Source: an uncultured Bacteroidales bacterium | GTDB lineage: Bacteria > Bacteroidota > Bacteroidia > Bacteroidales > P3 | NCBI GenBank assembly: GCA_900318275.1 | Contig: ONJY01000002.1 | Location: 1 to 64,000 of the forward strand | Reading direction: 5' to 3' | DNA: 64,000 nt | Shown here: piece by piece, positions 1 through 64,000 of the stretch | Layout: each line of letters begins with the position of its first letter | Numbering within the stretch: the stretch's first letter is position 1 | Translations under genes and position numbers: made by a program | The notes under the pieces: model-generated | The model's database searches: none | The model's input: only the letters and a program-made list of their open reading frames with translations | Told to the model about the DNA's origin: nothing

Positions 1-67
1 AGATATAGGTCAAACCTATCTCTCCTCTTTTGTTCTTGGGTAAGTCAATACCTGCAATACGTGCCAT
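1..67 (-). CDS. rpsM: 30S ribosomal protein S13, 5' part only
   Basis: The start codon lies at 65-67 and 22 codons are visible before the window ends. The reading MARIAGIDLPKNKRGEIGLTY is the canonical N-terminus of S13, a protein of the 30S head that contacts the tRNAs and the bridge to the 50S subunit. It follows rpmJ by 25 bases, as expected at the spc-alpha junction. The gene is cut by the window edge, not by a mutation. Confidence 0.93.
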   Translation of the reverse strand, partial: MARIAGIDLPKNKRGEIGLTYI

Positions 68-92
68 AAATTCTTTTTGTTGTTTTTGTTAA

Positions 93-209
93 TTATCCTT
101 GTCTCTGTTTGAACTTAGGATTTTTCTTGTTGATTACATAGACCACTCCGTGGCGGCGGACCACCTTGCACTCGGGGGATCTTTTCTTTACTGAAACTCT
201 TACTTTCAT
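93..209 (-). CDS. rpmJ: 50S ribosomal protein L36
   Basis: This is a 38-residue small gene read directly from the sequence: it begins [19 protein letters not shown] and ends KFKQRQG before a TAA at 93-95. L36 is a small basic protein buried in the 50S subunit. Only one cysteine (residue 14) remains, so the CxxC...CxxxxH zinc ribbon of the classical form is absent. This is the zinc-independent type I associate with Bacteroidota. It sits between infA and rpsM, its usual place. It is too short for default ORF callers and easily missed. Confidence 0.95.
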
Positions 210-254
210 TGTTGTGTAATTATTAATCTTGTTTTACTTTTCTGTCCGTACTGT

Positions 255-473
255 CTACTTGTGACGATAAGTTATGCGACCCTTTGTGAGATCATAGGGA
301 GACATCTCTATCTGCACCTTGTCACCGGGGAGTATCTTAATGTAATGCATACGCATCTTACCGGAGATGTGCGCAATAATCTGGTGTCCGTTCTCCAATT
401 CGACGCGGAACATGGCGTTACCCAGAGATTCGGTAACGGTTCCGTCAAGTTGTATGGATGCCTGTTTTGCCAT
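255..473 (-). CDS. infA: Translation initiation factor IF-1
   Basis: IF-1 occupies the A site of the 30S subunit during initiation. The 72-residue product starts [17 protein letters not shown] and is a single OB-fold (S1-like) domain with the family segment [16 protein letters not shown] and the ending GRITYRHK. An in-frame start 42 bases upstream exists, but the ATG at 471-473 gives exactly the usual family length and N-terminus, so it is preferred. The gene is 16 bases after map and 45 before rpmJ in the ribosomal transcript. Confidence 0.96.
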
Positions 474-489
474 TCTATAACTTATCGTA

Positions 490-1260
490 TTAGTTATTAT
501 TCTCAATAAAGTCAAAAGTCGTCAATATGTCGGGGCCATGGGCGGTAATGGCGACAGTATGCTCGAAGTGGGCTGCCGGTTTGCCATCTTTAGTGCGGCA
601 TGTCCAGCCGTCCTCCTTGGAGAACTTGACGTTCTTGGAACCCATGCAAACCATTGGCTCAACAGCTATCACCATGCCCTCTTTGAGCAGGGGACCAGTG
701 CCTTTGACACCGAAATTAGGTACATTGGGGGACTCGTGCATCTGGAAACCAACACCATGCCCACAGAGCTCGCGAACCACTGAGTAGCCGTTCTTCTCAC
801 AATGCATCTGGACGGCATGGCTGATGTCGCCAACACGATTGCCAGCCTTGCACTGGTCAAGACCGATGTAGAGAGCCTCGCGAGTCACCTTCATCAGGCG
901 GCGCATCTCGGGACTAATATCTCCGACAGCAAAGGTATAAGCCGAATCGGCCACATATCCATTGTACTCAATGACACAGTCGAGAGTAACATTATCGCCA
1001 TCCTTTATAAAAGTTTCACCAGGAATACCGTGCACAACCACATCGTTTACCGAGATACAGAAAGCTGCAGGAAATCCTTCAAAACCCTTACAAAGAGGCT
1101 TTGCCCCATTGTCGCGGATGAACTGCTCACCAATCTTATCAAGATAAGCCGTTGTTACACCTGCATGTATATGACGGCCCACCTCCGCGAGAGTTTTCCC
1201 GAGGAGGAGGCCGGCATCACGTATGAGCTCTATCTCTTCTTTTGTCTTGAGCAGAATCAT
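490..1260 (-). CDS. map: Type I methionine aminopeptidase
   Basis: This enzyme removes the initiator methionine from nascent proteins in the cytoplasm. The 256-residue pita-bread-fold protein shows the five metal ligands expected for the family: Asp94 and Asp105 (LDC...VADS), His168 (CGHGVG), Glu201 (AVEPM) and Glu233 (HFEHT). The substrate-binding His is in MHESPNVPN. Length and the lack of an N-terminal zinc finger fit bacterial type I. Its position between secY and infA is common in Bacteroidota and links N-terminal maturation to translation and export genes. Confidence 0.96.
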
Positions 1261-1275
1261 CCTTGATATTTAGGT

Positions 1276-2631
1276 TTACGCCTGAATTGACATTGAGGTA
1301 CGACCCTTGATACGCCCCGTCTTGGTCAGACCGTCGTAGTGGCGCATGAGCAGATGGCTCTCAATCTGCTGAAGGGTGTCGAGGATGACACCGACAAGAA
1401 TCAGCAGCGATGTGCCACCGTAGAACTGGGCAAACTGAGTATTCACACCAAACAGACGAATGATGGCAGGAAGAATAGCAACGATGGCAAGGAAAACAGA
1501 CCCGGGAAGGGTTATCTTGGAAAGAATACCCTCCAAATACTCTGCTGTCTTTTTACCAGGTTTGACACCGGGGATAAAACCACCGTTTTTCTTCATATCA
1601 TCGGCCATCTGGTTGGGGTTGATTGCTATAGCAGTGTAGAAATATGTGAACAGTATCACAAGTATAGCAAACACAAGATTGTACCAGAAACTATTATAAT
1701 CGGCAAATGCCATGGCGAACTTGGAGCTGCTATTGCCTGTGAAGCCCATAAAAGTAATGGGCAGGAACATAATTGCCTGAGCAAAAATGATAGGCATAAC
1801 ACCGGCAGCATTAACCTTTATGGGAATATACTGACGGACACCGCCATACTGCTTGTTTCCGACTATGCGCTTGGCATACTGCACAGGGATACGACGCGTA
1901 CCCTGGACGAGCAGGATGACGAGCAAGATGACAGCAAGCAGAACGACAAGTTCAACAAGGAACATCACAAGACCACCGCCTTCTGACCAACGCGAGGCAA
2001 ATTCGCCAAACAAGGCAAACGGCAAGCGGGCGATGATACCAATCATAATAAGAAGCGAGATACCATTACCCACACCTTTATCAGTAATTCTCTCACCAAG
2101 CCACATCACAAACAATGTGCCACTGATAAGTATAATAATGCTTGACACCCAGAAGAAGGGTGACGGAGCACTACCATCAAACGGATATATAGCTGTGGAT
2201 GAAGCACCGAGCTGATACATCATATTCGTGATATAAGCCGGAGCCTGCATGGCGGTAACAATAACTGTGAGCCAGCGTGTAATCTGATTCATTTTTCTAC
2301 GGCCACTCTCACCTTCGCGCTGCATCTTCTGGAAATAGGGCACCACCATCACCAACAACTGGATGACGATAGAGGCCGTGATGTACGGCATAATACCCAA
2401 AGCAAAAATAGAGGCATTGGAGAATGCTCCACCGGAGAACATGTTGAGAAGTCCCATCAAGCCTTCGGAGCCCTGTTTCTGCAATCCCTGCAGCTGCGAG
2501 GGGTCAACACCCGGCAGTACAACATAAGAGCCAATACGGTAGATAAGTACCAACCCAAGGGTATAAAGTATTCTCTTCCGCAGGTCTTCTATTGACCAGA
2601 TGTTTTTAAGTGTCTGTATAAAGCGCTTCAT
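1276..2631 (-). CDS. secY: Sec translocon channel subunit SecY
   Basis: SecY is the protein-conducting pore of the inner membrane. The 451-residue product begins MKRFIQTLKNIWSIEDLRKR and has about ten hydrophobic spans. It shows the family plug/TM2 segment (MNMFSGGAFSNASIFALGIMP), and the cytosolic loop GERITDKGVGNGISLLI that contacts SecA and the ribosome. The C-terminus RHYDGLTKTGRIKGR is also typical. It lies 14 bases after rplO and 15 before map, so it is co-transcribed with ribosomal proteins as in most bacteria. Confidence 0.97.
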   Translation of the reverse strand: MKRFIQTLKNIWSIEDLRKRILYTLGLVLIYRIGSYVVLPGVDPSQLQGLQKQGSEGLMGLLNMFSGGAFSNASIFALGIMPYITASIVIQLLVMVVPYFQKMQREGESGRRKMNQITRWLTVIVTAMQAPAYITNMMYQLGASSTAIYPFDGSAPSPFFWVSSIIILISGTLFVMWLGERITDKGVGNGISLLIMIGIIARLPFALFGEFASRWSEGGGLVMFLVELVVLLAVILLVILLVQGTRRIPVQYAKRIVGNKQYGGVRQYIPIKVNAAGVMPIIFAQAIMFLPITFMGFTGNSSSKFAMAFADYNSFWYNLVFAILVILFTYFYTAIAINPNQMADDMKKNGGFIPGVKPGKKTAEYLEGILSKITLPGSVFLAIVAILPAIIRLFGVNTQFAQFYGGTSLLILVGVILDTLQQIESHLLMRHYDGLTKTGRIKGRTSMSIQA

Positions 2632-2645
2632 TGTATCTGTTTGTT

Positions 2646-3095
2646 TTATTCAATAACGGTAGCAACGCCACCCTTGTCCTCGATAGCCTTCTTTGCGGTA
2701 GCGGAGAAAGCGTGGGCAGTGACATTGACTGCCTTGGAAAGCTCACCACGACCAAGAATCTTGATACGATCCTTGCCAGAGATGAGGCCGTTCTGCTTCA
2801 AAACATCAATATTGAAGTCGGTAATATTCTTGGTCTCAGCCAAAGTATTAATGGTATCAATGTTGATACCAACATACTCAACACGGTTGAGGTTTTTGAA
2901 GCCGAACTTAGGCACGCGGCGGTAGAGGGGCATCTGACCACCCTCGAAACCAACCTTCTGGTGATAACCGGAACGAGCTTTGGCACCCTTGTTACCACGA
3001 GTGGCAGTACCACCTTTGCCAGAACCGGCACCACGTCCGATACGTTTCGAATGTTTGATAGAACCTTCCGCGGGTTTGAGATTACTTAAGTTCAT
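2646..3095 (-). CDS. rplO: 50S ribosomal protein L15
   Basis: L15 is a late-assembling 50S protein. The 149-residue product has the Gly/Lys/Arg-rich extended N-terminus (KRIGRGAGSGKGGTATRG) that threads into 23S rRNA, then a globular C-terminal half with KQNGLISGKDRIKILGRGEL. Length and order (rpmD-rplO-secY) are standard. No anomaly seen. Confidence 0.96.
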   Translation of the reverse strand: MNLSNLKPAEGSIKHSKRIGRGAGSGKGGTATRGNKGAKARSGYHQKVGFEGGQMPLYRRVPKFGFKNLNRVEYVGINIDTINTLAETKNITDFNIDVLKQNGLISGKDRIKILGRGELSKAVNVTAHAFSATAKKAIEDKGGVATVIE

Positions 3096-3123
3096 TTATC
3101 TTTTCCTTTCTTTCTTTACGTAA

Positions 3124-3309
3124 TTAAATTTCTTCCACAGAGAGAAGGTGCTTGACACTGTCAATCATACCAAGAATCTGAGGGGTGGCTACCACCTCAC
3201 GTGTATGGTTGATGCGACGAAGGCCGAGTGCCTCCATGGTACGTTTCTGACGAGCAGGACGGCCAATAATACTTCTGACCTGTTTGATTCTAAGCTTTTT
3301 TTCTGCCAT
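3124..3309 (-). CDS. rpmD: 50S ribosomal protein L30
   Basis: This 61-residue protein is a short bacterial-type L30. It carries the family pattern KQVRSIIGRPARQKRTMEALGLRRINHT, a beta-alpha-beta fold lacking the long extensions of archaeal L30. It lies 18 bases downstream of rpsE and 28 upstream of rplO, the canonical spc order. It binds 23S rRNA near the 5S region in other bacteria. Confidence 0.95.
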   Translation of the reverse strand: MAEKKLRIKQVRSIIGRPARQKRTMEALGLRRINHTREVVATPQILGMIDSVKHLLSVEEI

Positions 3310-3327
3310 AATACTGACCTCCTATTT

Positions 3328-3846
3328 TTAACCGTTAAACACCTTATCGAGTGAAACACCGCGAAGCTGGGCAACCATATAAGGATCCTTCATCTGAAGA
3401 AGGGCATTGATGGTCGCCTTCACAACACTGTGGGGATTGGATGAACCCTTGCATTTGGCAAGAACATCCTTCACACCGACACTCTCCAGAACGGCACGCA
3501 TAGCACCGCCTGCAATAACACCCGTACCCGGGGCAGCTGGCTTCAAAAATACTTTGGCACCGCTATATTTACCCATTTGTTCGTGGGGAATAGTACCCTT
3601 AAGCACCGGAACACGGATAAGGTTCTTTTTTGCATCGTCAACACCCTTCTGAACAGCTGCCTGAACTTCTTTGGCCTTACCAAGACCATAACCGACAACA
3701 CCGTTCTCGTTTCCAATAACGACGATGGCAGCAAAGGTGAACGTACGACCACCCTTGGTGACTTTCGTGACACGATTGATTGCGACAAGACGATCTTTGA
3801 ACTCAATGTCGCTCGACTTAACTCTATTTACGTTTAATTCTGCCAT
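3328..3846 (-). CDS. rpsE: 30S ribosomal protein S5
   Basis: S5 helps form the mRNA entry channel and influences decoding fidelity. The 172-residue product has the double-stranded-RNA-binding-like N-terminal domain ([20 protein letters not shown]) and the S5 C-terminal domain ([23 protein letters not shown]). The segment [16 protein letters not shown] corresponds to the loop where spectinomycin resistance mutations occur in other bacteria, and it looks wild-type. The gene is 7 bases after rplR. Confidence 0.96.
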
Positions 3847-3853
3847 GACTTTA

Positions 3854-4207
3854 TTAGAATTTTAAACCACCTTCTCTGGCGCCATCGGCCAAACTCTTCA
3901 CGCGACCATGGTAAAGATAACCATTACGGTCAAAAACAACGGTATTAATACCGGCGGCGAGGGCACGCTCTGCAACAGTCTTGCCAACCTTGGCGGCCAC
4001 TTCACTCTTTGTGCCACTCTTTTCAAAGCCCTTCTCCTTGGAAGAAGCTGCGGTCAGTGTCACACCTTTTACATCGTCAATCACCTGGGCATAAATTTCC
4101 TTGTTGCTTCTGAAAACCGACAGGCGAGGCATCTCAGCAGTACCGCTGACTTTATGACGAATGCGGAATTTAATTTTTGTTCTTCTTATGTCTTTTTTTG
4201 TTGCCAT
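3854..4207 (-). CDS. rplR: 50S ribosomal protein L18
   Basis: L18 is a 5S rRNA-binding protein of the central protuberance. The 117-residue product shows the usual basic N-terminus ([26 protein letters not shown]) and the C-terminal signature [28 protein letters not shown]. It follows rplF after a 54-base gap. The start ATG at 4205-4207 gives the usual family length. Confidence 0.96.
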
Positions 4208-4261
4208 AATATTGTTTCTTTTTGGCTAGCTAACAATAAGGTTATACTTTTACCTTAAAAC

Positions 4262-4816
4262 TTATTTAGCAGCAGCTTTACCAGCTTTCTTGCGGATTTC
4301 TTCACCCTGGAAGCGGATACCCTTACCTTTATAAGGCTCCGGCTTACGCAGTGAGCGAATCTTTGCAGCTGCCTGACCAAGAATCTGCTTGTCGCAGCTG
4401 GTCATGGTGATAATGGGGTTCTTACCCTTCTCTGTAACGGTCTCGACCTTAATCTCAGGGGCAAGCTCAAAGAAAATCTTGTGCGAGTAGCCAAGATCCA
4501 TCTCCATCACATTGCCGGTGGCCTGAACCTTGTAACCGACACCGATAACCTCCTGAACGGTCTTAAAACCTTCGCTGACACCCTTCACCATGTTTGCGGC
4601 AAGGGCACGATAAAGACCATGCTGGGCTTTTGTTTCACGTTCGTCGTTGGGACGGTTGAAATGGAGCACGCCATCTTCAACTTTCATCTCAATCATGGGG
4701 TTCACTTTCTGGCTGAGTTCTCCGAGAGGGCCTTTCACGGTCAGCACATTATCATCAGAAATCTTCACTTCAACACCTTTGGGAAGGTGGATGGGCATTT
4801 TACCAATTCTTGACAT
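4262..4816 (-). CDS. rplF: 50S ribosomal protein L6
   Basis: L6 lies at the factor-binding site near the sarcin-ricin loop. The 184-residue product starts MSRIGKMPIHLPKGVEV and has two repeated alpha/beta domains. The C-terminal signature IRSLRKPEPYKGKGIRFQGE is the L6 family motif. It is followed by a Lys/Ala-rich tail. Order and spacing (21 bases after rpsH) are standard. Confidence 0.97.
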   Translation of the reverse strand: MSRIGKMPIHLPKGVEVKISDDNVLTVKGPLGELSQKVNPMIEMKVEDGVLHFNRPNDERETKAQHGLYRALAANMVKGVSEGFKTVQEVIGVGYKVQATGNVMEMDLGYSHKIFFELAPEIKVETVTEKGKNPIITMTSCDKQILGQAAAKIRSLRKPEPYKGKGIRFQGEEIRKKAGKAAAK

Positions 4817-4837
4817 TTTCTATTCTCCTCTCTTTGA

Positions 4838-5239
4838 TTAGCTGATGTAACATAAAACCTCACCACCCACATTGAGTGTACGAGCCTCCTTATCGGTCAT
4901 AAGACCCTTGGATGTGGAAACAATAGCGATACCGAGACCATTGAGAACGCGAGGCATCTCATCAACCGAGACGTACTTACGCAGACCCGGAGTGGAAACG
5001 CGTTTCAGTTCGGCGATGGCCGACTGCTTGGTGACGGGGTGATACTTAAGAGCAATCTTGATGCTCTGGTTGTGGGCTCCCTCATTCTCGAACTTGTAAT
5101 TCAGGATGTAGCCTTTCTCAAAGAGAATCTTGGTCATCTCTCTCTTGAGCTTGGAGCCGGGGATTTCAACCACGCGGTGCTTAGCGGCAATAGCGTTGCG
5201 CATGCGGGTCAAGTAATCTGCAATAGGATCTGTTACCAT
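4838..5239 (-). CDS. rpsH: 30S ribosomal protein S8
   Basis: S8 is a primary 16S rRNA-binding protein and, in Escherichia coli, the repressor of the spc operon. The 133-residue product begins MVTDPIADYLTRMRNAIAAKHR and ends with the family motif STSKGLMTDKEARTLNVGGEVLCYIS. Unlike its neighbours it is preceded by an 82-base gap, which contains a TAGCTTTG box and a degenerate heptad array whose first unit includes the ATG. Separate initiation here is therefore possible. Confidence 0.96.
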   Translation of the reverse strand: MVTDPIADYLTRMRNAIAAKHRVVEIPGSKLKREMTKILFEKGYILNYKFENEGAHNQSIKIALKYHPVTKQSAIAELKRVSTPGLRKYVSVDEMPRVLNGLGIAIVSTSKGLMTDKEARTLNVGGEVLCYIS

Positions 5240-5270
5240 TTTTAATTTTTGATTTTAAGTTTTGTAGTAT
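5236..5270. repeat. Degenerate five-heptad array over the rpsH start
   Basis: Read on the plus strand the 35 bases split as CCATTTT, TAATTTT, TGATTTT, AAGTTTT, GTAGTAT. Each of the first four ends in TTTT, giving a period of 7. The complement of the first unit contains the ATG of rpsH (5237-5239). The match is much looser than at the other arrays of this window and lies in AT-rich sequence, so chance is possible. Confidence 0.4.
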
Positions 5271-5288
5271 TGGTGTTATGCCAACTTG

Positions 5289-5296
5289 CAAAGCTA
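5289..5296 (-). promoter_or_regulatory. Candidate internal promoter -7 box before rpsH
   Basis: On the minus strand this reads TAGCTTTG, a match to the Bacteroidota -7 consensus TAnnTTTG, about 50 bases before the rpsH ATG in the longest gap of the ribosomal cluster. I see no convincing TTTG at the usual 19-21 base spacing, so it is only a candidate. Confidence 0.3.
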
Positions 5297-5321
5297 CCAA
5301 TAAATTACTGTTTCTTCTTTT

Positions 5322-5621
5322 TTACCAACTGGCTTTCTTTACACCGGGGATGAGGCCGGAAACGGCCATCTCACGGAAGTTGATACGCGAAATACCAAAC
5401 TGGCGCATATATCCTTTCGGGCGACCGGTCAACTGGCAGCGGTTGTGCTGACGGATAGGGCAGGCATTCTTCGGAAGCTTCTGAAGGGCGATGACGGCCT
5501 TCTCCACATCCTCGGGCTCACCAGTGCGTACAATTTCCTTAAGGGCGGCGCGCTTGGCTGCATACTTGGCAACCATTTTTGCTCTTTTGCGCTCTCTTGC
5601 TTTGATTGATTCTTTAGCCAT
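5322..5621 (-). CDS. rpsN: 30S ribosomal protein S14, zinc-independent form
   Basis: S14 is a head protein of the 30S subunit. The 99-residue length and the lack of CxxC pairs put it in the long, zinc-independent class; the short zinc class is about 61 residues. The C-terminal signature [20 protein letters not shown] followed by [11 protein letters not shown] is diagnostic. It lies 5 bases after rplE and 82 before rpsH. Confidence 0.96.
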
Positions 5622-5626
5622 TATGC

Positions 5627-6187
5627 TTATTTTTGTTGATTCTTGAACGGTAAACCAAACTCTTTGAGCAGCGACATAGCCTCTTTGTCTGTATTTGCGG
5701 AAGTGACAAAGGTTATATCCATACCCTGAATGCGGTCAATCTTGTCGATATCAATCTCGGGGAAGATAATCTGCTCGGCAATACCGAAAGTATAGTTACC
5801 CTTGCCGTCAAAGCCCTTGTCATTGATACCACGGAAATCGCGGATACGGGGGATAGAAGCTGTCACAAGGCGCTCAAGGAACTCATACATACGCTCGCCA
5901 CGGAGGGTCACGCGGACGCCGATAGGCATGCCACGACGCAGTTTGAAGTTCGAGATATCTTTGCGCGACTTGGTAGCCACAGCCTTCTGACCAGTGATGG
6001 CAGTCATCTCCTCAATACCCTTGTCAATGACTTTCTTGTCAGCTATAGCGGCCTTGCCAAGACCCTGGTTGAGGGTGATTTTCTTAAGACGAGGAGCCTG
6101 CATAACAGTCTTATAGCCGTACTCTTTCATAAGAGCGGGCAGAATTTCCTCTTTATACTTGGTTTTTAATGTCGGAATGTATGCCAT
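5627..6187 (-). CDS. rplE: 50S ribosomal protein L5
   Basis: L5 binds 5S rRNA and touches P-site tRNA through its central loop. The 186-residue product carries the family motif [27 protein letters not shown] near residue 75 and [25 protein letters not shown] in the C-terminal half. The start ATG overlaps the rplX stop by one base (TAATG), indicating translational coupling. Confidence 0.97.
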
Positions 6188-6501
6188 TATTTAATCTCCT
6201 CCCCTGTTTTTTTAGAATAACGGACTATTTTACCAGTCTTTTCATCAACACGGCGGCCAATCTTAGTGGGGGTCTTGCCAACAACAACCATAAGGTTGGA
6301 AATGTGAATGGGAGCTTCCTGCTCAACAATACCGCCCTGCGTGTTCTTCGCATTGGGTTTGGTATGTTTCTTATTCACGTTGACACCCTCAACGATGGCG
6401 CGGTTCTTTTCGGGATAGACCTTCAGCACCTTGGCGACCTTACCTTTGTCGTCACCGGCTATGACCTGAACCATATCCCCTTTCTTAACGTGCAATTTCA
6501 T
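6187..6501 (-). CDS. rplX: 50S ribosomal protein L24
   Basis: L24 initiates 50S assembly near the 5' end of 23S rRNA. The 104-residue protein has the N-terminal KOW motif ([23 protein letters not shown]) and the following [12 protein letters not shown] segment typical of the family. It follows rplN by 21 bases and is coupled to rplE by a one-base overlap. Confidence 0.96.
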
Positions 6502-6522
6502 TGTTCTCTTTTCTTTTATTGT

Positions 6523-6891
6523 TTACAAAACTTCGGGTGCAAGGGAAACAATCTTCATGAACTGTTTCTCACGCAACTCGCGACCCACCGGGCCGAAGAT
6601 ACGGGTGCCACGGAGCTCATCTGCTGCGGTGAGCAACACGCAGGCATTGTCGTCGAAGCGGATGTAGGAACCATCATTGCGACGAATCTCTTTCTTGGTG
6701 CGCACGACGACTGCTTTCGACACGCTACCTTTCTTCACATTGCCGGAAGGAATAGCATCCTTGATAGCAACCACGATGGTGTCGCCAATAGAAGCATAAC
6801 GCTTCTTGGTACCACCGAGGACGCGGATGCACAGGGCGCTTTTGGCACCACTGTTGTCGGCAACTGTCATTCTGGTTTCTTGTTGTATCAT
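6523..6891 (-). CDS. rplN: 50S ribosomal protein L14
   Basis: L14 sits at the subunit interface and contacts 16S rRNA; it is the docking site of the silencing factor RsfS in other bacteria. The 122-residue beta-barrel begins [19 protein letters not shown]. It carries the family signature [26 protein letters not shown] at the C-terminus, where the chain ends as in E. coli. No unusual features. Confidence 0.97.
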
Positions 6892-6916
6892 TTCTTCTTA
6901 TTTTTTCTAAAAGTAG

Positions 6917-7171
6917 TTACTTAGCCTTCTCAACGATTTCGACCAGGCGCCAGCATTTGTTCTTGCTCAAGGGGCGAGTCTCCATAATACGGACAGTATC
7001 GCCTATGCCAGCCTCGTTCTTCTCGTCGTGAGCCATGAATTTAGTGGACTTCTTCACGAACTTGCCATACATGGGATGCTTAACCTTGCGCTCGACAAGA
7101 ATCACGATAGACTTGTCCATCTTGTTGCTGACCACAACACCGATTCTTTCTTTTCTTAAATTTCTTTCCAT
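6917..7171 (-). CDS. rpsQ: 30S ribosomal protein S17
   Basis: S17 is an OB-fold protein that organises the 5' domain of 16S rRNA. The 84-residue product begins [22 protein letters not shown] and has the motif [18 protein letters not shown] shared by all bacterial S17. It lies 30 bases after rpmC and 25 before rplN. Confidence 0.96.
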
Positions 7172-7201
7172 CTTAGAATTGGATTTTACTAATTGCCATG
7201 C

Positions 7202-7405
7202 TTACTTTTGGTCGGCGATTTCTCGCGCGCGGAGCTCAGTAAGGCAGCGGGCAATGTTTTTTCTACTTTCTTTAATTTTGTTGGGATTCTCGAGGGGCGA
7301 GACAGCGTGGCTCATGAGCATCTTCTGATAGAGTGCACGCTCGGTGTCGAGTTTCTCCTTCAATTCAGCAGTCGAGAGCTCCTTTAAAACGATTTCATTC
7401 TTCAT
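7202..7405 (-). CDS. rpmC: 50S ribosomal protein L29
   Basis: This 67-residue, all-helical protein lies next to the peptide exit tunnel and contributes to the docking site of SRP and trigger factor. The pattern ELSTAELKEKLDTERALYQKM and NPNKIKESRKNIARCLTELRARE matches L29. It lies 21 bases after rplP. Confidence 0.95.
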   Translation of the reverse strand: MKNEIVLKELSTAELKEKLDTERALYQKMLMSHAVSPLENPNKIKESRKNIARCLTELRAREIADQK

Positions 7406-7426
7406 GACTGTAGTGGTGCTTCTTAT

Positions 7427-7849
7427 TTATTCTTCGATATAGTCTCTTTTGACGACAAACTTGGTCGAGATCGGGAGCTTCTGTGCGGCGAGACGCAGAG
7501 CCTCTTTGGCGACATCCATAGGAACACCCTCGCATTCAAAGAGCATCGTACCAGGCATGACACGAGCCACAAAATACTCGGGAGCACCTTTACCTTTACC
7601 CATACGCACCTCATTAGGCTTCTTTGTGATGGGCTTGTCCGGGAAGATGCGAATCCATATCTGACCTTCACGCTTCATATGACGTGTTACAGCTTGACGA
7701 GCAGCCTCAATTTGACGACCTGTGATAAAGCAAGTCTCTAACGATTTAATACCAAAAGTACCAAAGGCAAGTTCGTGTCCACGGAAAGCGTTACCTTTGA
7801 TTTTACCCTTTTGCTGCTTTCTATATCTTGTTTTCTTAGGTTGTAACAT
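7427..7849 (-). CDS. rplP: 50S ribosomal protein L16
   Basis: L16 helps position the A-site tRNA and bridges the peptidyl-transferase region to the 5S particle. The 140-residue product starts [19 protein letters not shown] and includes the family motifs [25 protein letters not shown] and [21 protein letters not shown]. Start and length agree with orthologues. It follows rpsC after 52 bases. Confidence 0.97.
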
Positions 7850-7901
7850 TTCTTCTTGTTATTTAGTGTTTAGCACACTTATGTTAAACGCTCGTGTTAT
7901 T

Positions 7902-8654
7902 TTATTTGCTATTTCTGCTACCGCCCTGACGACGACGGGGAGCGCCACCTTCCGGACGACGACCTGCACCCATGCCGGGACGGTGATCTTTCTGCTGACC
8001 ACCGATAGCGGATGAAACCAACTCGGGTCTGCCATAGATAACACCACGGCAAATCCACACCTTGATACCGATACGGCCATAGGTTGTATGAGCTTCAGCA
8101 TTGGCATAATCTATGTCAGCACGCAGGGTATGCAGAGGAGTACGGCCCTCTTTAAAGTGCTCGCTGCGGGCGATTTCAGCACCGCCGATACGGCCACTTA
8201 TAGAAACCTTGATACCCTCGGCACCGATGCGCATGGTGGAGGTGATGGCATTCTTGATGGCACGACGATACTGGATGCGGCCTTCAATCTGCTTGGCAAT
8301 GTTCTGGGCAACGAGAACGGCATCCATTTCAGGGCGCTTAACCTCGCTGATATTAATCTGCACATCCTTGCCAGTAAGCTTTTTGAGCTCTTCGCGGAGT
8401 TTGTCAACCTCAGAACCCGCACGACCGATAATAAGACCCGGACGAGCAGCGTTGATAGTGACGGTGAGGAGTTTCAGTGTACGCTCGATGTAAATCTTTG
8501 CGATACCAGCTTTGGCCAGACGAGCGTTGAGGTACTTACGAATCTTATCATCCTCAACAAGTTTCTGCTCAAAACGTCTGCCACCAAACCAGTTAGAATC
8601 CCATCCGCGGATAATACCTAATCTGTTTCCAATAGGGTTAGTCTTTTGTCCCAT
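7902..8654 (-). CDS. rpsC: 30S ribosomal protein S3
   Basis: S3 lines the mRNA entry tunnel and has helicase-related basic residues. The 250-residue product begins [20 protein letters not shown], has the KH domain loop [12 protein letters not shown] near residue 78 and the C-terminal domain signature [31 protein letters not shown]. It exceeds E. coli S3 because of a Gly/Arg-rich tail ([22 protein letters not shown]). Confidence 0.97.
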
Positions 8655-8679
8655 TGTTTCGTTTCTTCTTTTTTGTTAC

Positions 8680-9117
8680 TTATTTTGTTTCTTCTTTTTC
8701 TGCCGTTGCCACAGGAGCGTCTTCAAGACGGCTGCCGAGAATCATGGTGATGTGGTTGCTGCGCTTGCGGATACGATAGCCGCGACCCTGCGGGGCGGTA
8801 CGCATACGCTTCATCGTGCGACCTTCGTCAACCATAATCTGCTTGACATACAGTTTGGCATCTTCCATGCGGACACCTTCGTTCTTAGCCTGCCAGTTAG
8901 CAATGGCAGAGAGGAGGAGCTTACGCATCTTGGGAGCGGACTCTCTGGGGTTATACTGGAGGATACCGAGGGCTTTCTCTACATCAACACCACGAACCAA
9001 GTCAGCAACCAGACGAGTCTTCTGAGGCGACGTCGGGTTGTTCATCAACTTGGCCATATAGATGGTCTTGTTGGCTTCCTTGCGTGCTTCTGCACTGTTA
9101 TGTTTTCTACGTCCCAT
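8680..9117 (-). CDS. rplV: 50S ribosomal protein L22
   Basis: L22 sends a long beta-hairpin to the constriction of the peptide exit tunnel. The 145-residue product has the core LSAIANWQAKNEG, and the hairpin region VDEGRTMKRMRTAPQGRGYRIRKRSNHITMIL, which is intact and lacks obvious macrolide-resistance insertions. It carries an extra acidic C-terminal tail ending EKEETK and an N-terminal extension compared with E. coli. Confidence 0.96.
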   Translation of the reverse strand: MGRRKHNSAEARKEANKTIYMAKLMNNPTSPQKTRLVADLVRGVDVEKALGILQYNPRESAPKMRKLLLSAIANWQAKNEGVRMEDAKLYVKQIMVDEGRTMKRMRTAPQGRGYRIRKRSNHITMILGSRLEDAPVATAEKEETK

Positions 9118-9130
9118 TTTCTTTCAGTGT

Positions 9131-9409
9131 TTACTTTTTACCTTTATCTTTAGATCCTGCATGGCCGCGGAAGATGCGGGTGGGAGCGAACTCGCCAAGC
9201 TTGTGACCCACCATGTTCTCGGTGACGTACACGGGGATGAACTTGTTGCCATTGTGAACGGCAATAGTCTGACCCACAAAGTCGGGCGATATCATCGAAG
9301 CTCTCGACCATGTCTTGATGGTAACCTTCTTGTTCGACTGCTGTGCCTCGATTACACGTTTTTCCAGTTTGTGGAAAATATAAGGACCTTTCTTTAATGA
9401 ACGACTCAT
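9131..9409 (-). CDS. rpsS: 30S ribosomal protein S19
   Basis: S19 forms part of the 30S head with S13. The 92-residue product starts [19 protein letters not shown] and contains the signature [22 protein letters not shown] and [18 protein letters not shown]. It lies 20 bases after rplB and 13 before rplV in canonical S10-operon order. Confidence 0.97.
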
Positions 9410-9429
9410 TGTTTCTTTTTTTTACTGAG

Positions 9430-10254
9430 TTACTTCTTTCTTCTTTCGACGATATACTTGCTCGACTGCTTCTTGGGAGCGCGAGTCTTGTAACCCTTGG
9501 CCGGGATACCCTTGCGCGAACGGGGATGTCCGCCAGTCTGGCGACCTTCACCACCGCCCATCGGGTGGTCAACGGGGTTCATGACAACGCCGCGGTTGCG
9601 CGGACGGCGACCAAGGTGACGGCTACGGCCGGCCTTACCACCAACCTCGAGGTTATGCTCCGGGTTGCTGACGATACCGACAGTGGCACGGCAAGCCTGG
9701 AGGATCATACGCATCTCACCGCTGGGCATTTTAATGATAGCATACTTGTCGTCGCGAGACATGAGCTGGGCATAAGCACCGGCGGAACGCACCATCTTGG
9801 CACCCTGACCAGGACGAAGCTCAATGTTGTGAATGAGTGTACCGAAAGGTATCTCGGAGAGCAGCAAAGTGTTGCCAATCTCAGGAGCCACACCGGCGCC
9901 CGACATGACGGTCTGACCAACCTTCAAGCCCTGGGGGCAGAGGATATAGCTCTTCTCGCCATCAGCATAGCAGACGAGGGCGATACGCGAGCTGCGGTTG
10001 GGGTCATACTCGATTGTCTTCACAACTGCGGGAACACCGTCTTTGTTGCGTTTGAAGTCAACAAAACGGTAGAGTTTCTTATGACCACCACCGATATAAC
10101 GCATGGTCATCTTACCTTGGTTGTTGCGGCCGCCGCTTTTGCGGATACCATAGACAAGGCTCTTCTCCGGTCTTGTTGCGGTGATATCATCGTTGGTAAC
10201 GACAAGTTTATGACGCTGACCGGGGGTTGTGGGTTTAATTTTCTTTAAAGCCAT
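9430..10254 (-). CDS. rplB: 50S ribosomal protein L2
   Basis: L2 is essential for subunit association and supports the peptidyl-transferase centre. The 274-residue product begins [19 protein letters not shown]. It carries the universally conserved segment [18 protein letters not shown] near residue 220-237, which includes the key histidine. Length is as in E. coli. A 68-base gap separates it from rplW upstream. Confidence 0.97.
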
Positions 10255-10322
10255 TTCTTTGTTTTCTTATTGGTCTCTTATCAGTGGACCTTAACTATTA
10301 TTACCTGTTTTTCTGTTTGCTT

Positions 10323-10676
10323 TTAAATGCTGGCGTAGAAGTCAATGCTGTCGCCCTCGGCGAGGGTTACGATAGCCTTCTTGAAAGCATTGGTGCGACC
10401 AGTAAGGAAGCCGGCCTTTGTATAGCGGGACTTCACCTTGCCTGCATAGTTCATCGTGTTCACATCAACAACCTTCACATTGTAGAACTCCTCAACGGCA
10501 TTCTTAATCTGAATCTTGTTGGCGCGTTTGTCAACGACAAAACCATAGCGGTTCTGGGCAGGAGCAACAGCAATGCCTTTCTTACGCTGTATGCGGGTCT
10601 GGATAGGATTAGCCGCAGCCTCGGTGAGGCGGGTCATCTTTTCACTGATCAGCGGTTTTACTATTACGTTCATCAT
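10323..10676 (-). CDS. rplW: 50S ribosomal protein L23
   Basis: L23 surrounds the exit tunnel and docks trigger factor and SRP. The 117-residue protein is longer than E. coli L23 (100) because of an insertion after the first helix (roughly residues 20-45, PIQTRIQRKKGIAVAPAQNR). The central motif YGFVVDKRANKIQIKNAVEEFYNVKVVDVNTMNY is typical. It lies 35 bases after rplD. Confidence 0.95.
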   Translation of the reverse strand: MMNVIVKPLISEKMTRLTEAAANPIQTRIQRKKGIAVAPAQNRYGFVVDKRANKIQIKNAVEEFYNVKVVDVNTMNYAGKVKSRYTKAGFLTGRTNAFKKAIVTLAEGDSIDFYASI

Positions 10677-10711
10677 TGTTAAACTTTCTTAAATAGTTAT
10701 ACTCTCTTCCC

Positions 10712-11344
10712 TTATTTTGTTGCCAAAACGCGGTTAATCTCGCTCAATGAACCCTCACAAACGACAATATTGGAGGCGTTAACAATGTCGTAAGTATTTA
10801 ACTGTGACACGTTTACAACCTTCACGTTCTTGAGGTTTCTAGCGGACAAAGATACGAAATTATTTTGATTCTCAAGCACAAAAAGTGACTTTTTGTCGCC
10901 GAGTTTCAGGTTATTGAGTACTTCAATCATCTTCTTGGTCTTGGGACCTTCAAAAGCAAAATTCTCAACAACAGTCATAGCGTTATCCTTTGCCTTATAG
11001 GCGAGGGCGCTGCGACGGGCAAGACGTTTCACTTTGATGTTCAGCTTGAAGCGATAGTCGCGGGGCTTGGGTCCAAAGATGGTACCGCCACCGACAAACA
11101 CGGGGCTCTTCAAATCACCCGAACGGGCACCACCGGTGCCTTTCTGGCGTTTCAGCTTGCGGGTGCTATGGGCGTTCTCGCTGCGCTCCTTGGCTTTGGC
11201 AGTACCCTGACGGTTGTCGGCGAGATACTGCTTGACATCGAGGTATATGGCGTGATCGTTGGGCTCGATGGCGAAGATAGAATCGTCGAGGGTGATGGTT
11301 CTACCGGTTTCGCTTCCGTTGATGTTATAAACTTTTATCTCCAT
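10712..11344 (-). CDS. rplD: 50S ribosomal protein L4
   Basis: L4 reaches the exit tunnel with a basic loop; in E. coli it also represses the S10 operon. The 210-residue product contains the loop region [36 protein letters not shown] (about residues 62-97). The C-terminal half ends with the typical [25 protein letters not shown]. Whether L4 autoregulates here cannot be told from sequence. Confidence 0.96.
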
Positions 11345-11350
11345 GTCTTA

Positions 11351-11980
11351 TTAACTCCATCTTTCAAGTTTGACAATAGAACCTTTGGGACCGGGGACAG
11401 AGCCTTTGACAAGCATAAGGTTCTTCTCGGCGATAATCTTCACCACCTGCAGGTTCTGCACCTTCACACGATGGTTACCGGTCTGGCCGGCCATGCGCAT
11501 ACCCTTGAAGATACGCGAAGGATAGGACGAAGCGCCTATCGAACCGGGGGCGCGGAGACGGTCATGCTGACCGTGAGTCTTGTCACCGACACCGCCGAAA
11601 CCGTGACGGGTGACAACACCCTGGAAGCCCTTACCTTTCGAAGTACCAACCACGTCGACAAACTCGCCTTCCTGGAAGACCTCGACGGTAAGCACTTCAC
11701 CGTATTTCTTCTTGTGGCCCTCTTCAAAACGAGAGAACTCTGCAAGATACTGCTTGGGGGTGGTGCCTGCCTTTGCAAAATGGCCGCGCATAGGCTTGTT
11801 GGTGCGGCTTTCCTTCTTCTCACCAAAGGCCAGCTGGATGGCTTCGTAACCATCCTTCTCAATTGTTCTCACTTGTGTCACAACACAAGGACCAGCTTCA
11901 ATAACTGTGCACGGAATCTGCTTTCCGTCGGCATCAAAAAGACTGGTCATTCCGATTTTCTTTCCGATTAATCCTGACAT
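11351..11980 (-). CDS. rplC: 50S ribosomal protein L3
   Basis: L3 has a globular domain and a long loop reaching the peptidyl-transferase centre. The 209-residue product starts [20 protein letters not shown] and shows the loop [23 protein letters not shown], followed by [23 protein letters not shown]. The Gln that is methylated by PrmB in other bacteria lies in the GQTGN segment. It is 6 bases before rplD. Confidence 0.97.
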
Positions 11981-12047
11981 TTTTTTAGTTGGATTCTTTT
12001 AATTTGTTAGACATTCAGCTTATCTTACTGACATAGGCTGATTAAAT

Positions 12048-12356
12048 TCACACTTTGATTTCAACTTCGACACCACTGGGGAGCTCGAGCTTCATCAGAG
12101 CGTCGATGGTCTTGGCGCGATCGTTGATCTCGATATCCATCAGGCGCTTGTAGGTGTTCAACTCGAACTGCTCACGCGACTTCTTGTTCACGAAGGTCGA
12201 GCGGTTCACGGTAAAAATCTTTTTGTTGGTAGGCAGGGGTATGGGGCCATTGACCACTGCACCAGTCATCTTAACGGTCTTCACAATCTTCTCGGCCGAT
12301 TTGTCGACGAGGTTGTGGTCGTAAGATTTGAGCTTGATTCTGATTCTTTGACTCAT
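12048..12356 (-). CDS. rpsJ: 30S ribosomal protein S10
   Basis: S10 belongs to the 30S head and, as NusE, joins antitermination complexes. The 102-residue product begins [20 protein letters not shown] and contains the family motif [17 protein letters not shown]. It lies 13 bases after fusA, so the str and S10 operons are fused and the usual tuf gene is absent between them, an arrangement I associate with Bacteroidota. Confidence 0.97.
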
Positions 12357-12369
12357 TGTTATTTATTGT

Positions 12370-14457
12370 TTAATTATTTTTATTCTTAAGTATAGCTTCC
12401 TGCTGGTCACGCGTCAGCTCGGCGTAGTGCGAGAACTCCATGGTGGAGTTGGCGCGGCCGGAAGTGATGGTGCGCAGCGAGGTGACATAGCCGAACATCT
12501 GCTCCAGGGGCACCTTGGCATGGACAGCCTGGACACCCACCTTGGCGGTGATGTTCTCCAACACACCACGACGACGGTTAAGGTCACCGGTGACATCGCC
12601 CACATAAGCGTCGGGAGTCAGCACCTCAAGTTTCATGATAGGCTCAAGCAGCACGGGGTTGGCTTTGCGGCAGGCGGCCTTGAAGCCTATCTTGGCGCAG
12701 AGCTCGAACGAAAGCTGGTCGCTGTCCACGGGGTGGAAGGAGCCGTCGATGACACGCACCTTCATGCTGTCCATGGGATAGCCGGCCAGAACGCCGTTCT
12801 GCATAGCCTCTTTGAAACCTTTTTCGATAGCGGGCATGAACTCCTTGGGGATGTTGCCGCCCTTGACCTCGTTGACGAACTGCAGACCCATGACACCCTC
12901 GTCGGCAGGACCTATCTCAAACAGCACGTCGGCAAACTTACCCTTGCCGCCGGTCTGTTTCTTGTAGATCTCGTGATGCTGCACAGTGGTGGTGATAGCC
13001 TCCTTGTAGGCCACTTCCGGACGCCCCTGGTTCACATCCACGCCGAACTCGCGGCGCAGACGGTCCATGATGATGTCGAGGTGCAGCTCGCCCATACCGC
13101 TGATGACGGTCTGGCCGCTGACCTCGTCGGTCTTCACGCGGAAGGTGGGATCTTCCTCAACGAGCTTCATCAGCGCGTTGGTCATCTTGTCCATGTCGGC
13201 CTGCGTGTGAGGCTCCACGGCGATGCTGATAACCGGCTCGGGGAACTTCATCGACTCAAGGATGATGGGGTGCTGCTCGTCGCAGAGCGTGTGACCCGTC
13301 TTAATTTCCTTGAAGCCCACGGCAGCTCCGATATCGCCGGCCTCGATGCGGTCGAGGGGGTTCTGCTTGTTGGAGTGCATCTGCATGATACGCGAGATAC
13401 GCTCCTTCTTGCCGGTGTTGGCATTGTATACATACGAGCCGCTCTCGAGCGAACCGCTGTATACGCGGAAGAAGCACAGACGGCCCACATAGGGGTCGGT
13501 GGCTATCTTGAAGGCCAGAGCCGCGAAAGGAGCCTTGACGTCAACCTTACGGCTCTCGGGCTTGTCGTTCTTGGGGTTGGTGCCGTTCACCTCGGGCACA
13601 TCGAGGGGGCTGGGCAGGAATGCTGCAACAGCGTCGAGCAATGTCTGAACGCCCTTGTTCTTGAAGGCCGAACCGCACATCACAGGCACTATCTTGCGGG
13701 CGAGGGTAGCCTTACGGATCTCGGCAATAATCTCGTCGGCGGTGATGCTGTCGGGGTCGTCGAAGAACTTCATCATCAGCTCCTCGTTCTCCTCGGCAAC
13801 GCCCTCGACAAGTTTCTGGCGATACTCCGCGGCAATCTCTTTCAAGTCCTCGGGCATGGGAATCTCCTCGAAACGCTGGCCGTTGGACGACTCGTCCCAC
13901 ACCAGAGCCTTGTTGGATATAAGATCCACCACACCTTTATAGAGGTCCTCCTGTCCGATAGGTATCTCTATCGGGATGGGATTGGCGCCCAGACGCTCCT
14001 TGATCTGGTTCACCACCGAGAAGAAGTCGGCACCGGCGCGGTCCATCTTGTTGATGAAGGCGATGCGCGGCACCTCGTACTTGTCGGCCTGACGCCAGAC
14101 AGTCTCGCTCTGCGGTTCAACGCCGCCCACAGCGCAGAAGATGGCTATGGCGCCGTCGAGCACACGCAGCGAACGCTCCACCTCGACGGTGAAGTCCACG
14201 TGACCCGGAGTGTCTATGATATTGTACTTGTAGCGATTGTTGTGCCAGTCCCAGAACACAGTGGTGGCGGCAGAAGTGATGGTGATACCACGCTCCTGCT
14301 CCTGCACCATCCAGTCCATCGTAGCGCTACCCTCGTGAGTCTCACCGAGCTTGTAGTTCTTGCCGGTATAGAAAAGGATACGCTCCGTCGTCGTCGTCTT
14401 GCCGGCGTCGATGTGGGCCATAATGCCGATGTTGCGTGTGTAGTGGAGATCTGACAT
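12370..14457 (-). CDS. fusA: Translation elongation factor G
   Basis: EF-G is the GTPase that drives ribosomal translocation. The 695-residue product has the G-domain motifs [19 protein letters not shown] (G1), [10 protein letters not shown] (G2), DTPGHVDF (G3) and NKMD (G4). Domain IV ([14 protein letters not shown]) and the C-terminal motif [24 protein letters not shown] are also present. Length is as usual for a single housekeeping EF-G, and no feature of the TetM/TetQ protection proteins is seen. Confidence 0.97.
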
Positions 14458-14478
14458 TGCTCTATATTATATAATATG

Positions 14479-14946
14479 TTACGCGCGGAAGTGCGAGAAT
14501 GCCTTGTTGGCGTCGGCCATACGGTGGATATCCTCCTTACGCTTGAAGGCGGCACCCTCTTCCTTATAGGCAGCCTGAATCTCGGCAGCGAGCTTCAGGG
14601 CCATGGTCTTCTCGCTGCGCTTGCGCGAGAAACCGATGAGGTTCTTCATGCCGATGCTCTGCTTACGCTCGGCGCGGATCTCGGTAGGAATCTGGAAAGT
14701 GGCACCACCGATACGCTTGCTGCGCACCTCGACACTCGGGGTGACGTTGGCCAGAGCCTTCTTCCACACCTCCAGGCCGTCTTCCTTGGTACGGTCGCTA
14801 ACGACGTCGATTGCATCGTAGAAAATCTTGTAGGCGATGGTCTTCTTGCCACCCATCATCAGATTGTTGACGAACTTGGTGACCATCACGTCATTGTATT
14901 TGGGATCCGGAAGGATTATTCTTTTCTTGGGCTTAGCTTTTCTCAT
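14479..14946 (-). CDS. rpsG: 30S ribosomal protein S7
   Basis: S7 nucleates assembly of the 30S head and contacts E-site tRNA. The 155-residue helical protein starts [19 protein letters not shown]. It has the signature [26 protein letters not shown] and the beta-hairpin region [18 protein letters not shown]. It lies 21 bases before fusA. The gap to rpsL holds a perfect-length heptad array. Confidence 0.97.
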
Positions 14947-14960
14947 TTCTGAAATGCTTT

Positions 14961-14995
14961 AACTTTTAACTCTTAACTTTTAACTCTTAACTGGT
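14961..14995. repeat. Five-heptad array between rpsL and rpsG
   Basis: The 35 bases read AACTTTT, AACTCTT, AACTTTT, AACTCTT, AACTGGT. The array fills the gap up to the base before the rpsL stop codon complement (14996-14998). It leaves 14 bases before the rpsG start, so it forms nearly the whole intergenic leader of rpsG. It has the same length and period as the arrays at 19570, 20689, 52522, 59308 and 63111, but a different unit. Confidence 0.85.
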
Positions 14996-15379
14996 TTACT
15001 TGCCGGCCTGTTTCGGGCGCTTGGCACCGTATTTCGAACGACGCTGACGGCGACCGTCGACTCCGCTGGTATCAAGAGCACCGCGGATGATATGGTAACG
15101 CACACCGGGAAGGTCCTTCACACGACCTCCGCGAATCATCACTATGGAGTGCTCCTGCAGGTTGTGACCCTCACCCGGAATGTAGGCATTGACCTCCTTG
15201 CCGTTGGTCAAACGAACACGGGCCACTTTACGCATGGCCGAGTTAGGCTTTTTAGGGGTGGTGGTGTACACACGGGTGCAGACACCGCGACGCTGCGGGC
15301 AGCTGTCGAGGGCGGGAGACTTGGACTTGTACTCCATCTGCTGACGTCCTTTGCGAACTAATTGCTGAATTGTTGGCAT
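14996..15379 (-). CDS. rpsL: 30S ribosomal protein S12
   Basis: S12 sits at the decoding centre. The 127-residue product starts [19 protein letters not shown] and carries the conserved loops [18 protein letters not shown] and [20 protein letters not shown]. The lysines equivalent to E. coli Lys42 and Lys87 are present, so the classic streptomycin-resistance substitutions are absent. It is the first gene of the ribosomal cluster, about 70 bases downstream of a good promoter. Confidence 0.97.
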
Positions 15380-15752
15380 TTTTCGTTTCTTGTTTTATTA
15401 TTTTATTACTTGTTTTTCAGTCTCATTCATGGGCACTATGCGCCCAAAAAGGAATTGCAAAATTACAACTATTTTCCATACCCACCAAACATCTTTGGCA
15501 TCCACTTGTGTTAAATAATCTTAAAATATTTCGGCGCCGCTGGACTTCAGTCTGTTACAAAAATATTTTAACACTATTTTTTTGTGATATTTTTCACTTT
15601 TCAACAGCACGACGGGCGACGACAAGAAGCACTTTTCAACAAGTTTTCCACAAAATGAAGCCGATCGGAAAGACCTTGTGTCACAACCCCACCTAAACCC
15701 CACCTAAACGGCTAGAAGACGGCAGGAAGACCCCATGAAGCCCCAACCAAAA
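15380..15752. other. Leader and intergenic region upstream of rpsL
   Basis: This 373-base stretch holds no gene I can support. It contains the rpsL promoter (15458-15489) and a short GGGC/GCCC hairpin in the rpsL leader (15430-15446). A very AT-rich stretch spans about 15508-15596, followed by three DnaA-box-like nonamers (TTTTCAACA at 15598 and 15633, TTTTCCACA at 15644). A tandem pair of the 11-mer CCCCACCTAAA lies near 15687-15709. Confidence 0.6.
15458..15489 (-). promoter_or_regulatory. Promoter of the ribosomal protein cluster
   Basis: On the minus strand there is TTTG at 15486-15489, exactly 20 bases, then TAATTTTG at 15458-15465. This matches the Bacteroidota -33 (TTTG) and -7 (TAnnTTTG) pattern. 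Transcription would begin near 15450, leaving a leader of about 70 bases before the rpsL ATG. Confidence 0.75.
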
Positions 15753-16376
15753 TCACGACAAAACAACCTCGGCGCTTCCGGCAACAACATACATGCGGCC
15801 AGACGCTTCGTCGCGACAAAGCCAGCGCGTGCGACGATGCTCGACGCTGACAAAAAGCATCGACGGATTCCTCTTCAGGCGGAACCGGCTACCGACAGGC
15901 AAGTCGTCAAGATGCAGCGTCGGAGCATCCCGGGCACCAGCATCATAGCGATGCAACGTCTCCTCAACGCGGCGACCAATCACGCGCGACAAAGGCACAC
16001 GCGAAGCATAGCGCGAGATGAGCGGACGCGCATCGTCGGGGAAGTCGCCCAAGCGCTCGGCAAGCAGACGGGCATACTCGGCCTGCCACTCATGCCCATG
16101 CGGCTGCACATCGCTGTATTTCAAGTGCGTCTCAAGATGTGCGGCCTCGTGTAGGAACACCCACAGGAAAAGGTACGGGTTAAGGTCGCCGTTGACGGAC
16201 ATCTCATGGAAAAGGTGGTTCGGCTGCGGCCACCGGTAGTCGCCATACTTTGTGCGCCGCTCACGGGTGACATGGAAATGCACCTTGTAGTGGTTCAGAA
16301 AGTCATACACCCACCCCACCGACTCAGCCGGCAGGTGGTTGCGCAGTATGGCACGGTATCGCTCTTCGGTGGTCAA
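15753..16376 (-). CDS. SprT-like zinc metalloprotein
   Basis: The 207-residue protein has the SprT-family active-site pattern HEAAH (about residue 76-80), a second histidine in the downstream segment PHGHEWQAEYARLL, and a basic C-terminal domain with RWLCRDEASGRMYVV. Eukaryotic relatives (Spartan) cut DNA-protein crosslinks, while bacterial SprT is poorly characterised, so protease activity is inferred. The E is present, so it is not an obvious pseudoenzyme. It follows a tiny lipoprotein gene by 12 bases and probably shares its transcript. Confidence 0.8.
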   Translation of the reverse strand: MTTEERYRAILRNHLPAESVGWVYDFLNHYKVHFHVTRERRTKYGDYRWPQPNHLFHEMSVNGDLNPYLFLWVFLHEAAHLETHLKYSDVQPHGHEWQAEYARLLAERLGDFPDDARPLISRYASRVPLSRVIGRRVEETLHRYDAGARDAPTLHLDDLPVGSRFRLKRNPSMLFVSVEHRRTRWLCRDEASGRMYVVAGSAEVVLS

Positions 16377-16388
16377 GAAGGCTCGGCG

Positions 16389-16520
16389 TCAGAAGGTTGG
16401 GCAGTCGCAGTCACTCTTCTTGTGACGGTACATGTGGTCGCCCGACGAGCAAGCCGAGCATGCAAGTCCTGCCAGCAGCAGGAGCACAGCTATGCGGAGT
16501 AGAGTCTTTTTCTTTGACAT
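16389..16520 (-). CDS. Small cysteine-rich lipoprotein (43 aa)
   Basis: This small gene encodes a Lys/Arg N-region, a hydrophobic core (LLRIAVLLLLAGLA), then lipobox-like cysteines at 21 and 24 (GLAC, CSAC). The mature tail is SSGDHMYRHKKSDCDCPTF, with two more cysteines. A start six codons upstream (16538) is also possible. It looks like an exported, lipid-anchored peptide of about 20 mature residues. The function is unknown. I recall similar short Bacteroidales lipoproteins ending in a His-Lys-x-Ser-Asp-Cys-x-Cys-Pro motif, but cannot verify it here. It lies 12 bases upstream of the SprT-like gene. Confidence 0.7.
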   Translation of the reverse strand: MSKKKTLLRIAVLLLLAGLACSACSSGDHMYRHKKSDCDCPTF

Positions 16521-16620
16521 TTTCGTGTGTTTTGCCATTATAAACGGCGTTTCCCCCGTTTTATTGCGCCTGATTTTCAGCGCCGAATAAAATAATTGTC
16601 AATAATTATAAAAAAAGATG

Positions 16621-16628
16621 TACTTTTG
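16621..16628 (+). promoter_or_regulatory. -7 promoter box of the M1 peptidase gene
   Basis: TACTTTTG matches TAnnTTTG. It follows an A-run and an upstream TTG at 16596-16598. The predicted transcript would start near 16635, about 15 bases before the ATG at 16650. This rules out the upstream in-frame start at 16596. Confidence 0.6.
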
Positions 16629-16649
16629 CAACCTAAAAATAATGCCTAT

Positions 16650-18962
16650 ATGTTTGGAATAAAGAGGTTATTGGCAATGCTGGCGCTGCTCATGTGCTGC
16701 GCCGCTGTGCAGGCGCAAACCGCCGACTCGGTCGACGTGCTGCACTACAGCCTGCAGCTCGACCTCAGCAACGGCAAGCCCTTCCGCGGCGACGCCCTGC
16801 TGACAGTACGCCTCCTGCGCCCCTGCAACGAGATAGGCCTCAACCTCTCGGGCAACGTAGACTCCATCAAGGTCAACAACATAAGGACCTCCGGCAACAA
16901 CATACTCCACATCCCCACAGCAGGCATAGCCCCCGGCGACACATTCACCGTCGCCATCGCCTACCTCGGAAGCGGCCATGTGGAAAGCTACGGCTTCGGG
17001 GGCTTCCACTTCGACAACGACATGAGCTACAACCTCGGCGCCGCCTTCGGCGAGGCCCTCCACCCCATAGGCCGCGCCGTGTTCCCCTGCCGCGACAACT
17101 TCAACGACAAATCCACCTACACCATAAGCGTTAAGACCAAGGCCGGGTGGACGGCCGAGTGCAGCGGCATGCTGCAGAGCCGCAGCGTCGACAGCGACGG
17201 CTGCGAACACTCGGTGTGGAACATCTCGCATCCCGTATGCACCTACCTCGTCGGCATCAGCCAGGCCGACTACCACCGCATCCTCGACACCGTAGCCGGA
17301 TATCCGCTCACCATAGGCTACACCACGCAGGACAGCACCGTCACACGCAACGTCTACGCCCTCCTCGACGCTGTGGTGCCCAAGTTCGAAGAATGCTTCG
17401 GCCCCTACCGCTGGGGGCGCATAGGCTACATCGGCACAGCCATGGGCTCGATGGAACACGTCAACAACATAGCCCTCGCGCGACCCGCAATGGCATCGGT
17501 CAGCCAGGCCGGCCAGAGCACCATAGCCCACGAGCTGGGCCACGCCTGGTTCGGCAACCTCGTCACCTGCGAGGAAGAGGGCGACATGTGGATAAACGAA
17601 GGCGGCGCAAGCTTCACCAGCGAGGTGGCACGCGAGGCCACACACGGCCGCCGCGCCTCCAACGCCACCTACCAGCAAGACCTCGACAACGTACTGCGCA
17701 CCACGCACCACACCGACAACTCATACATGCCCCTGCACGGCATGCCCAACGCATACACCTACGGCTCCACCACCTACGACAAAGGCGCCATGGTGTGGCA
17801 CTCGCTGCGCGGCTACCTCGGCGACTCGCTATTCTACGCCTCCGTCCGCACACTCATGGATCGCTGCGCCTTCGGCAACATCGACGCCTACCGCCTGCGC
17901 GACTCACTCAGCCTCTACAGCGGCGTCGACCTCACCGCCTTCTTCGACTTCCACGTCTTCAGCCCAGGCTTCAACAACTACAACGTCAGCATAGGTCCGG
18001 GCGAAGGCTACCAGACCACCAACAACATCAGCGTCACCATCAGTCAGAACAGCGTGGGCACCACCAACCTGATGCGCCACAACCGCGTCCCGATCACCTT
18101 CTTCGGCGCCGACGGCCGCCGACACAAAGAGTGGTTCGCCTTTACCGGCACCGACACAGTCATAGCCTCACACACTCTGCCCTTCACTCCGGCCTTCTGT
18201 GTCCTCGACCTCGACTGCGAGATAAGCGACGCCGTAACCGTAGACAGCATGAGGCTCTACGGCACGAGCGGCACATTCCCCACCGACATGGCTTTCTTCG
18301 CCCTTCGCGCCCCTTCGCCCGAACACATCACACAGTATTTTATTGAGCACCATTATGCGCAGGCCTTCGACGTAGACACTATCACAGGCGTGCTGCGCCC
18401 GGCCCGTCGCTACTGGGTTGTACGGGGCGACCACGCCGTCAACAACGGCGTCATGGGCCGCTTCCGCTTCATACGCGACGGCTACATGTCAAGCGACTAC
18501 CCCTACCTCGACGAAGGCTTCTACCGCAACAGCACGTCGCTCGACTCGATAGCCCTGCTGTGGCGCCCCGCTCCGGGCACCGCCTGGCAGGTAGCCAGCA
18601 CCCACCGCGTAGGCAACCGCAACGACGGCCACTTCACCTTCGACAACCTCCGCACCGGCGAATACACCCTCGCCGTCATCGACACCAACATACTCTCCAT
18701 CGGCGACACCCCGCTTGCCGCGCAGCCCACAGCACTAACCCTCTTCCCCAACCCCGTGCACAGCGGCGAGCCCATAGCCATCGACGCCGACACCGACGCC
18801 CCATTCAGCGTCACCTTCGTCGACGCCGCCGGCCGCACAGCCTGGCACCGCGACAGCTGCCGCAACGGCGAGCGCCTGACGCCCGACCTGCCCGCGGGCA
18901 CCTACACCGTGAAAATAGAGAACAAAAACATAAACCTGCAATCGAAAATAATAATACTATGA
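16650..18962 (+). CDS. M1-family zinc metallopeptidase with T9SS sorting domain
   Basis: This 770-residue exported protein has a signal peptide ending CCAAVQA, an M1 beta-sandwich N-domain and the thermolysin-like core. The zinc site is HELGH (294-298) with Glu317 in WINEGG, i.e. HExxH-x18-E, and the catalytic-type Tyr376 lies in YDKGAM. The exopeptidase motif GxMEN reads GSMEH (266-270), so its last residue is altered. The C-terminal 80 residues (LFPNPV...DLPAGTYTVKI) form a type A T9SS sorting domain, so it is probably delivered to the cell surface. The start at 16650 is chosen because the promoter lies upstream of it. Its stop overlaps the next start (ATGA). Confidence 0.9.
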   Translation: MFGIKRLLAMLALLMCCAAVQAQTADSVDVLHYSLQLDLSNGKPFRGDALLTVRLLRPCNEIGLNLSGNVDSIKVNNIRTSGNNILHIPTAGIAPGDTFTVAIAYLGSGHVESYGFGGFHFDNDMSYNLGAAFGEALHPIGRAVFPCRDNFNDKSTYTISVKTKAGWTAECSGMLQSRSVDSDGCEHSVWNISHPVCTYLVGISQADYHRILDTVAGYPLTIGYTTQDSTVTRNVYALLDAVVPKFEECFGPYRWGRIGYIGTAMGSMEHVNNIALARPAMASVSQAGQSTIAHELGHAWFGNLVTCEEEGDMWINEGGASFTSEVAREATHGRRASNATYQQDLDNVLRTTHHTDNSYMPLHGMPNAYTYGSTTYDKGAMVWHSLRGYLGDSLFYASVRTLMDRCAFGNIDAYRLRDSLSLYSGVDLTAFFDFHVFSPGFNNYNVSIGPGEGYQTTNNISVTISQNSVGTTNLMRHNRVPITFFGADGRRHKEWFAFTGTDTVIASHTLPFTPAFCVLDLDCEISDAVTVDSMRLYGTSGTFPTDMAFFALRAPSPEHITQYFIEHHYAQAFDVDTITGVLRPARRYWVVRGDHAVNNGVMGRFRFIRDGYMSSDYPYLDEGFYRNSTSLDSIALLWRPAPGTAWQVASTHRVGNRNDGHFTFDNLRTGEYTLAVIDTNILSIGDTPLAAQPTALTLFPNPVHSGEPIAIDADTDAPFSVTFVDAAGRTAWHRDSCRNGERLTPDLPAGTYTVKIENKNINLQSKIIIL

Positions 18963-19564
18963 GCAGAATAAAAGCAATCATCGCTGCAGCCCTTGTGGCA
19001 CTTTCATTCAACGCCACGGCCCAGTTCTCACAGCTCGGCGCCTCCAACCAGTTCATGCTGAAGGCCGAGATAGGCTACGCCCCCTTCATGGGCAACTACG
19101 GCAAACTGGGCAACGAAGGCTACAACCTCTCCTACTACCAGAACGCCGCTGGCCTCAACGTCATGGCCGGCATCAACATCAGCCAGGACTGGTTCCTCGG
19201 CGGCGGCGTGGGGGCCAACTACTACCACAACTTCGCCCAGAAGGAGGCCAAGTCGCTCTTCGGCGCCAACGTCTTCGTCGACTTCGACTTCCGCCCCATC
19301 TGGAAGGCCGTCATGGGTGTCGACTACCAGCCCACCACCATCAAGTGGGCGCCCCTCATGGGTGCTCGCGTGGGCGGCAGCCTCCTCTTCGCCGACAAGA
19401 TGCTCTTCACCCCCATGCTCGAAGCCTACGGCGGCATCAACTGGTACTACGCACACGGCCTCCGCAACATGGAGCACAACTGGCACTCCTTCTACGCCAC
19501 CCTCGGCGTGGCCTACATGCAGCAGACCTTCTTCCTCCCCATCCGCGTGGGTTGGCGTTGGTAA
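18959..19564 (+). CDS. Outer-membrane beta-barrel protein (201 aa)
   Basis: The protein has a signal peptide (MSRIKAIIAAALVALSFNATA) and then alternating hydrophobic strands rich in Gly, Tyr and Trp. It ends in an aromatic residue (VGWRW), as outer-membrane barrels do. It resembles small eight-stranded porin-family proteins; no enzymatic motif is visible. It is coupled to the M1 peptidase by a four-base ATGA overlap. A longer in-frame reading beginning within the peptidase gene is not credible. Function unknown. Confidence 0.7.
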   Translation: MSRIKAIIAAALVALSFNATAQFSQLGASNQFMLKAEIGYAPFMGNYGKLGNEGYNLSYYQNAAGLNVMAGINISQDWFLGGGVGANYYHNFAQKEAKSLFGANVFVDFDFRPIWKAVMGVDYQPTTIKWAPLMGARVGGSLLFADKMLFTPMLEAYGGINWYYAHGLRNMEHNWHSFYATLGVAYMQQTFFLPIRVGWRW

Positions 19565-19569
19565 TGAAA

Positions 19570-19604
19570 GGTTATTGGTTATAGGTCATTGGTTATTGAT
19601 TATG
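19570..19604. repeat. Five-heptad array containing the rbfA start codon
   Basis: The 35 bases read GGTTATT, GGTTATA, GGTCATT, GGTTATT, GATTATG. The last three bases are the ATG of rbfA. The array starts 6 bases after the stop of the barrel gene, so it makes up practically the entire ribosome-binding region of rbfA. Confidence 0.85.
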
Positions 19605-19946
19605 CAATCCACACGCCAGAACAAGATCTGCCGCCTCATACAGCAGGACATGAGCGACATCTTCCTCCGCGAGATGAAGCCCGTCCTCGGCCCGTCGCTC
19701 ATCAGCGTCACCGAGGTGCGCATCACCCCCGACCTCTCCATCGCACGCATCTACGTCTCCATCATGCCCATCGGCGGCGGCACGCCCGACAGCATCATGG
19801 CCCTCATCCGCGAGAACACCGCTGACCTGAGACGCCGGCTCGGCATGCGCGAAGGCAAACAGCTGCGCATCATACCGCAGCTCGAGTTCTTCATCGACGA
19901 CACGCTGGACTACGTGGAGAACATCAACCGCCTGCTGAAACAGTAA
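19602..19946 (+). CDS. rbfA: 30S ribosome-binding factor A
   Basis: RbfA binds the 16S 5' helix region during 30S maturation and cold adaptation. The 114-residue KH-like protein starts MQSTRQNKICRLIQQDMSDIF. It contains the family stretch VTEVRITPDLSIARIYVSIMP and ends FFIDDTLDYVENINRLL. It lies 4 bases before an FtsX-family permease gene. Its translation start falls inside a heptad repeat array with no evident Shine-Dalgarno sequence. Confidence 0.93.
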   Translation: MQSTRQNKICRLIQQDMSDIFLREMKPVLGPSLISVTEVRITPDLSIARIYVSIMPIGGGTPDSIMALIRENTADLRRRLGMREGKQLRIIPQLEFFIDDTLDYVENINRLLKQ

Positions 19947-19950
19947 CACG

Positions 19951-21174
19951 ATGCGGCTCGAACAGCTCATCGCCGTACGCTATCTCTTCGCCCGCCGCCA
20001 GAAGTCGGTGGTCAACATCATATCGTGGATTTCCCTCGTGGGCCTGCTGGTGAGTACCGCGGCCCTCATCGTTGTGCTGTCTGTCTACAACGGCATCGGC
20101 GAAATCACGCGCGGCCTCTTCGGCACCTTCGACCCCGAGCTTGTCATCGAGCCCGCCGAGTGCAAGACCTTCCACACCGCGGACATAGACTACGGCGCCC
20201 TCTGCCAGGCCGACGGCGTGGCACAGGTGGCACAGATCGCCGCCGAGACGGCATGGCTCACATACGGCGACCAGCAGGCCATCGTCACCCTCCGCGGCGT
20301 CGACGAGAGCTACCGCACCGTCAGCGGCCTCGACACTATGCTCCACGAAGGCCCCTACGCCCTCACCGTGGCCGACGCCCCGGCGCTCATCGTCGGCGGC
20401 GAAATCTACTACAACCTCGGCATGCGCCTCCTCTCCAACCGCCCCGCAGCAGTCCACATACCCAAACGCGGCACCACGGCCATGGGCTTCACCATGGACC
20501 AGGCCTTCAACATAGGCTACGCCTACCCTACGGCCTACTTCTTCATACAGCAGGATATCGACCGCCGCTACGTGGTGACGCATATCGACTTCGTGCGCCA
20601 GCTCATGGACTACGCCCCCGACGAGGTCACAGCCCTCGCCGTCAAGCTGCGCCCCGGCGCCGACGCCCAAAAGGTAAAGCAAGCCCTAAACTCAAAACTC
20701 AAAACTCAAAACTCAAAACTAAAAATAAAGGACCGCTACGACCAGCAGCCCCTCTACTTCAAGATATTCCGCACGGAGCGCCTCGGCATCTACCTCATCC
20801 TCTCGCTAATAGTGCTCATCTCCACCCTCAGCCTCGCCGCCTCGCTGTCGCTGCTCATCATCAACAAGCGGCGAGATGTGTTCACCTTGCGCAGCATGGG
20901 CATGACCGTGCGCCAGGTGCGCCGCACCTTCTTCGCCGAAGGGCTGCTCATCTGCCTCGTGGCCGTCGTGGCGGGACTGCTGCTGGGCTTCGTCGTCTGC
21001 TTCCTGCAGCAGCAGTTCGGCATCGTGCGCATGGGCGACGGCAACTTCGTCGTCAGCGCCTTCCCCGTGGCCATGCGCGCCGTCGACTTCCTCTACACCT
21101 TCCTTCTCGTCATGGCCATCAGTAGCGCCGCCGTGGCCCTCACCGTCCACCGCCGCGGTGCCATAGCGGCCTGA
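19951..21174 (+). CDS. FtsX-family ABC permease, LolC/LolE type
   Basis: The 407-residue inner-membrane protein has one N-terminal span ([20 protein letters not shown]), a large periplasmic domain (about 45-260), and three C-terminal spans typical of FtsX/MacB permeases. The N-terminus [21 protein letters not shown] resembles the lipoprotein-releasing subunits LolC/LolE, so a role in moving lipoproteins to the outer membrane is likely; no ATPase gene is adjacent. A heptad array encodes residues about 247-258 ([14 protein letters not shown]), just before the conserved DRYDQQ segment, with the frame intact. Confidence 0.85.
20689..20723. repeat. In-frame five-heptad array in the LolC/E-type gene
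   Basis: Four exact copies of AACTCAA followed by AACTAAA. Because 7 is not a multiple of 3, the encoded peptide repeats with a seven-residue period ([13 protein letters not shown]). It lies at the end of the periplasmic domain in a position likely to be a surface loop before a beta-strand. Confidence 0.9.
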
Positions 21175-21264
21175 CGCCGCACACGCCCGTCAGCCAGTAC
21201 CATCAGCCGGGTTGCACACCACTTTCGCATCTGTTCACCACTATCATTCCTCGAAGGATTGTCG

Positions 21265-21298
21265 AACAGCCGTACCAACTCCGTACCAATGACGATGG
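21265..21298 (+). repeat. 34-bp upstream element, copy 1
   Basis: This starts AACAGCCGTACCAACTCCGT and ends ACGATGG. It aligns without gaps to copies at 26843 and 62323; it matches the second in 24 of 34 positions. It lies 62 bases upstream of the cysS -7 box. The rest of the 21175-21389 gap shows no gene. Confidence 0.55.
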
Positions 21299-21360
21299 TA
21301 TCACAAGGGTACATACGCGCGGATATGTAAAAAAAGAGCCTGCGATTCATTTTTTTTGCG

Positions 21361-21368
21361 TACCTTTG
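21361..21368 (+). promoter_or_regulatory. -7 promoter box of cysS
   Basis: TACCTTTG matches TAnnTTTG and is followed about 22 bases later by the cysS ATG. No clear TTTG is found at the -33 position. The upstream TTG at 21366, sometimes usable as a start, overlaps this box and is therefore rejected as the cysS start. Confidence 0.55.
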
Positions 21369-21389
21369 CAAACAAATATTACAAGCATC

Positions 21390-22874
21390 ATGGAACAGCA
21401 ACTACTGATATACAACACTTTGAGCCGCCAGAAGGAGCTCTTCCGCCCGCTGACGGAGGGTCGCGTGGGCATGTATGTCTGCGGACCGACGGTCTACGGC
21501 GACGGCCATCTGGGCCATGCACGCCCCGCCATCACCTTCGACGTGGTATTCCGCTACCTCACGCATCTGGGCTACAAGGTGCGCTATGTGCGCAACATCA
21601 CCGACGTGGGACACCTGGAGCACGACGCCGACGAGGGCGAGGACAAGATTGCCAAGAAGGCACGCCTGGAGCAGCTGGAGCCCATGGAGGTGGCGCAGTA
21701 CTACACCAACCGCTACCATGCGGCCATGGAGCGTCTCAACGTGCTGCCCCCCAGCATCGAGCCCCACGCCAGCGGTCACATCATGGAGCAGATAGCGCTG
21801 GTGCAGCAGATACTCGACGCCGGCCTGGCCTATGTGAGCAACGGCTCGGTGTACTTCGACGTGCGCAAATACCAGGAGCAGACCCACAAGTACGGCCAGC
21901 TCAGCGGCCGCGTGATAGAGGAGATGCTAGCCACCACGCGCGAGCTCGACGGGCAGGAGGAGAAGCACTTCCCCGGCGACTTCGCCCTGTGGAAGAAAGC
22001 CTCGCCCGAGCACATCATGCGGTGGCCCTCGCCCTGGAGCGACGGCTTCCCCGGCTGGCATGCCGAGTGCACCGCCATGGGCGCCAAGTACCTTGGCTCG
22101 CCGTTCGACATACACGGCGGCGGCATGGACCTCGTCTTCCCGCACCACGAGAGCGAGATAGCGCAATGCGTGGCCTCCACCGGCCATGCACCCTGCCGCT
22201 ACTGGATGCACAACAACATGATCACCATCAACGGACAGAAGATGGGCAAGAGCCTGGGCAACTTCATCACCCTCGACGAGTTCTTCAACGGCAGCCACAA
22301 GGACAAGGACGGCAAGGAGATGCTTGAGCAGGCCTACAGCCCCATGACCATACGCTTCTTTATCCTGCAGGCCCACTACCGCAGCACCGTCGACTTCAGC
22401 AACGAGGCTCTCCAGGCTTCGGAGAAGGGCTTCGCCAAGCTTATGGAGGCCTACAAGACCCTCGGCCGCCTGCAGGCCGCAAAGGAGAGCACCGCCGAAG
22501 TGGCGAAATACCGCACGCTGTGCTACGACGCCATGAACGACGACTTCAACACGCCTATCGTCATCAGCCACCTCTTCGACGCTGCACGCATCATCAACCA
22601 AGCCAACGACGGTAAGATGAAGCTCTCGCAAGCCGACATCGACGAGCTGCGCTGGGTCTTTGACACCTTCCTCTTCGAGGTCATGGGCATGCGCGACGAA
22701 GCCGCCAGCGACAACACCGCCCTCATTGATGGCTTGATGCACATCATCCTCGACATCCGCGCCACCGCCAAAGCCAACAAAGACTGGGGCACCAGCGACA
22801 AGATACGCGACGCCCTCAAGGATGCCGGCGTCACCGTCAAAGACGGCAAGGACGGCGCCACATGGTGCATATAA
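21390..22874 (+). CDS. cysS: Cysteinyl-tRNA synthetase
   Basis: This class I synthetase charges tRNA-Cys. The 494-residue protein has the zinc cysteine and signature [16 protein letters not shown] (HIGH motif as HLGH), the zinc-ligand segment [10 protein letters not shown] and HHESEIAQ, and KMSKS as KMGKS in [10 protein letters not shown]. The C-terminal anticodon-binding helical domain is complete. The first ATG after the promoter gives the usual N-terminus. It is separated from the upstream permease gene by a 215-base gap with its own promoter, so it is probably transcribed independently. Confidence 0.96.
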
Positions 22875-22885
22875 TGTTTACCGCG

Positions 22886-23974
22886 ATGAAACGATACCTT
22901 ATCCTGCTGGCAGCCGTAGCCCTGCTCGCCGCCTGCAACAAAAACAACGACGAGGTGCAACCTCCCACCCAAAGCACTACGCCTAAACGGCTGGCGTCAA
23001 TTACAGACATCAGCTACACCCAAAACCTAAACCGCGACTACAACACGGGACAATACGTGCTGTCCTACACCTATGGAAGCAAAAGCACAACGACCTTTAG
23101 ATGGTCGAGTGCGGGGCTGCCTGTGTGCTTCGGTATGGACAATATAGACATGATTACGATAGAGTACAATGGAGATAAGATATCACGCATTATCTTTAGC
23201 GACATAATTGGTGGCAGTGAGAGAATAACAGATGTTTCATGCACGTACGACAGCAACAATTTGACGGAGGTGTATGTCACCATGGTCAATGATGTCACCA
23301 TGGCAAATGGATGGTCAAGGAAGACATTAACATACAACACAGACGGAACGTTGGCCTCGTCACGGACTGAAACAAACGAAGGCGATGTAACCACAACAAC
23401 ATTGGAATGGGAGAATGGAAACGTGATGAGAGAGACAACAACACACACTAACTCTCATTCATCCTACACCAGCACCAGAATAAGGGATTATCTGTACGAC
23501 AACAAAACATCCTATTATACAGGCATGGAAAACTTCGCTTTGATAATGGGCTCCGAAGGATACTCCATGCTGTCACGCAACAATGTGCTGCGAGAGACAA
23601 GAGATGGAAGTACAACGGTGTACACATATACCTACGATGGGGATTGGCCAATTACGGTAAGTACATTGGATAACGACGATTATTACTCACACGAAAGCAC
23701 ATCATATCTACACTATACCGACGGGAGCGGAGCCTCGGAACCACAGACATACAGAATACACGCTAAAAGCAACTTACAGTTTAATACCGCTATTTACGTG
23801 TTGGGTAGCGGAGATTATGAGGCTGGTCGCCAAGTGATGCTTCGTGCAGCAACAAGCCTTGCTGATACGGCGTTCGTGCGCTGGAGCGATGGCGTCACCG
23901 ACAACCCGCGCTCGATTACCGCCACATGCGATGCGGAGTATATTGCAGTATTTGACGCAATCGGCAACAAATAA
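22886..23974 (+). CDS. DUF4595-like lipoprotein with InlB-type repeat
   Basis: The 362-residue lipoprotein has a signal sequence with lipobox LLAAC (Cys about 17) and a body of repeated beta strands in the pattern TYTYDGD or LTYNTDGTL, resembling the Bacteroidales DUF4595 family. The C-terminal 65 residues (GDYEAGRQVMLRAAT...FVRWSDGVTDNPRSITATCDAEYIAVF) look like a divergent InlB B-repeat. The coding sequence is visibly less GC-rich than its neighbours, which may mean a recent origin. Two relatives lie at 49281 and 50947. A start at 22874 (TAATG with the cysS stop) is possible. Function unknown. Confidence 0.72.
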   Translation: MKRYLILLAAVALLAACNKNNDEVQPPTQSTTPKRLASITDISYTQNLNRDYNTGQYVLSYTYGSKSTTTFRWSSAGLPVCFGMDNIDMITIEYNGDKISRIIFSDIIGGSERITDVSCTYDSNNLTEVYVTMVNDVTMANGWSRKTLTYNTDGTLASSRTETNEGDVTTTTLEWENGNVMRETTTHTNSHSSYTSTRIRDYLYDNKTSYYTGMENFALIMGSEGYSMLSRNNVLRETRDGSTTVYTYTYDGDWPITVSTLDNDDYYSHESTSYLHYTDGSGASEPQTYRIHAKSNLQFNTAIYVLGSGDYEAGRQVMLRAATSLADTAFVRWSDGVTDNPRSITATCDAEYIAVFDAIGNK

Positions 23975-23995
23975 TATTAGCAAACAATACAACCA

Positions 23996-24721
23996 ATGAA
24001 AAGAGCTGACTGGATACTTATCTTGTGCGTCATCGTGGTGTTGACGCCGTTCTTCATTCCCGCTACGGGGTTCTTCGCGTGGTTCACCGCAGCCACGACG
24101 GCACACCCCTACATCATGGCCTTCTTCAAGTTCGCCATACTGGCCACGCTGGGCGAGATGCTGGCCTTGCGCATCCGCGAGGGCGTCTACAGCAAGCCAG
24201 GCTTCGGCGTGGCGCCGCGCATGATTGTATGGGGTTTCCTCGGCATGGCTATCGCTATGGCTATGGTCATCTTCAAGAGCGGCGTGCCGGTGTTCCTCGG
24301 CTCGGTGGCCGATGCCCTGACGGGCAACGGTGGCCACGCTGACGCCTACGCCACGGTCTTCAAGGCCTCTGAGCTGACGTGGGGCAAGCTGGGCATCGCC
24401 TTCGCGGTGAGCGTGCTGATGAACAGCATCTTCGCGCCTGTGATGATGACCTTCCACAAGTGCACCGACATTCACATCACCGACAACGGCGGCACGGTGC
24501 GTGGCCTATTCCGCCCGATAAAGATGCGCGAGATATTCCGCGAGCGCATCAACTGGGACGTGCAATGGAACCTGGTCATCAAGAAGACTATCCCCCTCTT
24601 CTGGTTCCCGGCACACACCATCACTTTTATCCTGCCGACGACGCTGCAGGTGCTCTTCGCCGCCCTGCTGGGTGTGGCCCTGGGCTTGATACTCGCACTG
24701 GCCGGAGGCAGCAAGAAATGA
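23996..24721 (+). CDS. Conserved inner-membrane protein, function unknown
   Basis: This 241-residue protein has about five hydrophobic spans: near residues 6-24, 38-58, 73-95, 125-148 and 208-236. Conserved-looking polar stretches include FKFAILATLGEMLALRIREGVY and SIFAPVMMTFHKCTDIHITDNGGT. I recall close relatives in Bacteroidales with the same layout but no known function. It starts 22 bases after the lipoprotein stop, and its stop overlaps a possible start of the porin gene (ATGA). No signal peptide cleavage site or catalytic motif is visible. Confidence 0.65.
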   Translation: MKRADWILILCVIVVLTPFFIPATGFFAWFTAATTAHPYIMAFFKFAILATLGEMLALRIREGVYSKPGFGVAPRMIVWGFLGMAIAMAMVIFKSGVPVFLGSVADALTGNGGHADAYATVFKASELTWGKLGIAFAVSVLMNSIFAPVMMTFHKCTDIHITDNGGTVRGLFRPIKMREIFRERINWDVQWNLVIKKTIPLFWFPAHTITFILPTTLQVLFAALLGVALGLILALAGGSKK

Positions 24722-26022
24722 AAAACATGGAGAAGGTGAAAAGAAATCCCCTACGGGGAATGATGGAGACGGAAATATGCCGTAGGAATTTTCTATCAAT
24801 AGAGAACCCCTACGGGGTATCTATTCTGAAAATACTCCGTAGGAGTTTTCTTTTAATACTTTTCATTTCACAATTCTCACTATTCAATTCAGCCGAAGCA
24901 CAAGGCTTCAGCTTCGACTGGCACGGCTTCGTCAACCCCCACTACTATGCCGACAGCCGCTCGGTGGTGGGCGGGCGCGAGGACATGATGCTCTTCTTCC
25001 CCAAGCCCATAGCCAAGGACAGCACCGGCCGCGACATCAACGACGGTTGGAAGGCCGACATGCTGGCCATCACCGCCCGCCTCGGCCTCCGCATCAACGG
25101 TCCCGAGATGCTGGGCGCCAAGACCTCGGGCTACATCGAAGGCGACTTCACCGGAGCCACCAACGACAACATCAACACCCTGCGCCTGCGCCATGCCTAC
25201 ATCGACATGGACTGGGGGCGCCACCGACTGCTCATGGGCCAGTACTGGTACGCCATGGTGGTGCATGAGATAATGCCCATGACCAACCCGCTGAACATGG
25301 GTTCGCCGTTCCACTGCTACGCCCGCCAGCCGCAGGTGCGCTATGAGTACCGCCTCGGCGGCTTTGAGGCTGTGGCCGTGGCGCAGTGGCAGCTCGACAA
25401 CAAGAGCCAGGGCCTGCTGAACGGCGACGAGGCCCAAAGCACCCTCTTCGCACGCAACAGCCTGGTGCCCGAGCTGACGACGCAGCTGCGTTACCGCACC
25501 GGCGGCCTCTTCGTAGGCGCCGCTGTCAACCTCAAGAGCATCCAGCCGGTAGTAGCTACCGTGAGAAACGCCCCGACGCTGGACACCAAACACCGCTCGC
25601 TGACATACAGTATCTTCGGCAGCTACCGCTTCGACGGCTTTACCGTCAAGGCCCAGACCCTGCTCAACAACAGCCTCTACGAGGGCTGCTCGCTGGGCGG
25701 CTACCTGATGCTGGCCGACAGCTCGTTCCTGGACTGGCACTTCAACTCCGTGTGGCTCGACGTGGAGCGCAACAAAGGCCACTTGCGCCCCGGCCTCTTC
25801 CTGGGCTACGCCAAGAACGCCGACTACGGCCAGCATGCCGACGCCATGCACACCTTCGGCCTCGGCCACGACATAGAGTACCTATGGCGCGTACAGCCAC
25901 GCCTCACCTACACCACCCTCACGGGCCTCAGCTTCACCGCCGAGGCGGAATACACCTGCGCCGGCTACAAGGACCCCGTGGGCAACCTGCGCCTCTCACT
26001 CAGCATCGTCTATGCGTTCTAA
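24718..26022 (+). CDS. Porin-like outer-membrane protein with repeat-derived N-terminus
   Basis: The body (from about residue 62, GFSFDWHGFVNPHYYADSRS) is a 16-strand-like beta-barrel ending LRLSLSIVYAF, with the C-terminal Phe of outer-membrane proteins. Its start is uncertain. The nearest in-frame ATGs (24718, 24727, 24760, 24763) all lie upstream of, or between, two copies of a CCCCTACGGGG/CCGTAGG repeat. The precursor therefore reads NPLRG and NPYGV before the hydrophobic segment SFLLILFISQFSLFNSAEAQ, which is partly made of degenerate heptads. The tract upstream of the signal peptide is thus repeat DNA captured as coding sequence. It overlaps the following gene by 11 bases. Confidence 0.72.
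   Translation: MKNMEKVKRNPLRGMMETEICRRNFLSIENPYGVSILKILRRSFLLILFISQFSLFNSAEAQGFSFDWHGFVNPHYYADSRSVVGGREDMMLFFPKPIAKDSTGRDINDGWKADMLAITARLGLRINGPEMLGAKTSGYIEGDFTGATNDNINTLRLRHAYIDMDWGRHRLLMGQYWYAMVVHEIMPMTNPLNMGSPFHCYARQPQVRYEYRLGGFEAVAVAQWQLDNKSQGLLNGDEAQSTLFARNSLVPELTTQLRYRTGGLFVGAAVNLKSIQPVVATVRNAPTLDTKHRSLTYSIFGSYRFDGFTVKAQTLLNNSLYEGCSLGGYLMLADSSFLDWHFNSVWLDVERNKGHLRPGLFLGYAKNADYGQHADAMHTFGLGHDIEYLWRVQPRLTYTTLTGLSFTAEAEYTCAGYKDPVGNLRLSLSIVYAF
24748..24850. repeat. Duplicated dyad repeat with CCGTAGG core
   Basis: There are two units of about 45 bases. Each begins CCCCTACGGGG (24748-24758; 24807-24817) and is followed 20-22 bases later by CCGTAGGA(A/G)TTTTC (24780; 24837). CCTACGG and CCGTAGG in each unit are inverted repeats able to pair. 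The units lie at the 3' edge of the membrane protein gene and run into the porin reading frame. Confidence 0.75.
24858..24892. repeat. Degenerate five-heptad array in porin signal peptide
   Basis: Read in sevens: ACTTTTC, ATTTCAC, AATTCTC, ACTATTC, AATTCAG. The strand lacks G except in the last base, like the exact arrays. It encodes the end of the hydrophobic core and the cleavage region (ISQFSLFNS). The match is loose but follows directly after another repeat pair. Confidence 0.5.
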
Positions 26023-26836
26023 CTACCACACCCACTCCTGCTACTGCGACGGCAAGGCCACGCCGCGCGAGATGGCGGAGTATGCCGCGGCCCATGGCTT
26101 CGGGGCCCTCGGCTTCTCGGGACACTGCCCCCTGCCCTTCGACAACACCTTCTCCATCACCGACTATGACGGCTACTGCCGCGAAGTACGCACCCTCAAG
26201 CAAGAGTACAACGGCCGCATGGAGATAAGCCTCGGCCTGGAGATGGACTACGTACCCGGCATGCTCGAGGACTTCACCCCTCTGATAGAGCAGGGCGGGC
26301 TGGAGTACACCATAGGCAGCGTGCACCTCATACCTGCGCCTGGCGTGACACCTCGCGAGGCTGCCGACCTCTGGTTCATCGACGGCCCCAGCTGGGAGCG
26401 CTACGACGAGGGTCTGCAGCGCCTCTTCGGGGGCGACATACGCCGCGGCGTGCGTGCCTACTACCACCAGCAGAACGCCATGCTCGAGCGCAACCGCCCC
26501 ACCATCGTAGGCCACCCCGACAAGATAGTGATGCACAACCGCGACCGCTACTTCACCGAAGAAGAACCTTGGTACCGCGACCTGGCGCTGGAGACCATAT
26601 ACCTCATCCACGAGCTCGGTCTCATCTGCGAAGTCAACACCCGCGGCATCTACAAAGGACGCCACGCCGACTACTACCCCGGCAAGTGGCTGCTGCAGGA
26701 TATGAAGGCTCTGCGCATACCCGTCATTGTCAGCACCGACGCCCACGCGCCGGAGGACCTGCTGCGCACCGAAGGAGCCTACGAATACCTCCGCGACATA
26801 GGCTACCGCGACGTGCTCACACACTGGCGCCAATGA
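26012..26836 (+). CDS. PHP-domain phosphatase, histidinol-phosphatase (HisJ) family
   Basis: The 274-residue protein opens with the PHP metal motif NYHTHSCYCDG. It continues with GFSGHCPLPF, the E in LGLEMDYVPG, IGSVHLI, VGHPDKI and STDAHAPEDL, so all four PHP motifs with their His/Asp ligands are present. Members hydrolyse histidinol phosphate or related phosphoesters. No his genes are nearby, so the substrate is inferred only from the family. It overlaps the porin gene by 11 bases and ends before a 209-base promoter region. Confidence 0.85.
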   Translation: MRSNYHTHSCYCDGKATPREMAEYAAAHGFGALGFSGHCPLPFDNTFSITDYDGYCREVRTLKQEYNGRMEISLGLEMDYVPGMLEDFTPLIEQGGLEYTIGSVHLIPAPGVTPREAADLWFIDGPSWERYDEGLQRLFGGDIRRGVRAYYHQQNAMLERNRPTIVGHPDKIVMHNRDRYFTEEEPWYRDLALETIYLIHELGLICEVNTRGIYKGRHADYYPGKWLLQDMKALRIPVIVSTDAHAPEDLLRTEGAYEYLRDIGYRDVLTHWRQ

Positions 26837-26842
26837 TGGTCA

Positions 26843-26876
26843 AACGGCCATACCAACTCCGTAGGGGATGCGGTGG
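26843..26876 (+). repeat. 34-bp upstream element, copy 2
   Basis: This starts AACGGCCATACCAACTCCGT, continues AGGGG and ends GCGGTGG. It aligns ungapped to the copies at 21265 and 62323 (24 and 21 of 34 matches). It ends 84 bases before the -7 box of the next gene and shares the ACTCCGTAGG core with the dyad repeat at 24835. Confidence 0.55.
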
Positions 26877-26960
26877 AAACCGGGGCGAAAAAAACGGTAT
26901 TGATGCCGGACGAAACAAAAGTTAAAAAGGTACCGCGCACGCGTATTTGAAAAAAAGTCG

Positions 26961-26968
26961 TATCTTTG
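26961..26968 (+). promoter_or_regulatory. -7 promoter box of the adhesin-like gene
   Basis: TATCTTTG is a perfect TAnnTTTG box in the context AAAAAAAGTCG just upstream, the same context seen before rsgA at 62403-62413. The leader to the ATG at 27046 would be about 70 bases. Confidence 0.7.
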
Positions 26969-27045
26969 CATTTCGGCGCCTTTCGTCAGGCAATGACCTA
27001 ACAAAATAGGAAACAAATAATTATATTAATAAAAACAGTAACAAA

Positions 27046-30000
27046 ATGAAAAAAGTATTATTGACTATGGCGATGGCAATGCTGCTCCCGTTCGCATTGC
27101 GCGCCCAGATCACCACCTTCCCGTGGACGGAAGGCTTCGAGAACGGCTCGGCCATGCCGGCCGGCTTCAGTGTCATCGACAATGACAATGACGGCAACAA
27201 CTGGGATTATGTCTACTACACCAGCTCTGCCTTGGGTCACAACGGTAGCTTTGGATTACTGTCCTCGGCGTCGTACATCAACAACGTTGGTCCCCTCACC
27301 CCCGACAACTGGCTCATTCTCCCGGCCTTCACCTTGCCTGCCAACAGCGACTATAACCTGAGCTGGTATGCACTTGGTTACGACCAAACCTCCTACTACA
27401 TGGAGAATTACAGCGTTTACGTGAGCACAACCGGCAGTGCGGTCAGCGACTTCACCGCCACCACTCCCGTTTACACCGGCACCACCACCCAGGAGTACAC
27501 CAAATACACTGTCGACCTCACCAGCTATGCCGGCCAGACCATCTATGTGGCCTTCCGTCACTACAATACCACCGACATGTATCAGCTCCACCTTGACGAC
27601 CTCCGCATCGGCGGCGCCGAGACTCCCGACCTGACGCTTGCTGGCCCCACCGCCGTCCAGAACGGCGCCACGGCCACCTACACCGCCACCAGCAATGCCA
27701 GCAGCTTCACCTGGCACCTCGACGGCGTGCAGCAGTCTGAGACCAGCGGCACCTTCACCACCACCTTCACCACCGACGGCAACCACACCGTCGTGGTCAC
27801 CGCCACCAATGCCGTAGGTAGCACCAGCGACACCATTGTCACCAATGTCTACACCTGCTACGCCATCACCACCTTCCCCTTCACCGAGGACTTCGAGAAC
27901 GGCCTCACCGACTGCTGGGGCATGGTGAGCATGGACAATGGCAACGACGATGAGTTTGGCCTTTATGCCGACGCGACCGCCCACAGCGGTGCCAACGACT
28001 TCCGCTTCAGCAGTTACAGCCGTGCCACTTCGGGCAACTACAACCAGTACCTCATCACCCCCGAGCTGAGCCTGGACGCCAACTCCAGCTATGACCTCAA
28101 GTTCTGGTACAAAGCCCAGCGCAACACCGACACCTTCTACGTGAAAGTGTCCACCACCACCAATGCTGTCAGCGCCTTCACCACCGTGCTGGCCAGCGTG
28201 ACCACCCCCGCCACCGATTGGACCGAGCTCGTGTGCAACCTGCCCGCCGGCACCAAATATGTGGCCATCAACTACTGCGCCAACTACCAGTACCGCCTCT
28301 ACGTTGACGACCTCTACATCGGTGCTCCCACTGTTCCCAGCGTAAGCCTCGTAGGCCCCGTCACCATCAAGGCCGGCAACACCGCCGTCTACACCGCCAC
28401 CGGCACCGTCAACACCTTCAGCTGGACTGTCGACGGCGTTGACCAGAACACTACCGGCAACGTGCTGACCACCTCCTTCACCACCGCCGGTCTCCACACC
28501 GTCATCGTTGGCGCCACCAACACCGTTGGCACCGCATACGACACCGTTGTGACCGACGTCTTCCTCTGCCCCGCCGAGAGCTTGCCCTTCACCGCCGACT
28601 TCACCAACGGCTTCGGCTGCTGGGACACCGTCAGCACCACTGGCACCCGCTGGTACCTCGCCGAGGAGCTGATGAATAACCCCACCTGCCAGATTATCTC
28701 CCTCTCCGCACAGCAGAGCATCTTCGGCATGATGGATATGGGTCAGGATAACTGGATTATCAGCAACGAGATAGCTATGAGCAACGGCAACTACGAGATC
28801 AGCTGGCGCCCCTTCGCCTTCGGCGCTCCCAACTATGCTGCCGACCACTACAGCGTCTACGTCATCAGCGGCACCACTCTTGCTGACACGACAGAAGTCT
28901 TCAGCGAGACCCTCACCGCCGGCGACACCACCTTCGCTGTGCGCGTGGCTGCTATCCCCGCCACCGTTTCCGGCAACTTCAAGATTGCCTTCCGTCACTA
29001 CAACTGCGTCGGCGGCTATGCCCTCGGCATCGACAGCATCAAGGTGCAGACCCTGAGCGCCCCCGCCAGCGTCAGCATACAGGGCCCCACCAGCGTCATG
29101 GCCGGCACCAGCGCCACCTACACCGCCATCTGCGCCAACGCCACCAGCTTTGCCTGGACAGTTGACGGTGCCGCCCAGAACGTGACCAACAATACCCTCA
29201 CCTACACCTTCAACACCACCGGTAACCACACCATTGGTGTCACCGCCACCAACAGCATCGGCACCAGCGCCCCCGCCAGCCTGACCGTCAACGTATACAC
29301 CTGCGACGCCGTTACCTCCTTCCCCTGGAACGAAGACTTTGAGAACGGCATCGGCGGATGCTGGTCCACGATTGACGCTAACGGCGACGGCTACTCCTGG
29401 ATGGCTACTCTGAACGACAATGATCTTGCCGGCTTTGGCAATAACGGAAGCAACAGTGCTTACTCCAACTCCTATATCAACGGCGTCGGAGCCGTCACTC
29501 CCGACAACTGGCTGGTCACCCCCGCCATCACTCTGCCCGCCACCGGCAGTTACACCCTCTCTTGGTTCGCCGGTTCCGCCCCGCAGTACCCCGAAGAGCA
29601 CTATGCCGTCTATGTGGCCACTGCCAACACCGAGGCAGCCTTCAGCGCCACCAATGCCCTCTATGAGGAGACCCTCACATCTGGCGATTGGACAGAACAT
29701 AACGTAAGCCTCGCCAACTATGCCGGTCAGACCGTCTACGTGGCCTTCCGTCACTATAACTGCTCTGATGCATACATCCTTGGCATCGATGATGTCACCA
29801 TCGCCGCCACCACCGGCATCGAGAACGTAGAGAACGCCGCCAACGTAGCCATCTACCCGAACCCCGTGCGCAACATGCTCACCATCGAGGGCAACGACGT
29901 GAAGAACGTCGAGGTCATCGACATGAACGGCCGTGTTGTACTCACCAACGACCGTGCCGGCCAGCTCGACATGAGCACCCTCGCCGAGGGCGTCTACATG

Positions 30001-30054
30001 GTTCGCGTCATGAGCCTCAGCGGTGTCACCGCCCAGAAGGTTGTCAAGAAATAA
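27046..30054 (+). CDS. Large T9SS-exported adhesin-like protein (1002 aa)
   Basis: The protein has a signal peptide (MKKVLLTMAMAMLLPFALRAQ). Four jelly-roll domains of the choice-of-anchor J / cleaved-adhesin type follow, starting at about residues 23, 280, 510 and 760 (each FPWTEGFENG-like, with NWL(I/V)-P and YVAFRHYN signatures). They alternate with three PKD-like domains (GPTAVQNGATATYTA, GPVTIKAGNTAVYTA, GPTSVMAGTSATYTA). The last 75 residues (VAIYPNPVRNMLTIEG...LAEGVYMVRVMS) are a type A T9SS sorting domain. Related domains occur in gingipain/HagA adhesins of Porphyromonas. A surface adhesion role is inferred. It has its own promoter and a strong terminator. Confidence 0.88.
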   Translation: MKKVLLTMAMAMLLPFALRAQITTFPWTEGFENGSAMPAGFSVIDNDNDGNNWDYVYYTSSALGHNGSFGLLSSASYINNVGPLTPDNWLILPAFTLPANSDYNLSWYALGYDQTSYYMENYSVYVSTTGSAVSDFTATTPVYTGTTTQEYTKYTVDLTSYAGQTIYVAFRHYNTTDMYQLHLDDLRIGGAETPDLTLAGPTAVQNGATATYTATSNASSFTWHLDGVQQSETSGTFTTTFTTDGNHTVVVTATNAVGSTSDTIVTNVYTCYAITTFPFTEDFENGLTDCWGMVSMDNGNDDEFGLYADATAHSGANDFRFSSYSRATSGNYNQYLITPELSLDANSSYDLKFWYKAQRNTDTFYVKVSTTTNAVSAFTTVLASVTTPATDWTELVCNLPAGTKYVAINYCANYQYRLYVDDLYIGAPTVPSVSLVGPVTIKAGNTAVYTATGTVNTFSWTVDGVDQNTTGNVLTTSFTTAGLHTVIVGATNTVGTAYDTVVTDVFLCPAESLPFTADFTNGFGCWDTVSTTGTRWYLAEELMNNPTCQIISLSAQQSIFGMMDMGQDNWIISNEIAMSNGNYEISWRPFAFGAPNYAADHYSVYVISGTTLADTTEVFSETLTAGDTTFAVRVAAIPATVSGNFKIAFRHYNCVGGYALGIDSIKVQTLSAPASVSIQGPTSVMAGTSATYTAICANATSFAWTVDGAAQNVTNNTLTYTFNTTGNHTIGVTATNSIGTSAPASLTVNVYTCDAVTSFPWNEDFENGIGGCWSTIDANGDGYSWMATLNDNDLAGFGNNGSNSAYSNSYINGVGAVTPDNWLVTPAITLPATGSYTLSWFAGSAPQYPEEHYAVYVATANTEAAFSATNALYEETLTSGDWTEHNVSLANYAGQTVYVAFRHYNCSDAYILGIDDVTIAATTGIENVENAANVAIYPNPVRNMLTIEGNDVKNVEVIDMNGRVVLTNDRAGQLDMSTLAEGVYMVRVMSLSGVTAQKVVKK

Positions 30055-30073
30055 GTAACCTTCAAATACAAGA

Positions 30074-30100
30074 AAAGCCCGCGCAATCTGCGCGGGCTTT
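30074..30100. terminator. Bidirectional intrinsic terminator
   Basis: AAAGCCCGCGC and GCGCGGGCTTT form a perfect 11-bp stem around the loop AATCT. A T-rich run follows on the plus side (CTTTTTAT) and an A-run precedes it, giving U-runs in both directions. It lies between the convergent adhesin-like gene and fabD, and can serve both. Confidence 0.93.
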
Positions 30101-30118
30101 CTTTTTATGCCTCATTGT

Positions 30119-30997
30119 TTACTCAGCCGAGTTGGCATTGGCATCGGGGTTGACGCGCTTCACCATACCCTGCAGGGCGGTGCCGGGGCCTACCTCTATG
30201 AATTCGTCAGCGCCGTCGGCCAGCATGTGCTGCACTGTGGCGGTCCAGCGCACCGGCGAGGTGAGCTGCATCAGCAGGTTCTTCTTTATCTCGGCAGGGT
30301 CACTGTGCGGCATGGCGTCGACGTTCTGGTAGCAGGGGCACACCGGCTTGTGGAACTCGGTGCGCTCGATGGCTTCGGCCAACTCCACACGGGCGGGCTC
30401 CATCAGGGGGCTGTGGAAAGCGCCACCCACGGCAAGCGGCAGGGCCTTGCCCTTCACTTCCTTTACCTTCTCGCAGGCACGTGCCACACCTTCGTTGGTG
30501 CCACTGATAACCAGCTGGCCCGGGCAGTTGTAGTTGGCGGGAACCACCACCTCGCCCTCGACGCTGGCGCAGATATCCTCCACAGTCTTGTCGTCGAGCT
30601 TAAGCACGGCGGCCATGGTCGACGGGGTCTTCTCACAGCACTTCTGCATGGCGTTGGCACGGGCTATGACCAAGCGCAAGCCATCCTCGAAGCTCATGGC
30701 ACCGGCAGCCACCAGAGCTGAAAACTCACCTAGCGAGTGGCCACCCACCATGTCGGGCTTGAAGTCAGCACCCATATACTTGGCCAGAATCACGCTGTGC
30801 AGGAATATGGCGGGCTGCGTCACCTTGGTCTGCTTCAGGTCCTCCGGTGTGCCGCCGAACATAAGGTCGGTTATGCGGAAACCAATTATCTCGTTGGCTT
30901 TCTCAAACATGGCGCGGCACTCCTCGTTGCCGTCATACAAGTTCTTACCCATGCCCACAAACTGGGCCCCCTGTCCGGGGAATACGTATGCTTTCAT
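30119..30997 (-). CDS. fabD: Malonyl-CoA:ACP transacylase
   Basis: FabD loads malonate onto acyl carrier protein for fatty-acid synthesis. The 292-residue protein has the N-terminal oxyanion motif FPGQGAQFVGMG, the nucleophile elbow GHSLGEF with Ser88, Arg in VIARANAM and the catalytic His in GGAFHSPLM. It ends 19 bases from a strong terminator and starts in a one-base TAATG overlap with the flippase gene. It is thus the last gene of a five-gene operon, separated from other fab genes. Confidence 0.95.
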   Translation of the reverse strand: MKAYVFPGQGAQFVGMGKNLYDGNEECRAMFEKANEIIGFRITDLMFGGTPEDLKQTKVTQPAIFLHSVILAKYMGADFKPDMVGGHSLGEFSALVAAGAMSFEDGLRLVIARANAMQKCCEKTPSTMAAVLKLDDKTVEDICASVEGEVVVPANYNCPGQLVISGTNEGVARACEKVKEVKGKALPLAVGGAFHSPLMEPARVELAEAIERTEFHKPVCPCYQNVDAMPHSDPAEIKKNLLMQLTSPVRWTATVQHMLADGADEFIEVGPGTALQGMVKRVNPDANANSAE

Positions 30998-32346
30998 TAT
31001 TCGTCTTGTTTAGTTATTATTGCTTTGATATTGTTCACTATTTCTTTCGGATACGGCAGCCCAAAGGCAGCTGCTGGGAGGTGGAACAGCCGCACGGAGA
31101 GCAGCACCTGGGCCAATGCCATGAAACTCTGTGTCGACAGCGAGGCCCAAGCCGAGCCCACAGCGCCGAGGCGCGGTATGAGCAGCATGTTCACCGCAAT
31201 GTTGAGCACCAAGCTCACGGCGGCGAAAGTGTTGAGCTGCCGCAGGTAGCCGCCGGCGGTAAGCAGCGTGCCGAAGATGTATGTCAGCCCGATAGGGATG
31301 ATGCCGAAGATGATGCCCCTGAACACAGGCACATACAGCGCCGCCCGCCCGTGGTAGAGTAGGCGCATCACCGGCTCGGCCCACACAGCGCAAGCCACCG
31401 CCGCGCCAATGGCGAAGAGCATCATAGGCCAGAAGACCAGCCGCAGATAAGGTGTTACAGCCTCGCCCTCGCGACACAGACGCGAGAAGACAGGCAGCAG
31501 CGGCACACTGACGAGGTAGGCCACCATGGTGAGGGCGTCCAGCAGGCGGAAGGCTCCGGCGAAGATGCCCGCCTGCTCGTCCGAGGCCATGGCGCGCAGC
31601 ACTATGCTGTCCACATGCCCATAGGCGGCCATCAGCAGCACCAGCAGGGCGAAGGGAGCACTCTTGCGCAGTATGACAAGGAAGAAACGTCGGTCCCAGC
31701 GCAGGCGTCGCAGGCCAGCCTTACGGCCTATCACCACCAACGCCAGTAGCGCCGTAAGGCCGTAGGCGGCCAGCTGGGCGTAGACAAACCAGTAGATGTT
31801 GAACCGCTCACGTAGCGGGCTCCACAGCAGGCATCCGCATATCACAATCATCAGCAGCCGGTCGAGCACCGAGAAGAGGCTGTCCCAGCGGAACAGCAAC
31901 AACCCCTCGAAGTTGCTGCGGAGGTAAAGTACCAGCGAGTTGAGGAACTGACAGAGCGTCAGCAACGCCAGCAGGCGGAACTCCTCGCTGCCATAGCCCA
32001 GCAGCAGACCAACGGTGAAGGTCACCACCACATAGAGTCCCAGCAGCAACAGCTTGATGCCGAGTATACCGCTCAGGTGCTTGCCTATCAGCTGCGGATG
32101 CTGCGCTATGTTGCGCGTGTTGAAGTTGGTAAGCCCTAGGTCGAGCAGTATGTTGAAGATATAGCTGAAACTGAAGATGGCATAGTAGAAGCCGTATGCC
32201 TCGTTGCCCACGGCGTTCTGCACCCCCACCTCGATGCCGAGTATCCAGAATGGCTTGACCAGCAGGTTGGCCAGCAGCACCCAAAACAACCCGGACAGCA
32301 GTTTCCTCTGCATCGATTGTTCCCTATGCCCCTTTAGACTATTCAT
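30997..32346 (-). CDS. Polysaccharide flippase (Wzx/MATE-like superfamily)
   Basis: This 449-residue protein has about 12-14 predicted spans with a basic N-terminus, and the pattern of the oligosaccharidyl-lipid flippase superfamily (LLANLLVKPFWILGIEVGVQNAVG, LGLTNFNTRNIAQ, LNIAVNMLLIPRLGAVGSAWAS). Members move lipid-linked sugars across the inner membrane. No glycosyltransferase or polymerase genes are adjacent, so the substrate is unknown. It overlaps the upstream lipoprotein gene by 4 bases and fabD by 1. Confidence 0.85.
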   Translation of the reverse strand: MNSLKGHREQSMQRKLLSGLFWVLLANLLVKPFWILGIEVGVQNAVGNEAYGFYYAIFSFSYIFNILLDLGLTNFNTRNIAQHPQLIGKHLSGILGIKLLLLGLYVVVTFTVGLLLGYGSEEFRLLALLTLCQFLNSLVLYLRSNFEGLLLFRWDSLFSVLDRLLMIVICGCLLWSPLRERFNIYWFVYAQLAAYGLTALLALVVIGRKAGLRRLRWDRRFFLVILRKSAPFALLVLLMAAYGHVDSIVLRAMASDEQAGIFAGAFRLLDALTMVAYLVSVPLLPVFSRLCREGEAVTPYLRLVFWPMMLFAIGAAVACAVWAEPVMRLLYHGRAALYVPVFRGIIFGIIPIGLTYIFGTLLTAGGYLRQLNTFAAVSLVLNIAVNMLLIPRLGAVGSAWASLSTQSFMALAQVLLSVRLFHLPAAAFGLPYPKEIVNNIKAIITKQDE

Positions 32347-33998
32347 TCTTTCCTGCCAAAATCAGTCTTCGTCAAGGTCCATCGTTCCTCCAGCTCCCAT
32401 TTCTCGCGCACCTGCAGGCTCTTGCTGTAGTATATGACATACTCGGGCTGTCGGTCGATCCAGTAGTCGCCCGGCGTCCAGGCGTTGTTGCCGTCGGTGT
32501 CGAGCACCGCTCGCACGCGGTAGGTACCGGCTTTGAGGTGCGGTATCTTGACTTCGCCGGTAACGGTCACCGTACGCGATGCCACCACGGTGTCTTTGTC
32601 GTCGAGCACATCCAGCACCACAGGACTACCTGTGCGGTTGGTGAGCTGGAATATCAGAGTGCCGTAGTCCTGCGGCGTAAGTTTGAAGACAAGACTGTCG
32701 GAGCGGTGGCCGAAGATGTCGGTAAAGAGGCTGTCGCGCAGCCTTACGCTGTATTCCTCGCCCGAACGCAGCGCTGCTTCGATACGGGCGCCGAGGCCGT
32801 TGCTGTCGAGCGTCAGCGCATATTGCGCCACACTGCTGTCTTTAATACGCATCACCTCAGCCTGCGCATCCTCGGCCATAGCCGCCACGGGAACCGTGAA
32901 CGCCAGCCGCAGGTCGTCGTAGAAGGCGCTGCTGCCGCTGCAGAGGGCCTTGACCATGGGCTCGGCCTGGTTCTGCTGCGAGGCACCGCGGCGACGACGC
33001 CCCGACTTCGGCACCTTGAAGCGCATCTTGAGGGTATCCTGGAGCGCCGTGTCGCTGAGCACCAGCTGTGCCGAGTCGCACGCCGCATTGCGGAACCACA
33101 CGCTCATCGTGTCGCGCCGTGCGTTGAGGCGCCACTCCACGCTGTCGCCCGTGAGCGTAGGGCTCTGCATGGGCATCATGGTGACTATGGTGGCACGGCC
33201 CTTGGCGGTGAACTCGGCCTTGGCCACACGCTGCACGCGCCTGTCGGGCACCGAGATGCGCAGCAGGGTGACGGTGGCGCTGTCTATGCTGTCGGCAGCC
33301 TGCACCATGGTGGGCTCCCAGGCCGCCGCCTCGCCGCGTCCCAGACGCAGGTCGCGGTTCTTGTCCTCAAGGGCCACCAGACGGTAATTGCCGGCAGGCA
33401 CGTAGTGGAAGGCAAAGACGCCGTCCTTGTCGCTCCTCGTGATAAAGTCAGGCTGGTTAGCTGTTGCTACGGTGTCTAAAGCACCGTCCGGCTCATCGCC
33501 CTTCACCCTGTATGCCATCACCGTCACGGGCTCCTTCCACGGCTTGCCGTCGCGCGCGTTGAGCACACGCCCGGCCAGCATCATAGTGTCCATGTGGTCG
33601 CCCGTCGAGAAGACATACTCGAAGCTTGGCAACACATTGCCCTCGGTGAAGTCCACGATGGCGCCCTTGAACTGGAACAGATAGGTGGTGTTGGGCTGCA
33701 GGGTGTCGTTGAGCTTCACCACCAGCCGCTTGCCCTTGGTCGTGAACTCGGGTTTCTGCCGCATAGGCGGCGAGATGAGGATGTTTTTGTCGGCATCCTT
33801 CACCGAGATGTATTCGTCGAAGCCAATGGAGAACTGGCGCCCCGCGAAGTTGCGGCTTTCGCTTGCCGGCTTGGCGTCCACGGCCTTCGGAGGCGTCTCG
33901 TCCTTGGGGCCTCCGCTGGGATAGCCCTGCTTGGCACAGCCCGCAACGGCTGTCACCAGCAACGCCAGCATCACGCCTATAACACTTTTTCTCCGCAT
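32343..33998 (-). CDS. Ig-like domain lipoprotein
   Basis: The 551-residue protein has a lipoprotein signal (VTAVAGC, Cys about 21). A Big_5 / SbsA-type Ig-like domain follows (about 30-130, containing DETPPKAVDAKPASES and NTTYLFQF), then a CarboxypepD_reg-like module (VFAFHYVPAGNYRLVALEDKNRDLRLG), and a C-terminal beta-rich region ending with PHLKAGTYRVRAVLDTDGNNAWTPGDYW. This architecture is widespread in Bacteroidota, where such proteins are envelope components of unknown role. It lies in an operon: 3 bases after the downstream-numbered gene at 34002 and overlapping the flippase by 4. Confidence 0.78.
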   Translation of the reverse strand: MRRKSVIGVMLALLVTAVAGCAKQGYPSGGPKDETPPKAVDAKPASESRNFAGRQFSIGFDEYISVKDADKNILISPPMRQKPEFTTKGKRLVVKLNDTLQPNTTYLFQFKGAIVDFTEGNVLPSFEYVFSTGDHMDTMMLAGRVLNARDGKPWKEPVTVMAYRVKGDEPDGALDTVATANQPDFITRSDKDGVFAFHYVPAGNYRLVALEDKNRDLRLGRGEAAAWEPTMVQAADSIDSATVTLLRISVPDRRVQRVAKAEFTAKGRATIVTMMPMQSPTLTGDSVEWRLNARRDTMSVWFRNAACDSAQLVLSDTALQDTLKMRFKVPKSGRRRRGASQQNQAEPMVKALCSGSSAFYDDLRLAFTVPVAAMAEDAQAEVMRIKDSSVAQYALTLDSNGLGARIEAALRSGEEYSVRLRDSLFTDIFGHRSDSLVFKLTPQDYGTLIFQLTNRTGSPVVLDVLDDKDTVVASRTVTVTGEVKIPHLKAGTYRVRAVLDTDGNNAWTPGDYWIDRQPEYVIYYSKSLQVREKWELEERWTLTKTDFGRKE

Positions 33999-34001
33999 CG
34001 A

Positions 34002-34544
34002 CTATCCGAAGAGTTCGTTTATCTCCTTGTGCATGGCCTCCAGCGCCACACCCGTGGGCGAATGCTGCGCCGCCGAGGCGAAGATGCCCGCTGCCAGACG
34101 CGTGGGGTCCGTAGTGTCGGCAAGCGTCACCGCCGCCGAGTTGACGAGGTTCACCATCTCGTCCTTGGCCTCGCGTATGCGCGCCCACAGCTCGGGCGAG
34201 AGGTACACCTGCTGCGACAAGTTGTGCTCCCATTCGTCGCGTATGTTCTTGGTCATCACCCCCTGCAGCAGCCGCAGGTCCATGCCGGGCTTCCAGCACC
34301 GCAGCACGAGGCTGTCGGGGCTGATGCGCTCCAGGAACAGCGCCATGCGCTCATAGGCCTGCAGGCGTATAGGCGTGACGACCTTGAGGGTCTCGGCGCG
34401 CTCGTCCATCTTGATCCTCAGGAGCTGCTCCTTCTGCTGGTTGTCGAAATAACGTTTAACAAGCAGATACACAATCCATCCCGTCACAGCCACAGCAGCC
34501 AGCACGGCGAGGACAACCGTCAATACTAACACTATAGTTTTCAT
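34002..34544 (-). CDS. Conserved single-span membrane protein, function unknown
   Basis: This 180-residue protein starts MKTIVLVLTVVLAVLAAVAVTGW, which is one N-terminal span with the rest cytoplasmic or periplasmic and helical. The segment RLQAYERMALFLERISPDSLVLR and QQVYLSPELWARIREAKDEMVNLVN look conserved. I recall a Bacteroidota family of this form but no function. The ATG overlaps the sirtuin stop by four bases (ATGA), so the two are coupled. A longer in-frame reading into the sirtuin gene is rejected for that reason. Confidence 0.65.
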   Translation of the reverse strand: MKTIVLVLTVVLAVLAAVAVTGWIVYLLVKRYFDNQQKEQLLRIKMDERAETLKVVTPIRLQAYERMALFLERISPDSLVLRCWKPGMDLRLLQGVMTKNIRDEWEHNLSQQVYLSPELWARIREAKDEMVNLVNSAAVTLADTTDPTRLAAGIFASAAQHSPTGVALEAMHKEINELFG

Positions 34545-35218
34545 TGCATCAGTTTGTTTACAAGTTCTGTCACCCCCTTGGTGGCCACCTCCTTGATGAA
34601 CGTCACCTTGCGGCTGACAGGCACCTCCTTGGGGTCCACCACATAGCACGGCACTCCGCTCTGCACATAGTGTATCAGCCCAGCGGCGGGGTAAACGGCC
34701 ATCGACGTGCCCACGACGACGAAGATGTCGGCCTCCTCGCACAGCGCTGCTGCAGGCTCAATGTTAGGCACCGCCTCGCCGAACCACACGATGTGCGGCC
34801 TCAGCTGCGTGCCGTCGGGCGCCTTGTCGCCCAGCTTGATGTCGCGGTCGCCGATGTCCACTATCAGGTCGGGGTTGCGGTCGCTGCGGCCCTTGGTGAG
34901 CTCGCCGTGCAGGTGCAGCACATGGGTGCTGCCGGCACGCTCGTGCAGGTCGTCGATATTCTGCGTCACTATGCGCACATCGTACTTCTCCTCGAGCCTC
35001 ACCAGCTGGCGGTGCGCCTCGTTGGGCTGCGCCTTGAAGAGCTGGCGGCGGCGCTCATTGTAGAAGTTGAGCACCAGCTCGGGGTTGCGCTCGTAGGCCT
35101 CATGCGTGGCAACGTCCTCTACGCGGTAGTGCTCCCAAAGGCCGTCGCTGTCGCGGAAGGTCGAGATGCCGCTCTCGGCGCTGATGCCCGCGCCCGTCAA
35201 TACCACTATCTTTTTCAT
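34541..35218 (-). CDS. NAD-dependent protein deacylase, sirtuin class III-like
   Basis: Sirtuins remove acyl groups from lysines using NAD. The 225-residue protein has GAGISAESGISTFR (9-22), TQNIDD (85-90), the catalytic His104 in HLHGEL, VWFGEAVP and GTSMAVYPAAGL. Tyr53 and Arg56 (NFYNERR) match the YxxR pair that favours succinyl/malonyl-lysine in CobB and SIRT5. None of the four zinc cysteines is present between residues 105 and 150, where they normally lie. I recall other Bacteroides relatives that also lack a full set. It is the first gene of an operon ending at fabD. Confidence 0.88.
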   Translation of the reverse strand: MKKIVVLTGAGISAESGISTFRDSDGLWEHYRVEDVATHEAYERNPELVLNFYNERRRQLFKAQPNEAHRQLVRLEEKYDVRIVTQNIDDLHERAGSTHVLHLHGELTKGRSDRNPDLIVDIGDRDIKLGDKAPDGTQLRPHIVWFGEAVPNIEPAAALCEEADIFVVVGTSMAVYPAAGLIHYVQSGVPCYVVDPKEVPVSRKVTFIKEVATKGVTELVNKLMQ

Positions 35219-35498
35219 AATTCTTTATAACGCTCCTGCTCTTATTATATTGTGTAAACATATAAAAAGGCACCCAACAAAGCCTCAACATCACATTAAA
35301 ACGCAAGTAACGCACATGTTTACAGTGCCATATCTCATTAACACCAATCTAACAGCCTGTAAACCAACCATGAACACCTACCCTCCTCACATCCTCATCA
35401 CACTCTCCTCACATCATCATCACATCCACATCACATTTTTGTGAGGAGGATGTAATGATAGTGTATTGCAAATATGATGAGGTATGCGTGTAATGTCG
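35219..35498. other. Intergenic region with CT/CA-rich dyad
   Basis: No gene is supported in this 280-base gap. The stretch 35385-35457 is C/T/A-rich with repeated CACATC words. It contains an inverted repeat, CCTCCTCACA (about 35385-35394) against TGTGAGGAGG (about 35441-35450). The rest (35225-35380) is AT-rich and should contain the sirtuin promoter, but I cannot pin a good TAnnTTTG box there. Confidence 0.5.
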
Positions 35499-37073
35499 TT
35501 AATTTAGCGGAGTGAGGGTGGTGCGGCGGTTCTTGGCGCGGCCTTCAGGGGTGTCGTTGTCGGCCACGGGGCGGCTCTCACCATAGCCTCGGTAGGTGAG
35601 GCGGTCGGCGGCGACGCCACGCTCCACGAGGTAGTCATAGACGGCTTTGGCGCGGCGCTCGCTGAGCACGAGGTTGTCCTCGTCGCTGCCCACAGCGTCG
35701 GTGTGGCCGCCGACCTCGAGGCGCAGCTTGGGATGGCGCTGCAGGGCCTCGGCCAGGCGGTCGAGCTCGGCCAGCGAGGTCTCGAGCAGGGTGGCTTTGG
35801 CGGTCTCAAAGAAGATGTTGCGCAGGGTGACGGTGTCGCCGAGGGTAAGCAGGTTCTCGGCCTGCCGGATGGGGTCGATGAAGGTGATGCGCTCGGGGCG
35901 CGAGGGAGCCGGCATGACGAAGGAGTAGAGGTCCTGCTGGCCGTAGCCGTCGGGGCGGTCGCTGGAGAAGAGGGCCGTGCGGCCGTCGGGGGCTACGATG
36001 AGGTTGTTTTCGTCGCCGGGGGTGTTGATGGGGTAGCCCAGGTTGACGGGGTTGCCCCAGGTGCTGTCGCTGGTGCGCTTGACCATGTAGAGGTCGCTGC
36101 CGCCCATGCCCATGCGGCCGTCGGAGGCGAAGTAGAGGGTCTTGTCGTCGAAGTGTATGTAGGGCGCTGTCTCGTTGCCTTTGGTGTTTACCGTGGGCCC
36201 CATGTTGCGGGGCTTGCTCCAGCGGCCTTCCTCGAGGGTGCAGTACCAGATGTCTATGCCGCCGTAGCCGCCGCTGCGGTTGGAGGCGAAGTAGAGGGTG
36301 TAGCCGTCGATGCTGAGCGAAGGGAACGACTCCCAGTAGACGCTGTTGACGGGTGCGCCGAGGTTGCGGGGACGGCCCCAGCGGTCGCCGTGTCGCACGC
36401 TCATGTATAAGTCGCAGCCCGTGGGCTCGTTGTTGCGGCCGCAGCCGGTGAAGATGACGATGCGGCCGTCGTGCGAGATGGTCTGCGCCCCCTCGTTGCC
36501 GTGACTGTTGAGGGGCTCGGGCATGCGCTCGGCAGGGCCCCAGTCGAGCTCCATGGTGTCGTAGAGCGAGATGTAGAAGTCCTCCTCTTGCGGCAGGCCC
36601 CGCTGGGTGTAGAGGTTGCGTGGCGAGCGGCGGGTGAAGACCAACGTGCGGTAGTCGGCCGTGAGGGCGGGCATATACTCGTCGTCGGGGGTGTTGACGT
36701 TAGGGCCAAGGTTGACGGGCCGGAAGGGCACGGGGTTCTCTACGGCATGCTGACGCCATTCGGCCGTACGGATGCCTTCCTGCGCTTCCTGACGCCAACG
36801 GGTGCTCTTGGGGTTGAGGTCGAGGCAGCGCTGATAGCAGTCGCGCGCTCTGGTATACTGCGTCAGAGCCATGTACTGGTTGCCCATCAGCAGCCAGGCT
36901 TCGGCATACTGGGGGTCTATATCCAGCGCCTTGTTGAGCAGCTTGATAGCCTCCTCATACTGCCCCACGACGCTCTTCTCCACAGCCTGCTCGAAGAGGG
37001 GTTCGCTCTTGGGCGTCTGGCCCACCGATGCAAGCGGCAACAGGAGCAGGAACAGCAGCAGTCTTCTTTTCAT
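35499..37073 (-). CDS. TPR-PD40-OmpA protein, PorE-like
   Basis: The 524-residue exported protein has a signal peptide (LLLFLLLLPLASVGQ), a TPR region (about 25-95, EEAIKLLNKALDIDPQYAEAW), WD40-like PD40 propeller repeats (about 120-395, e.g. PSLSIDGYTLYFASNRSGGYGGIDIWY), and an OmpA peptidoglycan-binding domain (about 415-524, GGHTDAVGSDEDN...SERRAKAVYDYL). This is the order found in PorE, a T9SS-associated protein of Porphyromonas gingivalis, except that the carboxypeptidase-regulatory domain is not evident and there is no lipobox. Assignment to T9SS is inferred, supported by two T9SS cargoes in the window. It lies 2 bases after the next upstream gene. Confidence 0.78.
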   Translation of the reverse strand: MKRRLLLFLLLLPLASVGQTPKSEPLFEQAVEKSVVGQYEEAIKLLNKALDIDPQYAEAWLLMGNQYMALTQYTRARDCYQRCLDLNPKSTRWRQEAQEGIRTAEWRQHAVENPVPFRPVNLGPNVNTPDDEYMPALTADYRTLVFTRRSPRNLYTQRGLPQEEDFYISLYDTMELDWGPAERMPEPLNSHGNEGAQTISHDGRIVIFTGCGRNNEPTGCDLYMSVRHGDRWGRPRNLGAPVNSVYWESFPSLSIDGYTLYFASNRSGGYGGIDIWYCTLEEGRWSKPRNMGPTVNTKGNETAPYIHFDDKTLYFASDGRMGMGGSDLYMVKRTSDSTWGNPVNLGYPINTPGDENNLIVAPDGRTALFSSDRPDGYGQQDLYSFVMPAPSRPERITFIDPIRQAENLLTLGDTVTLRNIFFETAKATLLETSLAELDRLAEALQRHPKLRLEVGGHTDAVGSDEDNLVLSERRAKAVYDYLVERGVAADRLTYRGYGESRPVADNDTPEGRAKNRRTTLTPLN

Positions 37074-37075
37074 GG

Positions 37076-37918
37076 TTATACCTTATGCTTTTGTATCCAG
37101 GTATGGAAATCGGGGAGGCTGTCGCGGACGAGCACCGGCTTGAGGTAGTCTTGCTGCATTGGAATGGGACGGTCAACCTTGACTTCCTCCTCACGCTCGT
37201 TGATAAACTGCAGCACTTCATCCTCGGTCACATCCATCAGCTGCATGTTGATGGCGTTGAGGTAGCGGATATACTCGGCAAGGTAAAGGTAATAGGTGGC
37301 GCGGTTGTGCACCTGCCTTACGGTACTCCGAAACTTCATATTGTGCAAAATCTTTGACTGCAACGACTTTCCATCGTAGGCATCGCGATTGCCTTTCACC
37401 TCATCAATCCCGTCCTGGAGATCCTGGGCGAACGACATGTAGTCCTCCCTGATGTGATTCATGGCGCTGAAGCACTTGCCCACATTGTCTATGAACTGGA
37501 AACTACCCATATTCTTCCACGTCTCGATGGAGTTGGAGAATATCTGCTCCACCGTTTTGTCATAGCTGAACATAGTGACGGCTGCCACCATGTTCACGTT
37601 TTCAATCATGCCGGAATACTTAGGGTCATCGAGCGAATCGACGGGAATGGCGAGGAGCATGGTGCCAAGGGTGTCGCGCCAGGAAAGCTCCTTATGGACA
37701 TCTTCCAGCCTCTGCGCGTATTGCTCGATGTTGCCCATCACCATCATGGCTGTAAGCTTGCGCTCCTGCGCCTTGTGGTGCTGCTGAATGATGGCGGTGG
37801 TACCGAAGGTGAGGATGATGGATATGGTGGTACCGAGGAAGGTGTATAGCAAGTTTCTCCAGAAGCGATTGCCACCGTTCATGGGCTGAAGTTCGGGGGG
37901 ATTGGGTATATCTTCCAT
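37076..37918 (-). CDS. Single-span membrane protein, function unknown
   Basis: The 280-residue protein has a short cytoplasmic N-terminus (MEDIPNPPELQPMNGG), one membrane span (about 22-44, LLYTFLGTTISIILTFGTTAIIQ), and a helical extracytoplasmic domain rich in charged residues with coiled-coil-like stretches. No known domain is recognised. It is followed after 2 bases by the PorE-like gene, so the pair is one transcription unit, and a role at the envelope is plausible only from that. It is preceded by the ackA terminator. Confidence 0.55.
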   Translation of the reverse strand: MEDIPNPPELQPMNGGNRFWRNLLYTFLGTTISIILTFGTTAIIQQHHKAQERKLTAMMVMGNIEQYAQRLEDVHKELSWRDTLGTMLLAIPVDSLDDPKYSGMIENVNMVAAVTMFSYDKTVEQIFSNSIETWKNMGSFQFIDNVGKCFSAMNHIREDYMSFAQDLQDGIDEVKGNRDAYDGKSLQSKILHNMKFRSTVRQVHNRATYYLYLAEYIRYLNAINMQLMDVTEDEVLQFINEREEEVKVDRPIPMQQDYLKPVLVRDSLPDFHTWIQKHKV

Positions 37919-37936
37919 AGCAAGGCCTTATTAAGG

Positions 37937-37973
37937 ACAAAGGGTCTCCCTCTGTGTGTGGGAAACCCTTTGT
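37937..37973 (-). terminator. Terminator-like hairpin after ackA
   Basis: ACAAAGGGT and ACCCTTTGT form a perfect 9-bp stem, extended by TCCC/GGGA across one mismatch, around a T/G-rich loop. It lies 16 bases downstream of the ackA stop. The U-run after the stem is weak, so efficiency is uncertain. CCTTATTAAGG next to it is an additional small palindrome. Confidence 0.65.
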
Positions 37974-37989
37974 TCATTGTTTGTTTGTA

Positions 37990-39198
37990 TTACTTAACCA
38001 GGCTGTAGGTGTCGCTGGCGATGACGTACTCCTCGTCGGTGGTGACGACGACGACAGCCATCTTCGAGTCGGGTGTGCTGAGGATGATGTCCTCGCCCAT
38101 GACGTTGTCGTTCTTCGAGAAGTCTATCTTGATGCCGAGGCACTCCATGTTCTCCAGGATAGGACGACGCATGAACCAGGCGTTCTCGCCGATGCCGCCG
38201 GTGAAGAGCAGCAGGTCGCAGCCGCCCATCTCGGCCATGTAGCCGCCTATGTAGCGTTTCACACGCTGGGCAAACATGTCGAAGGCGTAGGTGGCACGTA
38301 CGTCACCGGCATCGCGACCGGCGCGGATGTCGCGCATGTCCTGCTTGCCGCCGCTGATGCCCACCAAGCCGCTCTGCTTGTTGAGAATCTTGGTGATGTC
38401 CTTCCAGTCCTTGCCGTTCTCGACAATCTCTTTCTTGATGATGAACTCGATGACGCCGGGGTCGACATCGCCGGGACGTGAACCCATCAGCAGGCCCTCA
38501 AGCGGGGTCATACCCATGGTGGTGTCGAAGCTCTTGCCGTGGTCGATGGCGCATATAGAAGCACCGCTGCCAAGGTGGCAAGAGACTATCTTAAGGTCTT
38601 TCCAGTCCTTGCCAATCATCTTGGCGGCCTTCTCGGCGACGAACTTGTGGCTGGTGCCGTGGAAGCCGTAGCGGCGCACGCCGTACTTTTCATAGTACTC
38701 GTAAGGCACACCATAGAGGTAGCTCTTGGGCGGCAAGGTGCTGTGGAAGGCGGTGTCAAACACGGCCACCTGGGGCACGCCGGGCAGCACCTCACGCATG
38801 GCATAGATACCGGCGAGGTTGCCTGGAGTGTGCAGCGGGGCAAGGGGAGTAAGGGCTTTAATCTTCTCGATGACCTCATCGGTTACCACAACGCTCTTGT
38901 CGAAGGTCTCGCCACCATGGGCAACACGGTTGCCGACAGCGCCAATCTCCTTGAAGTCTTTGATGACACCCATCTGGGGGTCGATAAGGGCGTTGAGGAC
39001 AATCTTGATACCGGCGGTATGGTCGGGGATGAGCACCTGCTCGTAGTGCTTCTGACCGTTCCACTTGTGGGTGAACTCACCCATCTCAAGACCGATGCGC
39101 TCCAGCAGACCTTTGGCCATCACCTGGGCATTGTTTGCCATGTCGACCAGCTGATATTTGATCGACGAGCTTCCGCAGTTCAATACTAAAATCTTCAT
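37990..39198 (-). CDS. ackA: Acetate kinase
   Basis: AckA makes ATP from acetyl phosphate at the end of fermentation. The 402-residue protein carries LVLNCGSSSIKYQL (N-terminal phosphate-1 motif), GNRVAHGGETF, VFDTAFHSTLPP, RYGFHGTSHKFV, CHLGSGASICAI and FTGGIGENAWFMR, all family signatures. The usual partner pta is not adjacent. A promoter box lies at 39260-39267 and a hairpin after the stop, so it is probably monocistronic. Confidence 0.97.
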   Translation of the reverse strand: MKILVLNCGSSSIKYQLVDMANNAQVMAKGLLERIGLEMGEFTHKWNGQKHYEQVLIPDHTAGIKIVLNALIDPQMGVIKDFKEIGAVGNRVAHGGETFDKSVVVTDEVIEKIKALTPLAPLHTPGNLAGIYAMREVLPGVPQVAVFDTAFHSTLPPKSYLYGVPYEYYEKYGVRRYGFHGTSHKFVAEKAAKMIGKDWKDLKIVSCHLGSGASICAIDHGKSFDTTMGMTPLEGLLMGSRPGDVDPGVIEFIIKKEIVENGKDWKDITKILNKQSGLVGISGGKQDMRDIRAGRDAGDVRATYAFDMFAQRVKRYIGGYMAEMGGCDLLLFTGGIGENAWFMRRPILENMECLGIKIDFSKNDNVMGEDIILSTPDSKMAVVVVTTDEEYVIASDTYSLVK

Positions 39199-39259
39199 AT
39201 TATGCTATATTTTTGATTTATAATCTATTTGTCAGGACATAGCTTAGATTATGACCTGC

Positions 39260-39267
39260 CAAAGATA
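39260..39267 (-). promoter_or_regulatory. -7 promoter box of ackA
   Basis: On the minus strand TATCTTTG, preceded by CAGTTTTTTTCG, matches TAnnTTTG. The leader to the ackA ATG would be about 55 bases. No convincing TTTG is seen at -33. Confidence 0.6.
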
Positions 39268-39311
39268 CGAAAAAAAACTGAACCGTGAACTTTTTTAACA
39301 CAAAACCGCCA

Positions 39312-40082
39312 TTACTGTATCCCGAAAAGAGCACGGGCATTGGCGGTAGTCTGCTCGGCAACCTCGGCGATGGTAATACCACGCAGGTCGGCTATTTTCT
39401 GCGCAATAAGCGGGATATAAGAACTTTCGTTGCGCTGGCCGCGATGTGGCACAGGACTCAAATATGGGGCATCGGTCTCAAGCAGCAAGTGGTCGAGAGG
39501 AATTACACGTGCTATTTCGGCCATGGCGGCATTCTTAAATGTGACAACACCACCGATGCCAAGCATGAAGCCCATCTCGACAGCGCGCTGAGCCTCCTGC
39601 AGGCTTCCTCCAAAACAATGCATGACGCCACGATAGGTGGCGCGGTTGAGGTCGCGCAGCAGACCGAAGACCTCGTTGTGAGCCTTACGTATGTGTAGTG
39701 CTACCGGCAGGTTGAATTCCTCAGCCCAAAGCATCTGACGCTTCAACACCTCGCGTTGCTGTTCTTCATAGGTACGGTCCCAATAAAGATCCATGCCTAT
39801 CTCGCCGACAGCCACAAAGCCTCCTTTTTCAAGCCTCCCTCGCACATGCGTGAGTTCTGTCTCGAAATCCTCTTTCACCGATGTTGGATGTAGGCCAGCC
39901 ATACGGCGAAAGTGAGACGGCTCATGTTCATAGAGCGCATCAAGGCGTGCAGTTGAGGAACTATCAATGTCAGGGAGCAACATCATATCCACACCGGCAT
40001 CGATGGCACGCTGAATCGTCTGTTCACGGTCGGCGTCAAAAGCCTCATCATAAAGATGGCAATGGGTGTCAATAAATGTCAT
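39312..40082 (-). CDS. TatD-family metal-dependent hydrolase
   Basis: The 256-residue TIM-barrel protein starts FIDTHCHLYD (first metal site). It has the Glu of AVGEIGMDLYWD, the His of LPVALHIRKAHNEVF, GVMHCFGGSLQEA and the Asp of LLETDAPYLSPVPHRGQRNE. These are the TatD signatures; the family acts as 3'-5' exonucleases or D-aminoacyl-tRNA-like hydrolases, so the exact substrate is uncertain. It overlaps the DUF2520 gene by four bases and closes the operon. Confidence 0.92.
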   Translation of the reverse strand: MTFIDTHCHLYDEAFDADREQTIQRAIDAGVDMMLLPDIDSSSTARLDALYEHEPSHFRRMAGLHPTSVKEDFETELTHVRGRLEKGGFVAVGEIGMDLYWDRTYEEQQREVLKRQMLWAEEFNLPVALHIRKAHNEVFGLLRDLNRATYRGVMHCFGGSLQEAQRAVEMGFMLGIGGVVTFKNAAMAEIARVIPLDHLLLETDAPYLSPVPHRGQRNESSYIPLIAQKIADLRGITIAEVAEQTTANARALFGIQ

Positions 40083-40846
40083 CGCGACTGAATTATCTCG
40101 GTCATGAGGTCGTATAAGCGCAGCAACTCTGGCTGGTCGGCAAGCAACGAACGCTGCATCGCAATAGTTTTGTCGTCATGGCGTACCGCCGGACCAGTCA
40201 TTTGCGGCCACAGGCTACCAAAGTCCCACTTGCGGAGCGTCTGCTCTGCCAATGGGCGCAACATACTGAAGTCAAGATTTTGGCCCTGCATGTAATCCTG
40301 AGCCAAGGCATTTATTGCGCAGACAAAGTTACTGACCATAACAGAAGCCAGATGCGCATGACGGCGTTGCTCGCCATCCAGGTGGTAAATACAAGGGCTA
40401 ACAAGCAGCATAAGGTCCTCTATCTCCTTCACTACATCAGCGGAACATCCCTCGATGCAGAACGGTATACGGTTGTAGTCCATAGCAATGTCTCGCACGA
40501 AAGTCTGGGGAGACCACACGACACCATAGCGAGGGCTTATATGCTTGAGAATAGAAGCCGGGGTTGAACCTGAAGTATGAATTACCAACGAGTGGCGTAG
40601 ACGTAGGTCGAGAGCCAAGTCGTAGAGTGCATCGTCGCCAACACAAAGTATACATACATCAATATCCTCGTCAAGAGAAGCATAATCGTCGATAGGCACA
40701 GCATCAACACGCATGGCAAGCAACCGCGCATGTTTGTAAGTGCGAGACAAAATCTGCCGTATCTGACAACCGGCGGCGTGAAAAGCTATGGCAAGGTGGG
40801 TGGCTACGTTTCCGGAGCCAACAATGCTAATATTCGTCTTCTTCAA
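40079..40846 (-). CDS. Rossmann-fold DUF2520 oxidoreductase-like protein
   Basis: The 255-residue product has an N-terminal NAD(P)-binding Rossmann domain (NISIVGSGNVATHLA, GxGxxA) and a helical C-terminal DUF2520 domain (HAHLASVMVSNFVCAINALAQ). It resembles pyrroline-carboxylate-reductase-like dehydrogenases of unknown substrate. I place the start at a TTG (40844-40846), giving MKKTNISIVGSGNVA. It has AGAGGA seven bases upstream and overlaps the end of DUF2795 by 20 bases. An ATG 75 bases further upstream lies deep in DUF2795 and would add residues not fitting the fold. It overlaps tatD by four bases. Confidence 0.82.
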   Translation of the reverse strand: MKKTNISIVGSGNVATHLAIAFHAAGCQIRQILSRTYKHARLLAMRVDAVPIDDYASLDEDIDVCILCVGDDALYDLALDLRLRHSLVIHTSGSTPASILKHISPRYGVVWSPQTFVRDIAMDYNRIPFCIEGCSADVVKEIEDLMLLVSPCIYHLDGEQRRHAHLASVMVSNFVCAINALAQDYMQGQNLDFSMLRPLAEQTLRKWDFGSLWPQMTGPAVRHDDKTIAMQRSLLADQPELLRLYDLMTEIIQSR

Positions 40847-41048
40847 AGAAAAAGTCCTCTTTGGTGGGATAGTCGGGCCAGATGTCCTCAATGCTTTCAT
40901 ACTGGTCTCCTTCATCCTCAATCTCCTGCAGGTTCTCTATCACCTCCATAGGAGCACCGGTACGTTGTGCGTAATCAATAAGTTCTTCCTTCGTCGCCGG
41001 CCAAGGTGCGTCTTCCAATTTCGATGCCAATTCAAGTGTCCAATACAT
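40827..41048 (-). CDS. DUF2795 domain protein
   Basis: This 73-residue acidic protein begins MYWTLELASKLEDAPWPATK and continues EELIDYAQRTGAPMEVIENLQ, ending with the acidic tail EDFFFEEDEY. The pattern matches the small Bacteroidota DUF2795 family, function unknown. It has a textbook promoter of its own (41071-41101) and overlaps the following gene by 20 bases. Confidence 0.88.
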   Translation of the reverse strand: MYWTLELASKLEDAPWPATKEELIDYAQRTGAPMEVIENLQEIEDEGDQYESIEDIWPDYPTKEDFFFEEDEY

Positions 41049-41070
41049 ACTCTGTAGCTAAAAATTTTTG

Positions 41071-41101
41071 CAAAAGTACATCTTTTTCCAATACTGACAA
41101 A
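41071..41101 (-). promoter_or_regulatory. Promoter of the DUF2795-DUF2520-tatD operon
   Basis: On the minus strand TTTG (41098-41101), 19 bases, then TACTTTTG (41071-41078). This is the best match to the Bacteroidota sigma-ABfr consensus in the window. The leader to the ATG at 41048 is short, about 15 bases. Confidence 0.85.
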
Positions 41102-41113
41102 TATTTTTTTCAA

Positions 41114-41659
41114 TCAGTTGATATACAAATCCTCCTTCTCTCCCGACATAACCACAGCACGTCTTGCAAGCACAAACAGATAGTCGGAAAGACGGTTTAG
41201 ATAGCGCTGTATAACATCGTCTATTTTCGTCTCTTTAGCTAGAGTCACAACGCACCTCTCTGCTCGACGGCATACCGTACGGCACACATGACACTGGGCA
41301 CCCTCCATGGTACCTCCAGCAATGACAAAATTATGCAACTTCGGTAGTTGGTCTGTGATAGTGTCTATTTGACGCTCAAGCATATCCACCTCCTCTTGCT
41401 CCAACTGTGGCAAACGAGCATAGATCTCAGCATCCTCGGTAGCTAAAAGTGTTTGAAGGGTGAATAGGTTATGCTGCACAGCCTTTAACTCGTCATAATA
41501 GCCACCTTGCTGCTTACGCATCATCTCCGCAAGAAGTCCAATATGCGAGTTGAGCTCGTCTACAGTACCGTAAGCTTCTACTCGTACATCGTCTTTACTA
41601 ACACGGGTACCCCCCACGAGCGATGTGGTGCCTTTATCCCCTGTCTTAGTATAAATCAT
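41114..41659 (-). CDS. PduO-type cob(I)alamin adenosyltransferase
   Basis: The 181-residue helical protein starts MIYTKTGDKGTTSLVGGTRVSK, the ATP-binding loop of PduO. It continues VEAYGTVDELNSHIG and ends with the family helix CRRAERCVVTLAKE and YLNRLSDYLFVLARR. It converts cob(I)alamin to adenosylcobalamin. No other cobalamin genes are near, which would suit a salvaging organism. It overlaps the NifU-like gene by four bases. Confidence 0.95.
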   Translation of the reverse strand: MIYTKTGDKGTTSLVGGTRVSKDDVRVEAYGTVDELNSHIGLLAEMMRKQQGGYYDELKAVQHNLFTLQTLLATEDAEIYARLPQLEQEEVDMLERQIDTITDQLPKLHNFVIAGGTMEGAQCHVCRTVCRRAERCVVTLAKETKIDDVIQRYLNRLSDYLFVLARRAVVMSGEKEDLYIN

Positions 41660-41901
41660 ATCTTTTCAACTGATTTTACTTCAGGAATAACCTTCTTGAG
41701 GGCCTGTTCTATACCCTGCTTGAGGGTCTGCATAGCATGTGGACAAGAACCACAATGTCCTTTAAGGCGCACAATGACAACACCCTCGGCGGTCATATCA
41801 ACATATTCTACATCGCCACCGTCCTGCTGAAGGTAGGGGCGTATCTGTGCCAGAGCGTTCTTCACTTTCTGCTCGACGGCCGGTTTCTCTTGATCGGTCA
41901 T
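41656..41901 (-). CDS. NifU-like C-terminal-domain Fe-S scaffold/carrier
   Basis: The 81-residue protein is a free-standing NifU C-terminal (Nfu) domain. It contains RPYLQQDGGDVEYVDM and the CxxC cluster-binding motif HCGSCPHAMQTLK. Such proteins pass [4Fe-4S] clusters to targets. It is located between apbC and pduO (2 bases after apbC), next to another Fe-S carrier, which supports a cluster-delivery pair. Confidence 0.93.
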   Translation of the reverse strand: MTDQEKPAVEQKVKNALAQIRPYLQQDGGDVEYVDMTAEGVVIVRLKGHCGSCPHAMQTLKQGIEQALKKVIPEVKSVEKI

Positions 41902-41903
41902 GG

Positions 41904-42983
41904 CTATTTGATATTTAGTTTACAAATCTCTTTTATGGTGTTCTGTGCCAGTTCATCAAAGGCGTCTCGCACAGGGTCTTGCGTCTTGTCGGGTGCATAA
42001 AGTGCTATCGGCTTGCCACTGTCGCCACTCTCGGCTATACTCTGCACCAGGGGTATTTCTCCCAGCAACGGTATGTTCATCTCCTCAGCCAAACGGCGAC
42101 ACCCACCTTTTCCAAAGATATAGTACTTGTTCTGTGGCAACTCCGCAGGAGTGAAGTATGCCATATTCTCCACAAAGCCCAGCACCGGGATATTGATCGC
42201 CTCGTTCTGGAACAACTCAACGCCACGCACTACATCGGCCAAAGCCACCTGTTGCGGGGTGCTGACTATGATGGCACCTGTTACCGGCATAGTTTGTGCC
42301 AGCGTGAGCTGAATGTCACCCGTTCCCGGAGGCATATCGACAACCAAGTAGTCTATCTCATCCCACCAGGTCTCCCCTATCAGCTGTTTCAGAGCACCAC
42401 TTGCCATTGGACCACGCCATGCCATTGCCTTGTTGGCATCCACGAAAAAGCCCACCGACATCAGCTTGATGCCATATTTCTCTATTGGCAGCATATAGGT
42501 CTTTTCGTCCACACGGTGTCCATAGATTTCCTCCCCTTCCACTCCAAGCATAATAGGGATTGAGGGACCGTAGATGTCGGCATCCACCAGGCCTACTTTT
42601 GCACCAGTCTTTGCCAACGAGATAGCCAGGTTGACGGCCACAGTACTCTTGCCCACGCCACCTTTACCAGAAGCCACAACAATGGTGTTATGTATGTTCT
42701 TGAAGACTTCCTTAAACTCCTCTTTTGGGTCAGGCTGGGGCTTGCTGGTGAGGTTAATCTCTACTTCTGCTTCACGATCTACCAATTCGTGGATAGCATT
42801 GATGCAGTCGTCGCTCATCTTTTTCTTCATGGGGCAGGCGGGGGTGGTGAGTACAAGGTCAAAACTCACTTTCTTGCCTTCGACCTTGATGTTCTCTATC
42901 ATGCCCAACTCTGTCAAGCTACGGCCAAGGTCAGGGTCGTTCACATGGCCCAGGGCCATCTCTATTTGTGTTGTTGTTATCAT
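41904..42983 (-). CDS. Mrp/ApbC family P-loop Fe-S carrier
   Basis: The 359-residue protein has an N-terminal MIP18/DUF59 domain (about 1-75, HVNDPDLGRSLTELGM, TTPACPMKKKM) and a ParA-like ATPase with the deviant Walker A VASGKGGVGKST (about 103-114) and the DADIYGPSIP, DMPPGTGD motifs. The C-terminal CxxC that binds the cluster in E. coli ApbC is missing; the region reads MAYFTPAELPQNKYYIFGKGGC, with a single Cys. It is coupled to the TlpA gene by a four-base overlap. Confidence 0.93.
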   Translation of the reverse strand: MITTTQIEMALGHVNDPDLGRSLTELGMIENIKVEGKKVSFDLVLTTPACPMKKKMSDDCINAIHELVDREAEVEINLTSKPQPDPKEEFKEVFKNIHNTIVVASGKGGVGKSTVAVNLAISLAKTGAKVGLVDADIYGPSIPIMLGVEGEEIYGHRVDEKTYMLPIEKYGIKLMSVGFFVDANKAMAWRGPMASGALKQLIGETWWDEIDYLVVDMPPGTGDIQLTLAQTMPVTGAIIVSTPQQVALADVVRGVELFQNEAINIPVLGFVENMAYFTPAELPQNKYYIFGKGGCRRLAEEMNIPLLGEIPLVQSIAESGDSGKPIALYAPDKTQDPVRDAFDELAQNTIKEICKLNIK

Positions 42984-44023
42984 TGTCCGAATATCTCTTT
43001 TAATTTCTGTTCCAGTTGTTGTCCACGCAAATTACGTGCCAAGACCCTCCCTTCGCGGTCAACCAGCACTGTAGCGGGTATCGAGCTAATGCCATAGAGT
43101 CGTCCACCTGCGGAACTCCAGCCACGCAAATCGCTGACATGGTTCGACCAAACAAGGCCATCTGCCTCAATGGCACGCAACCACGCATCACGGTTGTTGT
43201 CGAGCGAGACACTGAATATCTCAAAACCTTTATCATGATAACGGTTATAGAGCCGTACAACGTTGGGGTTCTCCGAACGGCACGGACGGCACCACGAAGC
43301 CCAGAAGTCGATAAGCACCACTTTGCCACGCAGGTCGCTCAGACGTAATTCCTTGCCGTCACGGCCGGCCATCACAATATCCGGTGCCTCAGTACCTGTA
43401 GCTATCACCGAGCGCACCTTCTGGTCTACATGTTTCACGAAATCATTGTTGGCATAGCGAGTAATGGTACTGTCGCGCACCGTCTTGTAGAGGTCATAAT
43501 ATTCTTCAAAGGCTGACTCAAAATAAGTGACAAGGAATGCGCTCATCAACTCATTACTGTTGGCACGTATCAAGGCCTCCATGGCGTCAGGCATGGCGCC
43601 CTGCAGTTCAGGATTGGCTGTTACCTCTGCCATTATGTCAGTATAGCGGCGATACATTTCCATATTCCCCGAGCCCTTGACCTTGTTGATCTGAAGGATA
43701 TTAAGCGTAGGATTATACGCGACATCCATGCTTACCCTCTCTTTTGGTAACACTATCACGTGCAGAATCGGGCTTTGGGGGCGTGCCAGTGCCAGTGCGA
43801 AAAACTGAGCATCGCCGTCATTGCTGTAGCGCTCTATCTTTATACGGCCTTTGCTGTCGGGCATCAATGTATCGACAGGCGCCAATCGGTTCCCCTGCGG
43901 CTCACACACAACAACCCCGACACCGGCGTCAAGGCCTGTCAGCGTGCAGTTAAGGCTGCATTTCTGTGCGACAATACCCGTCACAGGCAACAAAGCAAAC
44001 AATATCGTCAATAGCTTTCTCAT
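42980..44023 (-). CDS. TlpA-like thioredoxin-fold protein, exported
   Basis: The 347-residue protein has a signal peptide (LLTILFALLPVTGIVAQ), a DUF4369-like N-terminal region (about 20-110), a helical middle, and a C-terminal AhpC/TSA-Redoxin domain. The active site is FWASWCRPCRSENPNV (WCRPC) and the cis-Pro segment ISSIPATVLVD. It is expected to act in periplasmic thiol-disulfide chemistry. It overlaps both the S41 protease and apbC by four bases each. Confidence 0.9.
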   Translation of the reverse strand: MRKLLTILFALLPVTGIVAQKCSLNCTLTGLDAGVGVVVCEPQGNRLAPVDTLMPDSKGRIKIERYSNDGDAQFFALALARPQSPILHVIVLPKERVSMDVAYNPTLNILQINKVKGSGNMEMYRRYTDIMAEVTANPELQGAMPDAMEALIRANSNELMSAFLVTYFESAFEEYYDLYKTVRDSTITRYANNDFVKHVDQKVRSVIATGTEAPDIVMAGRDGKELRLSDLRGKVVLIDFWASWCRPCRSENPNVVRLYNRYHDKGFEIFSVSLDNNRDAWLRAIEADGLVWSNHVSDLRGWSSAGGRLYGISSIPATVLVDREGRVLARNLRGQQLEQKLKEIFGQ

Positions 44024-45609
44024 AACTTCATGTTTATTGTTTCCTTCAGGTCTTCGTCCATCGGCAGATATGCATCATAGAATGCATCGTTGCCATACAG
44101 GGCCAGACCTACGTATGCTTTAAGCATTGCCATAATCAGCGGACGCTGAGCGGCGATGCTCTTTTCGTCTCTCTCCACACCCTTGCGTACCCCTTCGCTG
44201 ACAAGCTCCTCCAACAATGCCTCGTTTGCCTTGAATCCTTTTCCGAAACTCTTGCTGTCTGGGTAACGCCGCAACAGTTCCGCAGCATGACGCTGCACAT
44301 GACGGAATGCCACAATGTTTATAAGTCCTTTATTAGCCAAAGCGTTGTAGTACACAAACGTCTCGTCCTTGCGATATGTCAGCAACCTGTCGGGAATAAT
44401 GCCGCCACCGCCGTATACCACACGTCCACCCTTGGTGTAGTATGGCGTGGAGTCATTTATATGCACCGTCATGCTGTCGGCATACGACTCATCTAACAAC
44501 TGCGTAATATATGAGCGGTAGTATTCATCCGTACCGCTGTCATACGGTCGTTGTATCGAGCGTCCCGAAGGTGTATAATATCGTGCCGTCGTGAGCAGCA
44601 CCGACGACCCATCGTTCAGTGAGAAATCCGTCTGCACCAATCCCTTTCCGAAGGTGCGACGTCCAACGATAGTGGCACGGTCGTTGTCCTGTAGGGCACC
44701 ACTGACCACTTCACTTGCCGAAGCAGAGTTCTCGTCCACCATCACTACAACAGTACCTTTGGTGAAGAGTCCACCTATCGGAGCCCTTACATCACGACGG
44801 TGGCTGTGGGCGCCTTCAGTGTATACTATCAGGCTTCCCGACGGGAGCAGCTCTCCGGCAATACCCACGGCACTCGCCAACGAGCCTCCTCCATTCCCGC
44901 GAAGGTCAAAGATAAGCTTTTTCATCCCCTTACCCTTCAGCGAGACCAAAGCATTGTGAAACTCATCATAACTTGTCGACGAGAACGACGACAGCAGTAT
45001 GTACCCTATCGTGTCGTCAAGCATCGTGGCACAAGTGACTGTCTGATGATTAACCAGCCCACGACGTATCTTGTAGCATAAGTCGTTGCCTCGTCGATTC
45101 ACACACACCTCCACCGTTGTGGCCCTCGGACCGCGCAGGCGTGCCACCACGCTGTCGCGGGGCATACCCACACCACTCATCGTGTCGCCGTCCACAGTCA
45201 TTATCAGGTCACCGGGAAGCAAGCCTACATTGGCCGACGGTCCGTCGGCAATAACTTGACCAACATATACGCTGTCACCTTCATAGTGCAGCACTATGCC
45301 GACACCCTCAAAGTTGCCGCGCATCATCTCGTCTGTTCTCTCGGTCTCACGTGCCGAGAGATAAGTGCTGTGTGGGTCAAGCTCGCTGAGTATGGCCGCC
45401 ACGATACGTTCGCTCACCGAGTCGGCATCCACGGCATCCACATATTCACTCTCCACCAGTCTCATCACTTCGCTCACCTTGCCCTCCAGCGTTCCGTCAG
45501 ACTTCTGCCTGTTGTGCGAGGCAAACATCAACCCTATCAGCACCCCAAGCACCATTGCTATGAGCACCAATATACAATTGCCCGTCTGTCTTGCCTTGTC
45601 GGAATCCAT
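44020..45609 (-). CDS. S41-family C-terminal processing protease
   Basis: The 529-residue protein has an N-terminal anchor (ILVLIAMVLGVLIGLMFA), a PDZ domain (about 85-165, GVGIVLHYEGDSVYV), and the S41 core. The nucleophile segment is VDENSASASEVVSGAL, followed by the lysine in RRTFGKGLVQ. GNGGGSLASAV forms the oxyanion region. It is a periplasmic tail-specific protease. The ATG at 45607-45609 is preferred over a TTG at 45630. Confidence 0.92.
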   Translation of the reverse strand: MDSDKARQTGNCILVLIAMVLGVLIGLMFASHNRQKSDGTLEGKVSEVMRLVESEYVDAVDADSVSERIVAAILSELDPHSTYLSARETERTDEMMRGNFEGVGIVLHYEGDSVYVGQVIADGPSANVGLLPGDLIMTVDGDTMSGVGMPRDSVVARLRGPRATTVEVCVNRRGNDLCYKIRRGLVNHQTVTCATMLDDTIGYILLSSFSSTSYDEFHNALVSLKGKGMKKLIFDLRGNGGGSLASAVGIAGELLPSGSLIVYTEGAHSHRRDVRAPIGGLFTKGTVVVMVDENSASASEVVSGALQDNDRATIVGRRTFGKGLVQTDFSLNDGSSVLLTTARYYTPSGRSIQRPYDSGTDEYYRSYITQLLDESYADSMTVHINDSTPYYTKGGRVVYGGGGIIPDRLLTYRKDETFVYYNALANKGLINIVAFRHVQRHAAELLRRYPDSKSFGKGFKANEALLEELVSEGVRKGVERDEKSIAAQRPLIMAMLKAYVGLALYGNDAFYDAYLPMDEDLKETINMKL

Positions 45610-45660
45610 ATCGTTATAACGACGGAGCAATGTTATTATTATTTACCGATGTAAAAAAAA

Positions 45661-46092
45661 CTAAAGGGCAAGTGCTGCGGCTGTTATCTCGGCGTGGTCA
45701 AATGCCAACGGCGGCAGTGCGTCTGTCGGCCACCACCGCACCTCGGCGGCATCGTCTCCGGCTGTTGCCCAAACGTCGTCAGCGACGTCGATGCGGTATG
45801 CTGCCGTCACCGTACGTCCACGAGGGTCGCGCCCCGGGGCACTGTAGATTCCTATCAGCCGCAGCTGTCCTTCGCCGACCGTCAAGCCCGTTTCCTCCTG
45901 CAGTTCACGGACGGCACAATGCTCTATGGTCTCGTCCATCTCCATGAAACCGCCGGGCAAGGCCCAGCAGCCCTTGTAAGGCTCGTTGCCGCGCCTCACC
46001 AGAAGAACCTCCGCCCGATGGCGGACGACGACACAGTCGGCCGTAAGCATCGGGCGGGGGTACTCGTATGTGTAAATCCCTTTTTCGCTCAC
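45661..46092 (-). CDS. Nudix hydrolase
   Basis: The 143-residue protein contains a complete Nudix box from residue 48, with GF, ETIE, REL and EETG (G-x5-E-x7-REUxEExGU). The preceding GCWALPGG loop is also present. It resembles ADP-ribose/NUDIX family enzymes of Bacteroidota; the substrate cannot be told. The start codon directly follows the stop of the gene at 46093, so the two may be co-transcribed. Confidence 0.9.
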   Translation of the reverse strand: MSEKGIYTYEYPRPMLTADCVVVRHRAEVLLVRRGNEPYKGCWALPGGFMEMDETIEHCAVRELQEETGLTVGEGQLRLIGIYSAPGRDPRGRTVTAAYRIDVADDVWATAGDDAAEVRWWPTDALPPLAFDHAEITAAALAL

Positions 46093-47121
46093 TTAATCTT
46101 CTTCGTATATCAGCAGCTTGCCATCGGCCCAGATGAAGAGCAGCGGGTCTTTGTCATGCTTCTTGCTTATCCAGCAGCCGCCGTTCTCTGCATCGATGAC
46201 CATGTTGCAGTACTTCCTGTTGATCTTCTGTTCGGCCAGCAGGTGGTCATCCTTGTCGTAGACCTGCAGGTATGTATCGCCGCCGTCCTTGACTATGGCA
46301 TACATGATGTCGCCGCTGATGCCGTAGGTCACTATGTCGACCTTGTAGGTCTCCTTCACGTAGTCGCGCACAACCACTACGTCAGTCACATGATAGTCAT
46401 ACCAGTAGCTGTTGCAGTAGTGCCAGAAGCCAGGCCAGTACCAGTGACGCGGGGGCAGCGGATCCCAGTAGATGGGGTGGCAGTGCACATAGTGACGATG
46501 CCAGGGGTGGTGGAAGTACGGTGCCGGATGTATCGGGCGTGCTGCCGGTGGCAGGTATCCGCCACTGCGTCCCGGGCGGGCATAGCCGTGATATGCGCTT
46601 GTGCTCTCAGGCGAGGCCGGACGCGTAGGCGTCACATCCCTTCTCGACGGGGCTGTCGTGCCGGCGGGCTTTGCGCCACCCACCGTCGGGGCCGGACGGC
46701 CCATACCGCTGCGGGTAGGTGCAGCCTCTCCGCGCGACGGCCGGCCGACCGATGCTGCGCTGCCAACTTCGCCACCACTGCGTGACGGGCGGCTTATGCT
46801 GCGGCTCGAAGAACTCGGGCTGCTGAAGCTGCGGCTCGAGACACTTGAGTTGCTGCGGCTCGGGGCACTGTAGTTACGGCTCGGCGTGCTCTTGGTTGCC
46901 GACGAGTTGTTGTAACTGCGCGAGGGAGTGCTCGAGCTGCGGCTCGGTGAGCTGTAGCTCGAACTGCTGCGCGAGGGGGCGCTGCTGCGGCTCGGTGCGC
47001 TCATCGACGAGCCGCCGCGGCTGCCGCCACCGTGGCCACCGCTGCGCGAAGGCTGGGCCATGACAGGCATTGCCAGCGCCAGGGCCGTCACTGCGAGGAT
47101 TATTGCTTTTGCGGTTTTCAT
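46093..47121 (-). CDS. Ser/Arg-rich, His/aromatic-rich exported protein
   Basis: The 342-residue protein has a signal peptide (MKTAKAIILAVTALALAMPVMAQ). A low-complexity region of Ser-Arg-Pro repeats follows (about 25-150, APSRSS, SPSRSS, TPSRSY). Next comes an aromatic/histidine segment (about 205-250, HHPWHRHYVHCHPIYWDP, HWYWPGFWHYCNSYWYDYH), and a folded beta-rich C-terminus (DVVVVRDYVKETYKVD onward). The start at 47119-47121 follows a TACTTTTG promoter; a longer upstream frame would overlap it. I recall such proteins in Bacteroidales but no function. Metal binding by the His segment is only a guess. Confidence 0.7.
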   Translation of the reverse strand: MKTAKAIILAVTALALAMPVMAQPSRSGGHGGGSRGGSSMSAPSRSSAPSRSSSSYSSPSRSSSTPSRSYNNSSATKSTPSRNYSAPSRSNSSVSSRSFSSPSSSSRSISRPSRSGGEVGSAASVGRPSRGEAAPTRSGMGRPAPTVGGAKPAGTTAPSRRDVTPTRPASPESTSAYHGYARPGRSGGYLPPAARPIHPAPYFHHPWHRHYVHCHPIYWDPLPPRHWYWPGFWHYCNSYWYDYHVTDVVVVRDYVKETYKVDIVTYGISGDIMYAIVKDGGDTYLQVYDKDDHLLAEQKINRKYCNMVIDAENGGCWISKKHDKDPLLFIWADGKLLIYEED

Positions 47122-47159
47122 AGTTTTGCTCCTTTCTTTTTTGGTTCCGTTTTCTGCTG

Positions 47160-47167
47160 CAAAAGTA
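47160..47167 (-). promoter_or_regulatory. -7 promoter box of the Ser/Arg-rich gene
   Basis: On the minus strand TACTTTTG, a match to TAnnTTTG, lies 39 bases before the ATG at 47121. Only a weak TTTC is seen near -33. It lies between this gene and the metG 3' end. Confidence 0.55.
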
Positions 47168-47215
47168 CAACCATTCCGTGAGGGAAATTCCGAAAGCGTC
47201 ACCTATTTTTCCCCA

Positions 47216-49276
47216 TCAGCCTACCGAGCAGCCGGGAGTAACTATGTCCGAGGGGGTTAGCAGCACCAGACGTCCGTCCTTGTCCTCGGCGCTGAGTATC
47301 ATTCCCTGGCTCTCGACACCCTTCAACTTGCGCGGCGGGAAGTTGGCGATGAAGCAAACTTGCCTGCCCACGAGGGCCTGCGGGTCAGGATAGAACTTGG
47401 CTATGCCGCTCACTATCGTGCGCGTGCCCATGCCGTCCTCTATCTTGAACTGCAGCAGCTTGTCGGCCTTGGGCACCTTCTGGCACTCCAATATGGTACC
47501 CACGCGGATATCCATCTTGCCGAAGTCGTCGATGGTCACCGGGGCCTTCACCTCGGCGGGCTGCCATGCGTTGAGGGCGTTCTGCTCCTTGGTTGCCTGC
47601 AGTTTGTCGACCTGTGCCTGTATGGTCTCATCGCTTATCTGCTCGAAGAGCAGCTCTGGGGTACCTATGATGTGGCCTTCCAAGAGGATGTCGGCGCGGC
47701 CGGCGTCCTGCCAGCCGAGGGCCTGCAGGTTCATGATGCTGTGCATCTTGTCGGCCGTGAATGGCAGGAAGGGGGCGCAGAGCACCGCAAGGTTGGCGCA
47801 TATCTGCAGCGAGAGGTTCATCACCGTGGCGGTACGCTCGGGGTCAGTCTTGACGAGCTTCCACGGCTCGGTATCCGTCAGGTATTTGTTGCCCAGACGG
47901 GCCAGATTCATCATCTCGGCGAGGGCTTCACGGAAGCGGTAGGTCTCAATGCTGCGGCCTATGCGTTCGGGGAAAGTAGCCATCTCCTTGACAAGCTCCT
48001 GCTCGGCTTCTCCAAGGGGTCCGCAAGCTGGCACGCGACCACCGTAGAACTTGTGCGTCAGCACGAGCGTGCGGTTGACGAAGTTGCCGAGGATGGCCAC
48101 CAGCTCGCTGTTGTTCTTCAACTGGAAGTCCTTCCAGGTGAAGTCGTTGTCCTTGGTCTCAGGGGCGTTGCTGCACAGCGTGTAGCGCAGCACATCCTGC
48201 TTGCCGGGGAATTCACGCAGGTACTCGTGCAGCCACACGGCCCAGTTGCGCGAGGTGCTTATCTTGTCGCCTTCGAGGTTGAGGAACTCGTTGGCAGGCA
48301 CGTTGGCGGGCAATATGTAGCTGCCGTCAGCGTGGAGCATCGAGGGGAAGATGATGCAGTGGAACACAATATTGTCCTTGCCGATGAAGTGCACCAACTT
48401 GGTGTCCTGGTCTTTCCACCATTTCTCCCAGTCGTCGCCTTTGAGCTGCTTGGTGAAGCTGATGTAGCCTATAGGTGCGTCGAACCAGACGTAGAGCACT
48501 TTGCCGTCGGCACCCTCCAGGGGCACCTTCACACCCCAGTCGAGGTCGCGCGTGACGGCGCGGGGCTGCAACCCGGCGTCTATCCACGACTTGCACTGTC
48601 CGTAGACGTTGGTCTTCCAGTCGCCTTTGTGGCTTTCCAGTATCCACTGGCGCAGCCACGGCTCGTCTTTGTCGAGGGGGAGGAACCAGTGCTTGGTCTC
48701 CTTGAGCACGGGCTTGCTGCCGCTGAGGGCGCTCTTGGGGTTGATGAGGTCGGTGGCGTTGAGCGAGGTGCCGCAGGCTTCGCACTGGTCGCCGTAGGCA
48801 CGCTCGTTGCCGCAATGGGGGCAGGTGCCCGTGATGTAGCGGTCGGCAAGGAAGCAGCCGGCCTCCTCATCGTAGTACTGCTGCGACACCTTCTCCACAA
48901 ACTTGCCCTCGTCGTAGAGTTTCTTGAAGTACTCGGCTGCCGTCTCGTGGTGCTCCTTGCTGCTTGTGCGGCTGTAGATGTCGAACGAGATACCGAGCTC
49001 GGCGAAGCTGTCCTTGATGATCTTGTGGTAGCGGTCCACGATGTCCTGCGGCGTGACGCCCTCTTTGCGGGCCTTGATGGTGATGGGCACGCCGTGCTCG
49101 TCGCTGCCGCCTATGAACATCACCTCCTCGCCCTGAGCGCGCAGATAGCGCACATAGACGTCGGCAGGCACGTAGACACCGGCCAGGTGGCCGATGTGCA
49201 CAGGGCCATTGGCGTAGGGCAGCGCCGAGGTGACGGTATAACGCTTGTATTTCTTGTCTTTCTCTGTGTATGTCAT
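47216..49276 (-). CDS. metG: Methionyl-tRNA synthetase with C-terminal tRNA-binding domain
   Basis: This class I enzyme charges both initiator and elongator tRNA-Met. The 686-residue protein has HIGH as [13 protein letters not shown], four zinc cysteines ([18 protein letters not shown]), KMSKS as KISTS ([10 protein letters not shown]), an anticodon-binding domain, and a C-terminal EMAP/Trbp111-like domain (about 580-686, [25 protein letters not shown]). It lies 4 bases after a lipoprotein gene. A long antisense open frame covers it but has no credible product. Confidence 0.97.
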
Positions 49277-49280
49277 ATCT

Positions 49281-50336
49281 TTACTGCTGGTAAATGATTC
49301 GCGTCACACTACCCACGCCGTTCGTGACAGTCTCAGGAAAGCCTGCTGCGTTGTAGGTATAGGTGAAACTGTCGTCGCCACCAAGAGGCAGGGGCCGTGA
49401 GAAGGGAATCGGAATGTTACCCATGATGGTGGGAGCAGTCAACGTCACTTTTGCCGACGCGGCATTGTGCGAAGTCAGCACATTGTTGGCCGAATAGGCC
49501 GACGGCTCCATGCGGCCCAGGAACCCGCAATAGGGGTTGGGGTGGCTGTCGTAGGTCATGTCTATGGTGTCGTTGACTACTATAGTTACAGGACATGTGA
49601 GAGAGTCATCTGTCGAGACCAATAAATTTATCATGGATCCCAGCAATGAATCAATGTTCACAAACTGGCGGATCTCACCCAGGGTGATGGTGCCGTTGAG
49701 CTCGGCCGACACCAGCTGGCGCGACACATTGTTGCCCTCCCACTGCATGTCGACAGCGATGTTCGAGCCGGTGATTTCCATCTTCTCCTGAGGCCCTTTG
49801 CCAAAGAGGTCGCCGAGGTTGCCAAGCAGACCGCTGCCCAGCAGCGGGCCCAGCATACTCAGCACCTGCTCGTTGACGTTCACCGTCAGGTGGCTGATTT
49901 TGTTGTTGGCGTTGTGGTCATACAATATACTGGCCACAGGCATCGGGCTCATAACGGCATCGACCTTCGTCAGCAGGTCGCCCTGGTAGGTGTAGTTGGC
50001 AGAGATGGGCATGTCCATTATCGTCATCATTGCCGTATTCAGACGCTTGTTGCTGTATGTGAACGTATTGGCGCCACCCATGTTGCCGTTCTCGTCGGCC
50101 TCCTGGATAGACATCACAAGGCCATTCTCCCAGCTCCACCGCTGAGCCGTCACGTCGTCCGTTATAATCTCTACAATCTTGGCGCCGGGGTTATAGTAGC
50201 CTTCGCCCGTGGGCATCTGGTCAGCAGGAGCACCGGGCTGCGACGCGGCGGTGTTCTCGGGTTCCACATTGTCCTTCTTGCAGGCACTGAAAGCCAGCAG
50301 ACTCACGGCGCAGAGCGCAAACAATACTTTCTTCAT
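49281..50336 (-). CDS. Lipoprotein, DUF4595-like relative
   Basis: The 351-residue lipoprotein has a signal with lipobox LLAFSAC (Cys about 19). The mature part has repeated strand-turn units ([57 protein letters not shown]) like those of the lipoproteins at 22886 and 50947. No enzymatic motif is seen. It lies between the DUF5606 gene and metG on the same strand with small gaps, so it may be co-transcribed with metG. Confidence 0.68.
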
Positions 50337-50372
50337 AGTTATGTTTTTATTGGTTAATAGACAACTTCAGCC

Positions 50373-50795
50373 TTACTGCTCCTTGGCATCCTCGGCCTCG
50401 GGCTCGTCGAAGGTAATCTTGTCGGCTCCCAGCAGGATGTTGTACCATGCGAAGAGCTTCTTGGCGTCGGAGGTATGCACACGCTCGCGGTCGTAGTCGG
50501 GCAAGGCCTTCTCCAGCAGGGCGAACAGCTCCTTGCCCTCGGCCTTCTTGGGCTCGAAGGGGGTCGGCTTGCCGTCCAGCACCTTGTGGATGGCCTGCAT
50601 CACCTCTTCCAGCGGACGCTCGTCGCTCTCGGTGAAGAGGCGTATCTCGCCCAGCGAGCTGATTCTATCTGTCTTGAACACAGGGTATTTCTGACCCGTC
50701 ACGAGGTTCTTCACCACGGCGCCGCCTTTGGTCTGCGACACCAGTTCACTCAAATCCGGCTTGCCGGCAATCACAAGGATGTTAGATAAATCCAT
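50373..50795 (-). CDS. DUF5606 domain protein
   Basis: The 140-residue cytoplasmic protein starts MDLSNILVIAGKPDLSELVSQTKGG and contains RISSLGEIRLFTESDERPLEEVMQ and ERVHTSDAKKLFAWYNIL. This matches the Bacteroidota DUF5606 family, function unknown. The C-terminus is acidic (FDEPEAEDAKEQ). It is the first gene of a minus-strand run toward metG and is divergent from the lipoprotein at 50947. Confidence 0.82.
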   Translation of the reverse strand: MDLSNILVIAGKPDLSELVSQTKGGAVVKNLVTGQKYPVFKTDRISSLGEIRLFTESDERPLEEVMQAIHKVLDGKPTPFEPKKAEGKELFALLEKALPDYDRERVHTSDAKKLFAWYNILLGADKITFDEPEAEDAKEQ

Positions 50796-50946
50796 TTCAG
50801 TCTATATTTTTTTAGTTGTATTTATATAAGTCTTATAACGTCTGCCGGCCTTTTTTATTGTATATGGCATATTTTTTTCTACCCTACACAATAATTACTT
50901 CATTCTGCCGTTGTTATAAACAAATTCACCATTCACAGACACCATT

Positions 50947-51747
50947 ATGAAAAGATTATTTGTCTATTCGCTGGCCGTGGCGACGTTGCTCTTGGCATCG
51001 GCATGCAACAAAGACGACAACAACCAGAACAATGCCTCCGACAACAACAGTTCTGGCGGCAAAAAGTTGTCCAAAGTGACCTGGATCTACGATGAAGGCG
51101 GCGCCCAAACGTTTAGCGAAGAGACAATCTTCACATGGGATGGCGCGAACCTCAAGCGGGTTGAATTGTGGGACGAGGGCGAAAGAGATTACTATGTTGA
51201 CTTCACGTACAACAACGGACGCCTCGACGAAATCACCTACCAGGAGACCGGCAAGGGTGGCGAGACCGATGTTTTCCGCCTCACCTACAACGGCGACCGT
51301 ATAACCGGCGTGGCCTGCTACTACGACGGCGTCCATGAGGACGACTACGTGCTCTCCTACAACAGCGAAGGTCTCTTGTCGTCGTTCGACATCAACAGTG
51401 GCTATTTTGTATTTTACCTAACATGGACTAACGGTAACATCACACGCCGCGACGTAGTCAGCGAGGGCTACAACCTCTACCTCTACGACAACAAGCGCAA
51501 CCCTTACCCACAACCTTATGCATTGTTTATGGCTTTTCTGGATGAGGACTTCTACTACTTGTCCGCCAATAATCTGGAGACAAAACGCTGGATTCCTGAA
51601 AACGGCGGCAATTCCAGCACGAGAAGTTATACCTACACCTACGACGGCGACTATCCCTCTATGTGTAGTTACAGTTCCGCCGGTGGCTCCGGCAGGTACT
51701 ACTTCCAGTACACTGACGGCGGCGGCCTCACGCCCCCCGCACATTAA
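50947..51747 (+). CDS. Lipoprotein, DUF4595-like
   Basis: The 266-residue lipoprotein has a lipobox LLLASAC (Cys about 20) and an Asn/Asp-rich linker. Repeated units follow with the pattern FTWDGANLKRVE, FTYNNGRLDEIT, LTYNGDRITGVA, LSYNSEGLLSSF, LTWTNGNITRRD and YTYTYDGDYPSMC. The same fold signature occurs in the 22886 gene, including the string YLYDNK before a helix. It probably forms a repeated beta-sheet surface structure. It is isolated on the plus strand with divergent and convergent neighbours. Function unknown. Confidence 0.72.
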   Translation: MKRLFVYSLAVATLLLASACNKDDNNQNNASDNNSSGGKKLSKVTWIYDEGGAQTFSEETIFTWDGANLKRVELWDEGERDYYVDFTYNNGRLDEITYQETGKGGETDVFRLTYNGDRITGVACYYDGVHEDDYVLSYNSEGLLSSFDINSGYFVFYLTWTNGNITRRDVVSEGYNLYLYDNKRNPYPQPYALFMAFLDEDFYYLSANNLETKRWIPENGGNSSTRSYTYTYDGDYPSMCSYSSAGGSGRYYFQYTDGGGLTPPAH

Positions 51748-51809
51748 TTCATCGCCCGGTATAGCTATCGGCCGAATGGGCTTCGAACGAAAGTAGACAC
51801 AGCAAGAAC

Positions 51810-51830
51810 TCCGAGAAACAACATCTCGGA
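51810..51830. terminator. Weak hairpin after the 50947 lipoprotein gene
   Basis: TCCGAGA and TCTCGGA form a 7-bp stem with the loop AACAACA, about 62 bases after the stop codon. No U-run follows, so it could be a weak or Rho-aided terminator between the convergent genes. Confidence 0.35.
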
Positions 51831-51861
51831 AAGCAACTAAATCAACACTATACGTATAGAA

Positions 51862-52695
51862 TTATTTTTCGCTGTGGAAGCGTCTCAGGCCGACGATGGG
51901 GTCGGCTACTATAGTGCTTACTTTCAGTCCGTTGCCCTCCATGACGGCGCGCAGCGTCGGCTCGATGGCCTTGGCGTAGCTGCCGACCACCGACAGCGGG
52001 AAGTCGCCATTGCGCATCAGGGGCATGATGGCGTCGGTGAACCACTCGTCCAGAGTCTTGGTGACGACACTGCGGCAATAGTCCTCCGCGATGTGCTTCA
52101 CGGCAAAGGGGGCCAGCGAGGCTAGAAAGCGGTTGGGGTTGGGCTGATGGTAGACGGCATCCATCAGCTGGGCGTCGCTCATACGGTAAGTATCATGGAA
52201 CATGAGTCTTAAGTCAGACGGCATGTGATGGGCGAGATAGTCGTTGAGTAGCACACGTCCCACATGGTTGGCCGAACCGCGGTCGCCGAGTATATAGCCT
52301 GTGCTGGTGGCTTGATGCCTAATTTGCAAGCCGTCGTAGAGGCAGGCGTTGCTGCCTGTGCCGAGGATGGCGACAAGGGCTGGTTGGTCGCCGGCGGTGG
52401 CGCGGCAGGCGGCGAGCATGTCGGTCTCGACATGTACAACGCTTGTTCCAAAGGCTTTAGCAAGCCATGTGGCCACCTTCTCGCGCTGGGCGGGAAGACC
52501 GCAGCCGGCACCGTAGAAGGTAATTGAGAATTGAGAATTGAGAATTGAGAGTTGCTGACGCACAACATTGCAGGCGACGAGGAACTGCTCCTCGGTGGTG
52601 AAGTGTGGGTTGAGGCCTTCGGTAACTACCATGTTACCAGACTCTACCTCCATCCACGTGGTCTTGGTGCTCCCGCTGTCGGCTATGAGTATCAT
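51862..52695 (-). CDS. BadF/BadG-type sugar-kinase-like ATPase
   Basis: The 277-residue ASKHA-fold protein starts [16 protein letters not shown] (phosphate-1 motif) and has [13 protein letters not shown] (phosphate-2) and [11 protein letters not shown] (adenosine motif). The family includes N-acetylglucosamine kinases. A heptad array encodes part of a linker ([19 protein letters not shown]), directly before the conserved FYGAGC strand, without breaking the frame. It overlaps pyrD by four bases and ends the envelope/pyrimidine run. Confidence 0.85.
52522..52556. repeat. In-frame five-heptad array in the BadF-type kinase gene
   Basis: Four exact AATTGAG units followed by AGTTGCT. On the coding (minus) strand it is CTCAATT repeated, giving [10 protein letters not shown]. 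It sits in the variable linker before the FYGAG strand. Confidence 0.9.
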
Positions 52696-53591
52696 ATTAT
52701 GCCGATAATCTCATTGATGTCGTTGACGTTGTGACGGCGGCACCAGGCCTCCATGCCATCGATGATCTTGACGGTGACGGCGGGGTCGATGAAGTTGGCG
52801 GTGCCCACCTCGATGGCTGTGGCACCGGCCATGAGGAACTCGATGGCGTCCTCGGCGGTGCAGATGCCACCCAGGCCTACGACGGGAATCTTCACGGCAT
52901 GGGCAACTTGCCACACCATGCGCACGGCCACGGGCTTGACGGCGGGACCGCTGAGGCCGCCGGTGATGTTGGCCATGCAGGGACGGCGGCGCTCGATGTC
53001 GATAGCCATGCCCAGCAGTGTGTTGATGAGGCTCACGCTGTCGGCGCCGGCGCCTTCGACGGCCTTGGCTATCTCGGCGATGCTGGTGACGTTGGGCGAG
53101 AGCTTCACTATCAGCGTCTTGTTGTATACCTTGCGCACCGCGGAGACGACCTGTGCCGCCATGTCGGGGCTGGTGCCGAAGCCCATGCCTCCGCACTTGA
53201 CGTTGGGGCAGCTGATGTTGAGCTCGATGGCGGGGATGCGGTCGAGGGCGTCGACCTGCGAGGCCACGTCGCAGTACTCCTCGATGGAAGAGCCGCTGAC
53301 GTTGACTATGATATTGGTGTCGAGGTGTTTGATACGGGGGTATACCTCTTTGCAGAACTTCTCCACACCGCCGTTCTGGAGGCCCACGGAGTTGAGCATA
53401 CCCGAGGGGGTCTCCACCATGCGAGGATAGGGGTTGCCCTCGCGGTGGCTGCCTGTGGTGCCCTTGACGACGAAGCCGCCGAGACGGTTGAGGTCTATGA
53501 AGTCGGAGAACTCTTCGCCATAGCCGAAGGTGCCGCTAGCGGTCATCACGGGGTTCTTCAGCTTGAGATTGTGTATGTTGACGTTTAGCAT
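52692..53591 (-). CDS. pyrD: Dihydroorotate dehydrogenase, class 1B catalytic subunit
   Basis: PyrD oxidises dihydroorotate to orotate in pyrimidine synthesis. The 299-residue FMN TIM-barrel has [45 protein letters not shown] (catalytic Cys) and [26 protein letters not shown]. Class 1B is indicated by the adjacent pyrK. The start MLNVNIHN overlaps the pyrK end by 7 bases. Confidence 0.95.
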
Positions 53592-54361
53592 TGGTACCAT
53601 TTTTTCATTGTGGAAATATCGAACACCGGGCCGTCCTTGCAGACGCAACGGTGGCCCTGGTCGGTGTCGGTGACGCAGCAAAGGCATGCGCCGACGCCGC
53701 AAGCCATCATGTTCTCCAGGCTCACCTCGCAGCGCAGGCCACGCTCGGCGGCGCTACGTGCCACGGCCTTCATCATGGGCGTAGGACCGCAGGTGTAGAT
53801 GATGTCGTAGCTGTCGGCGAAGGCGGGGTGCGTGGTGACGATGCCATGGTGACCGAGGCTGCCGTCGTCGGTGGCTATCAGGAGGTCGCCGTAGGGCTTG
53901 AAGTCGTCGCGCACGGGGATGAGGCCGGCGGTGCGTCCGCCGAGGAGTATGGTACAGCGTACGCCACTAGCCTTCAGCACCTTGCTGAGGTGCAGCAGAG
54001 GTGCCGTGCCGGCGCCGCCACCCACGAGGAGGGCATGGCTGCCGGCGGGGATGGCTGTGGTGAAGCCGTGGCCGAGGGGATAGACGACATTGAGGCTGTC
54101 GCCCACGGCGAGGGTGGCGAGACGGCGGGTGCCGTTGCCGACAATCTGGATGAGCAGGCTCAGGGTGCCGGCCTCGGCGTCGACATCGTGCACCGAGATG
54201 GGGCGGCGCAGCATGACGCGAGGCTCGTCCTCGACGAGCACCTCGACAAACTGGCCGGGGGCTATGGGCTGCATCTTGCCGCCATGCTGCAGCACCAGAC
54301 GGAAGTACTGGTCGCCGAGCTGCTGGCATGCAGCGATACTGAAGTTGTGTATTTCCTTCAT
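53585..54361 (-). CDS. pyrK: Dihydroorotate dehydrogenase electron-transfer subunit
   Basis: PyrK passes electrons from PyrD to NAD through FAD and a [2Fe-2S] cluster. The 258-residue protein starts [18 protein letters not shown]. It has the FAD motif [10 protein letters not shown], a Rossmann [12 protein letters not shown] and the C-terminal cluster cysteines in [14 protein letters not shown] plus CVCKDGPVF. The ATG overlaps the lptF stop by one base. Confidence 0.95.
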
Positions 54362-55785
54362 TATTGTTGCTTTGACTTGAATAATCTGTTGAAGAAGCGC
54401 TTCCACGAGGCCGCGTCGAAGAGCGACGAGTCGGTGGTGGCCTGCAGGGTGAGGAAAAGGCCTATAGGCAGCATGACAAAGGATGATATCCACATGCCCA
54501 TGGGGCCTATGGCCGACTCGCGGACGGCTTTCTCGGCAATCATGCCCACGACATAGTAGAACACAAAGAAGCCCACGGAGGCCACCAACGGGAGGCCTAG
54601 GCCGCCTTTGCGCACTATGGAGCCGAAGGGGGCGCCGATGAGGAAGAGCAGCAGACAGGCCACGGAGAGGGTGAATTTCTTGTGGCGCTCGATGTCGTGC
54701 TTGTTGACATACTCGCGGTCTGTCTCAAGGAACTCGCCGTAGTTGCGGCTGTCGGTGACGGCGGTGTTGGCGATGTAGCGGGCGCGGTTGAGCATCTTCA
54801 GGCGCGTAGCGTCATCGACGGTATCGAGGCGTGTGTGCAGGTTGAAGGCTTCGAGATGGTGCTCCTCGTCGGCCCTGGCCACATAGCGCTTCCAGGTGCG
54901 CAGGTTGATCTCTGCGTCGCGCTTATAGGTGTCGTAACGCTTGTCAAGGCCCACCCTGAGCGAGTCTATGGCGATGCTGAGTTCCGCGACGTTCATGGTC
55001 TGGTAGCTGCCCTTGAAAAGGTCTTCGCCGCTCTTGCTGTAGGCGAACGACGAGATGTCTATGGAGATGGTCTGCTTGCTGAAATGGATGGCGGTCATGG
55101 GGTGCGAGCGGTTGGCATCGCGGCTGCCGCCAATCTCGGTATAGGTGTATCCGTCGTCGAGGGAGAAGATAAGGTAACGGTTGTCCATGGTGGACTGCAT
55201 GGTGCCGGTCTTGGCAACAATGACCGTGGACTCTTCCCTGCCCTTCTTGTGGTCGTAGATGACGACATCCTGCAAGGTATGTCCGTCCTGCGACTTGCTG
55301 CCTACGCGTATCACATAGCCGTCGATCTCCTTGTAGTACTCGCCCGGGCGTATGTTGACAGCAGGCTTCTTGCGTGTGACGTCGTAGAGGGTCTTGCGGT
55401 AGCTCACCATGGCCTCAGGCATGATGTTGTTGGCGAAATAGAAGGCCACACCTGTGAGCAGCACCACGACGACGGTCATGGGCAGCATGACACGGCTGAC
55501 GCTCACGCCGCCGGCTTTCATGGCCACAAGTTCGTACTTCTCGCCGAAGTTGCCCATGGTCATGATTGAGGCAAAGAGGACGGCGATGGGCAGCGCCATG
55601 GGCACGAATGTGGCCGAAGCATAAAGAAGCAGCTCGGCGATGACGCTGAAGTCGAGTCCCTTGCCCACCATGTCGTCTATATACTTCCACACAAACTGCA
55701 TGAGCAGCACGAAGACCGACAGCGTGAAGGTGAGCAGCAGCGGACCGAGGAAAGAGCGTAGTATGAGCTTGTCTAATTTCTTCAT
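54361..55785 (-). CDS. LptF/LptG-family lipopolysaccharide export permease
   Basis: The 474-residue protein has six predicted spans: three near the N-terminus (including LLLTFTLSVFVLLMQFVW and ATFVPMALPIAVLFASIMTMG), a large periplasmic jellyroll (about 120-370), and three C-terminal spans (ACLLLFLIGAPFGSIVRKGG). This is the YjgP/YjgQ fold of LptB2FG. Only one copy is here, so whether it acts as LptF or LptG is open. The start ATG overlaps the rseP stop by one base (TGATG). Confidence 0.93.
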   Translation of the reverse strand: MKKLDKLILRSFLGPLLLTFTLSVFVLLMQFVWKYIDDMVGKGLDFSVIAELLLYASATFVPMALPIAVLFASIMTMGNFGEKYELVAMKAGGVSVSRVMLPMTVVVVLLTGVAFYFANNIMPEAMVSYRKTLYDVTRKKPAVNIRPGEYYKEIDGYVIRVGSKSQDGHTLQDVVIYDHKKGREESTVIVAKTGTMQSTMDNRYLIFSLDDGYTYTEIGGSRDANRSHPMTAIHFSKQTISIDISSFAYSKSGEDLFKGSYQTMNVAELSIAIDSLRVGLDKRYDTYKRDAEINLRTWKRYVARADEEHHLEAFNLHTRLDTVDDATRLKMLNRARYIANTAVTDSRNYGEFLETDREYVNKHDIERHKKFTLSVACLLLFLIGAPFGSIVRKGGLGLPLVASVGFFVFYYVVGMIAEKAVRESAIGPMGMWISSFVMLPIGLFLTLQATTDSSLFDAASWKRFFNRLFKSKQQ

Positions 55786-57185
55786 CACATAAAGCCTAAC
55801 CAACGAAGGATGTCGTTGCCGTTGGCCAATATCATAAGGGCTATCAGGAGGAACATGCCGACGTTCTGTGCCACGGTGAGGAACTTCTCCGAGGGGGTGC
55901 GGCGTGTAACTATCTCCACAAGGGTGAAGAAGATATGTCCGCCGTCAAGACCCGGTATGGGGATGATATTCATGAAGGCCAGCACCAATGCCAGCAGCGC
56001 CGTGAGTTCCCAGAAGGCTTGCCACACCCAGTGGTCGGGGAAGAGGTCGGCCATGGCCTTGAAGCCACCGAGCTGCTTGGTGCCTCCCGGCGAGAAGAGC
56101 ACCTTGAGCGACGACACATAGGTGACCAATGTCTCCCAGCCGTGCTTGATGCCCGCGGGGATGGCCTGGAAGAAGGTGTAGTCTACATGGCGGTAGTCAC
56201 TGAAGAGCAACGCAATGTTTGTCTCTACCTGTACACCTATCTTGCCTTGGCCGTCTACGGCGACAGGCAACGTCATGTACTCGCCTGCGCGATAGAAGCC
56301 CAAGCTCACTGTGTCGCCAGCATGGTCGCTGAATACCGCCGTTATATCCGAGAAGGCCGCAAGAGCGCTGTCGGCAACACTGACTATGCTGTCGCCAGCC
56401 ATCAGGCCCGCACGTGCGGCGTTGCCACCATCGATGGGAGAGTGCACCACGAACGGAACCCTATAGTCCATAAGCTGCTTGACACCCTCGTTGTTGACGC
56501 GCTCCAACAGACGCCCACTCATGGCGATATCTATGAGCGAGTCGTTACGCATCACGGTGACAGTCTTCGGGTTGTCCAGCAGCAGGGCGCTGGCAGCGTC
56601 GGTAATCTCATAATAGTCCTTGCCGTCTATGGCGTAGATGATGTCGCCATTGTTGAACCCTTCGTCGAGCAACACCTGGTGATAGTCATAACCAAGCGAG
56701 GCGCTGCGCAGCGGAAGCTCGTCCTTGCCCCAATGCGCGAATATCATGCCGTAGATGAGGAGGGCCGAGACAAAGTTCACCAGCACGCCACCACTGATTA
56801 TGCAGAGGCGCTGCCATGCCGGCTTGGTGCGGTACTCCCACGGCTGAGGTTCGCTCTCAAGGTCGTCGGCGCTCTTTGTCTCGTCGATCATGCCTGCTAT
56901 GTCGCAGTATCCACCCAGCGGCAGCCATCCGAGGCCCCACAGCGTGTTGTCCTGGTCCTCAGGGGCGAGGTTCTTCTCGTCCCAGCTGTCAGGGGTTTTG
57001 CTGTTGAAAAACAGGAAGTGCCACTTGCCGCCAAACTTCTTGGCCTTGACAATGGAGAACCACGGGTTAAAGAATATATAGTAACGGCGCACGCGCGTGT
57101 GGAAGAGCTTGGCGAAAGCCAGATGGCCCAATTCGTGAGTGGCCACAAGCAGCGAGAGGCTTAAGAGTAATGCTATCCAGTTCAT
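55785..57185 (-). CDS. rseP: RseP-type site-2 metalloprotease (M50)
   Basis: The 466-residue membrane protease has the zinc motif HELGH (17-21) in the first span, LDGGH in a late span and two PDZ domains (one ending VNNEGVKQLM, a second around PIDGGNAARAGLMAGDSIVSV). In E. coli RseP cleaves anti-sigma factor RseA; no such target is evident here. It overlaps dxr by four bases and lptF by one, in an envelope operon. Confidence 0.93.
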   Translation of the reverse strand: MNWIALLLSLSLLVATHELGHLAFAKLFHTRVRRYYIFFNPWFSIVKAKKFGGKWHFLFFNSKTPDSWDEKNLAPEDQDNTLWGLGWLPLGGYCDIAGMIDETKSADDLESEPQPWEYRTKPAWQRLCIISGGVLVNFVSALLIYGMIFAHWGKDELPLRSASLGYDYHQVLLDEGFNNGDIIYAIDGKDYYEITDAASALLLDNPKTVTVMRNDSLIDIAMSGRLLERVNNEGVKQLMDYRVPFVVHSPIDGGNAARAGLMAGDSIVSVADSALAAFSDITAVFSDHAGDTVSLGFYRAGEYMTLPVAVDGQGKIGVQVETNIALLFSDYRHVDYTFFQAIPAGIKHGWETLVTYVSSLKVLFSPGGTKQLGGFKAMADLFPDHWVWQAFWELTALLALVLAFMNIIPIPGLDGGHIFFTLVEIVTRRTPSEKFLTVAQNVGMFLLIALMILANGNDILRWLGFM

Positions 57186-58309
57186 TGCTGTCTAATGGAT
57201 TTGTCTGTTGCTATCAAGTCGTCAATCGTAGGTGATGCCATAAACTGTGCGTCCTGCATGGCACGTTCCACACGGTCGGCGATGTCGAGGAAGCCGATAC
57301 TGCCGTCCAGGAACTCTTGCACAGCCACCTCGTTGGCGGCATTCATCACACACGGCATGTTGCCGCCGCGCTCTATAGCCTTGTAGGCGAGAGCGAGACA
57401 GCGGAAGGTGTCCATGTCTGGGCGCTCGAAGGTCAAAGCACCCTGCGTGAAAAGGTCGAGGCGCGGCAGATGGCTCTCTATGTGTTCGGGAAAGCTGAAG
57501 GCATACTGTATCGGTGTTTCCATGGTCGGTATGCCGAGCTGCGCCTTTACGCTGCCGTCGGCAAACTGCACCATGGAATGCACTATCGACTGCGGGTGCA
57601 CATGGACCACAATGTCTTTGGCGGCGACGCCGAAAAGCCACTTGGCCTCGATCACCTCAAGGCCTTTGTTCATCAGCGTCGCACTGTCGATGGTCACCTT
57701 GCGGCCCATGCTCCAGTTGGGGTGCTTGAGGGCCTGCGCCAGGGTTACCGTAGCCAGTTCCTCTCTTTTCATGCCGCGGAAGGGGCCGCCGCTGGCGGTG
57801 AGCAGTATCTTGTCCACCGCGCTCACCTCGCCCACGAGGCACTGGAAGATGGCCGAATGCTCGCTGTCCACGGGCAGTATCGGCACACGGTGCTGACGGG
57901 CCTTGGCTGTCACTATGGCGCCGGCCACCACCATGGTCTCCTTGTTGGCCAGTGCGATGGGCTTGCCGCACTCTATGGCATGCAGCGTGGGCCTGAGGCC
58001 TGCCACACCCACTATCGCCGCCAGCACAATGTCGATGCTCTCCATCTCCATGAGACCCACGATGGCCTCGGTGCCGGCATAGACCTTGACATCGGTGTCA
58101 CGCAGCGCGTCACACACATAGGCGTAACGGCTCTCGTCGGCTATCGCCACGGCGTTGGGGCTGAACTCGCGAGCTTGCTCTATCAGCAGGTCGGCATTGC
58201 TACCCGCGCAGAGCACCTCGGCACAGAACAGGTCGGCATGACGCCTGATGACGTTGAGCGCCTGGGTGCCGATAGAGCCTGTGGAGCCTAATATTGCTAT
58301 GCGTTTCAA
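57182..58309 (-). CDS. dxr: 1-deoxy-D-xylulose 5-phosphate reductoisomerase
   Basis: Dxr makes methylerythritol phosphate for isoprenoid synthesis. The 375-residue protein has the NADPH loop ILGSTGSIGTQAL (7-19), ANKETMVVAG, VDSEHSAIFQCL (metal Asp/Glu), TASGGPFRG, LKHPNWSMGRKVTIDSATLMNKGLEVIEA and HPQSIVHSMVQF. All catalytic motifs are intact. It is preceded by an M23 peptidase gene and overlaps rseP by four bases. Confidence 0.97.
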   Translation of the reverse strand: MKRIAILGSTGSIGTQALNVIRRHADLFCAEVLCAGSNADLLIEQAREFSPNAVAIADESRYAYVCDALRDTDVKVYAGTEAIVGLMEMESIDIVLAAIVGVAGLRPTLHAIECGKPIALANKETMVVAGAIVTAKARQHRVPILPVDSEHSAIFQCLVGEVSAVDKILLTASGGPFRGMKREELATVTLAQALKHPNWSMGRKVTIDSATLMNKGLEVIEAKWLFGVAAKDIVVHVHPQSIVHSMVQFADGSVKAQLGIPTMETPIQYAFSFPEHIESHLPRLDLFTQGALTFERPDMDTFRCLALAYKAIERGGNMPCVMNAANEVAVQEFLDGSIGFLDIADRVERAMQDAQFMASPTIDDLIATDKSIRQQ

Positions 58310-58324
58310 TGCTGTTTTCTCTGT

Positions 58325-59245
58325 TTAGAAAGATATGTATTCCTCGGGGTTCACGGGCATGCCGTTGACCCACACCTCCATGTGCAGGTGGGGACCCAGC
58401 TCCGTCGTCGAGCCCGTGCCCACAAAGGCTATCGGCTCGCCGGCACGCACCGCGTCGCCCTGGTGTTTCAGCAGGGCGCTGTTGTTGCGGTAGATGGTTA
58501 TGACCCCCGCGGGGTGTTGCAGGACTATGACGTGGCCGTACTCGGCAGCGAAGCCTGTCGAGACCACCGTGCCGCTGTAGGCGGCATTGACGGGACTGCC
58601 GCTTGCAGCAGCGATGTCGACACCATAATGACGCATGGCGGTGCTGTAGGGCTTGACGACATTGCCTTTGACGGGGGCGAAGAAGAGCTGCGTGACCGTA
58701 GGCTGCATGTCGGCGGCAGACGCCACCGTGCCGGAAGACTGCACACGCGCACTCTTCACCTCGTAGCGGTTGTCCTCGCTCTCCACCTCAAGTCTCAGCA
58801 GACTGTCCTCCTTGGAGTGGCGGTAGACGCCGGCCACGACGCTGAGCGACGCCGCACTGTCGGCCATCACGCTGTCCACCTCGGCACCCATGTTCTCGCC
58901 GCGCAGCAAGGCCTGCACCGTGGCCACGACCCACTCCTGGTCGGCGAGGGCCGTCTCCAGCGAGTCTATCTTCTTGGCGTTGACGTATGTCTGCTCGATC
59001 ATTTCCGTGTCCGTGTAGCCCGGTATGTATTCGCGCAGCGGCGTGAAGGCTATGAGCACGGCGGTGAGCACTATGAGCACTATCACCGTGACGCCGGTGA
59101 AGACAAACAAGTTGATGCCCGACAGGCGGAAAGAGAACTTCTCCTTGAAGGTGTCGTTGTCAATAACCACAAAGCGGTGCTTGTGCTTTATGACATCGCC
59201 AACCTGCGAGTTCTTGATCTTTAGCCACCAATCCTTTATGCCCAT
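58325..59245 (-). CDS. M23-family murein metallopeptidase, membrane-anchored
   Basis: The 306-residue protein has a cytoplasmic N-terminus (about 1-40), one span (LFVFTGVTVIVLIVLTAVLIAF), a coiled-coil-like stem, and a C-terminal LytM domain with MRHYGVDIAAASGSPV (HxxxD) and ELGPHLHMEVW (HxH). The zinc residues are intact, so it may be an active endopeptidase. It is transcribed 15 bases before dxr and after an intergenic heptad pair downstream of ppiD. Confidence 0.92.
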   Translation of the reverse strand: MGIKDWWLKIKNSQVGDVIKHKHRFVVIDNDTFKEKFSFRLSGINLFVFTGVTVIVLIVLTAVLIAFTPLREYIPGYTDTEMIEQTYVNAKKIDSLETALADQEWVVATVQALLRGENMGAEVDSVMADSAASLSVVAGVYRHSKEDSLLRLEVESEDNRYEVKSARVQSSGTVASAADMQPTVTQLFFAPVKGNVVKPYSTAMRHYGVDIAAASGSPVNAAYSGTVVSTGFAAEYGHVIVLQHPAGVITIYRNNSALLKHQGDAVRAGEPIAFVGTGSTTELGPHLHMEVWVNGMPVNPEEYISF

Positions 59246-59265
59246 TGCATCGTCTTATAAGAAGA

Positions 59266-59342
59266 GGGTAGTGGGTAGTCGTTAGTGGGTAGCGCACGCA
59301 TCGAATGCTATCCACTACCCACTATCCACTACCCACTAAGCA
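59266..59342. repeat. Two opposed heptad arrays (inverted pair)
   Basis: The left array (59266-59293) reads GGGTAGT, GGGTAGT, CGTTAGT, GGGTAGC. The right array (59308-59342) reads CTATCCA, CTACCCA, CTATCCA, CTACCCA, CTAAGCA. They are close to reverse complements and can form one long hairpin around a 14-base loop. They fill most of the 106-base gap between ppiD and the M23 gene. Confidence 0.88.
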
Positions 59343-59351
59343 ATCTGTCTC

Positions 59352-61460
59352 TTAGAAGAACTTGTTGCGCTGGTCCACTATCTTGGCCTGTTCGCGGAGC
59401 ACCTGCGAGGCCATGCGGGCCTTGCTGCGGTAGCCCTGCTCAAGCTGCATGGTCACCTGGCCGTCGGCAGCGGCGCGGGGGGCCTTGCTGTCGATCTGCA
59501 CCATGTAGACACCGCTGGCGCCCTTCACGGGACCCACCAAGCCGCTCTGCTTGGCGCTGATGGCGGCCTGCACCTTGGGCTCCATGCCGTAGCGGTCGAA
59601 GTAGTAGTCGGCGAACGACACGCTGTCGATGGTGTCGACGGCGGTGTTGAGTTTCACGGCTATCGAGGTGATGTCCTTGGCGGCCTTGACAGCCTCGTCG
59701 GCACGGGCCATAAGCACCTCGGCCTTCTTGTCGAGACGCACGGCCTGCTCTATCATCGGACGCACCTGCTCAAGGGTGGCGAAGCCCTTCTTGAAGACAT
59801 CCTTAAGGGCCACGACCACGAACATGCCGTCGCACTCATAGACCTGGTCGGCGACAGCGCCCACCTTGGTATCCTCGTTGTAGGCCCATTGCACTATGCT
59901 GCGGGCGTTGCCGATGCCGCTGAGGTTGTTGGACATCATGGTCACACGGGCACTGCGCACCTGCAAGTTCTGCTGCTGGGCGGCGGCGGTGAAGTCGGTG
60001 ATGTTGCGGTTCTGGCCGGCGAAGCGGTTGGCCTCGTTATAGACGGCACGGTTGGTGGCTGCCGAAGCGGCGATCTCACGGGTGATGAGAGCCACGCGGT
60101 ATTTCTTCTCGGCTTTGGTCTTGTCGGTCACCTTCACGAGGAAGTAACCCACACCCTGCGGGTGCTCAAAGACGAAGCAACTGCCCACGGGGCGGTTGAC
60201 GAGTTCCTCGTTCAGGAAGCCGTAGCCGCCGTCGAGCTGCCAGTCCATGTCGCCCTTGGTCTCGCCCTTCTGCGGGTCGTCGCTGAACTGCTCCACAGCC
60301 TGCTCGAAGGTTATCTTGTTGCCGTTGAGCAGAGCCAGCACACTGTCGGCAAGGCTCTTGGCCTGGGCGTCGCTGCGCATGATGTTGCCGCCGGCGTTCT
60401 GGTTGAGGATGTACACGACAGAGGCGCGCAGCGAGTCGGGGCGCACGGCGCTGCTGATGACCTTGGCCATCATCCACTCGTTGCCAGCCATCACGGGAGC
60501 CAGCATGTCGCCGTCCTTGGCGGCGGCAATCTGCTCGTCGAAGGGGGCCTTGAAGGTGTTGGCACGCTTGTAGGTGGAGTCGTAGCTGCGGTCGCTCTCG
60601 GCGTTGACGAAGAAAGCCACCTCGTCGGCAGGCACCGTCTGGAACTCAGCCCAGGTCTTGTTCACCTGCTCCTGTATGTCGGCGAGGTCCTGCGGAGTGG
60701 GGTTCACCGGGAAGGCGATGAAATCGAGGTCGCGCAGCTCCTCACGCACACGGAACTCGGCCTTGTGCTCGTTGTAGTATTTCTCGTAGTCGGCATCGGC
60801 CACGGTGGCCTCGTCGTCGCTCACCGACGAGAAGGGCATCGTCACCACACGCACGTTGGCCACGGTGCCGGCATACTCCGCCACCTTGCTGGCCAGGGCC
60901 TTGGGCATGTAGAAGCCCGAGTTGATGAGCGTCGAGTACTTCTGCTGCTCACGGTCGGTCTTGCAATACTTCTCAAGCTCCACCCACTGCATGCGGCGCA
61001 TGGTGTCGATCTGGTCGAAGTTCTCGATGAACTGGTTGACGAAACGCACGTCGAACTGGCCCGTCTGCGGGTCGGTGAAACTCTGGCGCACATAGGGGTG
61101 GATGAAATGACCGGTGTACATGTCGTTCACCTCGGCGGGAGTCACGCGGAGACCGAGCTTGGCGGTCTGCTCCTCCATGAGCGACTCGTCGACGAACTGA
61201 GCCCACACCTGTTCGCGGATCTGGTTCTCCATCTCGGCGGGCACCTGCGTGGTCTGCTGCTGCATCTTGTAGTTGTTCTCCATCTCGGCCACCTTCTCGT
61301 TGAAGCGCTGCGAGGTCAGCACCTCGCCGTTCACCTTGCCGACGTCGGGGATGCCGCCGTTGTTCTTTGTCAGGTCGCCCAGAATGAAGGCCAAAATAGC
61401 AATACCGACAATGGCCACAGCCCAGCCGGAATGCTTTCTAATACTTCCAATAATTCCCAT
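59352..61460 (-). CDS. PpiD-like periplasmic peptidyl-prolyl isomerase/chaperone
   Basis: The 702-residue protein has an N-terminal anchor (WAVAIVGIAILAFILGDLT), a SurA_N_3-type chaperone domain (about 40-260), and a parvulin-like rotamase region (about 340-460, EQFSDDPQKGETKGDMDWQLDGGYGFLNEELVN). A second, shorter PPIC-like part lies near 560-660. Such proteins help outer-membrane proteins leave the Sec channel. A promoter lies about 100 bases upstream. Confidence 0.92.
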   Translation of the reverse strand: MGIIGSIRKHSGWAVAIVGIAILAFILGDLTKNNGGIPDVGKVNGEVLTSQRFNEKVAEMENNYKMQQQTTQVPAEMENQIREQVWAQFVDESLMEEQTAKLGLRVTPAEVNDMYTGHFIHPYVRQSFTDPQTGQFDVRFVNQFIENFDQIDTMRRMQWVELEKYCKTDREQQKYSTLINSGFYMPKALASKVAEYAGTVANVRVVTMPFSSVSDDEATVADADYEKYYNEHKAEFRVREELRDLDFIAFPVNPTPQDLADIQEQVNKTWAEFQTVPADEVAFFVNAESDRSYDSTYKRANTFKAPFDEQIAAAKDGDMLAPVMAGNEWMMAKVISSAVRPDSLRASVVYILNQNAGGNIMRSDAQAKSLADSVLALLNGNKITFEQAVEQFSDDPQKGETKGDMDWQLDGGYGFLNEELVNRPVGSCFVFEHPQGVGYFLVKVTDKTKAEKKYRVALITREIAASAATNRAVYNEANRFAGQNRNITDFTAAAQQQNLQVRSARVTMMSNNLSGIGNARSIVQWAYNEDTKVGAVADQVYECDGMFVVVALKDVFKKGFATLEQVRPMIEQAVRLDKKAEVLMARADEAVKAAKDITSIAVKLNTAVDTIDSVSFADYYFDRYGMEPKVQAAISAKQSGLVGPVKGASGVYMVQIDSKAPRAAADGQVTMQLEQGYRSKARMASQVLREQAKIVDQRNKFF

Positions 61461-61559
61461 TTTGTTAGTTATTTTTATTAGTTTATTCTTTACTTAAATT
61501 ACTATCGCCCAGCACCCTGCACGCCACTTCGGCGGCGGCGCGCCCGGTTGCCGAAAGTG

Positions 61560-61567
61560 CAAATTTA
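61560..61567 (-). promoter_or_regulatory. -7 promoter box candidate of ppiD
   Basis: On the minus strand TAAATTTG matches TAnnTTTG, 100 bases upstream of the ppiD ATG and 57 after the cdd stop. The -33 element is not clear. Confidence 0.45.
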
Positions 61568-61623
61568 CAAACATTTTCGCACATGGCGAAATTTTTTTTC
61601 TGCCCGCAGGCAAAATCGGCACC

Positions 61624-62094
61624 CTACAGGGCGAAGCTGAAAGGCATCAGGTCGGCCACACTCCCCACCTCGCGCACAGCGCCGCCCTCCAGCAGACAGA
61701 GCACACGCAGCGGATGACCCTGACGCTGCTCGTACTCCAGCAGCACCTGGCGGCAGGCACCGCAGGGCGACGCCTCGCACAACTCGCCGCCGGCATTGCG
61801 GCCGACAATGGCAATAGCCTCATAGTCACGCATGTCGGGACGCTGCGCCGATGCCGCGAAGATCGCCGTGCGTTCCGCGCAGAGGCCCGACGGATAGGCG
61901 GCGTTCTCCTGGTTGCTGCCCACAACCATGCTGCCGTCGGCCAGCCGCACGACAGCACCCACACGGAAGTCCGAATAGGGAGCGTAAGCCCCGTCGGTGG
62001 CGGCAACAGCCCGACGCATCAACTCGGCGTCGGCGGCACCGAGGGCATCCACCGAAGGATATTCTTTATATTTGATAGTCAGCGCTTTCTCCAT
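61624..62094 (-). CDS. cdd: Cytidine deaminase
   Basis: This zinc enzyme deaminates cytidine and deoxycytidine for pyrimidine salvage. The 156-residue protein has Cys72 and catalytic Glu74 in PSGLCAERTAIFA, and Cys111/Cys114 in SPCGACRQVL, the tetrameric-CDA zinc set. The ATG at 62092-62094 is chosen; an in-frame TTG 36 bases upstream overlaps the promoter box. The partner pyrimidine genes pyrK and pyrD are 8 kb away on the same strand. Confidence 0.95.
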   Translation of the reverse strand: MEKALTIKYKEYPSVDALGAADAELMRRAVAATDGAYAPYSDFRVGAVVRLADGSMVVGSNQENAAYPSGLCAERTAIFAASAQRPDMRDYEAIAIVGRNAGGELCEASPCGACRQVLLEYEQRQGHPLRVLCLLEGGAVREVGSVADLMPFSFAL

Positions 62095-62118
62095 AAATGT
62101 ACGTTCGTTTTCCAACTG

Positions 62119-62126
62119 CAAATATA
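62119..62126 (-). promoter_or_regulatory. -7 promoter box of cdd
   Basis: On the minus strand TATATTTG, followed by CAG, matches TAnnTTTG. It lies 25 bases before the cdd ATG. Confidence 0.6.
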
Positions 62127-62322
62127 GCAATTTTTATCCATTCGACACCTTTTTCCTCACCTCACCCCTACCCCGACGCCCCACCTATGCTCCCACAGCT
62201 CCCCCACCGGGCCCCTCCCGCGCCCCCTTTCCGACCTCTCTCCCCAACGGAGTCCCTACGGCATTTCGACAATACTTCAACTGCCGTAGAGGCGGCGATG
62301 GAACAGAGACGCAACTACGCAC

Positions 62323-62356
62323 CTGTGCCGTACCAATCAGGTAGGGAGACCGGTGG
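62323..62356 (+). repeat. 34-bp upstream element, copy 3
   Basis: This contains GCCGTACCAATCAGGTAGGG and ends CCGGTGG. It aligns ungapped to the copies at 26843 (21 of 34 matches) and 21265. It lies 57 bases before the rsgA -7 box. Confidence 0.5.
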
Positions 62357-62387
62357 AACTGTGTACCGGATGAGGCTTGGAAAGGTT

Positions 62388-62421
62388 TTTGACTCTATGT
62401 TAAAAAAAAGTCGTATTTTTG
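62388..62421 (+). promoter_or_regulatory. Promoter of rsgA
   Basis: TTTG at 62388-62391, 22 bases, then TATTTTTG at 62414-62421. The intervening AAAAAAAAGTCG matches the context of the promoter at 26961. The predicted start lies only a few bases before the rsgA ATG at 62435, so the leader may be almost absent. Confidence 0.7.
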
Positions 62422-62434
62422 CACCCCGAAAACG

Positions 62435-63379
62435 ATGACAGAAGGACTGGTCATAAGAACTACCGGCAACTGGTACAGGGTGTTGCCCGACAGCGGCGAG
62501 GCGCTGGAATGCCGCCTGCGCGGCAACTACCGCCTCCGCGGCAACAAGCAGACCAACCCTGTGGCCGTGGGCGACCGCGTGCTCTTCGAGCTGCAGGACG
62601 ACGGCACGGGGGTGATACACGACGTGCGCGACCGCCGCAACTACATCGTGCGACGCGCCACCAAGCTGTCTAAGCAGACCCACGTCATCGCCGCCAACAT
62701 CGACCTGCTGTGCGTCGTGGCCACCCTCGGCCTGCCACGCACCTCCACAGGCTTCATCGACCGCCTGCTGGTGACCGCCGAGGCCTACCACATACCGGCA
62801 TGCCTCGTCTTCAACAAGTGCGACCTGCTGGACGACCCCGACCTCCGCACCCTGCAGGACAAGGTGTCGGCAATCTACCGCGCCGCGGGCTACCCCGTAC
62901 TGGAGGTGTCGGCCCTGCGCGGCGACGGCCTCGCGGAGCTGAAGCAGACCATCGCCGGCAAGACGGTGCTCTTCAGCGGCCACAGCGGCGTGGGCAAGAG
63001 CGCCCTGCTCAACGCACTCTGTCCCGACCTCGCCCTCAAGGTCGGCGCCATCTCCGATTGGAGCCTCAAAGGACGCCACACCACCACCTTCGCCGAAATA
63101 CATCCAATCCAACTCATAACTCATAACTCCAAACTCCTAACTTACTTAATCGACACCCCCGGCATCAAGGAGTTCGGCATGGTGGACTTCAACGAGCAGG
63201 AGCTCTCGCATTTCTTCCCCGAGATGCGCGCCGTGCTGCACGGATGCCACTTCGCCAACTGCACCCACCGCCACGAACCCGGGTGCGCCGTCAAGGAGGC
63301 CGTGGAGCAAGGTCGCATCAGCGACGAGCGCTACCGCAACTACCTCAGCATCATAGAAGATACAATAAAACCACAATAA
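62435..63379 (+). CDS. rsgA: Circularly permuted ribosome-assembly GTPase RsgA
   Basis: RsgA checks the 30S decoding centre during late assembly. The 314-residue protein has an N-terminal OB domain (about 1-70) and permuted G motifs in the order G4 VFNKCDLL, G5 VSAL, G1 FSGHSGVGKS, G2 GRHTTT and G3 DTPGIKEF. The zinc finger is CHFANCTHRHEPGC. Between G2 and G3 the usual short hydrophobic link is replaced by about 12 residues encoded by a heptad array (QLITHNSKLLTYL). The reading frame is open through it. Its stop is 3 bases before marC. Confidence 0.95.
   Translation: MTEGLVIRTTGNWYRVLPDSGEALECRLRGNYRLRGNKQTNPVAVGDRVLFELQDDGTGVIHDVRDRRNYIVRRATKLSKQTHVIAANIDLLCVVATLGLPRTSTGFIDRLLVTAEAYHIPACLVFNKCDLLDDPDLRTLQDKVSAIYRAAGYPVLEVSALRGDGLAELKQTIAGKTVLFSGHSGVGKSALLNALCPDLALKVGAISDWSLKGRHTTTFAEIHPIQLITHNSKLLTYLIDTPGIKEFGMVDFNEQELSHFFPEMRAVLHGCHFANCTHRHEPGCAVKEAVEQGRISDERYRNYLSIIEDTIKPQ
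63111..63145. repeat. In-frame five-heptad array in rsgA
   Basis: The 35 bases read AACTCAT, AACTCAT, AACTCCA, AACTCCT, AACTTAC. They lie between switch-I-type GRHTTT and the G3 DTPG motif of RsgA, a region that is normally short and conserved in length. Confidence 0.9.
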
Positions 63380-63382
63380 GAT

Positions 63383-63970
63383 ATGTTACAGGCACTTAGC
63401 TTCAAGGAAATCTTCAGCACATTCCTCGTGATGTTCGCCATCATCGACATCACAGGGTCGATACCCATCTTCGTCTCCATGCGCGACAAAGGCACGAAAA
63501 TCAAGCCTTTCCAGGCCACCGGGGCGGCACTGCTGCTCTTCGTGGGCTTCTTCATCGTCGGCGACCAGCTGCTCAAGCTCTTCGGCATCGATATGCCGTC
63601 GTTCGCCGTAGCAGGCTCTGTGGTGCTCTTCATCCTAGCCTTCGAGATGATCCTGGGACGCGACATCATCAAGAACGAACCCACCTCGTCGGGAGCGAGC
63701 ATCGTGCCCATAGCCTTCCCACTGATAGCCGGACCCGGAGCCATCACGGCATTCATCTCGCTGCACGCCGAGTACGAGACCGTCAACATCATGATCGGCC
63801 TCGCCGTCAACATCGTCATCGACTTCTTCGTGCTACGCCACCTCGACAAGATAACCCACTGGCTGGGACAGGACATCATCTACGTGCTGCGCAAGTTCTT
63901 CGGCGTCATACTCCTGGCTATGGCGGTGAAACTCTTTGCAGGCAACATCATGGCTATCTTCCACGGCTGA
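63383..63970 (+). CDS. MarC-family integral membrane protein
   Basis: The 195-residue protein has six hydrophobic spans and the MarC signature FLVMFAIIDITGSIPIFVSM at the N-terminus. SSGASIVPIAFPLIAGPGAITAFI follows in the middle. The family (UPF0056) is conserved but its transport role is not established; the older link to multiple antibiotic resistance has been questioned. It lies 3 bases after rsgA and is probably co-transcribed. Confidence 0.9.
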   Translation: MLQALSFKEIFSTFLVMFAIIDITGSIPIFVSMRDKGTKIKPFQATGAALLLFVGFFIVGDQLLKLFGIDMPSFAVAGSVVLFILAFEMILGRDIIKNEPTSSGASIVPIAFPLIAGPGAITAFISLHAEYETVNIMIGLAVNIVIDFFVLRHLDKITHWLGQDIIYVLRKFFGVILLAMAVKLFAGNIMAIFHG

Positions 63971-64000
63971 ACCGACAACATAACGGCATAAACAGAAAAA

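Follow-up and report, generated by a model that had tools for sequence, protein, structure and literature searches.

Tandem heptamer arrays in a Bacteroidales genome share a unit grammar, turn over between related genomes and favour one strand after stop codons

Introduction

What are the tandem arrays of seven-nucleotide units scattered along the first 64,000 nucleotides of contig ONJY01000002.1 (hereafter the window), from an uncultured Bacteroidales bacterium (assembly GCA_900318275.1), and how do they arise, given that their units differ from place to place? Precedents exist, among them STRR, tandem heptamers dispersed through the genomes of heterocystous cyanobacteria. According to Mrazek (2007), as cited in two later papers (PMC4679880, PMC4692102), heptamers are the commonest class of repeats of 5-11 nt in most genomes, with slippage related to polymerase contacts suggested as the cause; the reason for their dominance among the longer simple repeats of bacteria has been a standing question from 2007 or earlier. 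Direct repeats of TAACTGA occur in Beggiatoaceae, cyanobacteria and some Bacteroidetes (MacGregor 2015, PMC4679880), while GGGAATC repeats are described from Xanthomonas, GGGGA(C/T)T repeats from Nostoc, and three heptanucleotides are mentioned for Calothrix (Rehm 2015, PMC4692102).

The arrays described below belong to this already known, unexplained kind of bacterial repeat, represented by heptameric simple repeats, TAACTGA and the Xanthomonas GGGAATC. A preliminary description of the window, which knew of no named Bacteroidales equivalent, was right in part, TAACTGA arrays being listed in five Bacteroidetes including Paludibacter (PMC4679880). New here are the placement of arrays behind stop codons with their C-poor strand as the sense strand, a preference reversed inside genes and, weakly, at starts; the occurrence of different heptamers in the same spacer or protein loop of related species, in frame in RsgA and in an FtsX/MacB-like protein; and the coming and going of whole arrays between sister genomes. 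A lineage that combines unit grammar, turnover, in-frame coding arrays and a post-stop strand rule makes ideas of slippage, regulation, transcription and mobile elements testable, and the strand preference, together with fast sequence change, offers a concrete rule against which the origin and role of the arrays can be tested.

Period and Length of the Arrays

At a score of at least 14 the window holds five period-7 arrays, against none in ten shuffles, and 92 overlapping 35-nt stretches reach at least 20 of 28 lag-7 matches, against a mean of 0.00 over 50 local shuffles. Beyond 7, the scoring periods between 4 and 30 are 11 (two arrays), 26 and 30 (one each), plus harmonics. The census, at a score threshold of 13, was extended to 717,071 bases of this genome (G000, an 88.6% complete MAG of 2,275,486 bases), comprising the window and 40 of the 55 other contigs, each represented by its opening 20 kb or in full; consisting mainly of such 20-kb pieces, the sample over-represents contig ends. 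It yielded 45 period-7 arrays, where a Markov control gave 0.33, together with 44 of period 11, as common as those of period 7, and 14 of period 8. The enrichment over shuffles that the preliminary description had expected for both period 7 and length 35 is thus strong for the period, while 35 lies only near the mode of lengths and periods 11 and then 8 are enriched as well. A preference of period-11 arrays for divergent spacers was dropped, being present in this genome (21/37) but not in its sister (10/34).

Seven of the nine places first listed as arrays are genuine: those at 14961-14995, 19570-19604, 20689-20723, 52522-52556, 59308-59342 and 63111-63145 have 22-27 of 28 lag-7 matches, and the four-unit array at 59266-59293 has 16 of 21. 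The place at 24858-24892 is at chance level (15/28 matches, no scoring segment) and that at 5236-5270 marginal (17/28, segment score 9). These two are what speaks for chance low-complexity sequence as the source of the arrays, an explanation that is almost certainly wrong, refuted as it is by finding 5 and 45 arrays where the controls give 0 and 0.33.

The arrays had been described as having, with few exceptions, exactly five units (35 bp) and ascribed to a process giving a fixed total length, neither of which survives the wider sample. The 45 arrays of this genome measure 20-117 bp (median 34, 21 of them 30-38 bp, preferred length near 30-36 bp) and those sampled from the sister genome (G022) 23-215 bp, so that lengths range from 20 to 215 bp overall. 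The reported strand nearly free of G was borne out, 28 of the 45 arrays having no G at all on one strand. As is typical of heptameric long simple sequence repeats (LSSRs), 7-nt tandem units are more frequent and longer than chance in this genome and lie mainly outside called genes (38/45 arrays, and 48/62 in the sister, contig-edge arrays included). Neighbouring arrays form inverted pairs in six cases here and two in the sister; the units themselves are heptamers in direct tandem, and an identity with REP/BIME palindromes was rejected.

A Common Unit Grammar

Units do differ by locus, as first described, yet they share a grammar that had gone unstated, MAYYNNN ([A/C]A[C/T][C/T]NNN). It fits 28 of the 29 distinct units sampled from this genome, against 16.8 ± 2.4 for letter-permuted units, 31 of 32 in the sister (20.9 expected), and 35 of 41 pooled over G007, G079, G002 and G027 (23.3 expected), with G007 alone at P=0.07 and 0.06 in two tests. 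The excess falls short of significance in G202, G159, G178 and G046, from four other families of the order, and is weak in cyanobacterial loci (37/57 distinct units against 29.0 ± 3.0). A universal MAYY grammar was accordingly rejected, and we claim it for this genus only.

The grammar sets these arrays apart from the named heptamers. STRR are likewise tandem and dispersed through the genome, a likeness of description, MAYY being weak in the cyanobacterial loci. Judged from PMC4679880 and PMC4692102, the heptamer LSSRs of Mrazek (2007) form a survey class with neither unit grammar nor placement rule. TAACTGA itself fits MAYYNNN, as AACTGAT, but neither it nor its complement, in any rotation, is among the 29 distinct consensus units of this genome, which therefore do not belong to that repeat; it has one dominant unit, with single-base variants rare as repeats (PMC4679880), whereas here many units obey one grammar. 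The Xanthomonas and Nostoc heptamers share with ours conserved and variable positions, inverted pairs, and variation of length and sequence between species, but their units carry a G-tract and are quadruplex-capable (PMC4692102). A G3 or C3 tract occurs in only three of our 29 units, as well as in single arrays such as GGGTAGT at 59266, and membership in that G-quadruplex type was rejected.

Within arrays, deviations from the consensus avoid MAYY in this genome (34 against 66.5 at random phase) and in its sister (126 against 196.9), and composite arrays change unit in phase (for example, L124 12195-12409). No such avoidance is seen in G007, G079, G002 and G027, so the constraint was rejected as a general rule. 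The best reading of the arrays as a whole, to which we give somewhat less than an even chance, is that they are slippage products with a 7-nt step, which congeners exchange and selection sorts. Heptamer arrays would arise, and go on changing, as stretches of 7 nt are locally duplicated in tandem or lost, through replication slippage or template switching; the half-unit MAYY, nearly constant within arrays of this genome and the sister, may be the anchor for re-annealing, with the remaining three bases carried along. Such anchoring, backed in these two genomes only, would explain both uniform arrays that differ by locus and unit changes without loss of phase. The conserved core with its freer spacer bases in the two genomes, and the phase kept through composite arrays, would also suit a putative protein with MAYY as its recognition core, which would bind DNA or RNA heptad by heptad and have the arrays as multivalent sites. 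That possibility looks improbable, however, given a core that is unconstrained inside the arrays of the other four genomes, and RRM_1 was found in none of the 59 genomes of the genus by a search that does find it in Synechococcus and Bacteroides controls.

Turnover Between Related Genomes

Of 14 array sites of this genome compared with the sister, with flanks mostly 75-99% identical, 12 have an array there too, whether with the same unit or a different one, and so do 13 of 17 sister sites in this genome. All five comparable window arrays are arrays in the sister too, not the ordinary sequence that would have spoken against the initial proposal. Clean length changes of 14 bp were found at two sites (59266, where the sister is two units shorter, and L028); many differences are replacements that are not clean multiples of 7, and whole arrays have been gained or lost between the sisters. 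No birth from a one-unit precursor was seen.

The rpsL-rpsG spacer gives a view across the genus. rpsG was found in 49 of 59 genomes and 30 loci (our own included) were read, 14 of which have a scored array, with differing units; the array of this genome is common with G070, not with the sister. Array presence is patchy, 34 of 59 genomes being profile-positive by counts that vary with search depth (36 or 23 for this genome) and are biased to AACT-type units. Slippage arrays would, on the reading preferred here, pass among congeners by ordinary recombination and then be sorted by selection.

The absence of an entire array from the sister of a species that has it, like the inverted pairs, could instead suggest a mobile or templated process, such as a retroelement or a Y1/REP-type transposase that writes the arrays. 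The preliminary description, which held that the arrays did not come from copying a single sequence by transposition, proposed a search for a linked transposase or retroelement of matching distribution. The first idea is upheld, the same site carrying different heptamers by species, and the search came out negative: profile-positive genomes are 12 of 24 with and 22 of 35 without reverse transcriptase (P=0.57), and 22 of 40 against 12 of 19 for Y1_Tnp (P=0.90), several MAGs being incomplete. RVT_1 was not found in G000, G022, G007 or G002, again with several MAGs incomplete, and no target duplication was visible by eye in four absent-site alignments. We therefore disfavour such a process as very improbable, and repeats derived from a retroelement or Y1 transposase were rejected. 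All 59 of 59 genomes have a MutS-family domain, with strong matches (E < 1e-81) in G000, G022, G007, G079 and G002, which excludes loss of MutS as the cause of the arrays.

Placement and Strand Relative to Stop Codons

Several window arrays adjoin gene ends. An AACTTTT/AACTCTT array (14958..14992) in the rpsL-rpsG spacer starts 3 nt beyond the stop codon of rpsL (S12); its MAYY strand is +, and as both genes are on - its mRNA sense is C-poor. The GGTTATT array (as read on +; MAYY strand -) at 19570..19604, whose score of 12 falls under the census threshold, starts 5 nt past the stop of a called + gene ending at 19564 and overlaps the ATG (19602) of the called + gene that follows. An inverted pair has as its left arm the four GGGTAGT units at 59266..59293 (-), which precede the start of an M23 peptidase gene (58325-59245 -) by 20 nt, and as its right arm a CACTATC/CACTACC array at 59308..59338 (+), C-poor in sense and 13 nt after the stop of a SurA/PPIase-like gene (59352-61460 -).

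Ten genomes from five families were sampled, with arrays common to G000 and G022 counted twice and the stretches of G022 (in part), G007, G079, G002, G046, G202, G159 and G178 mostly picked for pattern or profile hits; genes were called by a simple codon-model script rather than by standard gene-finding software, which leaves their start positions approximate. In this sample 98 arrays overlap a stop codon or start within 15 nt after it, against 24 near starts only. Such proximity to a stop holds for 15 of 34 intergenic arrays in G000 (1.2 expected) and 24 of 47 in G022 (1.7 expected), and was repeated in eight further genomes. The C-poor strand is the mRNA sense in 82 of 97 such post-stop arrays (82:15), and by 41:5 in those starting at -2 to +5 nt; G007 alone, at 9:5, is not significant, and sequence following array-free stops has no such skew (297:282). 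Arrays near starts lean weakly to MAYY sense (17:7, P=0.064). The Xanthomonas and Nostoc repeats also lie close behind the upstream ORF (at a mean distance of 28 nt, the next ORF being 160 nt away on average), with a mode of four units, but are reported to have no clear gene-strand preference (PMC4692102), in contrast to the strong bias here. TAACTGA arrays resemble ours as tandem heptamers of patchy phylogeny, mostly intergenic, short with a few long; some overlap stop codons or lie within ORFs, and some belong to ribosomal protein operons. Most of them, however, stand just upstream of starts in one orientation (PMC4679880), whereas here more follow stops, mostly with the opposite strand as sense.

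Plain slippage alone does not explain the post-stop bias. Under our preferred reading of slippage, exchange and sorting, selection would have left those arrays behind stops that have the C-poor strand as sense. Post-stop arrays might, alternatively, be functional 3'-end elements kept by selection though their sequence is rewritten, either because C-poor heptads beginning at the stop codon put stop triplets in all three frames (7 being one more than a multiple of 3) or because they serve as an mRNA signal during termination, reinitiation or decay. Besides the strand ratios, this unlikely but serious candidate draws on the closure of all three frames within 30 nt in 79 of 98 post-stop arrays, against 26 of 373 array-free co-directional spacers, on units that carry a stop triplet on the sense strand in 92 of 98 arrays, compared with 74 on the antisense strand, and on a register relative to the stop that is not uniform (25/76 at +1, chi-square 27.9); all-frame stops are also noted for forward TAACTGA (MacGregor 2015, PMC4679880). 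Yet letter-shuffled units in perfect tiling close three frames nearly as often (78.1/98), so base composition gives most of the all-frame stopping, and the bias persists where both unit strands have a stop triplet (55:14), which makes stop supply insufficient as its cause; the patchy presence among congeners also tells against such an element. A bolder version, in which fast-rewritten, strand-fixed 3'-end elements of Bacteroidales genes, built of interchangeable one-grammar heptamers often in stop register, would serve termination or post-termination and be regenerated when lost, we regard as slightly less likely still.

Transcription itself might make the bias, hypothetically through untranslated purine-rich RNA behind a stop codon that would promote R-loop-assisted expansion, or through purging of C-containing, G-poor RNA there that would resemble Rho-utilisation sites. 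In its favour, the 82:15 ratio is matched by 13:2 between convergent genes, the bias is reversed within translated genes, and arrays far from both ends of co-directional spacers in the eight other genomes are C-poor in sense by 26:7 (P=0.0013). This last ratio keeps a transcription effect as a rival and bars a pure stop-codon effect, which holds in G000 and G022. In those two, far arrays stand at 6:12 and arrays 16-150 nt after a stop at 2:10 (18:24 for the latter in all genomes pooled), the bias is reversed next to starts, and the convergent 13:2 does not fit Rho polarity, all of which renders a transcriptional origin quite improbable.

Arrays Within Coding Sequences

Across the ten sampled genomes, arrays inside genes have the opposite, MAYY, strand as sense by 32:13. 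The window has three: AACTCAA units at 20688..20725 (+), within the gene for an FtsX/MacB-like permease (19951-21174 +), in its coding part; AATTGAG units (MAYY strand AATTCTC, -) at 52522..52554, inside an ORF (51862-52695 -) that resembles BadF/BadG ATPases by a Pfam match of 24.3 bits, below the curated cut-off of 31.5; and AACTCAT/AACTCCA units at 63111..63142 (+), within the RsgA GTPase gene (62435-63379 +). The last lies in the loop immediately before the IDTPG motif and encodes QLITHNSKLLTY. In coding loops the survivors of selection would be in-frame forms free of in-frame stops. For annotators, the in-frame arrays of RsgA and the FtsX/MacB-like protein are a warning that odd peptides may be repeat-derived. 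With this genome included and 12 of 30 RsgA and 11 of 30 FtsX/MacB-like loci left aside as unresolved by the anchor search, arrays occupy the RsgA loop in 8 of 18 loci (two, L148 and L159, with nearly the same loop) and the FtsX/MacB-like loop in 6 of 19; the heptamers differ among related species in both loops, and the net length is divisible by 3 in all 37.

Heptad Arrays and Their Units

The heptad arrays are genuine and widespread, and make up a new form of the heptameric simple repeats already known from earlier accounts (MacGregor 2015, PMC4679880; Rehm 2015, PMC4692102), the first of which cites Mrazek 2007 by name. In the window, six main arrays and a four-unit array at 59266 lie where the preliminary description had placed them, with 22-27 of 28 lag-7 matches in the former and 16 of 21 in the latter, and no 35-nt stretch with at least 20 such matches arose in 50 local shuffles of the window. 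Two other listed places proved to be at chance level (24858) or marginal (5236). A sample of 717,071 bases from the 2,275,486-base source MAG (G000) holds 45 period-7 arrays, where three Markov controls average 0.33. The proposed near-constant length of five units (35 bp) is not upheld, as lengths run from 20 to 117 bp in G000 and from 23 to 215 bp in the sample of its sister genome G022, with a median of 34 in both and a mode of 30-36 bp.

Nearly all units, written on the G-poor strand, read [A/C]A[C/T][C/T]NNN, or MAYYNNN, and a count of MAYY five times running at a fixed spacing yields 96 matches for lag 7 and between 0 and 4 for each other lag in the range 4-13 (14 being a harmonic). Because a random heptamer often fits MAYYNNN in one of its 14 rotations, letters were permuted inside each distinct unit as the control. 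Distinct units fit in 28/29 cases in G000 (16.8 ± 2.4 when permuted), 31/32 in G022 (20.9), and, among congeners, 16/17 in G079 (10.2), 13/15 in G002 (8.5) and only 11/14 in G007 (8.2; P = 0.07); the excess is not significant in G202, G159, G178 and G046, from four other families of the order, and weak in cyanobacterial loci. Within-array deviations spare MAYY in G000 (34 versus 66.5 expected) and G022 (126 versus 196.9), a sparing not found in G007, G079, G002 and G027. Long arrays can switch unit without loss of phase, as at L124 12195-12409.

Placement and Strand Bias

Intergenic arrays overlapping a stop codon or at most 15 nt from one number 15 of 34 in G000 and 24 of 47 in G022 (1.2 and 1.7 expected), and the near-stop excess recurs in eight further genomes, of which four are congeners and four belong to other families. 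Pooled over ten genomes, post-stop arrays have the C-poor strand as mRNA sense in 82 cases and the G-poor (MAYY) strand in 15, with one equal; the corresponding counts are 13:32 for arrays inside genes and 7:17 (P = 0.064) for those near a start only. The post-stop count is 48:10 without G000 and G022, 9:5 in G007 alone, and 41:5 for arrays whose start lies between -2 and +5 nt of the stop; array-free sequence behind stops shows no preference (297:282). No single pattern holds elsewhere: where both gene ends are distant, co-directional arrays count 6:12 in G000 plus G022 and 26:7 in the eight other genomes, and those 16-150 nt past a stop 2:10 and 16:14, respectively.

All seven real window arrays conform to the strand rule. 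Those at 14958, 19570 and 59308-59338 (the last behind a SurA-like gene) follow stops and are C-poor in sense; G-poor in sense are that at 59266, 20 nt upstream of an M23 peptidase gene start, and the coding arrays at 20688 (FtsX/MacB-like permease), 52522 (BadF-like ORF, Pfam match under cut-off) and 63111 (RsgA). The two arrays at 59266-59338 share a spacer and are inverted relative to each other, each with the strand predicted by its position. Inverted pairs elsewhere number six in the G000 sample and two in G022, at a threshold that excludes the 59266-59338 pair.

The supply of stop codons could be proposed as the cause of the post-stop bias, since a stop falls in every frame within 30 nt for 79 of 98 post-stop arrays versus 26 of 373 array-free spacers, yet shuffled units, perfectly tiled, do so in 78.1 of 98, and the bias remains (55:14) where both unit strands contain stops. 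The register of arrays with respect to the stop is non-uniform (25/76 at one of seven positions), so that the two often belong to a single repeat. Array density across the 59 genus genomes is not matched by reverse transcriptase (24, and not found in G000, G022, G007 or G002), Y1 transposase (40), MutS_V (all 59) or RRM_1 (none). The most economical explanation combines slippage and recombination with selection acting at gene ends; it is tentative, at somewhat less than even confidence, reduced because the strand bias extends past stops in the eight other genomes combined. The post-stop bias is the part most in need of explanation.

Xanthomonas arrays lie near the upstream ORF, as here, but without clear strand preference (Rehm 2015, PMC4692102); Beggiatoa TAACTGA arrays stand mostly ahead of start codons in MAYY-sense orientation (MacGregor 2015, PMC4679880), in agreement with the weak near-start trend seen here. 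Neither the post-stop strand rule, nor the MAYY grammar, nor heptamer swapping in coding loops was found in the titles and abstract openings of the open-licence papers that literature searches brought up.

Turnover and Distribution

Most of the window aligns to one G022 contig (C10) in a single inverted order, in pieces 77-94% identical. For 14 of the 45 G000 arrays both flanks could be located in sampled G022, and at 12 of these sites G022 also carries an array, whether its unit is identical or different; the reverse comparison gives 13 of 17. Clean length changes, at 59266 and L028, are of 14 bp; the remaining differences are substitutions or replacements. The rpsL-rpsG spacer carries a scored array, AACTTTA, AACTYTT or AACTTTC based, in 14 of 30 loci (G000 included), and none in the most diverged of these. 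The G000 array there is common to the congener G070 and not to the sister G022, a distribution that suggests recombination between lineages.

Heptamers also differ among congeners in the RsgA loop preceding IDTPG (array in 8 of 18 resolved loci) and in the permease loop (6 of 19), G000 included in both, with net length divisible by three in all 37. In the RsgA loops of L148 (G079) and L159 (G035), a GTGGAAA array is followed by reverse-complement units, forming a translated inverted heptad pair.

A MAYY-array sequence profile has matches in 34 of the 59 genomes of the genus, which may be Cryptobacteroides, and none in 25 (46 in G007, 36 in G000, 26 in G022). Across the order 51 of 247 genomes have matches, and besides G000 only nine genomes, of nine families, have at least eight. 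Among the matches listed, cyanobacteria, Bacteroidota and Parabeggiatoa carry exact AACTSAT arrays, as do a few MAGs titled Verrucomicrobia, Bryobacteraceae, Pyrinomonadaceae, Nitrospirota, Chloroflexi, Marinimicrobia and Gracilibacter.

Other Repeats

A second set of arrays has period 11, with units such as AAACGGCTACT, AACCCCACCTA and TTCAACGATAC (L010 15044-15117; L036 1299-1417; L015 2040-2134; window 15685-15709 and 35382-35436). They number 44 in the 717-kb G000 sample, about as many as those of period 7, 38 in 356 kb of G022, and 0-2 in samples of G007, G079, G027 and G002. Nearly all are intergenic, and they often lie in divergent spacers in G000 (21 of 37 cases), though not clearly so in G022 (10 of 34). 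Period-10 arrays of CCTCTCACTC/CCTTTCACTC occur at L006 1764-1804 and 3193-3233 and at L029 500-540 and 1007-1049. An element of about 165 bp, present in four copies (L010 14583-14749; L035 113-284; L036 1027-1194; L040 6669-6833), has two inverted ends, each bearing three 8-mers (type CTGTAACG, GCTACAGT or CAGCGTAA), and has the appearance of a small mobile or structured unit; in L010, L036 and L040 a TATATCTATATA-type palindrome lies between the ends.
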